Shown here piece after piece: positions 1 through 64,000 of a stretch of 64,000 nucleotides of DNA. The notes under the pieces were generated by a model. It did not search any database. It was not told the origin of the DNA and was given only the letters and a program-made list of their open reading frames with translations. Numbering within the stretch: the stretch's first letter is position 1; every line of letters starts with the position of its first letter. Origin of the DNA: Aquaticitalea lipolytica (GTDB lineage: Bacteria > Bacteroidota > Bacteroidia > Flavobacteriales > Flavobacteriaceae); assembly GCF_014641635.1 (NCBI RefSeq), contig NZ_BMIC01000001.1, positions 372,001 through 436,000 of the forward strand, given 5' to 3'. A program made the translations under genes and the position numbers.

Positions 1-515
1 CCAAACATTCATTACGTGATTTAATGGGTCTGGTAACACAAGATTCCATTTTATTTAACGATACTATTCGAAATAATATAAAAATTGGAAAGCAATCTGC
101 AACAGATGAAGAAATAATCGAAGCACTTAAAATTGCAAATGCTTGGGAGTTTGTAAAGAATTTGCCTAACGGAATTGAAACTAACATTGGTGATTCAGGT
201 AACAAATTATCAGGAGGACAAAAACAACGCTTAAGCATTGCCAGAGCTGTACTTAAAAATCCACCTATCATGATTCTAGATGAAGCAACCTCAGCTTTAG
301 ATACAGAAAGTGAACGCTTAGTACAAGTTGCTTTAGAAAACATGATGAAAAACAGAACATCAATTGTTATAGCTCATAGATTGTCAACTATTCAAAATGC
401 CGACGAAATTATAGTTATGCAAAGAGGAGAAATTGTAGAACAAGGTAAACACAACGAACTTTTAGAAAAAAATGGGACATACAAAAAACTTGTAGACATG
501 CAAAGTTTTGAGTAA
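1..515 (+). CDS. ABC exporter, ATPase C-terminal part (partial)
   Basis: C-terminal part of a fused permease-ATPase (MsbA/multidrug-type) exporter; the gene begins before the window, and the open frame continues upstream of the first visible Met (frame starts at base 3). Visible are the Q-loop (VTQD), the ABC signature LSGGQKQR, Walker B with catalytic Glu (MILDEAT), the D-loop (SALD) and the H-loop (IAHRLST). The membrane domain and Walker A lie outside the window, so the substrate cannot be stated. It ends in a strong hairpin terminator at 541-577, so it is not co-transcribed with the sigma gene that follows. Confidence 0.93.
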   Translation, partial: KHSLRDLMGLVTQDSILFNDTIRNNIKIGKQSATDEEIIEALKIANAWEFVKNLPNGIETNIGDSGNKLSGGQKQRLSIARAVLKNPPIMILDEATSALDTESERLVQVALENMMKNRTSIVIAHRLSTIQNADEIIVMQRGEIVEQGKHNELLEKNGTYKKLVDMQSFE

Positions 516-540
516 TATAAACCCTATTTGATATAACCAG

Positions 541-577
541 AAAAGGATGCAACACAAGTCGCATCCTTTTCGTTTTT
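541..577 (+). terminator. Intrinsic terminator after ABC exporter gene
   Basis: A perfect 10-base stem (AAAAGGATGC / GCATCCTTTT) with a 10-base loop, followed by T-rich sequence, 26 bases after the stop codon. Confidence 0.85.
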
Positions 578-806
578 ATTACCAGATTTGGGGACACTGG
601 TAATATTTAGTAGGTTAGGTGATGTAAACATATAACATTTTTAAATACTAAACAAGAAAAAAATGCATTTCATCGTAATTTTTTTACACTTTATCGATGT
701 AATATATTTTACCTATTTGATTTTCAGCTGTTTATATATTTTTAAATTATTTTAATATTTTAATTAAACTTTTTATAACTTCAGTAGTCTTAATAAAAAA
801 CATTTT

Positions 807-1349
807 GTGATTAACGAACTTGAGTTATTAAACCGCTTAAATGCTGAACAAACAAAAGAACAAGCTTTTAAAGAATTATTAAATCTTTATAAAGAGCGTT
901 TGTATTGGCATATAAGACATATTGTAAAATCTCATGACGATACAGACGATGTTTTACAAAACACATTCATAAAAGTGTACAAAAATATACATGCCTTTAA
1001 AGGTGATAGTAAATTATTTTCATGGATGTATCGAATTGCTACTAATGAAGCTATTACGCATTTAAATCAAAACTCAAAACGCTACAGTATCTCGAGTGAA
1101 GAACTGCAACAAAAAGCAGTTAACAATTTAAAATCTGATGTGTATTTTGAAGGTGATGACATTCAGTTAAAACTGCAACAGGCAATAGCTACATTACCTC
1201 AAAAACAGCAATTAGTTTTTAATATGAAGTATTTTGAGGATATAAAATATAGCGAAATGTCTAATATTTTAGACACCAGCGAAGGCGCTTTAAAAGCATC
1301 ATATCATATAGCAGTAAAAAAAATAGAAGAATACTTAACTAAAGATTAA
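807..1349 (+). CDS. ECF-type RNA polymerase sigma factor
   Basis: Sigma-70 family factor of the extracytoplasmic-function type, 180 residues. Region 2 spans about residues 25-95 (DDTDDVLQNTFIKVYKNI, then FSWMYRIATNEA) and region 4 about 115-175 with a helix-turn-helix. The only usable start in frame is GTG at 807, which may limit its translation. It is followed 32 bases later by a membrane protein that looks like its anti-sigma factor and then by a Spy-like periplasmic protein. The upstream 290 bases are very AT-rich; no TAnnTTTG element is obvious. Family assignment is firm; target genes are unknown. Confidence 0.93.
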   Translation: MINELELLNRLNAEQTKEQAFKELLNLYKERLYWHIRHIVKSHDDTDDVLQNTFIKVYKNIHAFKGDSKLFSWMYRIATNEAITHLNQNSKRYSISSEELQQKAVNNLKSDVYFEGDDIQLKLQQAIATLPQKQQLVFNMKYFEDIKYSEMSNILDTSEGALKASYHIAVKKIEEYLTKD

Positions 1350-1381
1350 ACCATTTGATTTAATTTTAGTCAAATAACAAA

Positions 1382-1891
1382 ATGAAAAACAAGAATTTAC
1401 ATAACATTACTTCAACAGGATTTAAAACACCTGATAATTACTTTAAAACTTTTGATGAAAAAATTGCATCAAAATTAAATAATAGTAATTCATTAAGCGA
1501 CATAAAATCGACTGGCTATTCTGTGCCTAGTGATTATTTTGAAACTTTTAATGAAAAGGTTTTAGAACAATTAAAACCTAAAAAAGACACTAAAGTTGTA
1601 TCGTTATTAAATTGGAAGAAAGTTGCTTATATATCTGGTATTGCAGCTAGTATTTTATTAGCTTTCAATATATTTTATAATAATCCAGAAAAAATAGATT
1701 TTGAAGCTTTAGAAACAGCATCAATTGAAAGTTATTTAAATGACGAAGATTTATCGTCTTATGATATTGCTTCCTATTTAAATGATGACGATTTATCAAA
1801 AGATGTATTTATTGATAATAAACTATCAGAAGAATCACTTGAAGACTATTTATTACAAAATTCAACTATAGAAGACCTAATTATAGACTAA
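1382..1891 (+). CDS. Putative anti-sigma factor, single-pass membrane protein
   Basis: 169 residues with no named domain that I recognise. Seen: an N-terminal cytoplasmic part containing two copies of a short repeat (STGFKTPDNYFKTFDEKI and STGYSVPSDYFETFNEKV), one membrane segment at about residues 83-103, and an acidic C-terminal part with repeated SYLNDxDLS units. Topology and its position directly after an ECF sigma gene suggest it holds that sigma factor at the membrane; this is inferred from context. Its stop overlaps the next start (TAATG), so the two are probably translationally coupled. Confidence 0.7.
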   Translation: MKNKNLHNITSTGFKTPDNYFKTFDEKIASKLNNSNSLSDIKSTGYSVPSDYFETFNEKVLEQLKPKKDTKVVSLLNWKKVAYISGIAASILLAFNIFYNNPEKIDFEALETASIESYLNDEDLSSYDIASYLNDDDLSKDVFIDNKLSEESLEDYLLQNSTIEDLIID

Positions 1892-2331
1892 TGAAAAAGA
1901 TTATTTTATTGCTTTTGCTTATTGGCACTTTTAATGCAACTGCACAAGATTTTAAAAACAGAGAGCGTATTAAAGCTCTAAAAGTTGCTTTTATTACTGA
2001 GCGTCTTGAACTTACTTCTACTGAAGCGCAACAGTTTTGGCCAATTTATAATACGTTTGAAGATAACACCAACAAGTTGAGAAGAGAAAATTATGAAAAT
2101 CGTCGCAAAACTGATATAGATAATTTAAGTGAACAAGAGGCAAAAGTTATGCTCAATGATATGGTATCTGTTGAAAATCAAAAAAGCAAATTACGTGAAA
2201 AATTTGTAGCAGACTTACTAAAAGTCATGCCTGCAAAGAAAATTATACTTTTAAAAATTACTGAAGACGAATTTAATAAACGTATGCTTCAAGAAATGAA
2301 AAAGCGTAGAGAAGAATTTAAGAAAAACTAA
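1891..2331 (+). CDS. Spy/CpxP-like periplasmic sensor protein
   Basis: 146 residues with a Sec signal peptide (cleavage near ATAQ-D) and an all-helical, highly charged mature part containing LELTSTEAQQFWPIYNTFE, which resembles the LTxxQ region of Spy/CpxP-like periplasmic proteins. Flavobacterial relatives beside ECF sigma genes are often labelled sensors of ECF-type sigma factors. Third gene of the sigma/membrane protein/periplasmic protein cassette, overlapping the preceding stop by one base. Probably senses envelope stress or buffers misfolded protein; the exact signal is unknown. Confidence 0.75.
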   Translation: MKKIILLLLLIGTFNATAQDFKNRERIKALKVAFITERLELTSTEAQQFWPIYNTFEDNTNKLRRENYENRRKTDIDNLSEQEAKVMLNDMVSVENQKSKLREKFVADLLKVMPAKKIILLKITEDEFNKRMLQEMKKRREEFKKN

Positions 2332-2344
2332 TATTTAGGTTTAA

Positions 2345-3391
2345 CTATTTAAAAAGCAATTTAGAAATTCTTCCTTTACCAGCTGCATAAGCAACACTAT
2401 CATTTAAAAATCGGATTGTATAAAACGCTTCGTTACTTAAATGTTTCCAAGTATTTCCTTCATCACTTGAAAAATCTATTCCATTAAATCCAACAGTAAT
2501 TAACGATTTAGCATTACTTGTAGGAACATATTGAACACAACTTCTGTACCCTGGAGACTTGTTTTCAGATACCAATGTCCATGTTTTTCCGCCATCGCTT
2601 GTTCTCATTTTATTGGCTTTGTTTAGTTCTGGTTTAGTAAAATCGCCTCCAATTGCAAATCCGTTATTTTCATCATAAAAATCTATAGAATAAGTCCCTG
2701 TTGTAGATTCTCCTTGCATAATAGGTGTATTAAAAACTTGCCACGTTTTACCTTTGTCTGGCGAATGTAAAATTCTACTAGAAATTCCTCCTGTAGCAAC
2801 CCAAACCTTGTCTCCTATTATTGCAATATTAGTATTACTAGCAGCAAAGGCAGCTTCTCCATCAATAGCTTTTGGCAACTTATCGCATAAAACTTTATTC
2901 CATGTTTGTCCTCCATCACGAGTAATAATAATACTAATACAGCCATCTGTTGGATCACCAATAGCAATACCTTCGTTATTATTCCAAAAACGTATAGCAT
3001 CGTAAAACACCTTTTCGTGTTCTTCTTTATAAACCAATTCCATTGCTCCATTATCACCTGTTTTAAATAGCAACGCTGGATTTTCAACACTCAACATAAA
3101 AAAATCTGTCGTTGTATGGGCTACAGCTCTAAATTGAATACTTAATGAGTCATATAGTTGTTTAGATATCATCCAACTTTCATTTTTAGGATTATATAAT
3201 CCAAATGAATTATTATTAGCTGCAAAAGCTAGGCTTTTATCTGCAAGTAAATCTATAGCTCTTATACTTAGCGTCGAGTCTATTAGAATATCTTTTACAA
3301 CAACAGAACTGAAAGATTTTGGTTGAATTTTACTCTCATTTTTACATGAACTTAAAATTCCGATACAAATAATAATAAATACGTACTTCAT
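2345..3391 (-). CDS. YCF48/BNR-repeat lipoprotein
   Basis: 348 residues, lipoprotein signal (ILSSCKNES), then a beta-propeller of BNR/YCF48-type blades recognisable by repeated GGxTW or GKTW turns (RDGGQTWNKV, PDKGKTWQVF, SDGGKTWTLV, SDEGNTWKHL). Such proteins are often labelled oxidoreductase or photosystem II assembly-like in Flavobacteriaceae, but no catalytic residues are evident; a binding or assembly role at the envelope is more likely. It converges on the Spy-like gene with a 13-base gap. A terminator at 3415-3447 separates it from the SCO gene upstream. Confidence 0.8.
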   Translation of the reverse strand: MKYVFIIICIGILSSCKNESKIQPKSFSSVVVKDILIDSTLSIRAIDLLADKSLAFAANNNSFGLYNPKNESWMISKQLYDSLSIQFRAVAHTTTDFFMLSVENPALLFKTGDNGAMELVYKEEHEKVFYDAIRFWNNNEGIAIGDPTDGCISIIITRDGGQTWNKVLCDKLPKAIDGEAAFAASNTNIAIIGDKVWVATGGISSRILHSPDKGKTWQVFNTPIMQGESTTGTYSIDFYDENNGFAIGGDFTKPELNKANKMRTSDGGKTWTLVSENKSPGYRSCVQYVPTSNAKSLITVGFNGIDFSSDEGNTWKHLSNEAFYTIRFLNDSVAYAAGKGRISKLLFK

Positions 3392-3414
3392 TTTTAAATA
3401 TTTCTATAAAAATA

Positions 3415-3447
3415 GAAAAGCTTCACGATATAATCATGAAGCTTTTC
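3415..3447 (-). terminator. Terminator of the SCO operon
   Basis: An 11-base perfect stem (GAAAAGCTTCA / TGAAGCTTTTC) with an 11-base loop. Read on the minus strand it is followed by TATTTTTATAG. It lies between the SCO gene and the YCF48-like gene. Confidence 0.8.
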
Positions 3448-3469
3448 AAATTAAAAACAAACCAACTAT

Positions 3470-4138
3470 TCAATTCTCTTTTTCCAATGTTTTAATATCA
3501 GCAATTAGTTGTTGTACAGCAGTAGCGTTAAGACCATTATAAATACCTCTTATATGTTTGTTCTTATCAATGAGAACAAAATTTTCAGAATGAAGAAACT
3601 CATCTTCATCTTTTTCTTGCCCTAAATCTTGTTCAACAAAATAGGTTTTTCGACCTAAATCATAAATTTGTTTTCGGTCTCCTGTTACTAAATACCACTT
3701 ATTGGAAATAGCGCCTTTATTTTCGGCATAAGTTTTTAGCACCTGAACTGAATCAGTTTCTGGTGTAACGGAATGTGATAAGAGTAACACCTCTGGATCA
3801 TCTTTAAATGCTTCTTGTACCAAAGCCATATTCTCTGTCATTTTTGGACAAATTCCTGGACAGGTTGTAAAGAAAAAATCTGTAACATAAATTTTTTCCT
3901 TAAACGTTTGTTCTGTAACACTTTCACCATTTTGGTCAATGAGATTAAAAGATGGTACTTTATGAAATGTTTCCAAGTCTTCAACATTATTTAACCATTT
4001 TGGCGTAAACGATGCTTCATTATAATAAGGCAGTGTCTCAACTCTGCTCTCCACTTCTTTTTCTGATTCTTTACAACCAATTATTGTAAAAGCTAAGAAT
4101 ATTAAAAGATTATACCTATTTAGTTTCAACAACTTCAT
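3470..4138 (-). CDS. SCO1/SenC family copper chaperone (lipoprotein)
   Basis: 222 residues; lipoprotein signal (FTIIGCKES), then a thioredoxin-like SCO domain with the copper-binding C93-x3-C97 (TTCPGICPKM) and the conserved distal His183 (FLHSENF). SCO proteins deliver copper to the CuA site of haem-copper oxidases or maintain its thiols. The start overlaps the end of the MORN gene by 23 bases, so translation is probably coupled. It is the last gene of the run that begins with an ECF sigma factor near 7944, suggesting stress- or metal-controlled expression. Confidence 0.93.
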   Translation of the reverse strand: MKLLKLNRYNLLIFLAFTIIGCKESEKEVESRVETLPYYNEASFTPKWLNNVEDLETFHKVPSFNLIDQNGESVTEQTFKEKIYVTDFFFTTCPGICPKMTENMALVQEAFKDDPEVLLLSHSVTPETDSVQVLKTYAENKGAISNKWYLVTGDRKQIYDLGRKTYFVEQDLGQEKDEDEFLHSENFVLIDKNKHIRGIYNGLNATAVQQLIADIKTLEKEN

Positions 4139-4760
4139 TTTTTAACTTATAACACATGTTTGCTCTTTTCAAACCAAAAATGCGACCATTTTTAGCTTCA
4201 TAATTCACATAAATTTTACCGTTTTCCAACCAAGCTTGTTGCAAACCATCTTCTATACCTTCTTTAATCATAGTCTTTCTAGAAAGTTGACCATTCGCAT
4301 ACCAAACTTTTTGTTCGCCATGACGTTTACCTTTTTGATAATTTGACACAGTACTTAAAGTTCCATCTGGCCACCAGCTTTTTATTGTTCCATTTAACTG
4401 ATTTTTTTCATAGTAGGATTCTTTTGCAAGGCTACCATCTTCATACCAAAACTTTGCAATGCCTTGTTTTTTTCCATCGTAATAACCAATTCGTTCTTTT
4501 ATCTGACCATTTTCATAAAACTCCACAGCATAGCCATTAAGTGGTGTATTTTGAAAATACCATTTCCCTTCATTTGGATGCAAAATAGTTTCTGCTTTAT
4601 TAATTTGAAAGTCATTGATAATTACATAACCTGTAACCTTCTCATTACAAGCAGCAAAACCTATGAGTAAGCTAACTAAAACGATATTAATTAATCGAAC
4701 TTGGTGTACCTTTATAGTTTCCTGGAAATATGATATAATATTGATTAAGGTATAATTCAT
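4116..4760 (-). CDS. MORN-repeat (YwqK-like) lipoprotein
   Basis: About five MORN/YwqK-type repeats of the form WYxdGsLxxexxYxxGxxxG cover residues 70-200. The name YwqK antitoxin sometimes given to such proteins is not supported here, as no toxin partner is present. The frame opens with ATG at 4760, which overlaps the YHYH gene by 74 bases and gives a 22-residue tail before an apparent lipoprotein signal (INIVLVSLLIGFAACNE). No ATG, GTG or TTG lies closer, so the start is uncertain. It overlaps the SCO gene at its end. Confidence 0.78.
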   Translation of the reverse strand: MNYTLINIISYFQETIKVHQVRLINIVLVSLLIGFAACNEKVTGYVIINDFQINKAETILHPNEGKWYFQNTPLNGYAVEFYENGQIKERIGYYDGKKQGIAKFWYEDGSLAKESYYEKNQLNGTIKSWWPDGTLSTVSNYQKGKRHGEQKVWYANGQLSRKTMIKEGIEDGLQQAWLENGKIYVNYEAKNGRIFGLKRANMCYKLKNEVVETK

Positions 4761-5430
4761 TTTCTATATGATAATGGTATTCTGCTTCAGTTGTATGTTG
4801 TGTAGTACTTGTATGCCCTCCAGAGGCATCTAAATTGGTTGGATAAGTACCTGTAGAATTACATTTTCTTCCGTAAATAAAAAAGCCGTCTGCAAGAATT
4901 CCGACCAATTTTTCATCATTGTTAGTCCATGCTTTTGGTTCTAAATGATAATGATATACACTAGGTCCAATATGAGCACCTGTATAATCTAAGCTTGAAG
5001 CAGCTTGATTTAAAGGCCCATTTCCTTCTTGGTCATTATAAATTGCAGCACCACTTACAGCTATACCTATTGCACCAAGTTGAGTAGGAGTTGATGAACT
5101 TGCTAATTGCGGATTTTGTGATACAGTTAAAGTGGCTGAACCATCAAAATTTGGAATGATGCTCGGTGTTAAGGCTACAGTTGGCTCCTCTATATAAAGT
5201 GGATGCCCTTGTCCCCAATATACTGTTGTATGGTTTGGATTACCTGTAGTTTCGATTACCACATTACTTCCACTCAAGTAAATATTGGTTTCATCGGCAT
5301 CAAACTCTGCAAATGCTGCATGAAGTGTTCCTGTTGTTTCTTCTTCAGTTGTAGAGTCGTCGCTGGAACACGCTATAAATGCAACAATTAACAACGTAAT
5401 TCCTAAAGTGATTTTTAGTGTCTTTTTCAT
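4687..5430 (-). CDS. YHYH-domain lipoprotein
   Basis: 247 residues; lipoprotein signal (LLIVAFIACSSDD), then a YHYH domain with the motif VYHYHLEP near residue 162 and a second AEYHYHIEN near residue 215, plus GILADGFFIYGRKC between them. YHYH proteins are secreted, of unknown function, and the histidine pairs suggest metal binding. Upstream at 5459-5482 is a copy of the CAAG-N15-GCATT element shared with the sigma gene, so it may have its own sigma-dependent promoter. Downstream it overlaps the MORN lipoprotein. Confidence 0.88.
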   Translation of the reverse strand: MKKTLKITLGITLLIVAFIACSSDDSTTEEETTGTLHAAFAEFDADETNIYLSGSNVVIETTGNPNHTTVYWGQGHPLYIEEPTVALTPSIIPNFDGSATLTVSQNPQLASSSTPTQLGAIGIAVSGAAIYNDQEGNGPLNQAASSLDYTGAHIGPSVYHYHLEPKAWTNNDEKLVGILADGFFIYGRKCNSTGTYPTNLDASGGHTSTTQHTTEAEYHYHIENELYLNQYYIIFPGNYKGTPSSIN

Positions 5431-5458
5431 TTTATATATATTAGTTATAAATATTTTA

Positions 5459-5482
5459 AATGCGAATTTTAAAATAAACTTG
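5459..5482 (-). promoter_or_regulatory. Putative ECF promoter before YHYH gene
   Basis: Minus-strand CAAG, 15 bases, GCATT followed by TAAAA. Same arrangement as before the sigma gene (7976-7999), the anti-sigma candidate (7339-7362) and the small EF-hand gene (6435-6458). Confidence 0.6.
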
Positions 5483-5496
5483 CGTTCAATTAAAAA

Positions 5497-5994
5497 TTAA
5501 TTTCTTGGTGAACCTTGTTGTTGTTCTCTCTCAGGTTTTGGTGCTTTTTCCAATTCTTCTTTGGTCAAGAAACCATCTTTATTGTTGTCAATTTTGAAAA
5601 AATCATCCAATAATGGACCATCTACTTCACCTTTTGATAATTTTCCATCTTTATTCTTATCCATTCTGGCAATGAGCTCGTCAACAGTTGGACGTTCTCC
5701 TCTTCTATCATTTGGTGGCATTCTTCTTTGAAATTTTGAGGACTTTGCCAATTCTTCAATAGAGAGAAAACCATCTTTGTCAATATCCAATTTTTCAAAA
5801 TCATTGGACACAAAGCCAATCAATTCGTTTTTTGCCAATTTTCCATCTTCATTTTTGTCCCTGGATTTGAATACTTCTTCTACTTTTGGAAGCCCTTGAG
5901 ATTCTTTCATTTTATCTGAAGATTGTGCACAGGCTACAACACTGAATATCAATCCAAAATAGATTGCTGCAATGCAAATTGCGTTTTGTTTCAT
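5497..5994 (-). CDS. Secreted four-EF-hand calcium-binding protein
   Basis: 165 residues with a signal peptide (possibly lipoprotein, SVVACAQSS). Four EF-hand loops are visible: DKNEDGKLAKNEL, DIDKDGFLSIEEL, DKNKDGKLSKGEV and DNNKDGFLTKEEL, each with Asp at the metal positions and Gly at position 6. The C-terminal two hands closely match the neighbouring two-hand protein, so one arose by duplication of the other. It is likely extracytoplasmic and binds calcium or another divalent metal. Part of the sigma/SCO gene run. Confidence 0.92.
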   Translation of the reverse strand: MKQNAICIAAIYFGLIFSVVACAQSSDKMKESQGLPKVEEVFKSRDKNEDGKLAKNELIGFVSNDFEKLDIDKDGFLSIEELAKSSKFQRRMPPNDRRGERPTVDELIARMDKNKDGKLSKGEVDGPLLDDFFKIDNNKDGFLTKEELEKAPKPEREQQQGSPRN

Positions 5995-6022
5995 TGTTTA
6001 ATTTTTGTGTTTGTTATTTAAT

Positions 6023-6046
6023 TATAATTCTGAAAATAAAAACTTG
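6023..6046 (-). promoter_or_regulatory. Degenerate ECF promoter-like element before EF-hand gene
   Basis: CAAG with a T-rich tract matches the shared -35-like half, but at the expected distance the -10-like half reads TTATAATTA rather than GCATCTAA. Listed as a weak member of the set. Confidence 0.3.
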
Positions 6047-6119
6047 TATGATGTTACTTTGAAAAAAGCTCCATTACTTTTACTTCATGAAGCTTTTAAC
6101 TACTAATCAACCAAACAAA

Positions 6120-6404
6120 CTATTTTCTTTCTTTTCTTTTTGGCCTTGGTGCCTTTTCAAATTCCTTTTTGGAGATAAAGCCATCTTCATCGGTATCGAT
6201 TTTAGCGAATTCATCTTTTAAAGGACCTTTTACTTCATCTTTTGATAATTTCCCATCTTCATTTTTATCCATCTCTTTTAATAATTCACTAAAAGTTGGT
6301 GGCTTTTTCTCTTGTCTGTCTTTACCTTGTGCAAAAGAGTTTACTGTTGTTAGCATCACTATTCCAAATGTTAGAATTGCTATTTTAATTGTACTACTTT
6401 TCAT
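6120..6404 (-). CDS. Small secreted two-EF-hand protein
   Basis: 94 residues; signal peptide (cleavage near NSFAQG), then two EF-hands (DKNEDGKLSKDEV and DTDEDGFISKKEF) and a basic tail (RPKRKERK). Very close in sequence and layout to the C-terminal half of the adjacent four-hand protein. Probably a periplasmic or surface metal binder. It has its own promoter-like element at 6435-6458, and the terminator at 6483-6516 separates it from the sigma cassette upstream, so it may be a separate transcript under the same sigma factor. Confidence 0.9.
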   Translation of the reverse strand: MKSSTIKIAILTFGIVMLTTVNSFAQGKDRQEKKPPTFSELLKEMDKNEDGKLSKDEVKGPLKDEFAKIDTDEDGFISKKEFEKAPRPKRKERK

Positions 6405-6434
6405 ATCTGTAAAAATTTTTGTTATATAATATTA

Positions 6435-6458
6435 GATGCCATTATTCATAATTTCTTG
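6435..6458 (-). promoter_or_regulatory. Putative ECF promoter before small EF-hand gene
   Basis: Minus-strand CAAG, 15 bases, GCATCTAA. The -10-like half is identical to the one before the sigma gene, while the spacer differs, which argues against simple recent duplication. Confidence 0.6.
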
Positions 6459-6482
6459 TGGTAGGTTTTGTTAATTAAATCA

Positions 6483-6516
6483 CAAAAAAAAGACGCTTTA
6501 ATTTTAAGCGTCTTTC
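6483..6516 (-). terminator. Terminator after sigma cassette
   Basis: Ten-base stem (AAAGACGCTT / AAGCGTCTTT) with a 7-base loop; on the minus strand it runs into a T7 tract. It ends the sigma/anti-sigma/Spy-like unit. Confidence 0.85.
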
Positions 6517-6535
6517 AGTTATTATAACCAAATAT

Positions 6536-7006
6536 TTAGTGCTGTTTTCGAGGTGGTGGTGGATTGCCACTTGGTCTCCCTTCTCTGCGTAATGCTCCGT
6601 TAATCAACTTATCTAATTGTTTTTTTTGTTGATCATTACAAATTTTTTCAATATTCTTAAAAAAATAAAAAGTAGTTACATCTTTCAACTTTGCATTATT
6701 TCCTATTAGAGTGGTAATGGAATCTATGGTTTCATCCATAGACTTTTCAGATATTTTATTGAACAATTCATCCTTTAAATGTCTTTCATTCTCAAAAACA
6801 GCTTTCATTTTTAAGCGATGATCTTCATTGAGTAAATGAAATCGTTCCATTTGTGAAACATCAAAATTTAACTCTTTAACAATAAAATCTCCTGGCCCTT
6901 TTTGACCATCAGGCTTTCCAGGCCTTCCTAAATAATTTACCAAGAAAAATCCATTAGCGATAATTAAGAATGCAAGTAAGATGTATAGAATTGTGTTTTT
7001 TTTCAT
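6536..7006 (-). CDS. Periplasmic heavy-metal-sensor-like (Spy/CpxP-type) protein
   Basis: 156 residues; an N-terminal membrane anchor or signal (ILYILLAFLIIANGFFLVNYL), a helical mature domain of the Spy/CpxP/CnrX type (HLLNEDHRLKMKAVFENERHLKDELF, then a later IEKICNDQQKKQLDKLI helix), and a Pro/Arg-rich tail ending PPPPRKQH. Such proteins sense metals or misfolded protein in the periplasm and pass the signal to an anti-sigma factor. Six bases separate it from the anti-sigma candidate upstream. Which signal it senses is not visible; the EF-hand and SCO neighbours point to metals. Confidence 0.78.
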   Translation of the reverse strand: MKKNTILYILLAFLIIANGFFLVNYLGRPGKPDGQKGPGDFIVKELNFDVSQMERFHLLNEDHRLKMKAVFENERHLKDELFNKISEKSMDETIDSITTLIGNNAKLKDVTTFYFFKNIEKICNDQQKKQLDKLINGALRREGRPSGNPPPPRKQH

Positions 7007-7011
7007 TACCT

Positions 7012-7326
7012 TTAGTTTAATGTTGAGAAATCAGATTCTATTGACAACCCATAAGACTCTGCAAACTGATTGACATTTTCATCATATGTGGTAGATTTTA
7101 CATTCATAAAAGCAAATGCATTAAGTACAATGAAAGTGATTAACATAACTAACTGTACTTGTGGTGTTAACCAAAACCAAAACTTTGGTTGCGACACTTT
7201 CTTCTCTGCAAACAATCGATTCATAGTTTTATCCTTAAAAAAAGGAGAAATCTTTGTCTCTTCAATGCTTTCAAGACTACTAAAAGCCTTTTGAACCTTT
7301 TCTTGTATGTCTTTTTGTGTTTCCAT
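7012..7326 (-). CDS. Putative anti-sigma factor, small membrane protein
   Basis: 104 residues with a cytoplasmic N-terminal half (SLESIEETKISPFFKDKTMNRL) and one membrane segment (about residues 52-74), then a short periplasmic tail. No zinc-binding HxxxCxxC motif of classical anti-sigma factors is present. Placed between an ECF sigma gene and a Spy-like periplasmic gene, so an anti-sigma role is inferred from context and topology. An element of the CAAG-N15-GCATC type (7339-7362) lies directly upstream, inside the 39-base gap after the sigma gene. Confidence 0.65.
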   Translation of the reverse strand: METQKDIQEKVQKAFSSLESIEETKISPFFKDKTMNRLFAEKKVSQPKFWFWLTPQVQLVMLITFIVLNAFAFMNVKSTTYDENVNQFAESYGLSIESDFSTLN

Positions 7327-7338
7327 CTAATTTATTTT

Positions 7339-7362
7339 GATGCAATTTTCTCAAAAAACTTG
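7339..7362 (-). promoter_or_regulatory. Putative ECF promoter before anti-sigma candidate
   Basis: Minus-strand CAAG, 15 bases, GCATC. If used, transcription would start only a few bases before the ATG at 7326 and give an anti-sigma transcript independent of the sigma gene. Confidence 0.5.
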
Positions 7363-7365
7363 CGT

Positions 7366-7944
7366 TTAAATTTCATTTTTATAAAAATCTTCTAAAATAA
7401 CTTGTAAATTCCTTTTTGCTCTAAACATTAACGATTCAATTGAAGACACACTTTTATTTAATATCTCACTAATCTCATCATGGCTCTTATCGTCAACTTT
7501 GTGAAGCGTAAATACAATACGTTGTGCTTCTGGTAATTGATTAATAGCTTTAAATAACATTTCACTTGTTTGCTTGTTCTCTAATTGAATTCCTGGATGG
7601 TTTATTTCAGTAAAATAATTGGTCCTATCTAAAGGCAATTCATTCCCTGAAATATTTTGCAAAAAAGCAAATCGTTTTTTGGTATTATGTTTTCTAATAA
7701 ACTCTAAACATTTATTGGTTGCAATCCTGTAAATCCATGTTGAAAGTTTAGAGTTTCCTTTAAATGTATGGATAGAATTAAAAACTTCTAAAAAAACTTC
7801 TTGAGCTATATCTTCAGCATCTTCTTTATTAGGTACAAAAGAAATACAAGTAGCGAAAACTTTTTGCTCATATTCATCAATTAATATCCCATAAGCACTT
7901 TGGCTATGAGACTTTAATGCATAAATAAATTCGTGTTCAGTCAA
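7366..7944 (-). CDS. ECF-type RNA polymerase sigma factor
   Basis: 192 residues; sigma region 2 (KEDAEDIAQEVFLEVFNSI, then STWIYRIATNKCLEFI) and region 4 (LPEAQRIVFTLHKVDDKSHDEISEILNKSVSSIESLMFRAKRNLQ). The frame starts with TTG at 7944; there is no ATG nearby, so expression may be kept low. It heads a run of minus-strand genes: anti-sigma candidate, Spy-like protein, two EF-hand proteins, YHYH and MORN lipoproteins, and SCO. A promoter-like element at 7976-7999 that recurs within the run suggests autoregulation. Confidence 0.93.
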   Translation of the reverse strand: MTEHEFIYALKSHSQSAYGILIDEYEQKVFATCISFVPNKEDAEDIAQEVFLEVFNSIHTFKGNSKLSTWIYRIATNKCLEFIRKHNTKKRFAFLQNISGNELPLDRTNYFTEINHPGIQLENKQTSEMLFKAINQLPEAQRIVFTLHKVDDKSHDEISEILNKSVSSIESLMFRAKRNLQVILEDFYKNEI

Positions 7945-7972
7945 AAGTTGTTTATTACAAACTTAATTATTT

Positions 7973-7999
7973 TTAGATGCCATTTCTAAAAAAAACTTG
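7973..7999 (-). promoter_or_regulatory. Putative autoregulated ECF promoter
   Basis: On the minus strand CAAGTTTTTT begins the element and GCATCTAA lies 15 bases after the CAAG. GCATCTAA resembles the -10 sequences of other ECF sigma factors (such as GTCTAA). The predicted start is about 25-30 bases before the TTG start codon. Confidence 0.62.
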
Positions 8000-8048
8000 T
8001 GCAGAATTTTATGATAATTTAAAATAAAAACAATTACGGTAATTAATG

Positions 8049-8056
8049 TACCTTTG
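8049..8056 (+). promoter_or_regulatory. Housekeeping -7 element before rsmB-like gene
   Basis: TACCTTTG matches the Bacteroidota -7 consensus TAnnTTTG, 18 bases before the ATG at 8074. No clear -33 TTTG is seen. Confidence 0.6.
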
Positions 8057-8073
8057 CATCCTAAATTTTTACA

Positions 8074-9288
8074 ATGAGATTACATAGAAACCTCTGTTTT
8101 TCAGTTATTGATGGATTGATGTTGATTTTTAATGAAGGTCAATACGCAGACAAAGTGATACAACAACTATTAAAACGTGATAAACGTTGGGGAAGTCGTG
8201 ATAGAGCTTTTGTTGCTGAAACTACTTACGATATTGTAAGATGGAAACGATTATATGCCGAAATTGCTGAAGTTAAAGAACCTTTTGATAGAGACAATAT
8301 TTGGAGATTATTTGCGGTTTGGGCAACCTTAAGAGGAATTAAATTACCTGATTGGACTTATTTTGAAGGTACACCAACACGTAAAATTAAAGGTCGTTTT
8401 GATGAGCTTTCTAAAACAAGAAGATTTAGAGAATCAATTCCAGATTGGATGGACGAACTTGGCAAAAAAGAACTTGGTGATGCTGTTTGGACAAAAGAAA
8501 TGGCTGCTTTAAATCAGCAAGCTGATGTGATTTTAAGAGTAAATACACTTCAAACTACTAAAGAAAAATTACAAGCAGAATTATTTGATTTAGACATAGA
8601 AACTGATGTCTTACCTGATTACCCTAATGCATTAAAACTGAAAGAAAGAGCTAATGTATTTCAAACAGAGGCTTTTAAAAATGGAGCTTTTGAAGTACAA
8701 GACGCTTCATCACAATTAGTTGCAGAGTTTATGAATGTTGAACCTGGAATGCGAGTTGTAGACACTTGTGCAGGTGCAGGTGGAAAAACACTACATATTG
8801 CATCTTTAATGGAAAATAAAGGGCAAATTATTGCTTTAGATATTTATGCTAACAAACTACACGAATTAAAACGCAGAGCAAAACGTAATGGTGCTTTTAA
8901 TATTGAAACTAGAACCATAGAATCGACTAAGGTTATTAAAAAATTATACGATAAAGCTGATAGAGTACTTATCGATGCTCCTTGTTCTGGTCTTGGAGTT
9001 TTAAGACGCAATCCTGATGCGAAATGGAAATTACAACCAGAATTTATTGAAGACATTAAAAAAACACAACAAGATATTCTTCAACAATATTCAAGAATTG
9101 TTAAACCAGGTGGACAACTTGTTTATGCTACATGTTCTATCTTACCTTCTGAAAATCAGAAACAAGTAGAACAATTTTTAACATCAGAATTAGGAAAAGA
9201 GTTTACCTTTGTAAAAGACAAAAAAGTATTGTCACACGAATCTGGCTATGACGGATTTTATATGGCAATGTTAGAAAAGAAAAAATAA
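8074..9288 (+). CDS. RsmB/NOP-family rRNA m5C methyltransferase
   Basis: 404 residues. SAM-dependent RNA cytosine-5 methyltransferase of the RsmB/NOP family. The N-terminal part is a NusB-like helical domain; the catalytic domain has the SAM loop (VVDTCAGAGGKTLHIAS), the motif IV cysteine (DAPCSGLGVLRRNPD) and the motif VI cysteine (YATCSILPSENQ). The two cysteines are the ones needed for methyl transfer and product release. The substrate is most likely 16S rRNA, but other RNA targets cannot be excluded. The ATG at 8074 follows a good -7 element; the nuclease gene starts 12 bases after its stop. Confidence 0.92.
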   Translation: MRLHRNLCFSVIDGLMLIFNEGQYADKVIQQLLKRDKRWGSRDRAFVAETTYDIVRWKRLYAEIAEVKEPFDRDNIWRLFAVWATLRGIKLPDWTYFEGTPTRKIKGRFDELSKTRRFRESIPDWMDELGKKELGDAVWTKEMAALNQQADVILRVNTLQTTKEKLQAELFDLDIETDVLPDYPNALKLKERANVFQTEAFKNGAFEVQDASSQLVAEFMNVEPGMRVVDTCAGAGGKTLHIASLMENKGQIIALDIYANKLHELKRRAKRNGAFNIETRTIESTKVIKKLYDKADRVLIDAPCSGLGVLRRNPDAKWKLQPEFIEDIKKTQQDILQQYSRIVKPGGQLVYATCSILPSENQKQVEQFLTSELGKEFTFVKDKKVLSHESGYDGFYMAMLEKKK

Positions 9289-9300
9289 ACCAAGTCTATT

Positions 9301-11211
9301 ATGAAAAACATTTACATTTTATTCATTCTACTATTCTCAATTAATGCGACTGCTCAAATTCCTGCTAATTATTATGATTATGCAACAGGTACAGGCTATG
9401 CACTTAAAACACAACTTAATAAAATTATAAACAATGTTGATGATCCTGAGATTAGTAATACAATCGAACAACTACATATAGATCGTGGTTATAATGCCTT
9501 AGATGGCTTTAATGCAACTTACGAAAGAGATTTTTATTATGATGCTGGACAAAGTAATAAAATTTTAGATATTTATTCTGAAAACCCAACAGGGCCAGAT
9601 CCTTATACGTTTACTCCTATTACTAATGAATGTGGTAATTATTCTGGTGAAGGTGATTGTTATAATAAAGAACACATAATTCCTCAATCTGTATTTGGAT
9701 CTCAAACACCAATGTACAGCGATGCACATCATTTATTACCTACAGATGGTCGTGTAAACGGTTTTAGAAGCAATTACCCTTTTGGTAAAGTAAATGATGC
9801 CCAATTAGTGTCGCAAAATGGAATTACAAACCCAACTTTAAATGGTTCTAAACTTGGAAATAACCTCGACAGTGGTTATTCTGCTGGTTATACAGGTATT
9901 GTTTTCGAACCTATTGATGAGTTTAAAGGTGATGTTGCACGTATTTATTTTTATTTTGCTACTCGTTATGAAAATCAAATAAGTGCATGGTCTGCCTATG
10001 CAATGTTTGATGGTAGCAGTGATAAAGTTTTTGATAATACTTTTTTAAGCATTTTATTAACTTGGCATCAAAATGATCCTGTTTCACAAAAAGAGATTGA
10101 CAGAAATAATAACATTTATTATAATCTAGATCAAAGAAATAGAAATCCTTTTGTTGATCATCCTGAATATGTTGCAATGATTTGGAACATAACTCCAGAT
10201 ACAACACCTCCATCAAACCCGACTAATTTAGTTGCATCAAACCCTACAGATACTACAATTAATCTTAATTGGACAGCTTCTACAGATAACATTGGTGTAA
10301 CATCATATGATGTTTATATGGATGCTACATATTTAGCAAATTCAGCCACAAATTCATTTACTGTTACAGGATTGTTACCAGATACATTATATTGCTTTGA
10401 TGTTAAAGCTAAAGATGCTGCTGGAAATGAATCTGGGTTTAGTAATCAAGCTTGTGAAACAACAACTAACAATGGTTCTGCTGGCAACTCTACTGAACTT
10501 TTCTTTTCAGAATATATGGAAGGCGGAAGTAATAATAAAGCTTTGGAAATTGCTAATTTTACTGGTGCTTCAGTAAACTTATCCATTTATACAATTAAAG
10601 CAAGTTTTAATGGCTCTGGCACTTGGGGAAGTCCTTATAGTTTCCCTGGAGGTGCATCAATTTCAAGTTCTGATGTTTATGTTGTAGCTAATTCATCTTT
10701 AGCTGTATGTACAGGTGTTGTTGATAATTCAACAAGTAACAGTGTCCTAACATTTAACGGAAATGATGCTATTGGTTTATTTAAAAATGATGTTTTAATA
10801 GACATGATTGGTGTATTGGGTAGCAGTAGTAACTTTGCTCAAAATGTTACTTTAGTTAGAAAACCAGAAATCACAACTCCTGTAATCACTTACAATGCTA
10901 ATGAGTGGAATTCTTTTGCACAGGACACTTGTTCAGATTTAGGTTCTCATAATCAGACATTAAGTATAGATAATTTTAATTCTGATAATTTTAAAATATA
11001 TCCAAATCCTGTAAAAAGTTCATTATATATCAATTTAAAAACGCCTAATGTAACCTCTATAGAAATTTATAACATCCTAGGAAAAAAAGTACTTGTTAAA
11101 GTTATAAATGATTCATCTGAAATAAATACAGAACAACTAAGTAGTGGTGTTTACATTATGAAAATCACACAAAACAATACAACAATTAGTAAAAAACTAA
11201 TTAAAAATTAA
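9301..11211 (+). CDS. T9SS-secreted endonuclease I family nuclease
   Basis: 636 residues, secreted. Order: signal peptide (SINATAQ); endonuclease I domain at about 20-300 with NKEHIIPQSVFG and SDAHHLLPTDGRVNGFRSNYPFG, the His/Asn-rich catalytic core of the EndA family; a fibronectin type III domain (about 300-388); a lamin-tail-like domain starting ELFFSEYMEGGSNNKALEI; and a type IX sorting domain (IYPNPVKSSLYI to SGVYIMKITQ...KKLIKN). It probably degrades extracellular DNA for phosphate or nucleosides. A terminator follows at 11215-11241. Confidence 0.92.
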   Translation: MKNIYILFILLFSINATAQIPANYYDYATGTGYALKTQLNKIINNVDDPEISNTIEQLHIDRGYNALDGFNATYERDFYYDAGQSNKILDIYSENPTGPDPYTFTPITNECGNYSGEGDCYNKEHIIPQSVFGSQTPMYSDAHHLLPTDGRVNGFRSNYPFGKVNDAQLVSQNGITNPTLNGSKLGNNLDSGYSAGYTGIVFEPIDEFKGDVARIYFYFATRYENQISAWSAYAMFDGSSDKVFDNTFLSILLTWHQNDPVSQKEIDRNNNIYYNLDQRNRNPFVDHPEYVAMIWNITPDTTPPSNPTNLVASNPTDTTINLNWTASTDNIGVTSYDVYMDATYLANSATNSFTVTGLLPDTLYCFDVKAKDAAGNESGFSNQACETTTNNGSAGNSTELFFSEYMEGGSNNKALEIANFTGASVNLSIYTIKASFNGSGTWGSPYSFPGGASISSSDVYVVANSSLAVCTGVVDNSTSNSVLTFNGNDAIGLFKNDVLIDMIGVLGSSSNFAQNVTLVRKPEITTPVITYNANEWNSFAQDTCSDLGSHNQTLSIDNFNSDNFKIYPNPVKSSLYINLKTPNVTSIEIYNILGKKVLVKVINDSSEINTEQLSSGVYIMKITQNNTTISKKLIKN

Positions 11212-11214
11212 AAC

Positions 11215-11241
11215 TAAAGCGGCTTTCGAGTCGCTTTTTTT
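11215..11241 (+). terminator. Intrinsic terminator after nuclease gene
   Basis: Nine-base-pair stem (AAAGCGGCT / AGTCGCTTT with one G-U pair) closed by a TTCG tetraloop, followed by a T tract. Confidence 0.85.
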
Positions 11242-11311
11242 ATGTTTAAAACATAGTGAATAACTCTAAATTTTCCTTTAGATATTTAGATGAAAATACG
11301 TTGAAAAAAAG

Positions 11312-11319
11312 TAAATTTG
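11312..11319 (+). promoter_or_regulatory. Housekeeping -7 element before purL
   Basis: TAAATTTG matches TAnnTTTG. It overlaps a TTG codon at 11317 that could be mistaken for the purL start; the real start is the ATG at 11353. Confidence 0.6.
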
Positions 11320-11352
11320 CACTTTCAATTCAACAACACAAACTCGTACATA

Positions 11353-14300
11353 ATGATTCATTTCTTTGGAAACGCAAGCAGCAAGGTATTTGCTGTTCAA
11401 ACAACAAAAGAATTATCAACTGAAACCATCAATAAATTAGTATGGTTATTTGGCAACCAACCAAAAATAGAACAAGCATCTCTCGATGCTTTTTTTGTTG
11501 GTCCACGTGCAGCAATGATAACACCTTGGAGTACCAATGCTGTTGAGATTACTCAAAACATGGGAATTGGAGGCATTATTCGTATTGAAGAATTTAAGGC
11601 TGTAGCTGAAGATTTTAAAGGTTATGACCCAATGATTTCAGAAAAATACAAAGGGTTAAATCAAGAATCATTTACTATAAATATTCAACCTGAAGAAATT
11701 TTAGAGATTGATGATATTTCAGCTTATAACCTAAAAGAAGGTTTAGCGCTGAGTGATGAAGAAATTGAATATTTAGAAAATGTAGCAAAAAAAATAGGGA
11801 GAAAACTAACCGATTCTGAAGTTTTTGGATTTTCTCAAGTAAATAGTGAACACTGTCGTCATAAAATCTTTAACGGAACATTTGTTATTGATGGAGCTGA
11901 AAAGCCAACATCGCTTTTCAAAATGATTAAAGAAACATCAAAACAACATCCTAACGATATTGTTTCAGCATATAAAGATAACGTAGCATTTATAAAAGGC
12001 CCAAGAGTTGAACAATTTGCTCCAAAAACTGCTGATAAACCTGACTTTTATCAAACTAAGAATTTCGATTCTGTAATTTCTTTAAAAGCGGAAACACATA
12101 ATTTCCCAACTACTGTTGAGCCTTTCAATGGCGCAGCAACAGGTTCTGGTGGAGAAATTAGAGATAGACTTGCTGGAGGAAAAGGCTCATTACCATTAGC
12201 AGGAACTGCTGTGTACATGACCTCTTATTCTCGATTAGAAGAAAATCGCCCTTGGGAACAAAAAATGGAAGCACGACCTTGGCTATACCAAACACCAATG
12301 GATATCTTAATTAAAGCTAGTAATGGTGCGTCAGACTTTGGAAACAAATTTGGACAACCCTTAATTTGCGGTTCGGTATTAACTTTTGAGCACGAACAAG
12401 ATGCTCGTAAACTCGGTTTCGATAAAGTGATAATGCAAGCTGGTGGAATTGGTTATGGTAAAGCAGACCAAGCACTTAAAGACAAACCAAAAGTTGGCGA
12501 TAAAATCGTTATTCTTGGTGGTGAAAACTACCGAATAGGAATGGGAGGCGCAGCGGTTTCATCTGCAGATACTGGAGAATTTTCAACTGGAATAGAACTT
12601 AACGCTGTACAACGTTCAAACCCAGAAATGCAAAAACGTGCTGCCAATGCAGTACGCGGAATGGTTGAAAGCGATGAAAATTTTATTGTGTCTATTCACG
12701 ATCATGGCGCTGGTGGACATTTAAATTGCTTATCTGAATTAGTTGAAGATACTGGCGGACTTATCAATTTAGATAAATTACCTGTTGGAGATCCAACATT
12801 ATCTGCTAAAGAAATTATTGGTAACGAATCTCAAGAGCGCATGGGATTAGTTATTGCCGAAAAACATTTAGATACTTTAAATCGTATTGCTGAGCGTGAG
12901 CGTTCTCCAATGTATACTGTTGGTGATGTTACAGGTAACCAACGTTTTACTTTTGAATCTAAAACTAAAGGTGATAAACCAATGGATTTAGCATTAGAAG
13001 ATATGTTTGGAAGCTCTCCAAAAACCATCATGACAGATACAACTGTTGACAGAAATTATGGTGGAATTTCTTACGATACAAATAAGTTTTATGATTACCT
13101 AGACCAATTACTACAATTAGAAGCTGTTGCATGTAAAGATTGGTTAACGAATAAAGTTGATCGTTGTGTTGGTGGTAAAGTTGCTAAGCAACAATGCGCT
13201 GGACCATTGCAATTACCATTAAATAATGTTGGAGTGATGGCTTTAGATTATAAAGGTAAAGAAGGTATTGCAACGTCAATTGGCCACGCTCCTATTTCAG
13301 GATTAATCAATCCAACTGCAGGAAGTAGAAATGCAATTACCGAAGCATTAACAAATATTATCTGGGCACCTTTAAAAGAAGGTTTACAATCGGTTTCATT
13401 ATCTGCAAACTGGATGTGGCCATGTAAAAATGAAGGTGAAGATGCGCGTTTATATGAAGCAGTACAAGCAGTCTCTGAATATGCAATAGATTTAGGAATC
13501 AATGTCCCAACAGGTAAAGACTCTTTATCTATGAAACAGAAATACCCTAACGAAGAAGTGATTTCTCCAGGTACAGTAATTATTTCTGCTGCTGCAAACT
13601 GTAATGATATCACTAAAGTTGTTGAGCCTGTTTTTCAAAAGGATTCAGGACCTATTTATTACATAAATTTATCTCAAGATGATTTTAAATTAGGAGGAAG
13701 TTCATTTGCTCAAATAATAAATAAAATTGGAAACGATACGCCTACAATTACTAATTCTAGCTTTGTAAAATCTACATTTAATGTCATTCAGCAATTAATT
13801 AAAGATGATAAAATTGTTGCAGGACATGATGTTGCTTCAGGAGGTTTAATTACTACGCTTTTAGAAATGTGCTTTGCTGACACAAATCTTGGAGCAGAAT
13901 TAGATATTACTGCATTAAATCAAAAAGACTCCTTTAAAATTCTATTTGCTGAAAACTCTGGAATCGTTTTTCAGGCAAAAGATAATTCCGTAGAAAATAT
14001 ATTAACTAAAGCTAGTGTTGAATTTTTCAACATAGGTAAAGTTGTTGAAGGTGACACGTTAAGCGTGATTAATCACAATGAAGTCTTTACAATGACAGTA
14101 TCTCGTTTAAGAGATATGTGGTTTAAAACCTCTTTCCTACTCGACCAAAAACAAACAGCTAATGGTTTAGCAAAAGATCGTTTTGATAATTATAAAAATC
14201 AACCTTTACAATATACATTCCCAAATCATTTTACAGGAAAACTACCAGTAATTGATTCAAACAAACCAAAACCCAAAGCTGCAATAATTCGTGAAAAAGG

Positions 14301-15015
14301 TTCTAATTCTGAACGCGAAATGGCAAATGCCATGTATTTAGCAGGTTTTGATGTTAAAGATGTTCATATGACAGACTTAATTTCTGGTCGTGAAACGTTA
14401 GAAGACATACAGTTTATTGGTGCTGTTGGTGGATTTTCAAATAGTGATGTTTTGGGTTCTGCAAAAGGTTGGGCAGGAGCATTTTTATATAATGAAAAAG
14501 CAAATACTGCTTTAAAGAATTTCTTTAAAAGAGAAGACACGCTTTCTGTTGGTATTTGTAATGGTTGCCAATTATTTATGGAATTAGAAGTTATTAATCC
14601 AGAACACCAAGTTCATGGAAAAATGACGTATAACGATTCTAATAAACACGAAAGTGCATTTACTTCTGTAAAAGTTCAGGAGAATAATTCAGTAATGTTA
14701 TCAACTTTAGCAGGAACTACTTTAGGTGTTTGGATAAGTCATGGTGAAGGAAAGTTTAAACTTCCGCTAGAAGAAAATAAATATAATATAGTAGCAAAAT
14801 ATGGCTATGAAGGATATCCTCATAATCCAAATGGCTCAGACTTTAATACTGCTATGATGTGCGATACAACAGGAAGACATTTAGTAACTATGCCTCATAT
14901 TGAGCGTTCTACTTTTCAATGGAATTGGGCAAACTATCCAAAAGGCAGAAAAGACGAAGTTTCGCCTTGGCTGGAAGCATTTGTAAATGCTCGTAAATGG
15001 CTGGAAAACAAATAA
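11353..15015 (+). CDS. purL: Phosphoribosylformylglycinamidine synthase (large single-chain PurL)
   Basis: 1220 residues. Converts FGAR, glutamine and ATP to FGAM, the fourth step of purine synthesis. It is the long single-chain form, close to the roughly 1300 residues of the proteobacterial enzyme: an N-terminal domain, two AIR-synthase-like halves (EVFGFSQVNSEHCRHKIF, HNFPTTVEPFNGAATGSGG, then GKDSLSMKQKYP, HDVASGGL) and a C-terminal glutaminase with nucleophile Cys1069 (GICNGCQLF) and His1182/Glu1184 (MPHIERS). An upstream in-frame TTG at 11317 lies inside the promoter and was not used. Monocistronic, with its own terminator. Confidence 0.97.
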   Translation: MIHFFGNASSKVFAVQTTKELSTETINKLVWLFGNQPKIEQASLDAFFVGPRAAMITPWSTNAVEITQNMGIGGIIRIEEFKAVAEDFKGYDPMISEKYKGLNQESFTINIQPEEILEIDDISAYNLKEGLALSDEEIEYLENVAKKIGRKLTDSEVFGFSQVNSEHCRHKIFNGTFVIDGAEKPTSLFKMIKETSKQHPNDIVSAYKDNVAFIKGPRVEQFAPKTADKPDFYQTKNFDSVISLKAETHNFPTTVEPFNGAATGSGGEIRDRLAGGKGSLPLAGTAVYMTSYSRLEENRPWEQKMEARPWLYQTPMDILIKASNGASDFGNKFGQPLICGSVLTFEHEQDARKLGFDKVIMQAGGIGYGKADQALKDKPKVGDKIVILGGENYRIGMGGAAVSSADTGEFSTGIELNAVQRSNPEMQKRAANAVRGMVESDENFIVSIHDHGAGGHLNCLSELVEDTGGLINLDKLPVGDPTLSAKEIIGNESQERMGLVIAEKHLDTLNRIAERERSPMYTVGDVTGNQRFTFESKTKGDKPMDLALEDMFGSSPKTIMTDTTVDRNYGGISYDTNKFYDYLDQLLQLEAVACKDWLTNKVDRCVGGKVAKQQCAGPLQLPLNNVGVMALDYKGKEGIATSIGHAPISGLINPTAGSRNAITEALTNIIWAPLKEGLQSVSLSANWMWPCKNEGEDARLYEAVQAVSEYAIDLGINVPTGKDSLSMKQKYPNEEVISPGTVIISAAANCNDITKVVEPVFQKDSGPIYYINLSQDDFKLGGSSFAQIINKIGNDTPTITNSSFVKSTFNVIQQLIKDDKIVAGHDVASGGLITTLLEMCFADTNLGAELDITALNQKDSFKILFAENSGIVFQAKDNSVENILTKASVEFFNIGKVVEGDTLSVINHNEVFTMTVSRLRDMWFKTSFLLDQKQTANGLAKDRFDNYKNQPLQYTFPNHFTGKLPVIDSNKPKPKAAIIREKGSNSEREMANAMYLAGFDVKDVHMTDLISGRETLEDIQFIGAVGGFSNSDVLGSAKGWAGAFLYNEKANTALKNFFKREDTLSVGICNGCQLFMELEVINPEHQVHGKMTYNDSNKHESAFTSVKVQENNSVMLSTLAGTTLGVWISHGEGKFKLPLEENKYNIVAKYGYEGYPHNPNGSDFNTAMMCDTTGRHLVTMPHIERSTFQWNWANYPKGRKDEVSPWLEAFVNARKWLENK

Positions 15016-15017
15016 GT

Positions 15018-15049
15018 AAAAATGCATCTTAAAAAAGGATGCATTTTTT
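15018..15049 (+). terminator. Intrinsic terminator after purL
   Basis: Eleven-base stem (AAAAATGCATC / GATGCATTTTT) starting two bases after the purL stop and followed by T-rich sequence. Confidence 0.85.
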
Positions 15050-15134
15050 ATATAAAAACACATTGCATTTTGTAAGAGTTATCTTGTTTTGTATTAAATT
15101 TCATTAAGGATATTACAATTATCTATTTCATAAT

Positions 15135-15896
15135 ATGAGTAATGAAATTAATAAACTCAAGAATGTTTGGGATGAAGGAAAGAAAACTGCTATTCAAAAC
15201 ACAACATTACCAAAATTAGACTTTGAAGAATTAATTAGCTCGATTATTAGTGTAGGTCCTTTTTACTATTACATAATAGATTTTTTCGACATGTCACTAT
15301 CTAATGTAAGCCCATCTATATACGATATACATGGTTTTGACCCTGATACTGTAACTTTTGATGATATATTAAGAAGTATTCATCCAGATGATATTGAGTT
15401 TGTATCTCAAGCAGAAGCTGCTAATATTGACTTTTTATATAAAAACATTGGAAAAGAAAACATTTTAAATTACAAAACGAATTTCTCTTTTCGTAGTAGA
15501 ATGAAAAACGGCAACTTTGAGTTACTAAATCATCAAGCTATAATTCTTACTGTTGATGAGTCTGGTCGTTTTGGTAAATCATTAAACATCCACACTTGTA
15601 TAGATCATTTAACTAAAATAAACACCAACCAAATTTCTTTAATTGGACTTAATGGTTTTCCATCTTATATGAATATAGATATAGCTCCAAATTTTGGTCA
15701 CTATATTACTTATACCAAACGTGAAATAGAAATTATTAAATGTATTTCCGAAGGATATTCAAACAAAAAAATTGCTGAAAAACTACATATTAGTGAAGGA
15801 ACTGTAAAAAAACATCGTAATAATATTGGTAAAAAATCGGGCTGTAAAAACTCGGTAGAATTAATAAAGAAGAGTATTCTCCAGGGACTTATATAA
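15135..15896 (+). CDS. PAS-LuxR type transcription regulator
   Basis: 253 residues. The N-terminal part (about 35-170) has the look of a PAS fold (SIYDIHGFDPDTVTFDDILRSIHPDDIEFV); the C-terminal 65 residues are a LuxR/NarL helix-turn-helix (YTKREIEIIKCISEGYSNKKIAEKLHISEGTVKKHRNNI). There is no receiver domain with a phosphorylated Asp, so it probably responds to a ligand or partner through the PAS part. The neighbours downstream are small secreted proteins of unknown role and do not reveal the target. Confidence 0.88.
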   Translation: MSNEINKLKNVWDEGKKTAIQNTTLPKLDFEELISSIISVGPFYYYIIDFFDMSLSNVSPSIYDIHGFDPDTVTFDDILRSIHPDDIEFVSQAEAANIDFLYKNIGKENILNYKTNFSFRSRMKNGNFELLNHQAIILTVDESGRFGKSLNIHTCIDHLTKINTNQISLIGLNGFPSYMNIDIAPNFGHYITYTKREIEIIKCISEGYSNKKIAEKLHISEGTVKKHRNNIGKKSGCKNSVELIKKSILQGLI

Positions 15897-16011
15897 ATTT
15901 CCTTTACAAAATATACGCACTTATAGGTATTGTTTTCTGTAAGAATTTTGTTGTTATTTGTTTTGCATCAAACTTCTATTACAATTTTAATAAAGATAAT
16001 GTTAATTACAG

Positions 16012-16551
16012 ATGAACAAACTTCAACATCATCCTTCATCATTTAACCATTTTTTTTTTCGTCAGTTAATAATTATAGCTTTCATAGGTTGTTTCTCAAT
16101 TTTATCAGCAACAGCTCAAAATAAAATTCAACTTGTAGGACACTGGCAATTACAAAAAGTGAGTTTTAAAAATATGGTTACTGATGATTCTGAAAACAAC
16201 AAAGAGCAGCTGTTAAACATTTTTAAAGCAGCTTTATATGAACAACTTACAGATGAGCAACAATCAATACTTGAAGATTTAGAAATAATAAACTCTGAAG
16301 CTAAATTACTTTTTGACAAATATTATCTCACTTCATTAGAATTTAAGCCTAACAGTGCTTTTTATAATACCTCAATAGATTCTGAAAAATCACTCTCTGG
16401 AGAATATTTGCTAGATAAAAAAAAGCTCCTCATGGAATGGGAAACAGCTGATAATAATATTTTTAAAATCATAAAAACAACATCAAATGAACTTGTTTTA
16501 AAGGATACAAAATTGAAGATTATTTTTTATTACACAAAAACTAAAATATAA
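16012..16551 (+). CDS. Secreted protein of unknown function
   Basis: 179 residues. A long polar N-terminus precedes a hydrophobic signal segment (LIIIAFIGCFSILSATAQ), consistent with secretion. The mature part starts with LVGHWQLQKVSF, a lipocalin-like opening found in many small flavobacterial secreted proteins, and has mixed beta strands (GEYLLDKKKLLMEWE). I do not recognise a catalytic motif. It is followed four bases later by another small secreted protein, so the two form an operon. Confidence 0.7.
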   Translation: MNKLQHHPSSFNHFFFRQLIIIAFIGCFSILSATAQNKIQLVGHWQLQKVSFKNMVTDDSENNKEQLLNIFKAALYEQLTDEQQSILEDLEIINSEAKLLFDKYYLTSLEFKPNSAFYNTSIDSEKSLSGEYLLDKKKLLMEWETADNNIFKIIKTTSNELVLKDTKLKIIFYYTKTKI

Positions 16552-16555
16552 AATC

Positions 16556-16960
16556 ATGAAACAAAATGCTTTTCTCATAATCCTATGTTTAATCACTAGT
16601 ATATTATCGGCTCAAACACTCACTTCTGATGGATTCATAATTAGTATAAGTAATATTAAGTCAGAAACAGGAACGACGAATATGGCTGGCACAACTTATA
16701 ACTATAATGAATACACAGGAAATTACACTATAGAAAAAGATGGTGTTTTAATAGCGAAGCAAAGTTTTAGTTCACTTCAATTAAATAATGGTGCTGTGAA
16801 TGTAAATATTAAAAACAAAGCAGGATATGGTAATACTGTTACTTATGATTATGATTCTAAAAGAATGGAATATCGATATGAAAAATATAAAATAAAAAAA
16901 CCAAAAAATACATATGACATTATTTTGAATGCTATCTTAATTTATGCAAAAACAGATTAA
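16556..16960 (+). CDS. Small secreted protein of unknown function
   Basis: 134 residues with a signal peptide (FLIILCLITSILSAQ). The mature part is Thr/Asn/Tyr-rich and strand-like (TTYNYNEYTGNYTIEKDGVLI) with a basic C-terminal stretch (YRYEKYKIKKPK). No known domain is recognised. It follows the preceding secreted gene by four bases; the pair likely acts together at the cell surface or in the periplasm. Confidence 0.68.
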   Translation: MKQNAFLIILCLITSILSAQTLTSDGFIISISNIKSETGTTNMAGTTYNYNEYTGNYTIEKDGVLIAKQSFSSLQLNNGAVNVNIKNKAGYGNTVTYDYDSKRMEYRYEKYKIKKPKNTYDIILNAILIYAKTD

Positions 16961-17037
16961 ATAAAATTAAATGCAGTAGAATCAAATACCTTCGTTTATT
17001 TGAAACCATTTAAAACATTACAATAAGAAAAAACAAA

Positions 17038-17532
17038 ATGGCATTACTCACCAAGACAGAAAAAAAATTCTGGCAACGTCATTATCGTATAGAGAAATTG
17101 GCAGATATTCCTCAAGAAATGAAAGGCATTGTGTCAATAGATTCAGATTTAGATGACGATTATCTTCTTTATGTAACCTCACGAGTATCAATCATTAGAG
17201 CTTTCGATTTAGAGAATACAGATGTTACTGATGAAGGCATAAAACTTATTAGTACTGTAAAACATGTCGAAAAATTAGAACTTAAAGGTTCTAAACAAAT
17301 TACAAATACCTGTTTGACTTACATTAATAATTTAAGAGAATTAAAACTACTCAATTTAATGAAGACCAACATATCACTGAACGACATTACGATTCTAAAA
17401 GATTTACCTAACCTAGAAGAACTTTATTTGTCTTCAGAAGAAAGCGACGAATTCAATTTTGAAAGAGTTATTCAACTTAAAGAAACACTTCCAAACTGCA
17501 AAGTATTTATTAATTATAATAGCTTCGAATAG
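17038..17532 (+). CDS. Leucine-rich-repeat-like protein
   Basis: 164 residues, no signal peptide, so cytosolic. Several LRR-like units of the form LxxLxLxxTxITxxxLxxL are seen (AFDLENTDVTDEGIKLI, LELKGSKQITNTCLTYI, LNLMKTNISLNDITIL, LEELYLSSEE). LRR proteins bind other proteins; no enzyme domain is attached. The N-terminus (TKTEKKFWQRHYRIEKLADI) is charged and unassigned. Stands alone between small secreted genes and an AraC-type regulator. Confidence 0.72.
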   Translation: MALLTKTEKKFWQRHYRIEKLADIPQEMKGIVSIDSDLDDDYLLYVTSRVSIIRAFDLENTDVTDEGIKLISTVKHVEKLELKGSKQITNTCLTYINNLRELKLLNLMKTNISLNDITILKDLPNLEELYLSSEESDEFNFERVIQLKETLPNCKVFINYNSFE

Positions 17533-17603
17533 CTTAATTTATTCAATAAAAGTGAAGTGTTTTAAAAGAAAAACATTATTTTTCTTTCTACTAAAAGACA
17601 ATA

Positions 17604-18407
17604 ATGAATCTTACGTATTTCGATAATAATAAAATACCACATATAGTAGAAGAATACTTTGAGTTATCTTTTTCAGATTCGTCAGTTCCATTTCAGTCTT
17701 TAATTTTACCATTAGAGTTTACTAACATAACTCATATAATAAAAGGAGATCAAAAATCTGTTTTTAGAAAAAAAGAAACACAACTTGAAGATTTAATGCT
17801 ATCTGGTCAGTTTTTCAGATCTTATCAATTTATTGTAAATAGTGAATCAAAATCATTTGGTATAAGTTTTCATCCTACAGCTTTATACAAGATACTTCAA
17901 ACTGACATTTCAAAATTCGAAAACAAGCATGTGCTATTAAAAGATTATAATACAGACTTTTATAATTCAATTAGCACAGTTTTAAAATCCAGTAATTCTT
18001 CTAAAAAAATTTCACAAAAGCTAAGCGTTTTTTTTGGCACTTATCCTTTAAAAACCGACAAAAATACAGAGCATATTGATAATGCTATAAAGCAAATTAA
18101 AGCTAAAGAAGGGTTACTAAATGTTGGCGAAATAGTAGATGAGTTATTAATTTCGCAAAAAACTTTAGAAACACAATTCAAAAAAATAGTTGGCTTAACT
18201 CCTGGTAAGTATATACGTAAATATCGCTTTTTAAAATTGATGAAAAAGTATCAAAGCCAAGTAATAAATCTAAAAGATTTAATTTATATGTATAACTATT
18301 ATGACCAATCACATTTCACAAAAGACTTCACTTTATTTATGAAAGAAACTCCAAAAGCTTATTTCAAAAAGGAGTATCCACTTATTAAAAAATATTTAAA
18401 AGAATAA
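17604..18407 (+). CDS. AraC-family transcription regulator
   Basis: 267 residues. The C-terminal 100 residues form an AraC-type double helix-turn-helix (GEIVDELLISQKTLETQFKKIVGLTPGKYIRKYRF, then YYDQSHFTKDFTLFMKETPKAYFKK). The N-terminal part resembles the ligand domain found in flavobacterial AraC proteins with a DUF6597-like beginning (SVPFQSLILPLEFTNITHII). The target is not evident; the nearest downstream gene is the acyl-CoA ligase behind a terminator. Confidence 0.88.
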   Translation: MNLTYFDNNKIPHIVEEYFELSFSDSSVPFQSLILPLEFTNITHIIKGDQKSVFRKKETQLEDLMLSGQFFRSYQFIVNSESKSFGISFHPTALYKILQTDISKFENKHVLLKDYNTDFYNSISTVLKSSNSSKKISQKLSVFFGTYPLKTDKNTEHIDNAIKQIKAKEGLLNVGEIVDELLISQKTLETQFKKIVGLTPGKYIRKYRFLKLMKKYQSQVINLKDLIYMYNYYDQSHFTKDFTLFMKETPKAYFKKEYPLIKKYLKE

Positions 18408-18578
18408 TAATTACGATTTTTTACAATACTATCCTTTTTATTGTACTTAATTTTAAACTGAATAAAAAAAACCTTAAATAAACTTAATTATAAGGGTTAT
18501 AAAAGTTTTATTTATTAGTTATTAGTTAGTTATTAATAGGGTTTTGGTTATATTTATTCAACAAATATTCCCGAATCG

Positions 18579-18611
18579 AAGGAGCTGCAAACATTTGCAG
18601 CTCCTTTTTTG
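18579..18611 (+). terminator. Intrinsic terminator before acyl-CoA ligase gene
   Basis: Thirteen-base perfect stem (AAGGAGCTGCAAA / TTTGCAGCTCCTT) with a 2-base gap at the loop and a T tract. It is about 170 bases after the AraC-type stop, so the intervening AT-rich sequence is either a long 3' tail or a small separate transcript. Confidence 0.85.
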
Positions 18612-18675
18612 TTCTTTCGTTTGAAAATCGTCTTTAATTTCATATTTTGCAGCACTTCAAAACTCTTACTAACTA

Positions 18676-20448
18676 ATGACAGACATTACCAGAATCTTTG
18701 ATTTTCCATATTATCAACTAGAAAAATTCAATTTAAAAAAGGCGTTTACCACTAAATATAATGGGAAATGGCATTCTATTTCATCACAAGAATATGTAAA
18801 TCAAGCCAACGCAATAAGTAGAGGTTTACTGCGATTAGGAGTACAACCTAATGATAAAATAGCAATCATTTCTAGCACAAATAGAACCGAATGGAACATT
18901 TTAGATATTGGTATTTTACAAATTGGAGCTCAAAATGCTCCAATATATCCTACCATTTCTGAAGAAGATTACGAGTACATATTAAATCACTCTGAAGCTG
19001 TTTATTGTTTTGTTTCAGATATGGAAGTATTAATAAAGCTTAATGCTATAAAAGGTAATACTAAATTAAAAGGAGTTTATACGTTTGATGATATTTCTGG
19101 AGAAAAAAATTGGAAAGAGGTTTTAGAACTTGGAAAAGACAAAAACAATCAAGACGAAGTTGAAGCAAGAAAAAATGCAGTAAAACCAAGTGATTTAGCC
19201 ACTTTAATTTATACATCAGGAACAACAGGAACACCAAAAGGTGTTATGCTGTCACATAGCAATTTAGTATCTAATGTTTTAGATAGTGAAAAACGCGTTC
19301 CGTTTGATTATGGTAAATCTAAAGCATTGAGTTTTCTACCAGTTTGTCATGTTTTTGAACGAATGATACTTTACTTATATCAATTTTGTGGTGTAGAAAT
19401 ATATTTTGCAGAATCAATTGAAAAGATGAGTGAAAATCTAGCTGAAATTAAACCAAATGTTATGACAGCTGTTCCTCGCTTATATGAAAAAGTGTATGAT
19501 AAAATCATAGCAAAAGGAAGCGACCTTACAGGAATTAAAAAAACACTTTTCTTTTGGGCAGTTAATTTAGGTTTAAAATATGAGCCTTATGGAGCTAATG
19601 GATGGTGGTACGAACTACAACTTAAATTGGCAAGAAAATTAATTTTCAGTAAATGGAAAGCTGGTTTAGGCGGAAATTTAGATTTAATGGTATCTGGTAG
19701 TGCAGCATTACAACCTCGTTTAACCAGAACCTTTGCTGCGGCACAAATGCCAATTATGGAAGGATATGGACTTACTGAAACATCGCCAGTAATTTCTGTA
19801 AACGATCAACGCAATGGAGGTTTTAGAATTGGTACTGTTGGTCGTGTTATAGATAATGTAGAAGTTAAAATTGCTGAAGACGGTGAAATATTAGTGAAAG
19901 GTCCTAACATCATGCAAGGCTATTATAAAGACCCTGAAAAAACTGCAGAAGTAATGACAGGTGACTATTTCCATACAGGTGATATAGGTGAAGTAAGTTC
20001 AGATGGCTTTTTAAAAATTACTGACCGCAAAAAAGAAATGTTTAAAACATCAGGCGGAAAATATGTGTCTCCTGCATTAATCGAAAATCAATTTAAACAA
20101 TCTCAATTTATTGAGCAAGTAATGGTTATTGGTGAAGGCGAAAAAATGCCAGCTGCACTAATTCAACCAAATTTTGAATTTATAAAAGATTGGATTAAAC
20201 GAAAAAACAAAAATATCAAAACGGACAATGCTTCAATTATTTCATCTGAAGAAGTTAAGAATCGTATTCAAAAAGAAATAGACTACGCTAACACTCATTT
20301 TGGAAAGTGGGAGCAAGTTAAAAAATTCGAGCTAACACCAGATATTTGGTCAATAGATGATGGTCATCTTACTCCTACTATGAAAATGAAACGAAAAATC
20401 ATAAAAGAGAAATATCATAATCTTATCGAAAAAATATATCGCTCATAA
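18676..20448 (+). CDS. Long-chain fatty-acid--CoA ligase (AMP-binding)
   Basis: 590 residues. Activates fatty acids to acyl-CoA through an acyl-adenylate. Visible are the P-loop-like AMP motif (LIYTSGTTGTPKGVMLSHSNL), the GYGLTETSPV motif, the TGD/DRKKEMFKTSGGKYVSP hinge, and a C-terminal domain ending before a conserved lysine region (LTPTMKMKRKII). Length and motifs match the long-chain FadD/FAA1 group. It lies just before the MarR-fadNAE genes, with its own terminator at 20457, so it is a separate unit of the same pathway. Confidence 0.94.
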   Translation: MTDITRIFDFPYYQLEKFNLKKAFTTKYNGKWHSISSQEYVNQANAISRGLLRLGVQPNDKIAIISSTNRTEWNILDIGILQIGAQNAPIYPTISEEDYEYILNHSEAVYCFVSDMEVLIKLNAIKGNTKLKGVYTFDDISGEKNWKEVLELGKDKNNQDEVEARKNAVKPSDLATLIYTSGTTGTPKGVMLSHSNLVSNVLDSEKRVPFDYGKSKALSFLPVCHVFERMILYLYQFCGVEIYFAESIEKMSENLAEIKPNVMTAVPRLYEKVYDKIIAKGSDLTGIKKTLFFWAVNLGLKYEPYGANGWWYELQLKLARKLIFSKWKAGLGGNLDLMVSGSAALQPRLTRTFAAAQMPIMEGYGLTETSPVISVNDQRNGGFRIGTVGRVIDNVEVKIAEDGEILVKGPNIMQGYYKDPEKTAEVMTGDYFHTGDIGEVSSDGFLKITDRKKEMFKTSGGKYVSPALIENQFKQSQFIEQVMVIGEGEKMPAALIQPNFEFIKDWIKRKNKNIKTDNASIISSEEVKNRIQKEIDYANTHFGKWEQVKKFELTPDIWSIDDGHLTPTMKMKRKIIKEKYHNLIEKIYRS

Positions 20449-20456
20449 TATCTTAT

Positions 20457-20483
20457 CTCCTTATTCTTTTAAGGAGTTTTTTT
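20457..20483 (+). terminator. Intrinsic terminator after acyl-CoA ligase gene
   Basis: Seven-base stem (CTCCTTA / TAAGGAG) followed by a T7 tract, nine bases after the stop. Confidence 0.8.
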
Positions 20484-20508
20484 GTCTTTAAATCTTAGTT
20501 AATTTTTT

Positions 20509-20538
20509 AAAATTTATTATGCGTGCATAATAAATTTT
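20509..20538. promoter_or_regulatory. Palindromic operator before MarR gene
   Basis: A perfect inverted repeat: 14-base arms (20509-20522 and 20525-20538, core TTATTATGC / GCATAATAA) around a GT centre. It lies just upstream of the -7 element at 20541, over the expected -33 region, as expected for a repressor site. The gene behind encodes a MarR regulator, the likely binder. Confidence 0.8.
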
Positions 20539-20540
20539 TG

Positions 20541-20548
20541 TATATTTG
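20541..20548 (+). promoter_or_regulatory. -7 element of the marR-fadNAE operon
   Basis: TATATTTG matches TAnnTTTG, 20 bases before the ATG at 20568 and three bases after the palindromic operator. Confidence 0.65.
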
Positions 20549-20567
20549 ACTTTCCAAAAAATATACA

Positions 20568-21023
20568 ATGAAAGACAAAACCATCGACTACGTACTGAGA
20601 ACCACATGGTTAGCTGTTACAAAAATGTACAACGAAGAAGCAGCAAAGTTCGAAAGTACTATGGCAACTGGTTTTGCTTTGCTTAGTATTGACCCAGAAA
20701 AAGGAACACCATCAACATCACTTGGCCCAAAAATGGGAATGGAAGCTACTAGCCTATCTCGTACGCTTAAAATGATGGAAGAACGCGGATTAATTATTAG
20801 AAAACCTAATCCTGAAGATGGTCGTGGAGTATTAATTTTTCTTACCGATTTTGGTAAAGAAAAAAGAGCTTACTCTAGAGAAAAAGTTTTAACATTCAAT
20901 GACACTATTAAAAATAGTATCTCAAAAGAGAAATTAGATAATTTTTATGAAGTAGCTGAAGTCATAAATAATATGATATCAAATAAAAACATATACACTC
21001 AAAAAGAACATAGTTTAAAATAA
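20568..21023 (+). CDS. MarR-family regulator of fatty-acid degradation
   Basis: 151 residues; winged-helix MarR fold with the recognition helix region MGMEATSLSRTLKMMEERGLI and the wing RKPNPEDGRGVLIFLTDFG. Its stop is one base before the fadN-like start, so it is the first gene of the beta-oxidation operon. A perfect palindrome overlaps its promoter, so it likely represses itself and the operon and is released by an acyl-CoA; ligand identity is inference from the operon. Confidence 0.9.
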   Translation: MKDKTIDYVLRTTWLAVTKMYNEEAAKFESTMATGFALLSIDPEKGTPSTSLGPKMGMEATSLSRTLKMMEERGLIIRKPNPEDGRGVLIFLTDFGKEKRAYSREKVLTFNDTIKNSISKEKLDNFYEVAEVINNMISNKNIYTQKEHSLK

Positions 21024-21024
21024 T

Positions 21025-23433
21025 ATGAGCACACGCAGAATTAAAAAAATAGCAATTATTGGTTCCGGAATTATGGGAAGTGGTATTGCATGTCATTTCG
21101 CTAATATTGGTGTTGACGTGCTATTACTAGACATCGTACCTAGAGACCTTAATGATGCTGAAAAAGCTAAAGGGTTAACTTTAGAACATAAATCGGTAAG
21201 AAATCGTATTGTGAACGATTCACTTACTGCTTCATTAAAATCTAAACCTTCACCAATTTATCATCAATCTTTTGCAAGTAGAATTACTACAGGTAATCTT
21301 GAAGATGATATTGCAAAAGTAAAAGATGTCGATTGGATTATGGAAGTTGTTGTTGAGCGACTTGACATTAAACAACAAGTGTTTGAAAAACTTGAAAAAC
21401 ACAGAACTCCAGGTACATTAATCACATCTAACACATCTGGAATTCCTATTCATTTTATGAGCGAAGGTCGTAGTGAAGATTTCCAAAAACATTTTTGTGG
21501 AACACACTTTTTTAACCCAGCACGTTACTTAAAATTATTCGAAATCATACCAGGACCAAAAACTGATGCTTCTGTATTAGAGTTTTTAAATGGTTATGGC
21601 GAACAATTTCTAGGTAAAACATCTGTTGTTGCTAAAGATACACCAGCATTTATAGGTAATCGTATTGGAATATTCAGTATCCAAAGTTTATTTCATGCAG
21701 TTAAAGATTTAGACTTAACTATAGAAGAAGTTGATAAACTATCTGGACCAGTTATTGGTCGTCCAAAATCTGCAACATTCCGTACTGTTGATGTTGTTGG
21801 ATTAGACACTTTAGTTCATGTAGCAAACGGAATTAGAGAAAACTGTCCAAATGACGAACGTAAAGAGTTATTTGTTTTACCAGATTTTATTAATAAAATG
21901 ATGGAAAACAAATGGTTAGGAAGCAAAACAGGACAAGGTTTTTATAAATTAGTTAGAAATGCAGATGGATCTAAAGACATTTTATCTTTAGACTTGAATA
22001 CTTTAGAATACAGAGCTAATAAAAGAGCAAGCTTTGCAACTTTAGAACTAACTAAAACGATTGATAAAGTAGTAGATCGTTTTAAAGTATTGGTTTCTGG
22101 TAAGGATAAAGCTGGTGAATTTTACCGCAAGAGTTTTGCAGCATTATTTGCTTATGTTTCAAATCGTATTCCAGAAATTACTGATGAATTATACAAAATA
22201 GATGATGCCATGAAAGCAGGATTTGGTTGGGAGCATGGTCCTTTTCAAATTTGGGATGCTATTGGTGTAGAAAAAGGTATAGAAATAATGAAAGCTGAAG
22301 GTTTAGAACCAGCAGCTTGGGTTAACGATATGCTAGCATCAGGAAACAAATCTTTCTATTCTATAAAAGATGGAGCAACTTACTTTTATGATATTCCTAA
22401 AAAGGCACAAGAAAAAATTCCTGGTCAAGATTCATTTATCATACTAGATAATATTAGAAAATCAAACGAAGTTTGGAAAAACTCTGGTGTAGTAGTTGAA
22501 GATTTAGGTGATGGTATTCTTAATGTAGAATTCCAATCTAAAATGAATACTATTGGAGGAGATGTTTTAGCTGGATTAAATAAGGCCGTTGATTTAGCCG
22601 AAAAAGATTTCGCGGGATTAGTTGTAGGTAATCAAGCAGCAAACTTTTCTGTTGGTGCTAATATTGGGATGATTTTTATGATGGCTGCAGAGCAAGAATA
22701 TGACGAGCTTAATATGGCAATCAAATATTTCCAAGATACAATGATGCGTATGCGTTATTCATCAATCCCAACAATTTCTGCTCCTCACGGAATGGCTCTA
22801 GGTGGTGGTTGTGAGTTATCATTACACGCTGATAAAGTTGTAGCAGCTGCAGAAACTTATATGGGACTTGTAGAGTTTGGTGTAGGTGTTATTCCAGGTG
22901 GTGGAGGTTCTAAAGAAATGGCTTTAAGAGCTCAAGATACTTTCAGAAAAGGTGATGTAGAGTTAAATACACTTCAAGAGTATTTCTTAACTATAGGTAT
23001 GGCAAAAGTATCAACTTCTGCTTATGAAGCATTTGATTTAGGTGTTCTTCAAAAAGGAAAAGATGTCGTTGTTGTTAATAAAGACAGACAAATTGCAGTA
23101 GCCAAAGCACATGCAAAATTAATGGCAGATGCTGGTTATACGCAACCTGTTAAACGAAATGATATAAAAGTACTTGGTAAACAAGCATTAGGAATGTTTT
23201 TAGTAGGTACTGACTCAATGAAAGACAGTAAATACATATCAGAACATGATATGAAAATTGCGAATAAGTTAGCTTACGTGATGGCTGGAGGTGATTTATC
23301 AGAGCCGACACTTGTTAACGAACAGTATTTATTGGATTTAGAACGTGAAGCTTTCTTATCGCTTTGTACAGAAAGAAAGACTTTAGAGCGTATTCAACAC
23401 ATGTTAAAAACCGGAAAACCGTTAAGAAATTAA
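21025..23433 (+). CDS. fadN: 3-hydroxyacyl-CoA dehydrogenase / enoyl-CoA hydratase (FadN-type)
   Basis: 802 residues, bifunctional beta-oxidation enzyme. The NAD-binding dehydrogenase comes first (IIGSGIMGSGIACHFANIGVDVLLLDI, then HFFNPARYLKLFEIIPG with catalytic His), the hydratase/crotonase domain last (SAPHGMALGGGCELSLHAD, GLVEFGVGVIPGGGG with the two usual acidic/oxyanion regions). This order is reversed relative to E. coli FadB/FadJ and matches Bacillus FadN. The order marR-fadN-fadA-fadE copies the Bacillus fadNAE operon with a regulator added. Thiolase follows four bases later. Confidence 0.94.
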   Translation: MSTRRIKKIAIIGSGIMGSGIACHFANIGVDVLLLDIVPRDLNDAEKAKGLTLEHKSVRNRIVNDSLTASLKSKPSPIYHQSFASRITTGNLEDDIAKVKDVDWIMEVVVERLDIKQQVFEKLEKHRTPGTLITSNTSGIPIHFMSEGRSEDFQKHFCGTHFFNPARYLKLFEIIPGPKTDASVLEFLNGYGEQFLGKTSVVAKDTPAFIGNRIGIFSIQSLFHAVKDLDLTIEEVDKLSGPVIGRPKSATFRTVDVVGLDTLVHVANGIRENCPNDERKELFVLPDFINKMMENKWLGSKTGQGFYKLVRNADGSKDILSLDLNTLEYRANKRASFATLELTKTIDKVVDRFKVLVSGKDKAGEFYRKSFAALFAYVSNRIPEITDELYKIDDAMKAGFGWEHGPFQIWDAIGVEKGIEIMKAEGLEPAAWVNDMLASGNKSFYSIKDGATYFYDIPKKAQEKIPGQDSFIILDNIRKSNEVWKNSGVVVEDLGDGILNVEFQSKMNTIGGDVLAGLNKAVDLAEKDFAGLVVGNQAANFSVGANIGMIFMMAAEQEYDELNMAIKYFQDTMMRMRYSSIPTISAPHGMALGGGCELSLHADKVVAAAETYMGLVEFGVGVIPGGGGSKEMALRAQDTFRKGDVELNTLQEYFLTIGMAKVSTSAYEAFDLGVLQKGKDVVVVNKDRQIAVAKAHAKLMADAGYTQPVKRNDIKVLGKQALGMFLVGTDSMKDSKYISEHDMKIANKLAYVMAGGDLSEPTLVNEQYLLDLEREAFLSLCTERKTLERIQHMLKTGKPLRN

Positions 23434-23437
23434 AAAA

Positions 23438-24628
23438 ATGAAACAAGCATATATAGTAAAAGCATACAGAACCGCAGTTGGCAAAGCACCAAAAGGCGTG
23501 TTCCGTTTTAAAAGAACTGACGAGCTAGCTGCTGAAACCATCCAGTATATGATGAAAGAGCTTCCTAATTTAGATAAGAAGCGTATTGATGATGTTATAG
23601 TTGGTAATGCTATGCCTGAAGGCTCACAAGGATTGAATATGGCTCGATTTATTTCACTAATTGGTTTAAATAGTGTAGATGTTCCTGGTGTTACAGTAAA
23701 TCGTTTTTGTGCTTCTGGTATTGAAACAATTGGTATAGCAACAGCAAAAATTCAAGCTGGAATGGCAGATTGCATTATAGCTGGTGGAGCAGAAAGCATG
23801 AGCTCTGTGCCAATGACAGGATTTAAACCAGAGTTAAATTACGACACAGTTAAAGCTGGTCATGAAGATTATTATTGGGGAATGGGTAACACTGCTGAAG
23901 CGGTTGCAAACCAATTTAAAGTATCTCGCGAAGACCAAGATGAATTTGCATATAACTCTCATATGAAAGCTTTAAGAGCTCAAGCTGAAGATAGATTCAA
24001 AAATCAAATCGTTCCTATTGAAGTAGAGCAAACTTACCTTGATGAAAATGGTAAAAAAGCAACAAAAAAATACACAGTAACTAAAGATGAAGGTCCTCGT
24101 GCAGGAACAAATCTTGAAGCACTTGCAAAACTACGTCCAGTATTTGCTGCTAACGGAAGTGTAACAGCAGGTAACTCATCACAAATGAGTGATGGAGCAG
24201 CTTTTGTAATGATTATGAGTGAAGCAATGGTTAAAGAGTTAAATCTTGAGCCAATTGCTCGATTAGTCAACTACGCTGCTGCAGGAGTTGAACCTCGTAT
24301 TATGGGAATTGGACCAGTTAAAGCAATTCCTAAAGCTTTACAACAAGCAGGTTTAAAGCAATCCGATTTAGAATTGATTGAGTTAAATGAAGCTTTCGCA
24401 TCGCAATCATTAGCTGTAATACGTGAACTGAATTTAAATCCAGATATCATCAATGTTAATGGTGGAGCCATTGCATTAGGTCATCCACTTGGTTGTACTG
24501 GATCAAAACTTTCTGTACAACTGTTTGATGAAATGCGTCAGCGTAATATGAAAGGTAAATATGGTGCTGTAACTATGTGCGTAGGTACAGGTCAAGGTGC
24601 TTGTGGAATATTTGAATTTTTAAACTAA
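23438..24628 (+). CDS. fadA: Acetyl-CoA acyltransferase (thiolase)
   Basis: 396 residues. 3-ketoacyl-CoA thiolase that releases acetyl-CoA at the end of each beta-oxidation turn. Catalytic residues are seen: nucleophilic Cys (VNRFCASGIETI), His (NGGAIALGHPLGCTGS) and the second Cys (TMCVGTGQGACG). Length is normal for the family. Lies between fadN and fadE with short gaps. Distinguishing it from an acetoacetyl-CoA thiolase rests on the operon, which favours degradation. Confidence 0.95.
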   Translation: MKQAYIVKAYRTAVGKAPKGVFRFKRTDELAAETIQYMMKELPNLDKKRIDDVIVGNAMPEGSQGLNMARFISLIGLNSVDVPGVTVNRFCASGIETIGIATAKIQAGMADCIIAGGAESMSSVPMTGFKPELNYDTVKAGHEDYYWGMGNTAEAVANQFKVSREDQDEFAYNSHMKALRAQAEDRFKNQIVPIEVEQTYLDENGKKATKKYTVTKDEGPRAGTNLEALAKLRPVFAANGSVTAGNSSQMSDGAAFVMIMSEAMVKELNLEPIARLVNYAAAGVEPRIMGIGPVKAIPKALQQAGLKQSDLELIELNEAFASQSLAVIRELNLNPDIINVNGGAIALGHPLGCTGSKLSVQLFDEMRQRNMKGKYGAVTMCVGTGQGACGIFEFLN

Positions 24629-24655
24629 TACAAAACTTAATACAACAATAAAAAA

Positions 24656-26458
24656 ATGGAAGCAACAGAAAAAGACATCTTACGTGGAGGTCAGTTCTTG
24701 GTAAAAGAAACAAAATGTGAAGACGTTTTTACTCCTGAAGATTTTAATGAGGAGCAAAAAATGATGCGTGACTCTGTAATTGAGTTTAATGATCGTGAAA
24801 TTATCCCTCATAAACCACGCTTTGAAGCAAAAGATTATGCTTTAACTGAAGAAGTAATGCGTAAAGCTGGAGAAATGGGCTTTTTAGGTGTTGCTGTTCC
24901 TGAAGCTTATGGTGGATTAGGAATGGGATTTGTTTCTACAATGATTGTATGCGAATACATATCTAGTGGAACAGGTTCTTTTAGCACTGCTTTTGGTGCT
25001 CATACAGGTATTGGTACAATGCCAATTACATTATATGGTACAGAAGAGCAAAAATTAAAATATGTACCAAAATTAGCAACAGGAGAATGGTTTGGAGCAT
25101 ATTGTTTAACTGAACCAGAAGCTGGTAGTGATGCAAATTCTGGTAAGACAACTGCTGAGCTTTCTGCTGATGGTAAATCATATAAAATTAATGGTCAAAA
25201 AATGTGGATTTCAAATGCAGGTTTCTGCAAGTTATTCATAGTATTTGCTCGTATTGAAAATGATAAAAACATTACAGGCTTCATCGTTGAAAATGACCCT
25301 TCTAATGGAATTACTTTAGGAGAAGAAGAACACAAATTAGGTATTCGTGCATCTTCAACACGTCAAGTATTCTTTAACGATACAGTGGTTCCTGTTGAAA
25401 ATATGCTATCAGAAAGAGGTAATGGTTTTAAAATTGCTATGAACGCTCTTAATGTTGGACGTATTAAATTAGCTGCTGCATGTTTAGATTCTCAAAGACG
25501 AATCACAACATCTGCTGTTCAATATGCAAACGAACGCAAACAGTTTAATACACCAATTTCAGATTTTGGAGCTATTAAATATAAGTTAGCAGAAATGGCA
25601 ACTAATGCTTATGCAGGTGAATCAGCATCATATAGAGCAGCTAAAAATATTGAAGATAGAATTGCTATGCGTGAAGCTGCTGGAAACAGTCACCAAGAAG
25701 CAGAACTTAAAGGTGTTGAAGAATATGCGATAGAATGTTCTATTTTAAAAGTTGCTGTATCAGAAGATGTACAAAACTGTGCAGATGAAGGTATCCAGAT
25801 TTTTGGTGGAATGGGCTTTTCTGAAGAAACACCAATGGAAGCTGCTTGGAGAGATGCTCGTATTGCACGTATTTACGAAGGTACAAACGAGATTAATCGT
25901 ATGCTTTCTGTTGGAATGTTAGTTAAAAAAGCAATGAAAGGCCATGTAGATTTATTAGGTCCTGCAACTGCAGTACAAAATGAACTAATGGGAATTCCTT
26001 CTTTTGACACACCAGATTATTCTGAATTATTTGCTGAAGAAAAAGAAATGATTGCAAAACTTAAGAAAGTATTCTTAATGGTTGCTGGTGCTGCTGTGCA
26101 AAAATTTGGTCCTGAACTAGATGGTCATCAACAATTACTTATTGCTGCTTCTGATATATTAATTGAAATCTATATGGCAGAATCTACAATATTAAGAACC
26201 GAGAAAAACGCTAAGCGTTTTGGTGAAAAAGAGCAAGAAATACAAATAGCTATGGCTAAATTATATTTATATAATGCAGTATCTATAGTTGAGAAAAACG
26301 GTAAAGAAAGTATTATTTCATTTGCTGAAGGCGATGAACAACGTATGATGTTAATGGGATTAAAACGTTTTGTTAAATACACAAACTATCCAGATATCGT
26401 AGATTTACGTAAAGCAATTGCTGAAAAAGTTAAAGCAGAAAATAAATACTGCTTTTAA
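24656..26458 (+). CDS. fadE: Acyl-CoA dehydrogenase
   Basis: 600 residues. FAD enzyme for the first step of beta-oxidation. The usual three-part fold is seen (N-terminal helices; beta domain with YCLTEPEAGSDANS and KMWISNAGF; C-terminal helices), with the catalytic-base/motif region RIARIYEGTNEINRMLS. The extra 200 residues at the C-terminus (from about 410) match the long acyl-CoA dehydrogenases of the Bacillus FadE type. Last gene of the operon; a bidirectional terminator follows. Confidence 0.95.
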   Translation: MEATEKDILRGGQFLVKETKCEDVFTPEDFNEEQKMMRDSVIEFNDREIIPHKPRFEAKDYALTEEVMRKAGEMGFLGVAVPEAYGGLGMGFVSTMIVCEYISSGTGSFSTAFGAHTGIGTMPITLYGTEEQKLKYVPKLATGEWFGAYCLTEPEAGSDANSGKTTAELSADGKSYKINGQKMWISNAGFCKLFIVFARIENDKNITGFIVENDPSNGITLGEEEHKLGIRASSTRQVFFNDTVVPVENMLSERGNGFKIAMNALNVGRIKLAAACLDSQRRITTSAVQYANERKQFNTPISDFGAIKYKLAEMATNAYAGESASYRAAKNIEDRIAMREAAGNSHQEAELKGVEEYAIECSILKVAVSEDVQNCADEGIQIFGGMGFSEETPMEAAWRDARIARIYEGTNEINRMLSVGMLVKKAMKGHVDLLGPATAVQNELMGIPSFDTPDYSELFAEEKEMIAKLKKVFLMVAGAAVQKFGPELDGHQQLLIAASDILIEIYMAESTILRTEKNAKRFGEKEQEIQIAMAKLYLYNAVSIVEKNGKESIISFAEGDEQRMMLMGLKRFVKYTNYPDIVDLRKAIAEKVKAENKYCF

Positions 26459-26497
26459 AGTTCCCTTTATTTATTAAATAGTTAATTAGTAGCAAAC

Positions 26498-26533
26498 AAA
26501 AAGCCAATTCATTTAATTGAATTGGCTTTTTAA
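26498..26533. terminator. Bidirectional terminator between fadE and T9SS gene
   Basis: Fourteen-base perfect stem (AAAAAGCCAATTCA / TGAATTGGCTTTTT) with a 6-base loop. It has T tracts in both directions and lies between convergent genes. Confidence 0.9.
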
Positions 26534-26555
26534 ATATGAAAAAGTTAGAGGAATT

Positions 26556-29500
26556 TTAATTAACTAGAACCTTTTTAGTTAATAATCTTTCAGATGTTTT
26601 TACCTTAATTATATAAGTACCTGAACTCAATCCAGAAACCTTATACTCAGATACATTATCTTGCTTAATATTATTTGTTATATAAACAGGTTGCCCTAGT
26701 AAATTGTATAATTCTATGCTTTCAATATCTTGCTGATTAGAATTAATAACAACAATGCTCTCTATAGAGTTTGTAAAATTTGCATCAAAACCAGCTAGTT
26801 CATTTTCATTAATTCCTAAAGTGTCTTGATTGCTAAATGTTATTTCAAATCTATCAACATGCATTCCACCATTTAAATTAACACTGTAGTTACTTAATCT
26901 TAAATCATGATAGATATTTAATACTTTATCATGTAAATAAATATTTACATCTGCAGGTACGTTTTCTAATCTATCTATTGAGATAGTATTTATTCCTGTA
27001 ATATCTGTACGTATTTCAAGTGGTAATATAGTTTGAGAATTAATTTCATTTGTCCCTTGAATTACAAATTTTTCATTTTCAATTACCCAATACATATCGT
27101 CTATTAATGAATCATATAAATGTCCATCATAGCCAAAGTCAATAGCTTGTGTAGCGTTAGAATCAACTGTTACTAATAATTGTCTATGAATTTGATTAAC
27201 AGAATTAAACCCAATTCTTAACTTCATTCTAGTATCACCATCATTTGTGTCATTTGAAGCTGTTGCTTCATTTGAACGCATAAAAACTGAGCTAGCATTT
27301 TCTTTTTGAAATACTCTTTGGCTGTTTCTGAATTTAATAGTTCCTGTTGCTTCACCTACAACAAAAAAGCCTTGTGAAACTGGAATATATCTTCCAGGTA
27401 TTTTAGTTGGAGTACCTCCAGTAGCTACATCAGGATCGTTTGTGCCTTTAGATGCAGATGGTAATCCACCTGATAAATTATATGTTGCGTATCCACCTTG
27501 GTATTCTGAAAGCACATGAGAACCTCCTCCCCAATGTTCCCAAAAATATAATGTTCCAGTTGTAGCACCACTACCTTCAATAATAGGTGCATTATCTAGT
27601 ATAAACTGATGCGCATCTATTGCTGATGGATAAGGGTTGCCTACTAAATAGTCATTACCAGCATTAATAGTTAAGTTTATATCTCCATTATTAGGTTTTC
27701 CAGTAAACACATAGTTTTGTTGGTCAGCAATAGAACCAGATCCTGGTCCTTTCATAGTATAACCTTCACCAGCATAAATAATTCCATTACTTCTTATATG
27801 TTGCCAAGCTGAATAATCATTATCTAGTTGATTAGCAAATTTCCAAATCCAGTAATCTGCGATTCCTATTGGAGATGTATTAGTTCCATTATAACCAGAG
27901 GTTAAGAAATTAATATTTTGTGTCCCATCTCTCATTACGTTTTTAACATTATAGCCATTGTTATTAGATGTTGTATTACTAACTCCAACAGGAGATGACC
28001 AATAGTTATATGTAAATTTATCTGCTGTACCTTGTTGGTCTCTTTCTATTTTTCCAGAAGATGTTACGGCAAGTTCGCTATTTTGAGTTTGTATTAATTG
28101 AGATTCTCCCTCTAAATCAATATTACCATTTAAATTAAGATACCAGCTATTAAAAATTCCTGAATCATTATTTACAGTAAGCTTCTTTCCTGAATCGATT
28201 ATTAACCCAATGGTATTATGATTAACATTTGTTGTTAAATTATCAGATATTTTTACAATTGCACAATTTGGGTGTGCTCCTGAAATATCCCAAACACTTC
28301 CATACAACCAATTGTTTGGATCTGACCAATTCCCATTTCCGCCAGCTTTAGTAACGTAAGGTAGAGGAGCTGTTTTGTCTTGATATGTTCTCATGTTATG
28401 AAGATACCCATTACTAGCATTTATTGATTTATCAAGAGTTTGCCCTGTATTAAGTACGTCCATGCTATAATACAATTCTAAATCGCTCCATAATAACCCA
28501 TCAATATTTTTAGGAATAACTTTTCCTCTTACATTTCCTGCATTATTTTCAATTTCTTGATTAATCTGTCTATGTAATTGGTCTGTTGTAAGTGCTTTTT
28601 TATAAACCCTTGTTTCATAAATAGATCCTTCAAAGTAGTTATTATCATTTTCAGTATTTCTACCAATTTCAAAATCGTGGCTAGAATTCCAACTCGCTTG
28701 ATTATCTAATACATTACCAAGAAGTAGCGTATATTCCCAAACCATATCTCCATTTAAATACAGTTGAATAGTTCCTTTGTTTCCATCATAAATTGCGGCA
28801 ACATGATACCACATTTCAGTACTTAAAACTGGTGAGTTAAAATTAGGGGTAGTTATTGAGTTAAGTGTTATGCCATTTGTTTTTACAAATGTTTTTAATC
28901 TTCGGTTAGAATCTAGAAAAATTCTAAAATTACGCTGTCCCATTATCTCTCCACCATCAAAACCATTATCAAGTTTAATCCAAGACATCATAGTAACTTC
29001 AGGCTTATTTCCTAAAAATGCAGACCTATTAATGTAATCGTCAACACCATCAAAATCTAAAGTTAAGTTTCTTACATCACTAAATGCTATTTCCCATCTA
29101 TCATTAACAGTAGATGTGCTTCCTACTGCATCCATGGAAATTAGAAAAGTAACAGTACTAAAAACGCCATTTAATCTTACACTTCCAGATGCAGTACCAT
29201 CTAAAGGTGGTCCACATTCAGACGGTAAACTATTATAAGTTTTACCTGCTTCTCTACCAACAGTTGTAGAAGTTGCAACAAAATGCGAATCATTTCCAGA
29301 TAATCTTGTAAATGTTATTCCAGGTGTTAAAATTGTAACTAAAGATGAAGATGTTAAACTACTAACTTCTCCTCCGCCAAGTCTATCAAAATGTAATACA
29401 GGGTTCTCTACTGCTGTACTAAAATTAAAAGTTATTTGTGCTGAATTTGGAAATGTATGTCTAATACTTAACGATGGATTACCAACAATAGAAGCATCAC

Positions 29501-29750
29501 TATAAGCTGAATTATTACAACCCATAGTATCATTTGTTTGAAAATCATTTAAAATATAAGAAGTCCCTGAACCGTAATTAGTAGCAGTTGCTTCAATATT
29601 TATTCCTCCTGCTGTAGTATTCCATTTAGTTGATGCTCCGCTTCCTGATGCAACCCATAATCCTGAGTTTTGTGCAGAAATACTATAAGAAGTAATTATA
29701 AAACAAAAACATAGTATGTTTTTGACTAATAGGTGTAGAGAATTTCTCAT
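26556..29750 (-). CDS. Large T9SS-secreted LamG-domain surface protein
   Basis: 1064 residues. Signal peptide (SYSISAQ); an N-terminal beta domain; a LamG/concanavalin-like jelly-roll domain at about 225-400 (DGVDDYINRSAFLGNKPEVTMMSWI, then IQLYLNGDMVWEY, FEGSIYETRVYKKAL); a long middle region with a PYVTKAGGNGNWSDPNNW beta-helix-like start; and a C-terminal type IX sorting domain (IESIELYNLLGQPVY ... SGTYIIKVKTSERLLTKKVLVN). Likely a cell-surface adhesin or carbohydrate-binding protein; no catalytic residues are recognised. A -7 element lies at 29793-29800. Confidence 0.9.
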   Translation of the reverse strand: MRNSLHLLVKNILCFCFIITSYSISAQNSGLWVASGSGASTKWNTTAGGINIEATATNYGSGTSYILNDFQTNDTMGCNNSAYSDASIVGNPSLSIRHTFPNSAQITFNFSTAVENPVLHFDRLGGGEVSSLTSSSLVTILTPGITFTRLSGNDSHFVATSTTVGREAGKTYNSLPSECGPPLDGTASGSVRLNGVFSTVTFLISMDAVGSTSTVNDRWEIAFSDVRNLTLDFDGVDDYINRSAFLGNKPEVTMMSWIKLDNGFDGGEIMGQRNFRIFLDSNRRLKTFVKTNGITLNSITTPNFNSPVLSTEMWYHVAAIYDGNKGTIQLYLNGDMVWEYTLLLGNVLDNQASWNSSHDFEIGRNTENDNNYFEGSIYETRVYKKALTTDQLHRQINQEIENNAGNVRGKVIPKNIDGLLWSDLELYYSMDVLNTGQTLDKSINASNGYLHNMRTYQDKTAPLPYVTKAGGNGNWSDPNNWLYGSVWDISGAHPNCAIVKISDNLTTNVNHNTIGLIIDSGKKLTVNNDSGIFNSWYLNLNGNIDLEGESQLIQTQNSELAVTSSGKIERDQQGTADKFTYNYWSSPVGVSNTTSNNNGYNVKNVMRDGTQNINFLTSGYNGTNTSPIGIADYWIWKFANQLDNDYSAWQHIRSNGIIYAGEGYTMKGPGSGSIADQQNYVFTGKPNNGDINLTINAGNDYLVGNPYPSAIDAHQFILDNAPIIEGSGATTGTLYFWEHWGGGSHVLSEYQGGYATYNLSGGLPSASKGTNDPDVATGGTPTKIPGRYIPVSQGFFVVGEATGTIKFRNSQRVFQKENASSVFMRSNEATASNDTNDGDTRMKLRIGFNSVNQIHRQLLVTVDSNATQAIDFGYDGHLYDSLIDDMYWVIENEKFVIQGTNEINSQTILPLEIRTDITGINTISIDRLENVPADVNIYLHDKVLNIYHDLRLSNYSVNLNGGMHVDRFEITFSNQDTLGINENELAGFDANFTNSIESIVVINSNQQDIESIELYNLLGQPVYITNNIKQDNVSEYKVSGLSSGTYIIKVKTSERLLTKKVLVN

Positions 29751-29792
29751 AAGTAGGCATTTTAAATTTGTATTTTAGGTTTGAGGGTAGAA

Positions 29793-29800
29793 CAAACATA
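29793..29800 (-). promoter_or_regulatory. -7 element before the T9SS surface protein gene
   Basis: Minus strand TATGTTTG matches TAnnTTTG. The predicted transcript would have a leader of about 40 bases before the ATG at 29750. Confidence 0.5.
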
Positions 29801-30029
29801 ACTTCCATATAACTCATTGATAATAAAACTCTTTAAGCGGTTATAATTTTCGTTAAATAGCAGAATGATGCATTCTTTTATCGATTAACTACATATAATA
29901 TTTAACAAAAACACAGTGCATCTTATTCAATTTCAAGGCCTTTTGAATATAAAAACCATGAACGCAGCTAAATTGAAATAATTTTTAATGATTCTTTTTA
30001 GTAAATTAGAGCCTCTTAATAATGAATCT

Positions 30030-31301
30030 ATGCGACTTTTAATTATTGTTATCCTCATTTTGTTCAATTTTCAAGTAAAAGCACAGTCAAATACAGAAGT
30101 TTTTCTTTTTGACTTGAGTACTGAAGATGGAGTATTTATACTTTCTAATTTTAAAAACATCTCAGAAAACGAAGGCTACGACAATCAGCCATCATTTTTA
30201 GACAATAACACCATTTTATTTGCTTCTACAAGAAATGGTCAGACAGATATTTTAAAATATGATTTAAAATATAATCTAAAATCATGGCTAAATTTTAGTG
30301 AAGGAAGCGAATATTCTCCCTTAAAAATCCCAAAGAAAAATGCAGTTACTGCAATTAGATTAGATAAGGATGGAACTCAAGTTTTAAGAACATACGATTT
30401 AAAAAATGGTGAATCTGAAAAATTAATTGATGATATTGTTATTGGCTACCATACTTGGTTTAATGAAAACATATTAGTGTCTTCAGTTTTAGAGGATGAT
30501 TATTTATCACTTTATGTAAGCAATTTAAATACACATAAAAATCAAAAAATAGATGAATACATTGGTCGTTCTCTCCACAAAATCCCAAATACAGAGTTAG
30601 TCAGTTATATTTCTAAAAAAATTGATAGTACTTGGGTAATAAAATCTTTAAACCCAATTACTTTCGAAACAAAATTAATAACAAAAACACTACCTCTTAC
30701 AGAAGATATGTGTTGGCTATCTGATGGAAGTATATTAATGGCAAAAGATGGAATATTATATAGATACCAAACAAAAAAAGACCCAACCTGGAGAGAAGTT
30801 GCTCTGTTTAAAAATTTTGGAATAAACAACATTTCACGTTTAACAGTTAGTCCAGATGGAAAAAAAATATCTGTTGTTGGTGAAATGGTTAATATTAAAC
30901 TTGAGCCAAAGCTAGAAAATATTAAATGGATTGCAGGCAATTGGAAAGGTGAAGCGTTTGGAGGGCAAACAGAAGAAAACTGGAGCGAGCCTTCTGGTGG
31001 CTCAATGATGGCAACATTTAAACTAATTGATAATAATAAAGTTGCATTTTATGAAATTGAAATTATTCGTGAAGTTGAAAACTCACTTATTTTACAATTA
31101 AAACACTTTGACAATGACTTAAAAGGCTGGGAAACAAAAGATGAAACTGTAGACTTTCCATTAAAAGAAATCACAGCCAACAAGGTGGTTTTTGAAGGTA
31201 TGACTTTTGAAAAAATTAATGATAACGAAATGAATGTTTATGTTGATATTCATCAAAAAGACGGCTCAATTGAAACTGTAAAATTTAACTACAAAAAATA
31301 A
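30030..31301 (+). CDS. Secreted TolB-like propeller with DUF6265-like domain
   Basis: 423 residues from the ATG at 30030, chosen because it begins a clean signal peptide (MRLLIIVILILFNFQVKAQS); an upstream ATG at 29988 would add 14 polar residues. Residues 25-290 look like WD40/TolB-type blades (QPSFLDNNTILFASTRNGQTDILKYDL). The C-terminal 120 residues (WIAGNWKGEAFGGQTEENWSEP...) match the DUF6265-like lipocalin fold. Function unknown. The next gene (M28 peptidase) starts three bases after its stop. Confidence 0.8.
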   Translation: MRLLIIVILILFNFQVKAQSNTEVFLFDLSTEDGVFILSNFKNISENEGYDNQPSFLDNNTILFASTRNGQTDILKYDLKYNLKSWLNFSEGSEYSPLKIPKKNAVTAIRLDKDGTQVLRTYDLKNGESEKLIDDIVIGYHTWFNENILVSSVLEDDYLSLYVSNLNTHKNQKIDEYIGRSLHKIPNTELVSYISKKIDSTWVIKSLNPITFETKLITKTLPLTEDMCWLSDGSILMAKDGILYRYQTKKDPTWREVALFKNFGINNISRLTVSPDGKKISVVGEMVNIKLEPKLENIKWIAGNWKGEAFGGQTEENWSEPSGGSMMATFKLIDNNKVAFYEIEIIREVENSLILQLKHFDNDLKGWETKDETVDFPLKEITANKVVFEGMTFEKINDNEMNVYVDIHQKDGSIETVKFNYKK

Positions 31302-31304
31302 TTT

Positions 31305-32639
31305 ATGAAGTCTATTTTTATTACCTCTCTCCTACTATTTAACTTTTTTTCTTCAGCGCAAACAGATCAAAAGATATATGATATTATTAATTCGGTTTCA
31401 GAAGATAGAATTAAAAAAGACGTTAAAATTTTAACCGAATTCGGAACACGAAACACGTTTAGCGATACAGTTTCTAACACTCGTGGTATTGGCGCAGCGA
31501 GACGTTGGATAAAAAATGAATTTGAAGCTATTTCTAAAGATTGTGCTAACTGCCTAAATGTGTTTTATCAAAAAGATTTTGTAACTAAAGAAGGAAACAG
31601 TCGAGTACCTCATGATGCTTGGATTGTTAATGTTATTGCCATTCAAAAAGGGACAAAATATCCTAATCGCTACATTATAATGAGTGGAGATATCGACTCT
31701 CGTGCTAGTTATACTATGGATTTTACAACTGATGCTCCTGGAGCAAATGATAATGCATCAGGTATGGCAGGAACTATTGAAGCTGCACGAGTTTTGTCAA
31801 AATATAAATTTGAAAACAGTATTATTTATGTTGGCCTTTCTGGTGAAGAACAAGGACTATTTGGTGGCGCAGGATTAGCTGCTTATGCAAAAGAAAAAGG
31901 TTGGGATATTATTGGGATTCTCAACAACGATATGATTGGTAATATTGTAGGAGTAGATGGTGTTATTGACAATCGAACATTTCGCATTTTCTCTGAGCCT
32001 GTACCTCCAACTGAAACCGAACGAGAACGTAATGCGCGTCGCTTTTATGGTGGTGAAGTCGATGGTATTTCACGACAATTAGCACGTTACGTGTATAAAA
32101 CAGTAAAAACATATATGCCAGAAATGAATCCAATGATGGTATATCGTTTAGATCGTTTTGGTCGTGGTGGTCATCATCGTCCGTTTAACGATTTAGGTTT
32201 TGCAGGTATCAGAATTATGGAGGCTCATGAAAATTATACACAGCAGCATCAAGATATTCGAACTGAAAATGGCATCAATTATGGAGATACTTTTGAACAC
32301 GTAAATTTTCCTTATGCAAAAAAATTAACTGCTGTTAACGCCATAAATTTAGCAAGTTTGGCTTCTGCTCCTCCTGCACCAAAAACAGTTGCTATTGGTG
32401 GTATTGTAGAACCATCTGCAAAACTAAAATGGGATAAAGTTGAAGGAGCAACTGGTTATAAAATTTATTGGAGAGATACTACATCTCCCACTTGGGATAA
32501 TAGTAGATATGTTGGAGATATAACTGAGTTTGTTTTAGAAGGTATTGTTATTGATAATTTTTATTTTGGAGTTGCCTCAGTTGGCAAAAATGGTCATGAA
32601 AGTGTAATCGTATTTCCAAATCAAATTCTTAGAAATTAA
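31305..32639 (+). CDS. M28-family peptidase with C-terminal FnIII domain
   Basis: 444 residues, secreted (FFSSAQ). Zinc aminopeptidase fold of family M28. Metal and catalytic residues are seen as DAPGANDNASG (bridging Asp), LSGEEQGLFGG (catalytic and ligand Glu), NNDMIGN (ligand Asp) and EAHENYTQQHQ (His). At the first ligand position the usual His is replaced by Asp (MSGDIDSR). A fibronectin III domain follows at about 365-444. Probably removes N-terminal residues from extracellular peptides. Forms an operon with its two neighbours. Confidence 0.88.
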   Translation: MKSIFITSLLLFNFFSSAQTDQKIYDIINSVSEDRIKKDVKILTEFGTRNTFSDTVSNTRGIGAARRWIKNEFEAISKDCANCLNVFYQKDFVTKEGNSRVPHDAWIVNVIAIQKGTKYPNRYIIMSGDIDSRASYTMDFTTDAPGANDNASGMAGTIEAARVLSKYKFENSIIYVGLSGEEQGLFGGAGLAAYAKEKGWDIIGILNNDMIGNIVGVDGVIDNRTFRIFSEPVPPTETERERNARRFYGGEVDGISRQLARYVYKTVKTYMPEMNPMMVYRLDRFGRGGHHRPFNDLGFAGIRIMEAHENYTQQHQDIRTENGINYGDTFEHVNFPYAKKLTAVNAINLASLASAPPAPKTVAIGGIVEPSAKLKWDKVEGATGYKIYWRDTTSPTWDNSRYVGDITEFVLEGIVIDNFYFGVASVGKNGHESVIVFPNQILRN

Positions 32640-33215
32640 ATGTCAGAATTACAAGAGCATTATTTTAAAACCGATGAAGAGTGGAGAGAATGGTTACACA
32701 ATAATCATTCATCATGTAAAGGTATTTATCTTATCTTTTATAAGGTTGAACATGAGAATGACTCAATGCGATGGGAAGAAGCAGTAAAAGTAGCCTTATG
32801 TTATGGTTGGATAGACTCAACAGTTAAAAGTTTAGGCAATGGAAAACGCAGACAGTATTTCACACCAAGAAATGAAAAAAGTGTTTGGAGTGCTTTAAAC
32901 AAAAAATACATTAAGCAATTAATTAAAGAAGATTTAATGCATCAAAGTGGTTTAGCTAAAATAGAAATTGCCAAACAAAATGGAAGTTGGACAGCATTAG
33001 ATGATGTTGAGAATGGTATAATCCCAGAAGACTTGCAAATTCAATTTGATAAAAACCTTGATGCATACAATAACTATCAAAATTTTGCGCCATCATACAG
33101 AAAAAGTTATTTGTATTGGCTCAACCAAGCTAAACGAGAGGAAACTAGACAAAAACGTATAACTGAAATCATTAAATTGTGTACCAATAACATAAAAAGT
33201 AAAGGTGATTGGTAA
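32640..33215 (+). CDS. YdeI-family protein (OmpD-associated-like)
   Basis: 191 residues, no signal peptide. The N-terminal half matches the YdeI/OmpD-associated family (EWREWLHNNHSSCKGIYLIFYK...WEEAVKVALCYGWIDSTVKSL, then RRQYFTPRNEKSVWSALN); the C-terminal half has the conserved helical tail (FAPSYRKSYLYWLNQAKREETRQKRI). The family is linked to stress or bacteriocin protection in a few bacteria, without a known reaction. It starts immediately after the peptidase stop. Confidence 0.87.
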   Translation: MSELQEHYFKTDEEWREWLHNNHSSCKGIYLIFYKVEHENDSMRWEEAVKVALCYGWIDSTVKSLGNGKRRQYFTPRNEKSVWSALNKKYIKQLIKEDLMHQSGLAKIEIAKQNGSWTALDDVENGIIPEDLQIQFDKNLDAYNNYQNFAPSYRKSYLYWLNQAKREETRQKRITEIIKLCTNNIKSKGDW

Positions 33216-33238
33216 GTGTATTAATTAAATTTATTCTA

Positions 33239-33859
33239 ATGGCTGAAGAGAAAATAAAACCTAAAAAAAAGAAAAAAAGAAAATTAAAGACGTGGAAAAT
33301 TAACTGGACCACTGATAAAATAATGAGTACTTCAGCACTATTCATAAGTGTAATTTCATTAATAGCTTTATTATATCAATCTTTTCTTGCAAGAGAAGAA
33401 AACAAACTCATTCAAAAACAACAAAGTGCTAGTGTTTTACCTTACCTCAACCAATGGCAAAGCAATTATAATGGAGAGTTTAAACTTATTATTGGAAATA
33501 AAGGTGTAGGTCCTGCATTTATAAATAAAGTAGAAATTGTTTTAGATTCTACTAAAACCTTCAGTAATACTGATGATTTATTTAATGAAATTTTTAAAAC
33601 AGCAGAAGGACTTGACACTATACCTCATACCACGAGTACATTAATTAGTGGTTTTGTATTACCAGCCAATGATGATATTAAAATAATAGAATTGAAAGAT
33701 GCCGATAATATCTTAAAGTTTCAAAAAGAGCTTAATAAAAGAAATATTTCTTTCAAAATAACTTATGCTGATGTTTATGGAACTGAATGGTTATTAAGTA
33801 ATTCAAAAGATGAAAACAGTAGCGCTAATATTCCTGTATTGATTTCAAAAACAAAATAG
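33239..33859 (+). CDS. Membrane-anchored protein of unknown function
   Basis: 206 residues from the ATG at 33239 (an in-frame TTG at 33209 overlaps the previous gene and was not used). Very basic N-terminus (IKPKKKKKRKLK), one membrane segment (about 33-51, ALFISVISLIALLYQ), then a coiled stretch and a beta-rich domain (LPYLNQWQSNYNGEFKLIIGNKGVGPAFINKVEIVLD). The pattern fits a membrane protein with a periplasmic sensory or binding part. I do not recognise the family. Confidence 0.7.
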   Translation: MAEEKIKPKKKKKRKLKTWKINWTTDKIMSTSALFISVISLIALLYQSFLAREENKLIQKQQSASVLPYLNQWQSNYNGEFKLIIGNKGVGPAFINKVEIVLDSTKTFSNTDDLFNEIFKTAEGLDTIPHTTSTLISGFVLPANDDIKIIELKDADNILKFQKELNKRNISFKITYADVYGTEWLLSNSKDENSSANIPVLISKTK

Positions 33860-33937
33860 CTTAACAAAGTTTTAAGATATCTAAGTTAAGTTTTAATTAA
33901 TTTTAAAAGTTTAAAAAACCAACTCAATAAATATATT

Positions 33938-36900
33938 ATGAAAAATTTCCTAACCTCTGTAATGCTTCTATGCGTTACGCTTCTTGCAGCACAAGATTTC
34001 TCAATGGACTTAGTTAAAAACATGAAACCTCGAAACATTGGTCCTGGAGGTATGTCTGGTCGTGTTACTGCAATAGATGCAGTGCATAGCAACCCAGATA
34101 TTATGTTTGTTGGAACTGCCTCTGGTGGTTTATGGAAATCTTCTTCGGGAGGTATTAAATGGGAACCAATTTTTGATAAAGAAGTAACAGCTTCAATTGG
34201 TGCAGTAGCAATTCAACAATCAAATCCGAGTGTCATTTGGGTAGGAACAGGTGAAGGAAATCCGCGTAATAGTTTAAATGGTGGTTATGGTATTTATCGT
34301 TCGCTAGATGGTGGGAAAAACTGGTCACTAATGGGCTTAGAAAAAACCAGACATATACACCGAATTATTATCGATCCAACAAATCCAAATACAGTATATG
34401 CTGCTGCAATTGGATCACCTTGGGGAGAGCATCCAGAACGCGGTATTTATAAAACTACAGATGGTGGTCTAACTTGGAATAGAATTTTATTCGCTAATAA
34501 TAAAACAGGTGCTGCGGATTTAGTAATGGATCCAACAAATCCAAATAAACTTATTGCAGCTATGTGGGAACATAAACGTGACCCATGGTTTTTTAATTCT
34601 GGTGGTGAAGGTTCAGGATTACATATGACACACGATGGTGGAAAAACATGGAAAAAACTAACTGATGAAGATGGATTACCTAAAGGAAATCTTGGTCGTA
34701 TTGGTGTTGCAATAGCTCCAAACAAACCAAATATAGTTTACGCGCTAGTAGAAGCTGAAAAAAATGCACTTTATAAAAGTGTTGATGGAGGTTTTAATTG
34801 GAAAATGATAAACGATAAAGATGATATTGGAAATAGACCCTTTTACTATTCTGAAATTTATGTAGATCCTCAAAATGAAAATAGAGTTTACTCAATTTAT
34901 ACTTACGTAAATGTAAGTGAAGATGGTGGTAAAAGTTTTGATATGCTAATGCCTGCATATGGTGTAGATAATGGTGTGCACCCAGACCATCATGCATGGT
35001 GGATTCATCCAAAAAACGGAAATTTTATGATTGATGGGAATGATGGTGGGATGAATATAACTAAAGATGGTGGTAAATCATGGCGCTTTATTGGCAATCT
35101 TCCTGTTGCACAATTTTATCATATTAATGTAGATAATGAGTTCCCTTATAATGTATATGGAGGAATGCAAGATAATGGTTCTTGGAGAGGTCCTGCTTAT
35201 GTTTGGAGAGCACAAGGAATTCGTAATAGCTACTGGCAAGAAATAAGTTTTGGTGACGGATTTGATGTTGTACCAGATAAAGACGATTCACGTTATGGTT
35301 GGACAATGAGCCAACAAGGTTATGTACAACGTTATGATTGGCAGACTGGTAATAATTATATTGTTAGACCAACACATCCAGAACCAAATGTTGAGTTACG
35401 TTTTAATTGGAATTCAGCCATAAATATTGATCCTTTTAGCAATAGCACTATTTACTTCGGAAGTCAATTTGTACATAAGTCAACAGATAAAGGTGAAACC
35501 TGGACAATAATTTCCCCTGATTTAACAACCAACGATCCTGAAAAACTTAAACAGGCTGAAAGTGGTGGTTTAACAATGGATGCTACTGGAGCTGAAAACC
35601 ATTGCACCATTTTAGTAATAGAGCCATCACCAATTGAGAAAGATATGCTATGGATTGGTACAGATGATGGTCGCGTACATATTACTCAAAATGGAGGTAC
35701 AACTTGGACAGAAGTAACCAAAAACATTAAAGGGTTACCAACTGGTAGCTGGATTCCGCAAATTAAAGCATCAAACAAAAACAAAGGTGAAGCATTATTA
35801 ATAGCTAACGATTATAGACGATTTAACTATACTCCTTATGCTTACAGAACCAAAGATTATGGAAAAACATGGACTCGTATTGTTGATGAAAATGATGTAA
35901 AAAGCTATACATTATCTATTGTTGAGGATATTGAAGAACCAAATTTAATGTTTTTAGGTACAGATGACGGATTGTATATTTCTGTTAACGCAGGAGAAAA
36001 ATGGACAAAATGGACAGAAGGCTTCCCTACAGTTTCAGTTAAAGATTTAGTTATACATCCACGTGAGCACGACTTAGTAATAGGAACATTTGGAAGATCT
36101 GCTTGGGTGTTAGACGATATAAGACCATTACGTGAGATGGCTAAAAATAAACAGCTTATATATCAAAAAATAGAACTTTTTGAACCTCCTATTGCTTATC
36201 AAGCTGCATACCAACAACCAACAGGTAGCCGTTTTGGTGGTGATGCAATGTATAATGGCGAAAATAAAGGTTTTGGTGCCATTTTCTCATATTACTTAAA
36301 GGTTGATGAAAAAAAGGAAGATGCAAAAGGCAACAAGGATAAAAAGAAAAAAGATGAAGCTTCAGATAATGAAAAAGATGATTCAGCAGCTGAAGACAAA
36401 GCAGTGATTAAATGGGATTCTTTATCATTGCAAATTTATGATGGAGAGCGACTAATTAGAACGTTAAAGCAAAAAGCACCAGAAAAAAGCGGAGTACATA
36501 AATGGACATGGTACATGGATGAAGCTGGTGTAGAAAGACCATCAAAATCTACAAGAAAGAGAAATAACGAACCAGGAGGAGCATCTGTAAAGCCTGGTAA
36601 ATACAAAGCTGTTTTAACTTTTGGAGATCTAAAATCTGAAGAAATGATAACTGTAAAAACCGATCCAAGATTAGATGTTTCTTCAGCTAATATTAATGAA
36701 GTTTACGCTGCATCAAAAGAATTGGAAAACATGCAACAAACTGCTGCAGATGCAGTAAAACAATTAGTAGAAAGTAAAAAAATTGCCGACGCTTACCAAA
36801 GTGATTTAAAAAAATTAGATAAAGACACTTATAAAGAGCAAATAAAAGCATCAAAAGATATTATTAAAAAGATAGATGATATTATTGATATTTATCTTGG

Positions 36901-37168
36901 TAAAGAAGACAAACGACAAGGTATTACTCGTAACCCAGAAATTACTGTAATGGAAAGATTAGGTAATGCTAATGGTTATGTTCAATCAAGAAAAAATGGA
37001 TTGACAACTACAGAAAACACTTTAATAAAACATGCTAAAGACGAGTTAAATAGCGCATTAGATAAAACCAATACTTTTTTTAATAACGATTGGAAAACCT
37101 ACCAAAGCACTATGGAAAGCCTTAAAGCTTCACCATTTAAAGAAACAAAAACCTTTAAATTAAATTAA
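33938..37168 (+). CDS. Sortilin/VPS10-like BNR-repeat secreted protein
   Basis: 1076 residues. Signal peptide (VTLLAAQDF), then about 700 residues of BNR/VPS10-type propeller blades with many DGGKTW-type turns (SLDGGKNWSLMGL, TTDGGLTWNRI, HDGGKTWKKL, NGGTTWTEV). The C-terminal third has a Lys/Asp-rich linker (KGNKDKKKKDEASDNEKDD), a beta domain and a helical bundle (ELENMQQTAADAVKQL). Often labelled glycosyl hydrolase, but no hydrolase residues are evident; a binding role at the envelope is more likely. A terminator follows. Confidence 0.88.
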   Translation: MKNFLTSVMLLCVTLLAAQDFSMDLVKNMKPRNIGPGGMSGRVTAIDAVHSNPDIMFVGTASGGLWKSSSGGIKWEPIFDKEVTASIGAVAIQQSNPSVIWVGTGEGNPRNSLNGGYGIYRSLDGGKNWSLMGLEKTRHIHRIIIDPTNPNTVYAAAIGSPWGEHPERGIYKTTDGGLTWNRILFANNKTGAADLVMDPTNPNKLIAAMWEHKRDPWFFNSGGEGSGLHMTHDGGKTWKKLTDEDGLPKGNLGRIGVAIAPNKPNIVYALVEAEKNALYKSVDGGFNWKMINDKDDIGNRPFYYSEIYVDPQNENRVYSIYTYVNVSEDGGKSFDMLMPAYGVDNGVHPDHHAWWIHPKNGNFMIDGNDGGMNITKDGGKSWRFIGNLPVAQFYHINVDNEFPYNVYGGMQDNGSWRGPAYVWRAQGIRNSYWQEISFGDGFDVVPDKDDSRYGWTMSQQGYVQRYDWQTGNNYIVRPTHPEPNVELRFNWNSAINIDPFSNSTIYFGSQFVHKSTDKGETWTIISPDLTTNDPEKLKQAESGGLTMDATGAENHCTILVIEPSPIEKDMLWIGTDDGRVHITQNGGTTWTEVTKNIKGLPTGSWIPQIKASNKNKGEALLIANDYRRFNYTPYAYRTKDYGKTWTRIVDENDVKSYTLSIVEDIEEPNLMFLGTDDGLYISVNAGEKWTKWTEGFPTVSVKDLVIHPREHDLVIGTFGRSAWVLDDIRPLREMAKNKQLIYQKIELFEPPIAYQAAYQQPTGSRFGGDAMYNGENKGFGAIFSYYLKVDEKKEDAKGNKDKKKKDEASDNEKDDSAAEDKAVIKWDSLSLQIYDGERLIRTLKQKAPEKSGVHKWTWYMDEAGVERPSKSTRKRNNEPGGASVKPGKYKAVLTFGDLKSEEMITVKTDPRLDVSSANINEVYAASKELENMQQTAADAVKQLVESKKIADAYQSDLKKLDKDTYKEQIKASKDIIKKIDDIIDIYLGKEDKRQGITRNPEITVMERLGNANGYVQSRKNGLTTTENTLIKHAKDELNSALDKTNTFFNNDWKTYQSTMESLKASPFKETKTFKLN

Positions 37169-37179
37169 TTCAAAAACTA

Positions 37180-37206
37180 AAAAGCCCTAGAATTCTAGGG
37201 CTTTTA
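37180..37206 (+). terminator. Intrinsic terminator after VPS10-like gene
   Basis: A near-perfect palindrome AAAGCCCTAG-AATT-CTAGGGCTTT followed by T-rich sequence. Confidence 0.85.
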
Positions 37207-37233
37207 TCTTACTCATCATGTTTTTATTTTAAG

Positions 37234-37249
37234 TATGATATAAATCATA
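37234..37249. promoter_or_regulatory. CRP/FNR-type site before ccoI
   Basis: TATGATATAAATCATA, a perfect palindrome with the TGA-N6-TCA core (37236-37247). Its centre is 36.5 bases upstream of the last G of the -7-like element at 37271-37278 (AACCTTTG), i.e. about -41.5 from the predicted start, the class II activator position. Confidence 0.75.
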
Positions 37250-37270
37250 TTTTAAGCTCATTTCATTTTT

Positions 37271-37278
37271 AACCTTTG
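37271..37278 (+). promoter_or_regulatory. -7-like element of ccoI
   Basis: AACCTTTG, one mismatch to TAnnTTTG; a weak promoter that fits the need for an activator at the palindrome upstream. Leader of about 22 bases. Confidence 0.55.
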
Positions 37279-37304
37279 CATTAGGTATAAATGAGCAAAT
37301 AATT

Positions 37305-39674
37305 ATGGAGCAACTCTCTTGTTTCCATTGTGGTGATAACTGCGATAAAAATGTAATTAATTTTCAAGAAAAAACATTCTGCTGTAATGGCTGTAAAACT
37401 GTTTATGAAATTTTCTCTGAAAATGATTTAACATGCTATTACGACTTACAATCATCACCTGGAGCAATTCCAAAAGACATTGAAGGAAAATACGACTTCC
37501 TAACTCAACAAAACATAATAGATAAGCTTGTAGAGTTTGATGATGGTAATATGCAAATTATCAATCTTTTTATTCCTCATATTCATTGTAGTTCATGTAT
37601 ATGGATACTTGAAAATTTAAATAAACTCAATAAAAACATTTCTTTATCACAAGTTGATTTTGGTAAAAAATCGGTTCGTATTCATTACAACTCTAAAGCC
37701 TATTCACTAAAAGAGGCTGTAGTATTATTAAGCTCAATTGGTTATGAGCCATATATAAGTCTTGATGATTTTTCAGCTGGAAAAAAGCAGGTTAGTAGAA
37801 CTTTAATTTATAAACTAGGAATAGCTGGATTTGCTTTCGGAAATGTGATGTTTTTATCATTTCCAGAGTATTTTGAGGTTGGTGAATTTTGGTTAGAACA
37901 ATACAAACCGCTCTTTAGATGGTTAATGTTTGCATTTTCATTACCTGTAGTATTTTATGCATCTCAAGATTATTTTATTTCAGCATACAAAGGGCTACGT
38001 GCTAGAATATTAAATATTGATGTACCTATTGCCTTAGGAATAGTTGTTTTATTCATAAGAAGTACCATAGACATTGCATTCGATTTGGGCTCTGGTTTTT
38101 TTGATAGTTTAACAGGATTAGTTTTCTTTTTGCTACTAGGAAAGTTTTTTCAGCAAAAAACCTATTCTTTTTTATCTTTTGAACGCGACTATAAGTCCTA
38201 TTTCCCAATTGCTGTAACCAAAATAACGTCAGAGGGCGAAGTACCCATTCAAGTATATGAAATTGTAAAAGGTGACCGAATTCTTATCAGAAATGAAGAA
38301 TTGATTCCTGTTGATGGAATACTAATTAGTGGCAATGCAAAAATTGATTACAGTTTTGTAACAGGTGAGTCTAAAACTATTTCAAAAAAATCTGGAGACA
38401 AGTTATTTTCTGGTGGAAAGCAGACTTCTGGAGTTATTGAAATGGAAGCCATAAAAACCGTTGAGCAAAGCTATCTTACACAATTATGGAGCAATGATGT
38501 CTTTACAAAAGCAAAAGAAGATGGCTTTACAACGCTCACCAACACCATTAGTAAGCGTTTTACAATAGCTGTATTAAGCATTGCTTTTATTTCTACTACT
38601 TATTGGTTATTTACAGATGCATCTGTTGCAATGAATGTATTCACTTCGGTGTTAATTATTGCTTGTCCTTGCGCTATAGCTTTAGCAGCTCCTTTTACAT
38701 TAGGAAATTTACTACGCATTTTTGGGAAACAAAAATTCTACCTCAAAAATGCCATTGTAATAGAACAATTAGCAGCTATCAATACTATTATTTTTGATAA
38801 AACAGGTACTATAACATCTAACAAAAAAAGCACTGCAACTTATGATGGTATAACACTTTCAAAAGATGAAGAGTTACTGTTAAAAAATACATTACGTGGC
38901 TCAAATCATCCATTAAGTAGAACACTTTATGAGCTTTTAAAAGAGCATGATATAATTACACTAGATCAGTTTGAAGAACATCTAGGCAAAGGGATTGAAG
39001 CTACTCATAAAGAAAATAAGATTAAAATTGGTTCAGCTGGTTTTGTAGGTTCATCAGACACTTCTGTTTTAAATACTACTGTTCATATTAGCTCTAATAA
39101 TACTTACAAGGGAAAATTTACATTTTATAATAGCTATCGTAAAGGTTTATCAAAATTATTTAATAAGCTAAAAAGGCAATTCGACTTGGTTATTCTTTCA
39201 GGAGATAATGAAGGTGAATTAGAAAATTTGAAAAAAATGCTGCCTTCAAAAACAAAAATGTTATTCAACCAAAAGCCTGAAGACAAGCTAGAATATATTA
39301 AATACCACCAAAGTGAAGGTGCTAAAGTTTTAATGATAGGTGACGGATTGAATGATGCTGGAGCATTAGCACAAAGCAATGTTGGTATAGCCATATCAGA
39401 AAATGTTAATGTATTCTCTCCTGCTTGTGACGCTATTTTAGACGCAAGTCAATTCAACAAACTTAGCAGTTTTATAAATGCTTCTAAATCAGCTATAAAT
39501 ATTGTTAAATGGAGTTTTGCTTTGTCATTTATATATAATGTTATTGGGCTTTATTTTGCTGTAACTGGACAATTAGCACCTGTAATTGCAGCTATTTTAA
39601 TGCCTTTGAGTTCTATTAGCGTGGTTGTATTTACCACATTCGCAACAAATTTTATAGGCAGAAGATTAAAATGA
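37305..39674 (+). CDS. ccoI: Copper-transporting P-type ATPase for cbb3 oxidase (CcoI)
   Basis: 789 residues. P1B ATPase that exports copper for assembly of cbb3 oxidase. N-terminal cysteine-rich metal-binding part (CFHCGDNCDK, TFCCNGCKTVYE) plus a heavy-metal-associated CxxC (HCSSCIWI); membrane CPC motif near residue 455 (IACPCAIAL); phosphorylation motif DKTGT near 498; GDGLNDAGAL near 678. The N-terminal domain and its location beside ccoS/ccoN distinguish it from a detoxifying CopA. It is preceded by an FNR-type site and followed by ccoS 80 bases later, which has its own such site. Confidence 0.94.
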   Translation: MEQLSCFHCGDNCDKNVINFQEKTFCCNGCKTVYEIFSENDLTCYYDLQSSPGAIPKDIEGKYDFLTQQNIIDKLVEFDDGNMQIINLFIPHIHCSSCIWILENLNKLNKNISLSQVDFGKKSVRIHYNSKAYSLKEAVVLLSSIGYEPYISLDDFSAGKKQVSRTLIYKLGIAGFAFGNVMFLSFPEYFEVGEFWLEQYKPLFRWLMFAFSLPVVFYASQDYFISAYKGLRARILNIDVPIALGIVVLFIRSTIDIAFDLGSGFFDSLTGLVFFLLLGKFFQQKTYSFLSFERDYKSYFPIAVTKITSEGEVPIQVYEIVKGDRILIRNEELIPVDGILISGNAKIDYSFVTGESKTISKKSGDKLFSGGKQTSGVIEMEAIKTVEQSYLTQLWSNDVFTKAKEDGFTTLTNTISKRFTIAVLSIAFISTTYWLFTDASVAMNVFTSVLIIACPCAIALAAPFTLGNLLRIFGKQKFYLKNAIVIEQLAAINTIIFDKTGTITSNKKSTATYDGITLSKDEELLLKNTLRGSNHPLSRTLYELLKEHDIITLDQFEEHLGKGIEATHKENKIKIGSAGFVGSSDTSVLNTTVHISSNNTYKGKFTFYNSYRKGLSKLFNKLKRQFDLVILSGDNEGELENLKKMLPSKTKMLFNQKPEDKLEYIKYHQSEGAKVLMIGDGLNDAGALAQSNVGIAISENVNVFSPACDAILDASQFNKLSSFINASKSAINIVKWSFALSFIYNVIGLYFAVTGQLAPVIAAILMPLSSISVVVFTTFATNFIGRRLK

Positions 39675-39686
39675 ATAAAAATAACC

Positions 39687-39708
39687 AAACATGATAAATG
39701 TCATGTTT
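39687..39708. promoter_or_regulatory. CRP/FNR-type site before ccoS-ccoNOQP
   Basis: AAACATGA / TCATGTTT, perfect 8-base arms around TAAATG; TGA-N6-TCA core at 39692-39703. Its centre is 36.5 bases from the last G of TAATTTTG at 39727-39734. Confidence 0.78.
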
Positions 39709-39726
39709 TAACAAAGTGTTCAAATG

Positions 39727-39734
39727 TAATTTTG
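39727..39734 (+). promoter_or_regulatory. -7 element of the cbb3 oxidase operon
   Basis: TAATTTTG matches TAnnTTTG; predicted start about 16 bases before the ccoS ATG. Confidence 0.65.
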
Positions 39735-39754
39735 AGCCATAACTTCAATAAGGT

Positions 39755-39937
39755 ATGAGTGTTATATATATTTTATTAACAATCAGTATTATAGTAGCCA
39801 TCGTGTTCTTTGTAGCATTCATTTTTGCTGTAAAGAATGGTCAATATGATGACAGCTATACACCTTCGGTTAGAATGCTTTTTGAAGATGAACTCGTAAA
39901 AGAGAAAACAAAAAAACCAATACAATCTAAAGACTAA
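39755..39937 (+). CDS. ccoS: cbb3 oxidase assembly protein CcoS
   Basis: 60 residues: one membrane helix (YILLTISIIVAIVFFVAFIFAV) followed by the CcoS pattern (KNGQYDDSYTPSVRMLFEDE). CcoS is needed to insert cofactors into cbb3 oxidase. Eleven bases separate it from the fused ccoNO gene, so it is the first gene of the oxidase operon. Confidence 0.92.
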   Translation: MSVIYILLTISIIVAIVFFVAFIFAVKNGQYDDSYTPSVRMLFEDELVKEKTKKPIQSKD

Positions 39938-39948
39938 TCAGAATCATT

Positions 39949-42138
39949 ATGGAAGTACAACAGTTTTATTACGATAATAAAATCGTTAAAAATTTTATTT
40001 ATGCCACTATCTTTTGGGGAATTATAGGCATGACTGTAGGCTTAATGCTAGCTTTTCTTTTTATTTTTCCAAACTACATGGAAGGCATTTCATGGCTTAG
40101 TTTTGGTCGTTTAAGACCATTACATACCAATGCTGTAATTTTCGCCTTTGTTGGAAATGCCATTTTTGCAGGTGTTTATTATTCTACACAGCGTTTGCTA
40201 AAAGCCAGAATGTTTAGCGATTTATTAAGTAAAATTAACTTTTGGGGATGGCAACTTATTATTGTTGGAGCTGCCATAACATTACCATTAGGTTATACAA
40301 CATCTAAAGAGTATGCAGAATTAGAATGGCCTTTTGATATTGCTATTGCATTAATTTGGGTTGTTTTTGGTTGGAATCTTATAGGTACTATCTTAAAACG
40401 ACGTCAACGTCACTTGTATGTAGCTATATGGTTTTATATCGCAACGTTTGTAACTGTTGCTGTACTTCATATTTTTAATAGTTTAGAGCTACCTGTAAGT
40501 GGTTTAAAAAGCTATTCTGTTTATGCTGGTGTACAAGATGCTTTGGTACAATGGTGGTATGGCCATAATGCTGTTGCATTTTTCTTAACTACACCATTTT
40601 TGGGTCTTATGTATTATTTTGTTCCTAAAGCTGCAAACAGACCTGTTTATTCATACAGGCTTTCTATAGTTCACTTTTGGTCTTTAATATTTATTTACAT
40701 CTGGGCAGGACCACATCACTTGTTGTATACTGCTTTACCAGAATGGGCTCAAAATTTAGGAGTTGCCTTTTCTGTTATGTTATTAATGCCTTCTTGGGGA
40801 GGAATGATTAACGGACTCTTAACTCTACGTGGAGCTTGGGATAAAGTACGTGTTGATCCTGTTCTCAAATTCATGGTAGTGGCAATTACTGGTTATGGTA
40901 TGGCAACTTTTGAAGGTCCAATGCTATCACTTAAAAACGTAAACGCTATTGCACACTTTACCGATTGGATTATTGCTCACGTTCATGTTGGAGCATTAGC
41001 TTGGAACGGGTTTTTAACTTTTGGTATGATTTACTGGTTAGTGCCTAGATTGTTCAAAACTAAATTACACTCTGTAAAACTTGCCAACTTACATTTCTGG
41101 ATAGGCACTTTAGGTATCATATTATATGCATTACCAATGTATGTTGCTGGATTTACACAAGCAAGTATGTGGAAACAATTTAGACCTGACGGCAATTTGG
41201 TTTATGGTAACTTTTTAGAAACTGTAACTGAAATTATGCCAATGTACTGGATGCGTGCCATTGGAGGAACACTATTTATTATTGGTATGCTAATTTTAGT
41301 TTATAACATATTTGTAACTGTAAAAAATGCAAGTAAAGTTGAAGATGAACTAGCAGAAGCTCCTGCATTAGAACGTGTTTCTAAAAAACGTGTTGCTGGT
41401 GAAGGGTGGCACACTTGGCTAGAGCGTAAACCAATCCAGCTTACAATTTTAGCTACTATAGCAATATTAATTGGTGGTATAATACAAATTGTACCAACTA
41501 TAATGGTAAAATCTAATATACCAACAATTAGTAGTGTACAACCATATACTCCACTTGAGTTAGAAGGTAGAGATATTTATATTCGTGAAGGTTGCGTTGG
41601 ATGTCATTCACAAATGATAAGACCATTTCGTAGTGAAGTAGCTCGATATGGAGAATATTCAAAAGCTGGTGAATATGTTTATGACCATCCTTTTTTATGG
41701 GGAAGTAAACGTACAGGACCAGACTTACATAGAATTGGTGGTAAATATTCAGATAACTGGCACTTTAATCATATGTACGACCCACAAAGTACATCTTCAG
41801 GCTCTATAATGCCATCATATCAATGGTTAATTAGAAGCGAGTTAGACAAATCACAAACTGAATCTAAAATGAAAGTAATGGTAAAATTAGGTGTACCATA
41901 TACAGATGAAGATATTGCAAATGCTCAAAAGCAAATGCTAGAACAAGGTACCAAAATAGAACAAAACCTTTATAGTGATCCAGATTTTGTTACTGCTTAT
42001 GAAAACGATAAGAAGAACTCAGGTGAAGATTTTGTAGAAATGAAAAACAGAGAAATTGTAGCACTTATTGCTTATTTACAACGTCTAGGAACAGATATAA
42101 AAGTTAAAGATTTAGAAGATCAAACAACTCAAAATTAA
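39949..42138 (+). CDS. ccoNO: Fused cbb3 cytochrome oxidase subunits I and II (CcoN-CcoO)
   Basis: 729 residues, a fusion usual in Bacteroidota. The CcoN part (about 1-470, 12 membrane helices) has the low-spin haem His (LHTNAVIF), the CuB His region (WWYGHNAVAFF), HHLLY and the HVHVG haem pair. A linker helix (ILATIAILIGGIIQIVP) leads into the CcoO part with one haem c site at about 549-553 (GCVGCHSQMIRPF) and the downstream Met ligand region. High-affinity terminal oxidase that reduces O2 at low oxygen and pumps protons. Confidence 0.96.
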   Translation: MEVQQFYYDNKIVKNFIYATIFWGIIGMTVGLMLAFLFIFPNYMEGISWLSFGRLRPLHTNAVIFAFVGNAIFAGVYYSTQRLLKARMFSDLLSKINFWGWQLIIVGAAITLPLGYTTSKEYAELEWPFDIAIALIWVVFGWNLIGTILKRRQRHLYVAIWFYIATFVTVAVLHIFNSLELPVSGLKSYSVYAGVQDALVQWWYGHNAVAFFLTTPFLGLMYYFVPKAANRPVYSYRLSIVHFWSLIFIYIWAGPHHLLYTALPEWAQNLGVAFSVMLLMPSWGGMINGLLTLRGAWDKVRVDPVLKFMVVAITGYGMATFEGPMLSLKNVNAIAHFTDWIIAHVHVGALAWNGFLTFGMIYWLVPRLFKTKLHSVKLANLHFWIGTLGIILYALPMYVAGFTQASMWKQFRPDGNLVYGNFLETVTEIMPMYWMRAIGGTLFIIGMLILVYNIFVTVKNASKVEDELAEAPALERVSKKRVAGEGWHTWLERKPIQLTILATIAILIGGIIQIVPTIMVKSNIPTISSVQPYTPLELEGRDIYIREGCVGCHSQMIRPFRSEVARYGEYSKAGEYVYDHPFLWGSKRTGPDLHRIGGKYSDNWHFNHMYDPQSTSSGSIMPSYQWLIRSELDKSQTESKMKVMVKLGVPYTDEDIANAQKQMLEQGTKIEQNLYSDPDFVTAYENDKKNSGEDFVEMKNREIVALIAYLQRLGTDIKVKDLEDQTTQN

Positions 42139-42144
42139 ACCATT

Positions 42145-42333
42145 ATGTTAAAATTCGTAAAAAACCATATGGAGAGTATTACTGGAATTGAAATATATCC
42201 AATAATCTCCCTACTCATATTCTTTACTTTTTTTGTAGTACTATTTTGGTGGGTTTTCACAGCCAAAAAAGAGTATATCAATAAAGTAAGTAACATCCCT
42301 TTAGATAACCAACAAAACGACACTATATTATGA
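42145..42333 (+). CDS. cbb3 oxidase small subunit (CcoQ-like)
   Basis: 62 residues with a single membrane helix (IISLLIFFTFFVVLFWWVFTA) and a short polar tail. Its size, topology and place between ccoNO and ccoP identify it as the CcoQ/FixQ-type subunit. Its stop overlaps the ccoP start (ATGA). Sequence similarity to CcoQ is weak, as normal for this subunit. Confidence 0.82.
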   Translation: MLKFVKNHMESITGIEIYPIISLLIFFTFFVVLFWWVFTAKKEYINKVSNIPLDNQQNDTIL

Positions 42334-43229
42334 GACAATTATTTCCATCATACGTAAGAGTTCCGTTAGTATTTTTTACAATTTTCGGAATTATAGAGTT
42401 TTTTATTGACTCAGGTAATGAACCTGCGTTTTTAAAATATCCAATAATTATGTTGTTTTTAGCATTAGTGTTTTTAATCATTATTGCTATTGAAGCAATT
42501 GTTAGTGCATTAGAAAATGTTATGTATCAAAGCCTTGATGAAGCTGCAAAAGAACGCTATATCGCTGCAAAAAACAGACCTTTAAAATTCACTTGGTTAA
42601 ATAATGCCTATAAAAAATTAGTAGGTACAAAACCAATGGAAAAAGAACAAGAATTGATATTAGATCATAATTATGATGGTATCAAGGAATTAGATAACGA
42701 TCTTCCGCCTTGGTGGTTATATGGTTTTTATGCATCAATTATTTTTGGAGCTATCTATTTAGTTAAGTATCATGTTTTTGATGGTGATACTCAATACGAT
42801 GAATTAGAAAGCGAATATGCACAAGCAAAAATTGAACTTGAAGAGTACAAAAAAACTGCTAAAGATTTAGTCGATTTTAACACCGTTACTTTTTTATCTG
42901 ATGCAGCAGATTTAGCCAAAGGAAAAACTATATATGAAGAAAACTGTGTTGCATGCCACAAATCTGATGGTGGTGGAGGAATTGGACCCAACCTTACTGA
43001 CAACCATTGGATTCTTGGTGGAGGCATAAAAAATGTATTTAAAACTATTAACGATGGAGGCCGAGATGGAAAAGGAATGGTAGCTTGGTCTAAAAACGGA
43101 TTAAAACCTTCAGAAATAGCTCAAGTGGCAAGTTATGTACTAACCTTACAAGATATAACACCAGCAGAACCAAAAGAAGCCGAAGGAGACGTTTGGGTTG
43201 ACGAAAACGTTACATCTGATAATAATTAG
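42330..43229 (+). CDS. ccoP: cbb3 oxidase cytochrome c subunit (CcoP), one haem
   Basis: 299 residues. Two N-terminal membrane helices, a loop, a third helix (WWLYGFYASIIFGAIYLVKYH), a coiled-coil stretch (ESEYAQAKIELEEYKKTAKDL) and one cytochrome c domain with CVACH at residues 206-210 and Met ligand (GKGMVAW). The proteobacterial subunit has two haem c domains; here only one is present, and nothing suggests a lost second one. It passes electrons to CcoO. Confidence 0.93.
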   Translation: MRQLFPSYVRVPLVFFTIFGIIEFFIDSGNEPAFLKYPIIMLFLALVFLIIIAIEAIVSALENVMYQSLDEAAKERYIAAKNRPLKFTWLNNAYKKLVGTKPMEKEQELILDHNYDGIKELDNDLPPWWLYGFYASIIFGAIYLVKYHVFDGDTQYDELESEYAQAKIELEEYKKTAKDLVDFNTVTFLSDAADLAKGKTIYEENCVACHKSDGGGGIGPNLTDNHWILGGGIKNVFKTINDGGRDGKGMVAWSKNGLKPSEIAQVASYVLTLQDITPAEPKEAEGDVWVDENVTSDNN

Positions 43230-43232
43230 ATA

Positions 43233-43258
43233 AAACTAAAAAATTGATTTTTTAGTTT
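43233..43258 (+). other. Intercistronic hairpin between ccoP and ccoG
   Basis: An 11-base perfect but A/T-rich stem (AAACTAAAAAA / TTTTTTAGTTT) with a TTGA loop, just after the ccoP stop. It could act as a partial terminator that lowers ccoG expression relative to the structural subunits. Confidence 0.5.
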
Positions 43259-43270
43259 CAATATAATAAA

Positions 43271-44695
43271 ATGGAAACACCAGAAAACGAAACATTCAGA
43301 GATTCTATTGGTACCGTAACCAAAGAAGGAAATCGTGCCTGGGTATTTCCAAAAAAACCTAGTGGTAAACTATATGAGTATCGTAAAGTAGTAAGCTATT
43401 TTCTATTAGTTTTTTTTATTGCTTCACCCTTTATAAAAATTAATGGCAATCAGTTTCTAATGTTTAATATATTAGAAAGACGTTTTAACATTTTCGGTTT
43501 TCCATTCTGGCCACAAGATTTTCATTTGTTTGTTATATCAATGATTATTGGTGTTATAGCTATTACCTTATTTACAGTAGCTTTTGGACGTATTTTTTGC
43601 GGATGGATTTGTCCTCAAACCATTTTTATGGAAATGGTTTTTAGACGTATAGAGTACTGGATTGATGGTGACAGAGGTGCACAAATGCGATTAGATAAAC
43701 AAGCATGGAATAGTGAAAAGATAAGAAAGCGTAGTCTAAAATGGTTCATTTTTCTGATAATTTCATTCGTGATAGCAAATGTTTTTTTAGCTTATTTAAT
43801 AGGTAGTGATAAGGTAATTCAATATATAACCGATGGCCCTTTTCAGCATATAAATACACTAATTTCATTATTAATATTTACTGCTGTTTTCTATTTCGTT
43901 TTTGCTTGGTTTAGAGAACAAGTTTGCATTATTGCTTGTCCATACGGAAGGTTACAAGGTGTGTTATTAGACACCAAATCGATTGTGGTTGCTTACGACC
44001 ACAAACGAGGTGAAGCAGAAAATGGGCGAAAAAAATTTAGAAAAAATGAAGATAGAGAAAGCCTTGGCCATGGCGATTGTATAGATTGTTTTCAATGTGT
44101 AAATGTTTGTCCAACAGGCATAGACATTAGAAACGGAACACAACTAGAATGTGTTAACTGTACAGCTTGTATTGATGAATGTGACCATATTATGGAAAGC
44201 ATCAACTTGCCAAAAGGGCTCATTCGATATGCAAGTGAAGATGAAATAGCAAAAAAAGAAAAGTTCAAACTCACAGCCAGAATGAAAGGATATATTGCTG
44301 TTCTTTTCATCCTAATTGGCATTTTAACTGGTATGCTCTTTTTAAGAAATGATGTAGAAGCTCGAGTTTTAAGACTTCCTGGGCAATTATACGAACACAA
44401 ACAAGGTGATATTATCAGTAATGTTTTTACTTATAAATTAATTAATAAAACATCTAATAATATTGAGCACATCAACTTTAAGCTTCGCAAGTATAAAGGA
44501 GAAATTAAACTTGTATCGAGCAAAGAAAATATTATAGTACCTCAACAAGGTATGGCTGAAGGCACTCTATTTATAGAAATTGATAAAAAAGACTTAAAAG
44601 GCGATAAAAACAAACTAATGATCGAGGTTTATAGTAACGACAAATTAATTGAAACGACAACAGTTAATTTTTTAGGCCCTAGAAGTTTTAACTAA
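43271..44695 (+). CDS. ccoG: cbb3 oxidase accessory ferredoxin protein CcoG
   Basis: 474 residues. Membrane iron-sulfur protein needed to reduce copper for cbb3 assembly. Motifs: CGWICPQTIFMEMVFR, CIIACPYGRLQG, then two 4Fe-4S motifs (CIDCFQCVNVCPTG and CVNCTACIDECDH). Five or so membrane helices in the N-terminal half and a C-terminal immunoglobulin-like domain after the helix at about 340-360. Normal position after ccoP and before ccoH. Confidence 0.94.
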   Translation: METPENETFRDSIGTVTKEGNRAWVFPKKPSGKLYEYRKVVSYFLLVFFIASPFIKINGNQFLMFNILERRFNIFGFPFWPQDFHLFVISMIIGVIAITLFTVAFGRIFCGWICPQTIFMEMVFRRIEYWIDGDRGAQMRLDKQAWNSEKIRKRSLKWFIFLIISFVIANVFLAYLIGSDKVIQYITDGPFQHINTLISLLIFTAVFYFVFAWFREQVCIIACPYGRLQGVLLDTKSIVVAYDHKRGEAENGRKKFRKNEDRESLGHGDCIDCFQCVNVCPTGIDIRNGTQLECVNCTACIDECDHIMESINLPKGLIRYASEDEIAKKEKFKLTARMKGYIAVLFILIGILTGMLFLRNDVEARVLRLPGQLYEHKQGDIISNVFTYKLINKTSNNIEHINFKLRKYKGEIKLVSSKENIIVPQQGMAEGTLFIEIDKKDLKGDKNKLMIEVYSNDKLIETTTVNFLGPRSFN

Positions 44696-44707
44696 TAAAA
44701 TAAGATT

Positions 44708-45154
44708 ATGAAAATAAATTGGGGAACAGGCATCGTATTAGCATTTATAGGCTTTATAAGCTTTATAATGTATTTTGTTATAAACATGAATGTAAATAAA
44801 AAATATGATCATGATTTAGTAGCTGAAGATTATTATAAACTAGAGTTAGAATTTCAAAACGATATTGACAAACAAAATAATGCCAAAACATTAGAACAAA
44901 ACCTTAGTTGGACAAAAACTGATGAAGGCATATTAATAGCATTTCCTGAAAAACTTGAAATAAATAGTATTACAGGAAAAGTGTTCCTATATAGACCATC
45001 TAATAAACAATTAGACTTTGAAACACCTATTTCATTGTCTGAACACACTTTGCTCATACCTGACAAACGTTTGTTAGATGGTCGTTGGAACATAAAAGTT
45101 GACTGGCAATATAAAGGAAATAAATATCTATATAAAAAAGAAATTAGTTACTAA
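44708..45154 (+). CDS. ccoH: FixH/CcoH family protein
   Basis: 148 residues with one N-terminal membrane helix (GIVLAFIGFISFIMYFVI) and a periplasmic beta domain that begins KYDHDLVAEDYYKLELEFQND, the FixH signature. Works with the copper ATPase CcoI in cbb3 assembly. The stop touches the start of the TauE/SafE-like gene. Confidence 0.9.
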   Translation: MKINWGTGIVLAFIGFISFIMYFVINMNVNKKYDHDLVAEDYYKLELEFQNDIDKQNNAKTLEQNLSWTKTDEGILIAFPEKLEINSITGKVFLYRPSNKQLDFETPISLSEHTLLIPDKRLLDGRWNIKVDWQYKGNKYLYKKEISY

Positions 45155-45856
45155 ATGTTATGGTCGGCATTCATATTGGGCTTATTAGGTAGTTTTCACT
45201 GTGTTGGTATGTGTGGGCCTATTGCTTTTATGTTGCCAGTTGATAGAACAAATTCCTTTAGAAAAATCACACAAATTTTTACGTATCATTTTGGTCGTTT
45301 ATTAGCATATAGTATTATTGGTTTATTTTTTGGATTGGTTGGCAAAAGCTTATATGTATTTGGTTTTCAACAACAATTATCTATTGCTATTGGTGTTTTG
45401 ATGATTATAGTGGTTTTAATTCCTGTGCAAACATTTAACAAATACAATTTTTCAAAACCAGTCTACAACATCATTTCAAAAGTAAAGTCATCACTAGGTA
45501 AAGCTTTAAAGAAAAAAACTGCCGACACTTTTTTAACTATTGGTTTTTTAAATGGTTTTTTACCTTGCGGATTGGTATATATGGCAGTTTTTGCATCATT
45601 AGCAATGCAAAGTACTACTCAAGGTAGTTTGTATATGGTACTATTTGGCTTAGGTACTATTCCGTTAATGACAACTGCAATATATATTGGTAAATTTCTA
45701 AATATAAAAGCAAATCAACGCATACAAAAAGCAATTCCTGTATTTGTAATTATTATTGGGTTATTATTTATAATTCGTGGATTAGGTTTAGATATTCCTT
45801 ACCTCTCACCTGCTCCAATTACCGAAATTGCTACAGGACAAATTGAATGTCATTAA
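45155..45856 (+). CDS. TauE/SafE-like membrane protein of the cco cluster
   Basis: 233 residues, about six membrane helices. It opens with GLLGSFHCVGMCGPIAFML, the Cys-rich first helix shared by SafE/UreH-like proteins found next to ccoG and ccoH. The CxxxC pair suggests a role in metal or thiol transfer, possibly copper entry for oxidase assembly; sulfite export is only the family label. Abuts ccoH (no gap) and ends 56 bases before rrf2. Confidence 0.83.
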   Translation: MLWSAFILGLLGSFHCVGMCGPIAFMLPVDRTNSFRKITQIFTYHFGRLLAYSIIGLFFGLVGKSLYVFGFQQQLSIAIGVLMIIVVLIPVQTFNKYNFSKPVYNIISKVKSSLGKALKKKTADTFLTIGFLNGFLPCGLVYMAVFASLAMQSTTQGSLYMVLFGLGTIPLMTTAIYIGKFLNIKANQRIQKAIPVFVIIIGLLFIIRGLGLDIPYLSPAPITEIATGQIECH

Positions 45857-45876
45857 TTAAGATATATTTGTCCTAA
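45857..45876. promoter_or_regulatory. Putative Rrf2 operator before rrf2
   Basis: TTAAGA-N8-TCCTAA, an imperfect inverted repeat of the motif seen perfectly before the nos operon (57770-57789). It overlaps the -33 TTTG at 45867-45870, as expected for autorepression. Confidence 0.68.
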
Positions 45877-45898
45877 TTAAAAATTTATTCTATCTTTG
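45867..45898 (+). promoter_or_regulatory. Complete housekeeping promoter of rrf2
   Basis: -33 TTTG (45867-45870), 20 bases, -7 TATCTTTG (45891-45898): a full Bacteroidota promoter, 13 bases before the ATG at 45912. Confidence 0.72.
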
Positions 45899-45911
45899 TA
45901 TAAAATAAATT

Positions 45912-46346
45912 ATGTTTTCTAAAGCCTGTGAATATGGAATTAAAGCTTCAATCTTCATTGCGATAAATTCGCGTGATGGGAGACGCGTGAGTCCTAAAGA
46001 GATAGCTAAAGAAATAGATTCTCCACAAGCTTTTACAGCAAAAATATTACAAGATTTAGTGAGAGCTAACATTATTAACTCTGTTAAAGGTGCTTATGGT
46101 GGCTTTGAGATTGACAAAAAAGATATCTCTAACATTAAGCTATCTCAAATAGTAAACGCTATAGATGGTGATAAAATTTATAATGGTTGTGGTTTAGGTT
46201 TGCATACATGTGATGAAGAACATCCATGTCCTGTACATGATAAATTTAAAATTGTAAGATCAGAACTTAAAAATATGCTTGAAAATACTAATTTAGAACA
46301 GCTTGCTTTAGATATACAATCTGGTGCTTCATTTTTAAAAATGTAA
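45912..46346 (+). CDS. Rrf2-family iron-sulfur regulator
   Basis: 144 residues; winged-helix Rrf2 fold (SPKEIAKEIDSPQAFTAKILQDLVRANIINSVKGAYGGFEI) and three cysteines C93, C100 and C106 (CGLGLHTCDEEHPC) that fit an Fe-S cluster as in NsrR/IscR. Next to Ric and the nitrous oxide genes, it most likely acts like NsrR and senses nitric oxide; IscR is the alternative, but no isc/suf genes are near. A candidate operator overlaps its own promoter and recurs before ric and the nos operon. Confidence 0.88.
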   Translation: MFSKACEYGIKASIFIAINSRDGRRVSPKEIAKEIDSPQAFTAKILQDLVRANIINSVKGAYGGFEIDKKDISNIKLSQIVNAIDGDKIYNGCGLGLHTCDEEHPCPVHDKFKIVRSELKNMLENTNLEQLALDIQSGASFLKM

Positions 46347-46362
46347 AAAAATTTGATTATAA

Positions 46363-46382
46363 ATAGGATAATTTTATCCGAA
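46363..46382. promoter_or_regulatory. Putative Rrf2 operator before ric
   Basis: ATAGGA-N8-TCCGAA, two mismatches to TTAGGA-N8-TCCTAA, with a perfect GGATAA-TT-TTATCC core at 46366-46379. Lies 11 bases before the ATG at 46394, so binding would block transcription start. Confidence 0.6.
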
Positions 46383-46393
46383 ATAAATAAAAC

Positions 46394-47125
46394 ATGGAAG
46401 CATTACATAAAGACTCAAAAAAACAAATAGGGCAATTTGTTGCAGACGATTTTAGAACTGCAGCAATATTCTCTAAATATGGTATCGATTTTTGCTGTAA
46501 AGGCGATAGAACAATTGAAGAGGTTTGCAAAAAAAATGACATAGAAACAGACGAATTATTAGGAAAACTATATGAAGTGTTAATGATTTCAACTAATCAA
46601 TCTATTGATTATAAATCTTGGCCATTAGATTTATTGATAGATTATATAGAAAAAAAACATCATAGATATGTTGAAGAAAAAATTCCTGTGATCTTGCAAT
46701 TTCTAAATAAGCTATGTAAAGTTCACGGTGAACGCCATCCAGAATTGCATAAAATAAACGAACTATTTACGGCTTCTGCTGGAGAATTATCTGCGCACAT
46801 GAAAAAAGAAGAACTTATCCTCTTCCCTTTTATTAAAAAAATGACAACTGCCAAATTGCAAAATAGTGCTATACAATCTCCTCAATTTGGAACTGTAGAA
46901 AACCCTATAGCTATGATGAAACACGAACACGATAATGAAGGTGAGCGTTTTAGACACATAGCAAAACTAACAGATAATTATACTCCACCTTCAGATGCAT
47001 GCAATACTTATAAAGTTACTTATGCTATGCTTGATGAGTTTGAAAAAGATTTACACTTACACATACATTTAGAAAACAATATTTTATTCCCTGAAGCCAT
47101 AAAACTAGAGCTACAATTTGATTAA
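46394..47125 (+). CDS. ric: Iron-sulfur cluster repair di-iron protein (Ric/YtfE/ScdA)
   Basis: 243 residues. N-terminal ScdA domain with the CC pair (GIDFCCKGDRTIEEVC, C34-C35), then a hemerythrin-like di-iron domain with His/Glu ligands (KKHHRYVEEK, HPELHK, HMKKEELILFPF, MMKHEHDNEGERF, HLHIHLENNILFPE). Repairs Fe-S clusters damaged by nitric oxide or oxidants. Forms a unit with the Rrf2 regulator 47 bases upstream and has its own operator-like site. Confidence 0.94.
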   Translation: MEALHKDSKKQIGQFVADDFRTAAIFSKYGIDFCCKGDRTIEEVCKKNDIETDELLGKLYEVLMISTNQSIDYKSWPLDLLIDYIEKKHHRYVEEKIPVILQFLNKLCKVHGERHPELHKINELFTASAGELSAHMKKEELILFPFIKKMTTAKLQNSAIQSPQFGTVENPIAMMKHEHDNEGERFRHIAKLTDNYTPPSDACNTYKVTYAMLDEFEKDLHLHIHLENNILFPEAIKLELQFD

Positions 47126-47158
47126 TAGCAAATCTTAAACATAACTTTGGTTGAATAG

Positions 47159-47198
47159 AAAATCCTGACTTGCTTAAAAACATATCAGGATTTTTTTA
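47159..47198. terminator. Terminator between ric and the TonB receptor
   Basis: Ten-base stem (AAAATCCTGA / TCAGGATTTT) with a 16-base loop and a T7 tract on the plus strand. It stands between convergent genes and may also serve the minus strand weakly. Confidence 0.8.
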
Positions 47199-47216
47199 TT
47201 TGATTAGCTTATACTA

Positions 47217-49217
47217 TCACATCAAAATAAAAGACAAATTCATATAAAAATTACGTCCTCTTCTTGGTATATTATTCCAATCGGCATAAGTAGAGTAATT
47301 AGAGTCTAATATATTTTCAATACCATATTTTAGAATAAATTTATCTTCTTTAACATAAAATACATTACCAAAGTTTAGATTTAAAATAGCATATGAAGCG
47401 GTCTCATCCTCACCATAGAAACTACTATACCTACTTTGATTTCCGTTTCCTTCTAATTGCATAGCAACGTTAAATTTATTAGTACTATAATTTAACTCTG
47501 CCATATATGAAAATGGTTTAATTAAAGGCAAGTTTTCATCATTACTACCTTTTCCATAATTATATCCAACAGTTCCATTTATAGCTATTGTATTAGAAAA
47601 TTTATAAGATGAATTAATATACACATCAAAAATGGTAGCATGAGATAGTGCGTTATAAACACGAACACCATTGGCACCAATAGTCATAGCACTCAAGTTT
47701 GAATCAAGCTCTCCAATAATATAATCCATAATATAAAAATATGACGATTCAATTCCTAAGTGAAACTTATTATTGTGGTAGTTAGCTTTTGCATTAATTT
47801 CAACAGCTTTTTCGTTTTTAAGCGTAGGGTTTCCAATATAGTCATAGTTATCAAAACTATTAAACAAGAAAAAACCATAACCTTCACTTACTGATGGCGC
47901 TCTTTATCCATAACCCAAACCAAAAGCATAATCATAATGCTGCTTTTTAAAATTATAGTCTGCCGAAAAACTACTTAAAATTCTTCCTTTAGAATCGTCC
48001 ATGTTAGGATAAAATATCTGAAGACTTTCTAAACCTACATCGTTAGCTATTTTATTATTATGATGCCCAATTCTTATTGATCCTGATAGTATTTCATTTT
48101 TGTTTAACGTAAAATTGTCTTTAGCATATAAACCAGTATATAAGGTTCGCACATCTGGCCAAGTATACATAAACATTGCTGGTTGATTAGGATCGTTAGG
48201 ATACATTGTCATTTCTGCTAATGAACGATTATAAAACCCATTGAGATTTAATAAGAAGTTATGTTTATTTTTAACAATTGTTGCTTTATTATAAAAACCA
48301 TAAGTATCACTCCAACCAGGCATATCCATACGTATTGGCACATCTGGACGTTTAGAGTCGTCCATAATATGGGTAATTGTATTAAAATACAGTTTAGTTT
48401 CTAAAGACTTAATAAAAGTTGAATCATTTGTGTAATTATACGTTACTGACGTAATTAATGCTTCAGCTAGAGACACATCCATTGGCAAAGCAGGGTAACC
48501 AACATCTGTAGCTTTATCATAGATAATATTTGCATCTAATGATTCATTTTCAGATAATTTATAGCCAGATTGCAATGAAATATTAAATTTTTCGAATTGA
48601 GAATATAGCACCTCCTTGTTTTTTCCAGCATAATAATTATCAGATTTACGATAAATACCATCTGCATTCAAGTAGAATTTATTCCCAGAATATTCCATTT
48701 CTAAACCACCTGTTTTATAGTTTCCGTTAGTTTCATAACCCAAATCGAAACTTGTTTTTAATCCTGATTCATAAAATTTAGAATTAGGTAATTGCAAATC
48801 AATTCCACCACCTAAGCAATGTCCGTTTTCTGTGCCTTCTTGTCCAGAACCTACACTAACTTTTTCTAAATTAGACACATCAACATACGATGTTATTGGA
48901 TCCATTTTATCTGTACAAGCTCCAAATATTTGCATACCATCAATAGTGACATTCAAACGTTCACTATTCATGTTATTAACTGAGGGCTCCCAAGCATAAT
49001 TGCCTCGTTTTATCATTGTTACCTTATTCGCTTTCTCTAAATAATCGTCAATACTCGATAAGGTTTTCTCTTGACGATAATTACTTAATTTACGTCTGCC
49101 AACTAATATAATTTCATCTAATTTGGTGGTATCTTTTTTGGTTGTGTTTTCTTCTTCTTGTGCAAAAATAAATCCGCTACAAAGCATACTTAAAACACAT
49201 ATAATGATATTTTTCAT
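47217..49217 (-). pseudogene. OprC/NosA-type TonB-dependent copper receptor, broken by an in-frame stop
   Basis: One 667-codon frame interrupted by TAA at 47904-47906. The part before it (437 residues) has a signal peptide, a plug domain (MNSERLNVTIDGMQIFGACTDKMDP) and half the barrel; the part after it (RAPSVSEGYGFFLFN... to NFYMNLSFILM) is the rest of the barrel and continues in the same frame with no base gained or lost. Copper ligands typical of OprC are present: C101-x3-M105 and H283-x-M285. Either a recent inactivation or a sequencing error. Downstream of the Met-rich lipoprotein and close to nos, suggesting copper import for NosZ. Confidence 0.85.
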
Positions 49218-49236
49218 TGTCGTTTAGTGTTTAGTT

Positions 49237-49270
49237 AAGCAGACACAACGTATTATTTTTGTGTCTGCTT
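49237..49270 (-). other. Intercistronic hairpin before the TonB receptor
   Basis: Perfect 12-base stem (AAGCAGACACAA / TTGTGTCTGCTT) with a 10-base loop, between the Met-rich lipoprotein and receptor genes. There is no T tract on the minus strand, so it is likelier to be an RNA stabiliser or processing site than a terminator. Confidence 0.6.
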
Positions 49271-49285
49271 TATTTACAAAATCAT

Positions 49286-50131
49286 CTAAAACTCTAGTTC
49301 TAGATATAATGAGCTTTGCGCATTTTCTGTTGTAACATCTTCGCCTTTTAAAACCTCATCCATTGCATTTAGCAGCTTTAAATTTAATACCCAATAACCT
49401 GTCATTGTTAATGATAAATTACCATGATACATTTTATCTGCTATATTATAGCTCAAGTCTGTATTGTTAGGCGAACTGTGGTTGCCCATTCCTGGCATAC
49501 GAGGATCTAATGTAATAGTGTAATCAGCAACCTCTGGAAAAGACATCATTGACTGCATTTTGTATAATCCTACTTTTAAATTATTTATTGCAATTTTAGG
49601 CGTTTTTGGTTCTATCATAGCTATAACATAACGTGATCCATCGCTAGCCATAAAACTTGTAACATTTTGGTTTTCATTTTGCATTACAGTAATTGTATCT
49701 GTAACAGTGTAATCGACACCATTTATATTATAATTTACAGTTAATGACCATCCTGAACCATCTAAATTTGTCATTTGATAAACTATGTAACCTTCATAAA
49801 CAGTATCTTTTCCTAAAGCTTTAGACACTGAAGAATAAGGGCAAGAATGCTGCATTGTAGGCATCTGCATTATAGGCATCCAAGTTATTGAAGCATTTTC
49901 AATATAAGTGTTTGTAGCAATGTCTTTAACTCTTATACTAACTGCATTATAGCCTGTTTTAAAAGCTCCTGTTGAACTAAATAATTCAATAGTATGATTT
50001 GAGTTTGTCAAGTCTTTTATTTTTAAAAGCCCTTCAATTTCATTTACTTCTGGTGTATCATTATCATCATTTGAACAAGATGAAAGTGCAAAAACAAGAA
50101 ATAGAACTGGTAATATATATTTAAGTTTCAT
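49286..50131 (-). CDS. Met/His-rich lipoprotein, probable copper binder (YtkA/FixH-like)
   Basis: 281 residues from the ATG at 50131, chosen because it starts a clean lipoprotein signal (MKLKYILPVLFLVFALSSCSND); an ATG at 50176 would add 15 residues. Two beta domains of YtkA/FixH-like type carry Met- and His-rich stretches (WMPIMQMPTMQHSCPYS, LDPRMPGMGNHSSPNN, MYHGNLSLTM) suited to Cu(I). With the receptor downstream it probably passes or holds copper at the outer membrane. Function is inferred from composition and neighbours. Confidence 0.75.
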   Translation of the reverse strand: MKLKYILPVLFLVFALSSCSNDDNDTPEVNEIEGLLKIKDLTNSNHTIELFSSTGAFKTGYNAVSIRVKDIATNTYIENASITWMPIMQMPTMQHSCPYSSVSKALGKDTVYEGYIVYQMTNLDGSGWSLTVNYNINGVDYTVTDTITVMQNENQNVTSFMASDGSRYVIAMIEPKTPKIAINNLKVGLYKMQSMMSFPEVADYTITLDPRMPGMGNHSSPNNTDLSYNIADKMYHGNLSLTMTGYWVLNLKLLNAMDEVLKGEDVTTENAQSSLYLELEF

Positions 50132-50230
50132 GTGTATAATTTTAATTGAAAATAAGATTGATAATATCCTGCTCACTTAAATTAATTAAGCAAGAAAATG
50201 TAAAATCATAAAGATTTTAAATCTAAAAAA

Positions 50231-50626
50231 TCAACTAAAATTTGGTGGAGGTGTATCGATTTCTAAATAGGTTTCGATAGTATTTTGTAAATAAAAATTA
50301 GGTGTGTTTTTATGTTCAGATAATGAAAACCCTTGTGTTTCGGTTATTCTAATTTGAAACCAGCAGAAGACATCTAAAGACAATCGTCTAGTTTCTTGAG
50401 CTGGTAAATCGGAATTAGATTCTGGTGTACTTTGTTTGAGTTCTTTTGTTAATTGACACTTACCATTACAACCTTGCTGGTTATCTTTCTGTACACATAA
50501 GTTTTTTGCTATTATTGCTTGATTAACCATAAAATCACCAATAATAACCAGTGTATTTATATTATGCGCAAATAATATAAATACAAGTAAAAATGCTGTT
50601 ATCTTATTAGTGATGGCTGAAATCAT
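50231..50626 (-). CDS. Small protein with CxGxC motif, copper-import unit
   Basis: 131 residues: a hydrophobic N-terminal segment (ITAFLLVFILFAHNI), a Cys-rich stretch (CVQKDNQQGCNGKCQLTKELKQ), then a polar tail ending IDTPPPNFS. Small proteins with a CNGKC-like motif are common before copper or TonB genes in Flavobacteriaceae, but no function is known. It is the first gene behind the FNR-type promoter at 50662. The predicted transcription start falls on the ATG itself, so the mRNA may be leaderless. Confidence 0.72.
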   Translation of the reverse strand: MISAITNKITAFLLVFILFAHNINTLVIIGDFMVNQAIIAKNLCVQKDNQQGCNGKCQLTKELKQSTPESNSDLPAQETRRLSLDVFCWFQIRITETQGFSLSEHKNTPNFYLQNTIETYLEIDTPPPNFS

Positions 50627-50630
50627 ATTG

Positions 50631-50638
50631 CAAATATA
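50631..50638 (-). promoter_or_regulatory. -7 element of the copper-import unit
   Basis: Minus strand TATATTTG matches TAnnTTTG; the last G (50631) is five bases before the ATG at 50626. Confidence 0.65.
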
Positions 50639-50651
50639 AGTTTGAAAACTT
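50638..50651. promoter_or_regulatory. Second palindrome inside the copper-import promoter
   Basis: AAGTTT-GA-AAACTT, a perfect 14-base palindrome between the FNR-type site and the -7 element. It is not seen before the other four genes of the set and may bind a local repressor. Confidence 0.35.
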
Positions 50652-50661
50652 GTTTTTTATA

Positions 50662-50673
50662 TGACAATTGTCA
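50662..50673. promoter_or_regulatory. CRP/FNR-type site before the copper-import unit
   Basis: TGACAATTGTCA, a perfect palindrome with the TGA-N6-TCA core. Its centre is 36.5 bases from the last G of the -7 element at 50631. Confidence 0.75.
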
Positions 50674-50686
50674 GAATATAATTACT

Positions 50687-51469
50687 TTAAAAATCTTTTT
50701 TCTTTGATTTGAATACAATTCTTAAAATTGGCAATACAACCCATAAAACAAGTGTTGCAAACGAAACTACAAGTCCAAAGTTAGTACCAAAAAACTGCTT
50801 AAAAACAGCTCCTGTATAACCTAATAATGCAGAAATATCTAATTTTAATAATATAAGTGTTCTTGATAAATCAATTGGGTTTAACATTGTCCCAAAAAGA
50901 GATAATTTGTCTAAAGGATAATCTTCAAACATAATTAAGGTCATTAAAAATATACCATCATAAATAATGGCTAGGAATAACCAAAGTAAAATAGCATACC
51001 CAAAACCTTTAATTTTATTTTCATTAGATAAAGCAATATTAAAGGCTAAAGCAGTAAATATTAAGGTTAGAAAAACACCTGTAATTAATAGTAATGAAAA
51101 GTCCCAAATAGCACTACTTTTAAACAACCCATAAAACACAAATGGGATACCTAATCCTAATATTAAACTCATTGAGAGTGATAATGCCACACCTAGATAT
51201 TGTCCTAAAAATATTGAAGAACGCTTTAAAGGTTGTGCTAATAAAAGTTCGGTAAATTCTTTTGAGTTATAGTAATACATTACACCAAAAATGGTTCCTA
51301 TTAAAGGTACGAGAACTATTATTACATTCATTAAAGTGATAACAGCTTTTGATAAATCATTATTTAAAAACAATAATACAATACCAAGTAATAAATAGAA
51401 TGCAAAGTACACGTAACTCCATCGACTACGCATAAGATCGTAAAAACTATATTTTAATATTTTAAGCAT
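50687..51469 (-). CDS. nosY: ABC-type permease NosY
   Basis: 260 residues with about six membrane helices in the ABC-2 permease pattern (SYVYFAFYLLLGIVLLFL, LIGTIFGVMYYYNSKEFTELLLAQPLKRSSIFLGQYLGVA). Partner of NosF in the NosDFY complex that supplies copper or sulfur for the CuZ centre of nitrous oxide reductase. Overlaps nosF by 8 bases. Last gene of the nos operon; no clear terminator lies before the next promoter. Confidence 0.92.
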   Translation of the reverse strand: MLKILKYSFYDLMRSRWSYVYFAFYLLLGIVLLFLNNDLSKAVITLMNVIIVLVPLIGTIFGVMYYYNSKEFTELLLAQPLKRSSIFLGQYLGVALSLSMSLILGLGIPFVFYGLFKSSAIWDFSLLLITGVFLTLIFTALAFNIALSNENKIKGFGYAILLWLFLAIIYDGIFLMTLIMFEDYPLDKLSLFGTMLNPIDLSRTLILLKLDISALLGYTGAVFKQFFGTNFGLVVSFATLVLWVVLPILRIVFKSKKKDF

Positions 51470-52169
51470 GATTATTAGTTAATATAGACGCTATTGCATG
51501 CTCAAAATCTGGCTGCTTGGTCTTGGTTTTTAATTCTGAAATAGAGCCTTTAAAGTATATTTTACCTTCTAACAAGAACACAATCTCATCAGATACTTCT
51601 TCAACAAAACTCATAATATGTGATGTTATTAAAATGGTTTTTCCTTTGGCTTTTTCAGCTTGAATTAAATCTTTTAATCTGATTAATGAAATTGGATCTA
51701 AACCAGAAGTTGGCTCATCTAAAATAACTAAAGGACTATCAAACATAAAAGTTAAAACTATATTCACTTTTTGCTTTGTTCCTCCTGATAGATTACCTAG
51801 TTTCTTATCTAAAAAAGGTGTTAACTTAAACAAGTCTATTAACTGTTCATCAATTGTTGTATTACCTCTTAAATCTTTAATCATCTTAATTAACTCCTTA
51901 ACTCTTAAATTACTTGGAAAGTTTGCAATCTGAGGTAAGTAGTCTATTTTATGTCTGTAATTAGATCCTTTTTTAATATTTTCTCCAAGTACGTCTATAT
52001 TACCTTTATCTGGAATAACCATTCCTAAAACACACTTAATTAATGTTGTTTTACCAGAGCCATTTGGCCCAAGAACAGCAAAAATTCCGCCTTTATTGAT
52101 ATTTAAATCAACACCACTTAAAACCTCATTTTTGCCAAATTTTTTATGTAAATTTTGAATACTTACCAT
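51462..52169 (-). CDS. nosF: ABC-type ATPase NosF
   Basis: 235 residues with Walker A (GPNGSGKTTL), signature (LSGGTKQKV), Walker B (VILDEPTSGLDP) and H-loop (ITSHIM). It powers the NosDFY complex. Overlaps both nosD (7 bases) and nosY (8 bases), so translation is coupled. NosF identity rests on its operon as well as its sequence. Confidence 0.94.
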   Translation of the reverse strand: MVSIQNLHKKFGKNEVLSGVDLNINKGGIFAVLGPNGSGKTTLIKCVLGMVIPDKGNIDVLGENIKKGSNYRHKIDYLPQIANFPSNLRVKELIKMIKDLRGNTTIDEQLIDLFKLTPFLDKKLGNLSGGTKQKVNIVLTFMFDSPLVILDEPTSGLDPISLIRLKDLIQAEKAKGKTILITSHIMSFVEEVSDEIVFLLEGKIYFKGSISELKTKTKQPDFEHAIASILTNNHA

Positions 52170-53398
52170 GTTATTTTTTTAATTAGAGGGTTATTATCCA
52201 GCAAATTATCTGGCGTAAAAACAGGAGAAACCTTTTCAGAGAAATCTATTATATCAATAAACAAACTGCGAAGTAGAATTATAGTTTCTGGAGTTCGGTT
52301 TACTATATATGAAAACAGTTTAACTGGTCTGTAAGGCACATCACCAACACCATCTTTATCGAGATCATAACCAGTATAATTGCTCCAATAGTTTCTATCG
52401 AAAATATTATCATTTACATTACTATTATATGAAATATCAAAGGAGTTATACAAAAAATTATTTTCTATGAAACTGTTAGTATAACAAGCTCCACGGACTT
52501 TAATAGCCCAGCCGTTATTAATGAAATTGTTATTTTTATATGTAATACGGTTAGAGCCTTCAATATTTATCCCAATAGTATTTTCTTCAAAAGTATTTCC
52601 AATAATTTCGGCATCATTAATCTCTTTTAAAAGCATTCCGTAAGATGCAGTTCCCCAATTTTCTTTAAAAGTGTTATTAGTCATTTTTATTTTCTTTGAA
52701 AACATCACAGCCACTCCTGCTCCATTATTTTCAAAGGTATTGTCGCAATACTCATCATTATTAGAAAACATAAAGTGCAAACCATAGCGAAGGTTTAATG
52801 CGCTAACATTGTTTTTTATTAGGCAATCATCAGAGAATTCTAAATAAATTCCGTCGCGAACATGCTCAACGTAATTATGTTCAATTTCTATATGGTTACT
52901 GTACCAAAGCTGGATACCATTTCCTGAATTATACTCTTCAACAGCATCACCAATTATTTTGTTATGATATACTTTTCCGTAGCTAGATTTTTCAAGATAA
53001 ATTCCAAAAAATAGTTTTTCTAATACCAAATTCTGAATTACAAAATGTTTGCTTCTTCTAACTCGAATAGCAGCATAATCTTCAGTATAACTTGTGCCTA
53101 CATTTATGATAAATAACCCATCAACAGTAACATTATCTGAAACAATTGTTATTATTTCTCCTTTTAACTCGCCATCAATTACAGGGTAATTTTTTCCTAT
53201 AATAGTTAAAGGCTTATCGATAATAATATTATGCTCTTTATAAGTTCCTTTTTTAACAATGATAGTATCAAAGTCTTTAGCTATGGTAATTGCTTTTTTT
53301 AAAGTTGAAATTTCACAAGTATTACAAACTTCAATATTTTGTGCATAGCTAGAAAATGCCATTAAAATGACCACTAAAAAAACAAGTTGCTTTTTCAT
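52163..53398 (-). CDS. nosD: Periplasmic copper-site maturation protein NosD
   Basis: 411 residues from the ATG at 53398, chosen because it starts a clean signal peptide (MKKQLVFLVVILMAFSSYAQ); an ATG at 53410 overlaps nosL. The mature part is a right-handed parallel beta-helix with many NosD/CASH repeats (NIIIDKPLTIIGKNYPVIDG, NGIQLWYSNHIEIEHNYV, DGIYLEFSDDCLIKNNV, NNTFKENWGT). NosD is the periplasmic part of NosDFY and receives copper from NosL. Standard place in the operon. Confidence 0.95.
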   Translation of the reverse strand: MKKQLVFLVVILMAFSSYAQNIEVCNTCEISTLKKAITIAKDFDTIIVKKGTYKEHNIIIDKPLTIIGKNYPVIDGELKGEIITIVSDNVTVDGLFIINVGTSYTEDYAAIRVRRSKHFVIQNLVLEKLFFGIYLEKSSYGKVYHNKIIGDAVEEYNSGNGIQLWYSNHIEIEHNYVEHVRDGIYLEFSDDCLIKNNVSALNLRYGLHFMFSNNDEYCDNTFENNGAGVAVMFSKKIKMTNNTFKENWGTASYGMLLKEINDAEIIGNTFEENTIGINIEGSNRITYKNNNFINNGWAIKVRGACYTNSFIENNFLYNSFDISYNSNVNDNIFDRNYWSNYTGYDLDKDGVGDVPYRPVKLFSYIVNRTPETIILLRSLFIDIIDFSEKVSPVFTPDNLLDNNPLIKKITW

Positions 53399-53402
53399 GA
53401 TG

Positions 53403-53840
53403 CTAGTCATTAAAATGAACTAATAACTCTTCCCAAGAATACAAATCGCCTCCTTTTTCAGATTGCATTTTTTCGGCATCAGCTTTATTTTTAAATGCTG
53501 AAAGATATGCTCCCATTGGGCTCGGAATATTTTTACTAATTAAAAAAGTAGCTCTCTTGGCATCAATAAGCTGCTCTGGTTCTGTGTAGTTATTAGATAA
53601 ATAAAGTTCAATTTCTGATGCATCAAAATCATTCATAAAATTGATCATACATTCTGTAGCATCAAATTTATAAACTTTACCTTTTTTGGTTACAATTTCT
53701 GCAGCATGTACTTTATCTACAATGGTCATTTTACAAAAATGACAGCCATCACTTCCGTAATCAATAGCTTGTGGTGATACATTACAGCTGACTAGCATCA
53801 ACAATAATGCAATAATTAAATAGTGTTTTAGTGTTTGCAT
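53403..53840 (-). CDS. nosL: Copper chaperone NosL (lipoprotein)
   Basis: 145 residues; lipid Cys19 (MLVSCNVS), then the NosL copper motif C33-x2-C36-x-M38 (GCHFCKMTI) and the conserved FDATECMINF region. Delivers copper to NosD for building CuZ in NosZ. Its stop is 4 bases before the nosD start. An odd 15-base direct repeat (53821-53835 and 53846-53860) flanks its start codon. Confidence 0.94.
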   Translation of the reverse strand: MQTLKHYLIIALLLMLVSCNVSPQAIDYGSDGCHFCKMTIVDKVHAAEIVTKKGKVYKFDATECMINFMNDFDASEIELYLSNNYTEPEQLIDAKRATFLISKNIPSPMGAYLSAFKNKADAEKMQSEKGGDLYSWEELLVHFND

Positions 53841-53860
53841 GATTTTAGTGTTTTAGTGTT
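53821..53860 (-). repeat. 15-base direct repeat around the nosL start codon
   Basis: AACACTAAAACACTA on the minus strand occurs exactly at 53846-53860 (leader) and 53821-53835 (codons 2-7), ten bases apart with the ATG between. Confidence 0.85.
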
Positions 53861-53871
53861 TTTTATCCTCT

Positions 53872-54471
53872 CTACATAGTCAATTTTTTATTATGCTTTT
53901 TCTTCCCAACTAAATAGGCAATAAAAGATGTTGCTATACCTAGAGCTAAAAACAAAGTGCCTAGTCTAGGATATGAATGTGCTTTAAAATTTAATATATC
54001 CTTACTACCAAATAATGGTGGTTGAAAACCCATTTGTGTTCCGTCAGGGTTAGTAAACTTCATAATAGCTTTAGGGTCTAAATTATGACCATAATCATGT
54101 TCCCATAAATAAAAGTCGTATAAACCTGCACTGCTTAATAATATCATTAGTATAAACCAATACAAGAACCATTTATAGTTACCGAAAAAGGCAATTATTA
54201 CTCCAATTATAGTTGTTATAATAATTCCTGCTGGGAATATTTTAAATTCTGGAATTGCATCAGGAATATACTTCATTCCAACATAGTGATTCATAAGATT
54301 GATGTTTTTGATGTCATGCGGATTGGCATCAGAAAAATCATTAATGTGAATATACATTCCTAATGGAGTTGGATATTGAGGTGCTTCCAATGTAATTTTC
54401 CAAAGTGGAAATAAGAATAGTCCCAAAGGTAAAATCGCTGCAAGGAGCATAATGATATTTGACTTTTTCAT
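53872..54471 (-). CDS. nos-cluster membrane protein (NosB-like by position)
   Basis: 199 residues with four or five membrane helices (IIMLLAAILPLGLFLFPLW, AGIIITTIIGVIIAFFGNYKWFLYWFILMILL, LGTLFLALGIATSFIAYLVG) and a periplasmic loop with His/Met residues (NLMNHYVGMKYIPDA, LWEHDYGHNLDPKAIMKF). It follows nosZ as nosB does in epsilonproteobacterial clade II clusters. The role is unknown, perhaps in electron supply or copper handling. A strong hairpin separates it from nosZ. Confidence 0.7.
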   Translation of the reverse strand: MKKSNIIMLLAAILPLGLFLFPLWKITLEAPQYPTPLGMYIHINDFSDANPHDIKNINLMNHYVGMKYIPDAIPEFKIFPAGIIITTIIGVIIAFFGNYKWFLYWFILMILLSSAGLYDFYLWEHDYGHNLDPKAIMKFTNPDGTQMGFQPPLFGSKDILNFKAHSYPRLGTLFLALGIATSFIAYLVGKKKHNKKLTM

Positions 54472-54526
54472 CCTTCTGTTTTGTTAGTAATTTAAATTCA
54501 ATTTTTGGGTGCAGTGTTTTTAAAAG

Positions 54527-54560
54527 AAAGGCGAGAGCGAAAAAAACTACTCTCGCCTTT
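54527..54560 (-). terminator. Hairpin after nosZ (partial terminator)
   Basis: Perfect 11-base GC-rich stem (AAAGGCGAGAG / CTCTCGCCTTT) with a 12-base loop, followed on the minus strand by CTTTTAAAAA. It lies inside the nos operon between nosZ and the maturation genes. Confidence 0.7.
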
Positions 54561-54602
54561 GATAGGAAAATAAACACTAAAACAAAATTCTCCTAACTTG
54601 TT

Positions 54603-56570
54603 TTATTCTATATCTTCTCCTAATGACCATTTTAATGGTGTATTTGCATTAGCTGCAGATACACGAACATAACCTTGCATTTCTTGGTGTAAAGCAGAAC
54701 AGAAATCTGTACAATAGAAAGGCCATACACCTACTTGTTTAGGTTCCCATAAGAAGGTTTCTGTTTGACCAGGCATTATAAGTAGCTCTGATGTGTTTGC
54801 TCCAATCATACTTATACCATGAGGTACATCGTAATCTTGTTCTAAATTCGTGACATGGAAATACACTTTATCTCCTACTCTTATACCTTCAATATTATCA
54901 GGCGAAAAGTGGCTTCTAATTGTTGTCATATAAACGTGTACTATGTTTCCACTTCTAACAACTTTTGTATCAGCCTCACTTTTAGCTGCATAAGGATGCT
55001 TGTTGTCTTCTAAATTGAATATTTTTTTAGAACGAGGTTTAATCAAATCTGCAGGACAACCAGCGGCATAGTGTGGCTCTCCAATTGTTGGAAAATCGAG
55101 TAACAGTTCCATTTTATCTCCAGAAATATCATAGAGTTGAGCAGATTGTGTGACTTCAGGCCCAGTTGGTAAATATCTATCTTTAGTAATTTTATTCATT
55201 GCAACTACATATTTTCCGAAAGGTTTTTGTGAATTTCCTCCAGGAATCATTAAGTGTCCAACAGAATAATAACAAGGTTGTCTATCTACCACTTCCCAAG
55301 TACCAAGCTTCCATTTTACAACTTCAGATGAAATAAAGAAAGTAGTATATGCATTACCTTTTCCATCAAACTCTGTATGTAAAGGACCTAATCCTGGTTG
55401 CTCTACTGAACCTGCTAAAACATCTTCAAAGTTTAAGATTGGAATTCCGTAAGCTTCACCAGCAAATTTTTTGTTTTCAATTGCACTTAACATTTTAGTA
55501 AATGAGTGTACAGTTAAGTTTGCTGAAAGTTTACCATTACCTACAATATACTCACCAGTTGGATCGACATCGCAACCATGTGGAGATTTTGGAGTTGGTA
55601 AGAAATAAACTGCTCCAGGAACATCTAAAGGATTAACAACTCTAACTTCTTTTTTCATTGTAGATGTAGCTGTATGAGTCTCTTCATCATAAACGTTATG
55701 AGCATAGTTTGCAGGCATCATTTCTCCTCCTCCATTATTTACATACTCTTCAATTTTTTTCCAGTTTACTGCAGCAATAAAATCTTTATCGTTTTGAGAT
55801 GAGTTGACTTCCATTAATGTGCTAGCTTCTTCTGTATTATAAGTTGTAAAGAAGAACCATCCGTGAGATTTTCCACGTCCTGGGTGAGATAAATCGTAAT
55901 CGAATCCTGGCATTATTAATTGAAATTTAATATCCATTCGGCCATCATCTGGATCTACAGAAATAAAAGATAAAGACCCTTTAAAGTTTCCTTTATAATC
56001 TTTTATAGGCATATCTCTTTGCGGAATTGGCACAGAAAAACGAGTTCCAGCAACTACATACTCAGTATTTTCAGTTACGAAAGATGAACTATGGTTACCA
56101 GCACTATTAGGTATTTCAATAATCTCGGTAGTTTCAAAAGTTGATAAATCAATTTTTGCTATACGAGGTGTATTATTACCGTTTATAAATACCCAACGAC
56201 CATCAATTTCACCATTAGTTTGAGAAATATCTGGATGGTGAGCGTCATCCCATGGCACAAATCCATGAGACGTGTTTAACATTGGTTTTGTTTCTTCGTT
56301 ATATCCATAAGCTTTTTCTGCATCTTGTGAAAACACAGGAATTACTTTAAATAAACGTCCAGATGGTAATCCGTAAACAGATAATTGCCCACTGAAACCT
56401 CCAGAAATGAAAGCATAAAATTCGTCATGCTCACCTGGAGCAACATACACCTTTTCGGCTGCATTAGAGCTCAATGCTCCATTAGACTTTGATGATTTTC
56501 CATCATTACAACTTGTAAAGGCTATAGCAATGACTAAAAATCCGATAGAAATTTTAAAAAGATTTTTCAT
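54603..56570 (-). CDS. nosZ: Nitrous oxide reductase, clade II lipoprotein type
   Basis: 655 residues. Reduces N2O to N2 with electrons from cytochrome c. N-terminus is a Sec lipoprotein signal (VIAIAFTSCNDGK) without the twin-arginine motif of clade I. A seven-bladed propeller carries the CuZ His residues (GFVPWDDAHHPDIS, SPHGCDVDP, LGPLHTEFDGKG, EPHYAAGC); the C-terminal cupredoxin holds the CuA site C620-x3-C624-x3-H628-x2-M631 (FYCTDFCSALHQEM). It is the first nos-specific gene after cytochrome c and fasciclin genes. No other denitrification gene is in the window. Confidence 0.97.
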   Translation of the reverse strand: MKNLFKISIGFLVIAIAFTSCNDGKSSKSNGALSSNAAEKVYVAPGEHDEFYAFISGGFSGQLSVYGLPSGRLFKVIPVFSQDAEKAYGYNEETKPMLNTSHGFVPWDDAHHPDISQTNGEIDGRWVFINGNNTPRIAKIDLSTFETTEIIEIPNSAGNHSSSFVTENTEYVVAGTRFSVPIPQRDMPIKDYKGNFKGSLSFISVDPDDGRMDIKFQLIMPGFDYDLSHPGRGKSHGWFFFTTYNTEEASTLMEVNSSQNDKDFIAAVNWKKIEEYVNNGGGEMMPANYAHNVYDEETHTATSTMKKEVRVVNPLDVPGAVYFLPTPKSPHGCDVDPTGEYIVGNGKLSANLTVHSFTKMLSAIENKKFAGEAYGIPILNFEDVLAGSVEQPGLGPLHTEFDGKGNAYTTFFISSEVVKWKLGTWEVVDRQPCYYSVGHLMIPGGNSQKPFGKYVVAMNKITKDRYLPTGPEVTQSAQLYDISGDKMELLLDFPTIGEPHYAAGCPADLIKPRSKKIFNLEDNKHPYAAKSEADTKVVRSGNIVHVYMTTIRSHFSPDNIEGIRVGDKVYFHVTNLEQDYDVPHGISMIGANTSELLIMPGQTETFLWEPKQVGVWPFYCTDFCSALHQEMQGYVRVSAANANTPLKWSLGEDIE

Positions 56571-56596
56571 TATATATATGTTTAAGTGTTTAAAAA

Positions 56597-57166
56597 TTAA
56601 TTTTCTGGTAATATGACTTTATCTACTACATGAACAATACCATTACCAGCAGATATACTAGCAACAATTCTTGCTCCACCAACATAAACATCGTCACCTT
56701 TAACCTCAACTTTTACATTTTGGTTACTTGCCTGACCTAGTTGTTTAAATTTCTTTAAAAAGTCTTTTGAATAATTCCCAGGTGTAACATGATGCTTTAA
56801 AATAAGTGCTAATTGATCTTTGTTTTCTGGTTTTAAGAGGTTATCGACTGTACCTTCTGGCAAAGCAGCAAAAGCTTCGTTAGTAGGAGCAAAAACCATT
56901 AAAGGCCCAGCATTTACTAATGCATTTTCTAATTGTGCTGCTTGTACTGCAGCTACTAAAGTGGAATGGTCTTTAGACCCAATTGCTATTTGTAACACAT
57001 TAGGAGTAGACTCATCATCTGTTATAAAAGCTTGTCCTTGTTTATTATCAGTTTGTGTTTCAACTGTTGGGCTCGTTGTATCTTCTTGTCCTTCAGAATT
57101 GTTTTTACAGTTTAAAAACAGTGCTAAAGTTGAAGCAATTAATAAAAATTTGTGATTAGTTTTCAT
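56597..57166 (-). CDS. Fasciclin-domain lipoprotein in the nos operon
   Basis: 189 residues; lipoprotein signal (LALFLNCKNN), a Thr/Gln-rich linker, then one fasciclin (FAS1) domain (STLVAAVQAAQLENAL, MVFAPTNEAFAALPEGTV, LALILKHHVTPG, GNGIVHVVDKVILP). FAS1 domains bind other proteins. Between cytochrome c and nosZ with 25-30 base gaps, it may dock cytochrome c to NosZ at the membrane; this is inference from position. Confidence 0.92.
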   Translation of the reverse strand: MKTNHKFLLIASTLALFLNCKNNSEGQEDTTSPTVETQTDNKQGQAFITDDESTPNVLQIAIGSKDHSTLVAAVQAAQLENALVNAGPLMVFAPTNEAFAALPEGTVDNLLKPENKDQLALILKHHVTPGNYSKDFLKKFKQLGQASNQNVKVEVKGDDVYVGGARIVASISAGNGIVHVVDKVILPEN

Positions 57167-57197
57167 TGGTTTTATAGTTTTAGTTATTAATCAGAAA

Positions 57198-57701
57198 TTA
57201 TAACGATCTGAAGTATTCTAAAACAGCTCTAGCTTCCTCTTCTGTAAGATTTTGGTTAGCCATTGGCGAGCCATTAAATTCAATAAGTAATTCTTTAGCC
57301 AAAGGGTCTTTTTCAACCATTTCATTTGGGTTTAAAATCATATTCATAACCCATTCTGGAGTTCTACGCTCTAAAATTCCTTTTGGTGATGGACCAATAA
57401 ATTTTTTGTCTGCCTTGTGACAAGCTGTACACATTTTTTTAAATACTTCTGCTCCATGAGCTACCATTGTTTGGTCTAATTCTGGAGACAGAGCAAGCGA
57501 CTTAATTGGACCTACACCTTTATTGGTTAAGTCTACTTTTTGCGAAGCAGGTGTATTAGATACTGCTTTTGTTTCAACTTTTTGTTCAGTTGAAGTGTTA
57601 TTCTCGTAAGTGAAACCTTCACTCTTTTTTTCTTCTTTACCACCACAACTCATAAGTAGTGCAAGAATAAATACAGCTAAAATTTTTAGTGCTTTTTTCA
57701 T
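57198..57701 (-). CDS. Monohaem cytochrome c lipoprotein of the nos operon
   Basis: 167 residues; lipoprotein signal (LALLMSCGGK), a low-complexity linker of about 45 residues, then a class I cytochrome c domain with C91-TA-CH95 and a Met ligand candidate near the end (NGSPMANQNL). Probably the direct electron donor to NosZ. First gene of the operon, behind an FNR-type site, an Rrf2-type site and a good -7 element. Confidence 0.92.
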   Translation of the reverse strand: MKKALKILAVFILALLMSCGGKEEKKSEGFTYENNTSTEQKVETKAVSNTPASQKVDLTNKGVGPIKSLALSPELDQTMVAHGAEVFKKMCTACHKADKKFIGPSPKGILERRTPEWVMNMILNPNEMVEKDPLAKELLIEFNGSPMANQNLTEEEARAVLEYFRSL

Positions 57702-57723
57702 AATTTAAATTGATTTAATAACA

Positions 57724-57731
57724 CAAAATTA
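57724..57731 (-). promoter_or_regulatory. -7 element of the nos operon
   Basis: Minus strand TAATTTTG matches TAnnTTTG; leader of about 18 bases before the ATG at 57701. Confidence 0.7.
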
Positions 57732-57753
57732 AACCCTATGCTCATGAAAAAAC

Positions 57754-57767
57754 ATGATAAATATCAT
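57754..57767. promoter_or_regulatory. CRP/FNR-type site before the nos operon
   Basis: ATGAT-AAAT-ATCAT, a perfect palindrome with the TGA-N6-TCA core (57755-57766). Its centre is 36.5 bases from the last G of the -7 element (57724). Confidence 0.78.
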
Positions 57768-57769
57768 AT

Positions 57770-57789
57770 TTAGGATATTTTTGTCCTAA
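57770..57789. promoter_or_regulatory. Rrf2-type site before the nos operon
   Basis: TTAGGA-N8-TCCTAA, perfect arms. The block TTAGGATATTTTTGTCCTAA closely matches the one before rrf2. It lies directly upstream of the FNR-type site, centred about -60 from the predicted start. Confidence 0.7.
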
Positions 57790-57812
57790 TTAAAAACAGC
57801 ACATATAAAACA

Positions 57813-57840
57813 GAAAAAGCTGGACTTTGTCCAGCTTTTA
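57813..57840 (-). terminator. Terminator after universal stress protein gene
   Basis: Eleven-base perfect stem (AAAAGCTGGAC / GTCCAGCTTTT) with a 3-base loop and T tract on the minus strand. Confidence 0.85.
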
Positions 57841-57902
57841 TACACTTTATAAAATACTAACTAATACATTTTAATAAAAAGTGCTGTTCTGTAAATAAAT
57901 TT

Positions 57903-58742
57903 TTACTTCATTATTTTAAATGTCATTACTGGTAAGTTAGCATGGTTTGCTAAATCTTCAGAAATACTTCCTTCAAAAAAATGTGCTAATCCTGTTCTAC
58001 CATGTGTTGGTATTGCAACTAAATCTGCATTTACTTTTTTAGCAAAGCTTAAAATTCCTTTTTCAACAGTAACATCAGCTACATAATTTACATCTTTTAA
58101 TTTTTCGTAATTGCCATCTGCTCTAAAAAGAAAATCCTTAACTGTAGATTCCATTTCAGTTGAACTTTTAAAACTCTCACCTGGTAAGTTTACATATAAC
58201 AATAACAAATTAGTAGTGTTAGAGTTAAACATCTTTGAAGCATTAATATATGCTGTAACTGCTTCGCTAGAAAAATCACAAGCAAATACTACAGTATTAA
58301 AGTCCATTTTTGTTGGTTTGTTTTTAACTACTAAGACTGGTATACTAGAATGTCTTACTACTCTTTCAGTATTAGAGCCAACAAAAATCTCAGTTAATCC
58401 ACTTGCTCCATGAGAGCCCATAACTATTAAATCTACACTATGCTCTTTTGCTACTTCATTAACCTCACTAAATACTTTGAAATGTTTTACAATTGGAATA
58501 ACATCTACTCCTTTTAGGTAATCTTTATCCAAAAAGTCTTCAAATTTTTGCTCAGCCAGCTTTAAAAAAAAGATAGCTTTAGCATTTTGTTCGTTATCTG
58601 CTTTAGTTAAAAGCGCATCAGACATTTCTAACATATGCAAAGCCAAAATTTCTGCACCATGTTTTTTTGCTAAAATGGAAGCTGCCTCCATTGCATATTC
58701 TGAATGTTTTGAAAAATCTACAGGTACAATTATTTTTTTCAT
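57903..58742 (-). CDS. Universal stress protein with two UspA domains
   Basis: 279 residues, two tandem UspA domains (1-147 and 150-279). The first has the ATP-binding pattern G-x2-G-x9-G-S/T (MGSHGASGLTEIFVGSNTERVV); the second keeps a related form (IPTHGRTGLAHFFEGSISEDL). USPs of this kind are often induced by low oxygen or starvation. Located between the nos operon and hemN, so a link to low-oxygen growth is likely, but no FNR-type site is seen before it. Confidence 0.93.
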   Translation of the reverse strand: MKKIIVPVDFSKHSEYAMEAASILAKKHGAEILALHMLEMSDALLTKADNEQNAKAIFFLKLAEQKFEDFLDKDYLKGVDVIPIVKHFKVFSEVNEVAKEHSVDLIVMGSHGASGLTEIFVGSNTERVVRHSSIPVLVVKNKPTKMDFNTVVFACDFSSEAVTAYINASKMFNSNTTNLLLLYVNLPGESFKSSTEMESTVKDFLFRADGNYEKLKDVNYVADVTVEKGILSFAKKVNADLVAIPTHGRTGLAHFFEGSISEDLANHANLPVMTFKIMK

Positions 58743-58850
58743 TTTTTTAAAATTTTAGTGTTTGATTATTTTTTAATTTCTATATATAAGGTAGTGATTT
58801 TTAAGCAGAAACACAATTAACTTTAGCGCTTTAATGTTTAATTAACAGTA

Positions 58851-60215
58851 TTAAATAGTCATTGAAAACAATTGTGTTTTTGGTTGATTACGTTGCAATA
58901 ACAAATCGAAAGCCATACATATATTTCTAACAAAAGGTTTGCCTTTTTCTTTAATAATTATTTGATTTGATTTAATTTCAATGAGTCCATCTACTTCCAT
59001 TTCAGTTAATTTTATTAATGTATCTGGTAATGACTCAAAATACAAATCATCATTACTCCAAGAGGTTTCAAACTGACACATTAAATTAAGAATATGGGTT
59101 CTTATAACTAAATCTTCCGAGTTTAAAACATGACCTCTATATACTGGTATAATATTTTCTTTTAGTAAATGATAATACTCCTCAATTCCTTTTACATTTT
59201 GCGCAAAACCAAACCAGCTATCACTTATGGCAGAAACACCAAGTCCAATCATGGCTTTAGTTTTTGAAGCAGTGTAACCCATAAAATTTCTATGAATGGT
59301 TTTATTTATTATCGATTTGTATAATGTATCTGTTTTTAATGCAAAATGATCCATTCCAATTTCATGATAACCAACTTCTGCTAATAACTTTTTACCAAGC
59401 TCATACTGATTTCTTTTTGATTCACCAGAAGGCAAATCGTTATCATTAAATCCTCTTTGTCCATTTCCTTTAATCCATGGAACATGTGCATAGCTATAAA
59501 ACGCAATTCTGTCTGGCATTAAAGATTTTGTTTTATTTATTGTTTCTCTCACATGCACTTCAGTCTGAAAAGGCAAACCAAAAATTATATCATGGCTTAT
59601 TGAAGTATAGCCTATTGCTCTTGCATGGTCAGTAACTCGTTTAACATTTTCAAAAGGTTGTATTCTATGTATTGCTTTTTGAACCGTTTCATTATAATCT
59701 TGCACACCAAAACTTACACGTCTAAATCCTAAATCGAATAAGGTTTGAAGGTGCTCATATGACGTATTATTTGGATGACCTTCAAAACTAAACTCATAAT
59801 CATCAGCTAGAGTAGATTTACTTGTAATGCCATTAATTAAATACTTTAGATTATTTGGAGAAAAAAAAGTAGGTGTACCACCACCAAGGTGCAATTCTTT
59901 AATTTTAGGTTTATCTTCAAAAAGGCTACAATATAATTCCCACTCCTTTAAAACTGCATCTATATAAGGTGTTTCTAACTCATGACGCTTTGTTATACGT
60001 TTGTGACATCCACAAAAAGTGCATAAACTTTCACAAAATGGTAAATGAATGTATAAGCTGATTCCTTCTAAATGGTTAGTTTCGTTAAAAGACTTAATTA
60101 ATGTTTCTTTCCATTCCTTTAATGAAAATGTATTATTGTCCCAATACGGAACTGTTGGATAACTAGTATACCTTGGGCCAGCTACATTATATTTATTTAT
60201 TAAAGAATCACTCAT
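58851..60215 (-). CDS. hemN: Oxygen-independent coproporphyrinogen III oxidase
   Basis: 454 residues. Radical SAM enzyme of haem synthesis that works without O2. Cluster ligands C61, C65 and C68 with the extra C70 (PFCESLCTFCGCHK), SAM region (LHLGGGTPTFFS), and the HemN C-terminal domain are all present. The start is the ATG at 60215; an ATG seven codons upstream (60236) falls inside the -7 promoter element and cannot be in the mRNA. An FNR-type site lies before it. Confidence 0.94.
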   Translation of the reverse strand: MSDSLINKYNVAGPRYTSYPTVPYWDNNTFSLKEWKETLIKSFNETNHLEGISLYIHLPFCESLCTFCGCHKRITKRHELETPYIDAVLKEWELYCSLFEDKPKIKELHLGGGTPTFFSPNNLKYLINGITSKSTLADDYEFSFEGHPNNTSYEHLQTLFDLGFRRVSFGVQDYNETVQKAIHRIQPFENVKRVTDHARAIGYTSISHDIIFGLPFQTEVHVRETINKTKSLMPDRIAFYSYAHVPWIKGNGQRGFNDNDLPSGESKRNQYELGKKLLAEVGYHEIGMDHFALKTDTLYKSIINKTIHRNFMGYTASKTKAMIGLGVSAISDSWFGFAQNVKGIEEYYHLLKENIIPVYRGHVLNSEDLVIRTHILNLMCQFETSWSNDDLYFESLPDTLIKLTEMEVDGLIEIKSNQIIIKEKGKPFVRNICMAFDLLLQRNQPKTQLFSMTI

Positions 60216-60233
60216 ACCTATTGTTATATAACA

Positions 60234-60241
60234 CAAAACTA
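60234..60241 (-). promoter_or_regulatory. -7 element of hemN
   Basis: Minus strand TAGTTTTG matches TAnnTTTG; leader of about 14 bases before the ATG at 60215. Confidence 0.65.
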
Positions 60242-60263
60242 ATCCTACTACAAATTTTAAAAT

Positions 60264-60277
60264 ATGACATTAATCAT
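60264..60277. promoter_or_regulatory. CRP/FNR-type site before hemN
   Basis: ATGA-CATTAA-TCAT with the TGA-N6-TCA core at 60265-60276; centre 36.5 bases from the last G of the -7 element. Confidence 0.75.
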
Positions 60278-60383
60278 GTTTAAAAAATATAGCCTATTTT
60301 AAATGTAATTACACAGACTAAAATTTGAAATTCTTTAAATAATACTTAACTTTCAGCTAAATTCTTTAATCAACAGAAAAACC

Positions 60384-60971
60384 ATGAAAAAATTAACCAT
60401 TCTTATAACAATCGTGACATTTACTCTTTTCACTTCTTGTAAAAAAGATAAAAAAGAAACAGTAACTGAAGACACTAAAACAGAAACTAAAGCTACAAAT
60501 ACAACCACTACTAAAGAAAGAAAAAAACTTCAGGTAAGACTAGAGTCGAAAAGCGGAAGTAATGTATCAGGAACTGCTATTTTTACTCAAGATGATGGAA
60601 TTGTAACTATGATTGCTGTACTTGACGGATTAACTGAAGGTACTCATGCAATACATTTACATGAAAAAGCTGATTGTTCTTCTGAAGACGGAACATCAAC
60701 AGGAGGACATTGGAATCCTACAAAACAACCACATGGTGAATGGGGAAGCCAAAATGGATATCACAAAGGTGATATAGGTAATTTTACTGCAGATGCCAAA
60801 GGTAATGGAATGGCAAAAATAATAACTGACGAATGGTGTATAGGTTGTGGTGACGAAACTAAAGATATTCTAGGTAAAGCTATTATAGTACATGAAGGTT
60901 CTGACGATTTTAAAACACAACCAACAGGAGCTGCTGGAGGACGTGTTAGCTGTGGTGGTATTATTCAATAA
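60384..60971 (+). CDS. sodC: Cu-Zn superoxide dismutase (lipoprotein)
   Basis: 195 residues; lipoprotein signal (TLFTSCKKDK), Thr/Lys-rich linker, SodC domain. Metal ligands are visible: HAIHLHEKADC (two Cu His), GGHWNP (bridging His), PHGEWG, YHKGDIGN (Zn His and Asp) and IIVHEGSDD (Cu His); the active-site Arg is in GGRVSCGG, and the disulfide Cys residues are kept. It removes superoxide in the periplasm and uses copper, in line with its neighbours. Terminator follows. Confidence 0.95.
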   Translation: MKKLTILITIVTFTLFTSCKKDKKETVTEDTKTETKATNTTTTKERKKLQVRLESKSGSNVSGTAIFTQDDGIVTMIAVLDGLTEGTHAIHLHEKADCSSEDGTSTGGHWNPTKQPHGEWGSQNGYHKGDIGNFTADAKGNGMAKIITDEWCIGCGDETKDILGKAIIVHEGSDDFKTQPTGAAGGRVSCGGIIQ

Positions 60972-60991
60972 ATATTATAAAAAATGATTGC

Positions 60992-61020
60992 AAAAAAGCT
61001 ACAGTATTGTAGCTTTTTTA
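60992..61020 (+). terminator. Intrinsic terminator after sodC
   Basis: Twelve-base perfect stem (AAAAAAGCTACA / TGTAGCTTTTTT) with a GTAT loop. Confidence 0.88.
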
Positions 61021-61059
61021 TTTGCTATTCACTATTTTCGGAGTTAATATAATTAATCA

Positions 61060-61590
61060 ATGCAATTAGAAACACTAATACTAAAATTTCAACAAAAAGA
61101 CGAGAAGGCTTTTGAAGCACTTTACAATATGTATAGTGATAGTATGCATGGTGTTATTTTTAATATTGTAAGAGATAATGATATTGCTGAAGAATTAATG
61201 CAAGATGTATTTATAAAAGCATGGAATAATGCAAGTAGCTATTCTGCTGAAAAAGGAAGGTTTTTTACTTGGATTTTAAACATTGCCAGAAATGCTGCCA
61301 TAGATAAAACTAGATCTAAAGCATTTAAGAACTCCAAAAAAAACCTTGATGCCGAATATTTCGTAGATATATTGCAAAACAGTGACAGTCTAGATAATAA
61401 GACTGATGCCATTGGTATAGGTAAATTTGTAAGTAAGCTTGCAAAAAAATGTATTGAAGTAATTGAGTTGCTTTATTTTAAAGGATACACCCAAAAAGAA
61501 GCTTCTGAAGAACTAAATATACCTATAGGCACTATAAAAACGCATAATAGAAATTGCATTAAAGAATTAAGAGACATAGTATTAAAATAA
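61060..61590 (+). CDS. ECF-type RNA polymerase sigma factor (SigK-like)
   Basis: 176 residues; region 2 (NDIAEELMQDVFIKAWNNASSY, FFTWILNIARNAAIDKTRSK) and region 4 (CIEVIELLYFKGYTQKEASEELNIPIGTIKTHNRNCIKEL). The following gene, directly abutting, encodes an RskA-type anti-sigma factor, which places it in the SigK/ECF group controlled by a membrane anti-sigma factor. Third ECF sigma gene in the window; it uses a normal ATG. Confidence 0.94.
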   Translation: MQLETLILKFQQKDEKAFEALYNMYSDSMHGVIFNIVRDNDIAEELMQDVFIKAWNNASSYSAEKGRFFTWILNIARNAAIDKTRSKAFKNSKKNLDAEYFVDILQNSDSLDNKTDAIGIGKFVSKLAKKCIEVIELLYFKGYTQKEASEELNIPIGTIKTHNRNCIKELRDIVLK

Positions 61591-62391
61591 ATGGATATTA
61601 ACGCTTACATACAATCAGGTGTTTTAGAGCTATACGTAGCAGGAGCCCTTTCTGAAAAAGAAAGTAAGGAAGTGTATGACCTTATGCTTAAACATCCTGA
61701 AATACTTAAAGAAGTATTAGAAATTGAATCAGCAATAATTAAACTAACAGCTGCCACATCTAAAAATACTAATACGCATACATTTACAACTGTAAAAGAT
61801 CAAATAGCTAATAATAACAATAATCCTAAAGTGGTTTCTATTAGTAAGTATAATTGGTTAACATATTCTGGTTGGGCTGCAACACTAGTTTTAGGTCTAG
61901 GATTACTTTGGGCTTTAAATGAAAACAGACAATTACAATCAGATATACAAATTGTAGAAAATGAACAATTATTTTTAGAAACTCAAATTGCTGATGCAAA
62001 ATCAGATTTAGAAGCTTCAAAAGCGTTATTAAATGTATTAAGAGATAGAGATATCATCTCAATACCTCTTGGAGGACAAGGTAATTTTGCTAATACTTAT
62101 GCAAAGGTATATTGGGATAGAAAAACTAATAGTATTTATTTAGATGCTCAAGGACTTCCTGAAGCACCAGAAGGCAAAGTATATCAAGTTTGGTCATTAA
62201 CATTAAACCCATTAACACCTACAAGTTTAGGTACTATAGATAATTTTAACACAGACGACAACAAGATATTTGAAATAACTAATGCTAACGAAAGTCAGGC
62301 ATTTGGTATTACATTAGAGCCAGCTGGAGGAAGTGAAACTCCAACGATGGAACAGTTATATACATTAGGAGTTGTAACAAGCTCACCTTAA
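61591..62391 (+). CDS. Anti-sigma factor, RskA family
   Basis: 266 residues. N-terminal cytoplasmic part (IQSGVLELYVAGALSEKESKEVYDLMLKHPEI), one membrane segment at about 88-108 (WLTYSGWAATLVLGLGLLWAL), a coiled coil (RQLQSDIQIVENEQLFLETQ) and the periplasmic RskA domain (YAKVYWDRKTNSIYLDAQGLPEAPEGKVYQVWSL, FGITLEPAGGSETPTMEQLY). It holds the sigma factor encoded immediately upstream with no gap. A terminator follows. Confidence 0.92.
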   Translation: MDINAYIQSGVLELYVAGALSEKESKEVYDLMLKHPEILKEVLEIESAIIKLTAATSKNTNTHTFTTVKDQIANNNNNPKVVSISKYNWLTYSGWAATLVLGLGLLWALNENRQLQSDIQIVENEQLFLETQIADAKSDLEASKALLNVLRDRDIISIPLGGQGNFANTYAKVYWDRKTNSIYLDAQGLPEAPEGKVYQVWSLTLNPLTPTSLGTIDNFNTDDNKIFEITNANESQAFGITLEPAGGSETPTMEQLYTLGVVTSSP

Positions 62392-62418
62392 TAGAAGAAA
62401 CATTATTTACATAAATAT

Positions 62419-62450
62419 AAAAAGCATCAACTTGAGTTGATGCTTTTTTA
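62419..62450 (+). terminator. Intrinsic terminator after anti-sigma gene
   Basis: Thirteen-base perfect stem (AAAAAGCATCAAC / GTTGATGCTTTTT) with a TTGA loop and T tract. Confidence 0.9.
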
Positions 62451-62629
62451 TTTGACATACTTAAATAATTTTTTGCACAGAAATCATTCATCAAAAAAAT
62501 AAAATAAACATACGTAAATCTTTTTAAAATATCATTATCATATTTTTATTTTTTTATGAAATTATTTAAAAGTTTTATAATAAAATTGCCAATTATTTAA
62601 ATATAACTTTTAACTTAACCTTAACCATT

Positions 62630-63592
62630 ATGAAAAAAACATTTTTACTAGCATCAGCTTTATTAATGATTTTTGCTTGTAGCAAAGATGAATTGTCTAA
62701 CACTAATGATTCTCAAGGAACATCTGTATCACTAACAGGTCGTCATTGTGCTTCTCAAGATGTATTAGAAAGACAAATTAAAGAAAACCCAAATTTAGTT
62801 AAACAAATGGAGTTGTTTGAAACTCTTACAGAGAGAGCAATTTCTGAAGGACGATTAGTAAATGGGCAAATACAAATTCCTGTAGTTGTAAACGTTTTAT
62901 ATAAAACTGCTGCAGAAAACATTTCATTAGCACAAATTCAATCTCAAATTGATATTTTAAATGAAGACTTTAATGCACAAAACTCTGATTTTAATCAAGT
63001 ACCATCAGCATTTTCTGGCGTAAAAGCAAATGTTGGAGTTACATTTGTTTTAGATGCTGTTTACAGAAAATCTACAAATAAAAAATCTTGGGGAACAAAT
63101 GATGCTATGAAAAAAACATCTACTGGAGGACTAAATCCTACTTCACCTACAACAAAACTTAACCTATGGGTATGTACAATTGGAGGTGGAATTCTTGGTT
63201 ATGCTCAGTTTCCTGGAGGTTCTTCTGCAACAGATGGCGTTGTGATTGACTCTCGCTATTTAGGAGATACAGGTACAGCTACTGCTCCATTTAACAAAGG
63301 TAGAACTGCAACTCATGAAGTTGGTCACTGGATGAATTTACGTCATATTTGGGGAGATACTACTTGCGGAACCGACTATGTTAACGACACACCAACTCAC
63401 AATACTGCAAACTATGGTATTCCTTCTTATCCACATTATTCAACTTGCTCAGGCAACCCAATTGAAATGACAATGAATTATATGGATTATACTGATGATG
63501 CAGGAATGTATATGTTCTCTAATGGGCAAAAAAGCAGAATGTTAGCAATATTCTCTGCTGGTGGTCCAAGAGTATCATTTGCTCAGCCATAA
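62630..63592 (+). CDS. M43-family zinc metalloprotease lipoprotein
   Basis: 320 residues; lipoprotein signal (LLMIFACSKDE), a propeptide-like region (ENPNLVKQMELFETL), then a pappalysin-type (M43) zinc protease domain with H229-E-x2-H233-x5-H239 (HEVGHWMNLRHIWG) and the Met-turn (NYMDYTDDAGMYMFSNGQ). Secreted endopeptidase, probably on the outer membrane surface. No type IX sorting domain is present; the protein ends just after the catalytic domain. Confidence 0.93.
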   Translation: MKKTFLLASALLMIFACSKDELSNTNDSQGTSVSLTGRHCASQDVLERQIKENPNLVKQMELFETLTERAISEGRLVNGQIQIPVVVNVLYKTAAENISLAQIQSQIDILNEDFNAQNSDFNQVPSAFSGVKANVGVTFVLDAVYRKSTNKKSWGTNDAMKKTSTGGLNPTSPTTKLNLWVCTIGGGILGYAQFPGGSSATDGVVIDSRYLGDTGTATAPFNKGRTATHEVGHWMNLRHIWGDTTCGTDYVNDTPTHNTANYGIPSYPHYSTCSGNPIEMTMNYMDYTDDAGMYMFSNGQKSRMLAIFSAGGPRVSFAQP

Positions 63593-63620
63593 AAAAATCT
63601 AGATTAATAGCTTAAATCTG

Positions 63621-63656
63621 TGCAGCTGTAAATTAATTTTACAGCTGCATTTTTTT
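63621..63656 (+). terminator. Intrinsic terminator after metalloprotease gene
   Basis: Twelve-base perfect stem (TGCAGCTGTAAA / TTTACAGCTGCA) with a 5-base loop and a T7 tract. Confidence 0.9.
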
Positions 63657-63830
63657 AATAAAAAGAAAGCACCTAACCACATTGCTGTAATTAGGCACTT
63701 TCCACTAACAAAAAACTCTAAAAAACTACCACAACTCACGTGGTTTCTTTACTAATAAAACTCTATTTGTTTCTTATTAGCTTATCGTTACTAATTCCCT
63801 CAAATTAATATCAACTGTTTTCTCTCTTTT

Positions 63831-64000
63831 TTAAAAACTATAAATTATCGCTGTCTGTATACTAAAATTTGGTTCGTGCGAAAAATAAACTGAATCAATT
63901 ACATTATTTCTTTCTAAAACTGGCTCTATAGCAAAATCTGAGTTGTTAAAATTAAATACATTCAAAATTGAAAAAGACATTTCAATAGCACCAATTTGAT
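63831..64000 (-). CDS. C-terminal end of a minus-strand protein, probably outer-membrane beta-barrel (partial)
   Basis: An open minus-strand frame enters from the right edge and ends with TAA at 63831-63833. About 56 codons are visible: the residues (IGAIEMSFSILNVFNF ... FSIQTAIIYSF) alternate polar and hydrophobic and end in Phe, as in outer-membrane barrels. Codon use is like that of the neighbouring genes. Too little is seen to name a family. Confidence 0.6.
   Translation of the reverse strand, partial: QIGAIEMSFSILNVFNFNNSDFAIEPVLERNNVIDSVYFSHEPNFSIQTAIIYSF

Follow-up and report, generated by a model that had tools for sequence, protein, structure and literature searches.

Palindromes at a fixed distance from the -7 element mark putative class II CRP/FNR promoters in Aquaticitalea lipolytica and other Bacteroidia

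Five TGA-N6-TCA palindromes in a 64,000-nucleotide stretch of the Aquaticitalea lipolytica genome (contig NZ_BMIC01000001.1, positions 372,001 to 436,000; hereafter, the window) precede respiration and copper genes at one fixed distance from a TAnnTTTG-type -7 element, and the same spacing recurs in the rest of the genome and in the class Bacteroidia. The explanation we favor, and consider likely, is that the palindromes are class II operators of the CRP/FNR superfamily, read in this genome by a receiver-CRP fusion protein (hereafter, REC-CRP) under a FixL-like PAS kinase.

All five palindromes are present where the preliminary description of the window had placed them, and in 5/5 promoters 36.5 bases indeed separate the palindrome centre from the last G of the -7 element, with an exact TAnnTTTG in four and 5/6 letters at ccoI. 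Two of the promoters face the forward strand. Upstream of ccoI, the putative activator palindrome TGATATAAATCA (37236..37247, centre 37241.5, one mismatch to the extended pattern used below) is followed by the -7 element AACCTTTG (37271..37278), whose last G lies 36.5 bases from that centre; transcription is predicted to start at about 37283, judging from the promoters described in PMC9723704. The gene behind it encodes a ccoI-like P-type ATPase (37305..39674) whose matches are to P-type ATPase families, those specific for copper scoring below cut-off. The second palindrome, TGATAAATGTCA (39692..39703), with the -7 element TAATTTTG (39727..39734), precedes ccoS (39755..39937, TIGR00847 above cut-off) and a ccoN-ccoO fusion (39949..42138, Pfam COX1 and FixO above cut-off).

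The remaining three promoters face the reverse strand. The palindrome TGACAATTGTCA (50662..50673) and the -7 element TATATTTG (50631..50638) precede a unit that opens with a 131-aa small protein (50231..50626), for which searches of Pfam and NCBIfam gave no match, and continues with a YtkA-like gene (49286-50176, below the Pfam cut-off) and a TonB copper-receptor-like gene (47904-49217, TIGR01778, below the NCBIfam cut-off). Here a start five bases past the -7 G would fall on the A of the ATG and, if this is right, the transcript would be leaderless. The nos operon, which appears to extend over 50687..57701, follows the palindrome TGATATTTATCA (reverse-strand letters, 57755..57766) and a -7 element with the letters TAATTTTG (57724..57731). 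It comprises genes for a cytochrome c (57198-57701), a Sec-type NosZ (54603-56570, TIGR04246 above cut-off), a NosL-like protein (53403-53840, named by eye, with no NCBIfam match), NosD (52163-53410, TIGR04247 above cut-off), and an ABC ATPase and permease named by eye, together with two genes left unnamed (56597-57166 and 53872-54471). Finally, the palindrome TGATTAATGTCA (reverse-strand letters, 60265..60276) and the -7 element TAGTTTTG (60234..60241) precede hemN, encoding oxygen-independent coproporphyrinogen oxidase (58851..60215, TIGR00538 above cut-off); by eye, its start codon is most likely the ATG at 60215 rather than the TTG at 60236. A universal stress protein-like gene behind it (57903..58742, matches below the models' cut-offs) possibly belongs to the same unit. 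A sixth palindrome, at 11544, also has a 5/6 -7 element at 36.5 bases but lies within an open reading frame.

An artefact of chance or composition in an AT-rich genome has in its favor that the palindrome by itself shows no enrichment in the window (28 without regard to a -7 element, 23.5 expected), and palindrome enrichment was dropped as evidence for this reason. What is enriched is the spacing between palindrome and -7 element: exact-element pairs number four at the shared gap and at most one at any other gap between 5 and 45, and no single gap exceeded two in 200 first-order Markov simulations of the window. A genome scan of the kind the preliminary description had called for returned 11 matches at the 36.5-base geometry against a mean of 1.67 at other gaps. 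Our first extended pattern was too loose (380 matches with three mismatches, 363 for the reversed control) and was replaced by a refined one, which finds 16 sites in the genome against one match of the reversed control. The 149 genomes of the class yield 528 matches; the reversed pattern yields 16, and a gap shortened by two bases 44. Outside the class there are 58 matches (this and the preceding figure being hand counts). In 80 named loci, 118 matches occur at a gap of 23 bases, 0–9 at any other between 5 and 45, and no more than five at any of the other gaps from 20 to 26. Both the gap and the reversed-pattern controls contradict a chance origin, whose probability we regard as negligible and which the gap controls rule out. 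The spacing is strict throughout the regulon in window, genome and class alike, and the claim that it exceeds chance is borne out on all three scales.

Genes follow the sites at short distance. Among 80 sampled sites from the class, 70 have an open reading frame behind them, with a median of 30 nt from the G to the ATG and no more than 60 nt in 50. The same geometry precedes ccoN in 14 of the 30 best-scoring class loci with an exact -7 element and in 26 with a relaxed one. The outer letters of the site read [A/C]TGAY..RTCAT, a T-rich tract occupies -32 to -30, and a second site 22 bp upstream recurs in 24/217 cases, giving a tandem variant at -41.5/-63.5. The putative regulon is wider than the respiration and copper genes proposed in the preliminary description and takes in genes for Usp, Hsp20, a hibernation factor, MlaE, patatin, a thioredoxin-like protein and flavin reductase (family counts rest on Pfam, since those from NCBIfam are inflated by overlapping models).

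According to a study of Flavobacterium psychrophilum, sigma-A TAnnTTTG boxes lie at -12 to -5 (PMC9723704), and because of this mapping the palindromes fit -41.5, the class II position suggested earlier. With regard to the earlier suggestion that the activator site takes the place of a -33 element, TTG at -33 was found in 2/118 sites and, just as rarely, in 1/103 comparison promoters drawn from the 80 named loci, a set that itself has no -33 TTG peak. The direction of control cannot be read from sequence, and some CRP/FNR proteins are known to repress. That the protein at these sites is a repressor is nevertheless very improbable, as a fixed gap of 23 (118 matches, against at most five at its neighbors from 20 to 26) is expected from polymerase contact and not from steric block, and the cbb3 oxidase of F. 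psychrophilum is strongly up under oxygen limitation (PMC9723704).

No CRP/FNR gene had been seen in the window, and none of the genome's five HTH_Crp_2 matches (four proteins above the Pfam cut-off, one weak) falls there. One of them is REC-CRP, a 351-aa receiver-cNMP-HTH_Crp fusion encoded at C1:135.8-136.9 kb next to a PAS kinase gene whose stop overlaps the REC-CRP start in TAATG. Eight of the 16 sites in the genome lie within a 21-kb stretch (C1:125.9-147.2 kb) around this pair, and the clustering suggests one main reader here. In an alignment of 20 proteins (A1: 19 and that of the window genome; extraction covered 27/30 loci), D52, K104, E317 and R321 are invariant; the first two are the phospho-acceptor Asp and conserved Lys of a response regulator, and E317 and R321 provide the FNR-like E..R recognition-helix pattern for a TGA core. 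By secondary structure, an AlphaFold model (mean pLDDT 80) has a receiver, a jelly roll, a long helix and a winged HTH; its domain arrangement is not reliable (pTM 0.39). The best PDB match to the REC-CRP profile, over profile residues 149-350, is CrpPg of Porphyromonas gingivalis (2gau), which unlike REC-CRP stands alone without a receiver domain; the term 'class II' is absent from the CrpPg paper (PMC12040651).

The first PAS domain of the kinase has FixL (1d06, E 2e-13) as its best PDB match, with His and Arg aligned, so that by sequence it is a PAS domain with a proximal haem His. Among partner kinases, likewise judged from their alignments, the haem His is aligned in 66/74 and both His and Arg in 44/74, and 8/74 have no His at the haem position. 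Of 79 named loci, 44 have an exact site at the 3' end of REC-CRP, counted from 60 bp ahead of the gene's matched end to 350 bp past it; the other 35, which include all the distant ones (L201-L213), have none there. In 16 of the 54 class genomes that have both, no more than 10 kb separate REC-CRP and ccoN. We also considered class II autoregulation of the kinase/REC-CRP operon and rejected it, because the palindrome before the kinase gene has its -7-like element AAACTTTG at gap 18, not 23.

In the mechanism we propose, a superfamily dimer would bind TGAY-N4-RTCA at -41.5 beside the sigma-A holoenzyme on TAnnTTTG, and the cco, nos, hemN and copper-uptake genes would be transcribed as oxygen falls. 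The overlapping PAS kinase, with its FixL haem-like first PAS domain, would phosphorylate REC-CRP, which would combine a FixJ-like input and a FixK/FNR-like output in one protein. For some relatives that lack the fusion, the reader of this code may be a cysteine-bearing FNR standing alone.

FNR senses oxygen through a [4Fe-4S] cluster held by three N-terminal cysteines and one in the beta-roll. The label "FNR-type" from the preliminary description suits the DNA site and not the protein, as this cysteine set was looked for in the five CRP/FNR-type proteins of the genome and found in none. Of 28 readable FNR-like homologues from other genomes, 23 have the three N-terminal cysteines (cysteines were checked in this set and in the compared proteins), and the recognition helix of the stand-alone FNR-like proteins, where read, is nearly identical. 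Such a protein was counted as present when its best match had an exponent of -50 or below; by inspection, G065 and G101 were then included and G057 was taken out. On this scoring it occurs in 34 of the 74 class genomes without REC-CRP and is absent by threshold in 40, nine of which have at least two sites.

In plain per-genome counts, with presence set by E-value thresholds, class genomes carry 0.88 sites with neither regulator, 3.56 with FNR only, 3.75 with the fusion only, and 6.68 with both; the direction is the same in 11/11 mixed families. Five of 44 REC-CRP-only genomes have no sites, and 20 of 74 genomes with REC-CRP give no strong CcoN match. Some genomes that lack REC-CRP (e.g., G134, G065) also have sites before ccoN, and REC-CRP is therefore not required in general.

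A further candidate regulator is encoded at C1:715 kb, a cysteine-less FNR-like protein of 229 aa with the helix GTAKESLVRML. If it were the reader of the class II sites, REC-CRP would be confined to its own stress island. Of three stand-alone CRPs of this genome that were compared, this one most resembles the cysteine-bearing FNR of G104 (40% identity); its helix retains the E-x2-V-R pattern, its gene is near ApbE and thioredoxin-like genes, and in at least G134, G065, G101, G086 and G118 a stand-alone FNR-like gene is no further than 10 kb from ccoN. We nonetheless think this assignment unlikely: the 9 kb around the gene hold no exact site, against 8/16 around REC-CRP, and the protein has no cysteine set for an Fe-S cluster. 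More serious is a reading that overlaps our own, so that the two probabilities do not add up, and whose chances seem a little short of even, namely that several CRP/FNR paralogues share sites or spacing and the geometry is superfamily-wide on this polymerase. An MBL/rhodanese gene with GTGA-N6-TCAC in this very geometry has another CRP (C12) near it, gap-23 sites in L255, L257 and L270 are followed by genes of similar N-terminus (Lactamase_B, 3/70), and the genomes richest in sites are those with both FNR and REC-CRP; the clustering at REC-CRP, pointing to a single main reader here, weighs on the other side.

Returning to the class II explanation, two kinds of sensor probably act on a single cis code, and here the sensor is probably the kinase/REC-CRP pair. 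Its fuller form, to which we give somewhat better than even chances, is that Bacteroidia share one code (TGAY-N4-RTCA, 23 bases, TAnnTTTG, to which a second operator exactly 22 bp upstream is sometimes added) and two oxygen sensors able to replace each other, namely an FNR that bears cysteines and a haem-kinase/REC-CRP pair that unites FixJ and FixK functions in one protein. Lineages like that of the window would have swapped the sensor, kept the promoters, and tied low-oxygen and nitrous oxide respiration to a dormancy-like stress island. The Bacteroidota core promoter is divergent, and our literature search found no account of how a CRP/FNR-superfamily activator is placed on it; a spacing kept throughout much of the class offers a ready rule for finding direct CRP/FNR targets, the N2O reductase operon included.

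Like class II CRP/FNR promoters of E. coli, those described here combine a dimeric palindrome, predicted to be centred at -41.5, with fixed spacing to the core promoter. They differ in that the core is the TAnnTTTG of Bacteroidota sigma-A, the outer letters with their T-rich tract depart from the TTGAT of FNR and the TGTGA of CRP, and the tandem variant occurs. FNR itself is matched in the E..R recognition-helix pattern, the kinds of target and the TGA core of the site, whereas its cysteines are found in the FNR-like proteins of relatives and not in the CRPs of this genome. The DosR dormancy regulon of mycobacteria likewise joins Usp, Hsp20 and hibernation-factor-type genes to a haem-based two-component system (haem here being predicted), but its operator is unrelated and DosR is of the LuxR-type DNA-binding family, while the regulator clustered with the sites here has HTH_Crp_2. 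Shared with the FixL-FixJ-FixK cascade of rhizobia are a FixL-like PAS kinase, an FNR-type output and cbb3 and nos genes among the putative targets. FixJ, a receiver with a LuxR-type HTH, switches on a separate fixK, whereas the kinase here adjoins a single protein in which a CRP/FNR-type body of cNMP and HTH_Crp_2 domains carries the receiver as a direct fusion; if the REC-CRP/FixL-like pair works as proposed, it would be a new oxygen-sensing arrangement and an instance of one sensor taking over from another while the operator set was conserved.

The preliminary description held that five palindromes in the window share a single promoter geometry that could not easily be chance, and both claims stood. 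At ccoI, ccoS-ccoNO, the small-protein/copper-receptor unit, the nos operon and hemN alike, the palindrome upstream is followed by a TAnnTTTG-type element which, read on the gene's own strand, has its last G 36.5 bases away from the centre of the palindrome. Four of these five sites have the exact TAnnTTTG at a gap of 23 bases from the TCA of the palindrome, and the ccoI site has the inexact element AACCTTTG. The window contains 28 TGA-N6-TCA palindromes, close to the 23.5 expected from composition; between 5 and 45 bases no other gap has more than one exact pair, and none of 200 simulated windows has more than two at any gap. A 5-of-6 element also lies 36.5 bases from the centre of the palindrome at 11544, which is within an ORF; this match is probably chance.

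We ran the genome-wide scan at this distance that had been proposed, applying a loose pattern at gaps of 8 to 38 bases to the 3.14 Mb of sequence (36 contigs). Eleven of the 61 matches have a gap of 23, against a mean of 1.67 per other gap; four of the 11 are window sites already noted, and all seven others directly precede an ORF, with 18 to 24 nt between G and ATG. A fuller consensus, with one mismatch permitted, finds 16 sites, against one for the reversed pattern used as control. Five of these are the window's own (the window being C1:372001-436000), another eight lie on the same contig at C1:125.9-147.2 kb, and three single sites stand before genes for a hibernation factor (Ribosomal_S30AE), a Thioredoxin_9 protein and a pyridine nucleotide-disulphide reductase. 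An additional site of the GTGA-N6-TCAC kind, also at a 23-base gap, precedes an MBL/rhodanese gene at C12:3511, about 1.9 kb from a different CRP gene (locus L040, 1023-4979). Genes of similar N-terminus stand behind gap-23 sites in other genomes (L255, L257, L270).

The geometry is real and general. In 149 genomes of the surveyed class, which, judging from named relatives, we take to be Bacteroidia in the GTDB sense, TGAY-N4-RTCA followed after 23 bases by TAnnTTTG occurs 528 times, with at least one match in 121 genomes; in the same set the reversed pattern occurs 16 times, and the variant with a 21-base gap turns up 44 times, spread over 42 genomes. In 80 named loci centred on a candidate regulator, REC-CRP (1.50 Mb of sequence), 118 pairs have a gap of 23, while the remaining gaps between 5 and 45 have 0 to 9 pairs each. 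When 198 genomes were drawn from across the phylum, matches were found in 46 of 49 inside the class and in 38 of 149 outside it (58 matches in total outside it), so the spacing rule belongs mainly to the class. Among 80 class sites, sampled as the first three per genome from the genomes listed in the class scan, 70 are followed by an ORF (70 codons or longer) and 10 by none; G and ATG are a median of 30 nt apart (at most 60 nt in 50, at most 120 nt in 56). Pfam families among the 70 ORFs include Cytochrome_CBB3 (6), COX1, FixO and Rhodanese (4 each), Lactamase_B (3), and peroxiredoxin, Usp and HTH_Crp_2 (2 each), while the majority have no family in common with another.

In Flavobacterium psychrophilum, transcription-start mapping puts the sigma-A box TAnnTTTG between -12 and -5 (PMC9723704). 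With the last G at -5, the palindrome centre here would fall at -41.5. The logo of 118 sites reads aa[C/A]TGAY-n-ww-T-R-TCAT, with a T-rich tract behind it at -32 to -30; these sites were not enough to show that the activator site replaces a -33 element. In the 118 gap-23 sites of loci L134-L213, the T that comes next after TCA (position -35) is 97% conserved but its palindromic partner upstream is not, so the downstream edge holds something beyond the palindrome; this T and the T-rich tract are perhaps a polymerase contact. In Escherichia coli, -41.5 is the class II position, and the mechanism here is most likely class II activation on a core promoter of divergent type. If transcription at window 50626-50638 starts five bases past the G, the mRNA for the 131-aa small protein would be leaderless.

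Some sites are doubled. Among 217 distinct sites (loci L134-L323 and L359-L388), a second palindrome begins exactly 22 bp upstream in 24 (for instance L211, L300, L304, L313, L362 and L364) and 23 bp upstream in four, with at most one at each other offset from 12 to 110; the upstream palindrome would centre at -63.5, giving a -41.5/-63.5 pair. Fourteen of the 30 best ccoN loci have the exact element at the 23-base gap, seven of them with the tandem too. The tandem is absent from all five sites in the window.

As had been noted, no CRP/FNR gene lies in the window: all five HTH_Crp_2 matches of the genome (four above cut-off) fall outside it, and none of the five proteins has the FNR-type cysteine set. 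The best candidate is REC-CRP (Response_reg, cNMP_binding and HTH_Crp_2; C1:135.84-136.90 kb), whose gene overlaps in TAATG with the end of the preceding gene, for a PAS-PAS-HisKA kinase of 500 aa. The best PDB match of the first PAS domain of this kinase is FixL (1d06, E 2e-13), and it has residues aligned with the haem His and distal Arg of FixL. The other candidate is a cysteine-less FNR-like protein at C1:715 kb; the 9 kb around its gene contain no exact site.

Sites, including those before ccoN, persist in many genomes without REC-CRP. In eight such genomes, picked for having sites, one stand-alone FNR-like protein per genome carries the helix GTATE[T/S]-x-IR, near that of REC-CRP; the stand-alone FNR-like proteins have CX2CX7-8C in six of the genomes and only CX2C in G134 and G065. 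Three N-terminal cysteines occur in 23 of 28 readable proteins among the best 30 class matches to one of these. With presence defined by E-value, an FNR-like protein occurs in 34 of 74 class genomes lacking REC-CRP. Mean sites per genome are 0.88 with neither protein (n=40), 3.75 with REC-CRP only (n=44; the window genome's group), 3.56 with FNR only (n=34) and 6.68 with both (n=31). Regulator carriers are on average richer in sites in 11 of 11 families with both states (sign test p 0.001). In the window's family without the window genome, REC-CRP carriers average 11.2 sites (n=11) and non-carriers 5.3 (n=7), counted by hand. All of these comparisons are uncorrected for the tree.

Among named relatives (Winogradskyella, Algibacter, Gelidibacter, Aquimarina, Arenibacter, Maribacter and others), 44 of 79 loci have an exact site where the REC-CRP gene ends (3' end), mostly before an ORF whose first residues look Usp-like by eye; the distant relatives L201 to L213 have none there. 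The His is kept in 66 of 74 readable partner kinases, and both His and Arg in 44. Of 54 class genomes with both REC-CRP and ccoN, 16 have the two no more than 10 kb apart, a count depressed by contig breaks; in the window genome the distance is 275 kb. Top-ranked open-access results on Bacteroidetes FNR class II/TAnnTTTG, receiver-CRP fusions, FixL/FixK, FNR regulons (including Flavobacteriaceae) and Porphyromonas CRPs described neither the gap-23 geometry nor oxygen sensing through a kinase/REC-CRP pair; the sensor arrangement of the window's lineage is probably new.

Eight of the 16 genome sites fall in a 21-kb stretch surrounding the kinase/REC-CRP pair. They precede three Usp genes (two by Pfam, one by eye), an Hsp20 gene, an unassigned gene followed by a pyridoxamine-oxidase-like gene, and MlaE permease, patatin and lipoprotein-like (by eye) genes. 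A Usp-like gene also comes after hemN (window 57903-58742), which may tie the window regulon to the island of Usp genes (C1:126-147 kb). The island around REC-CRP (C1:126.0-147.2 kb; L400 5987 to L401 2182, with L036 between) contains Usp, Hsp20, beta-CASP nuclease, ATP-cone, pyridoxamine-oxidase-like, MlaE and patatin genes. In gene content the island is similar to the dormancy regulon of mycobacteria.
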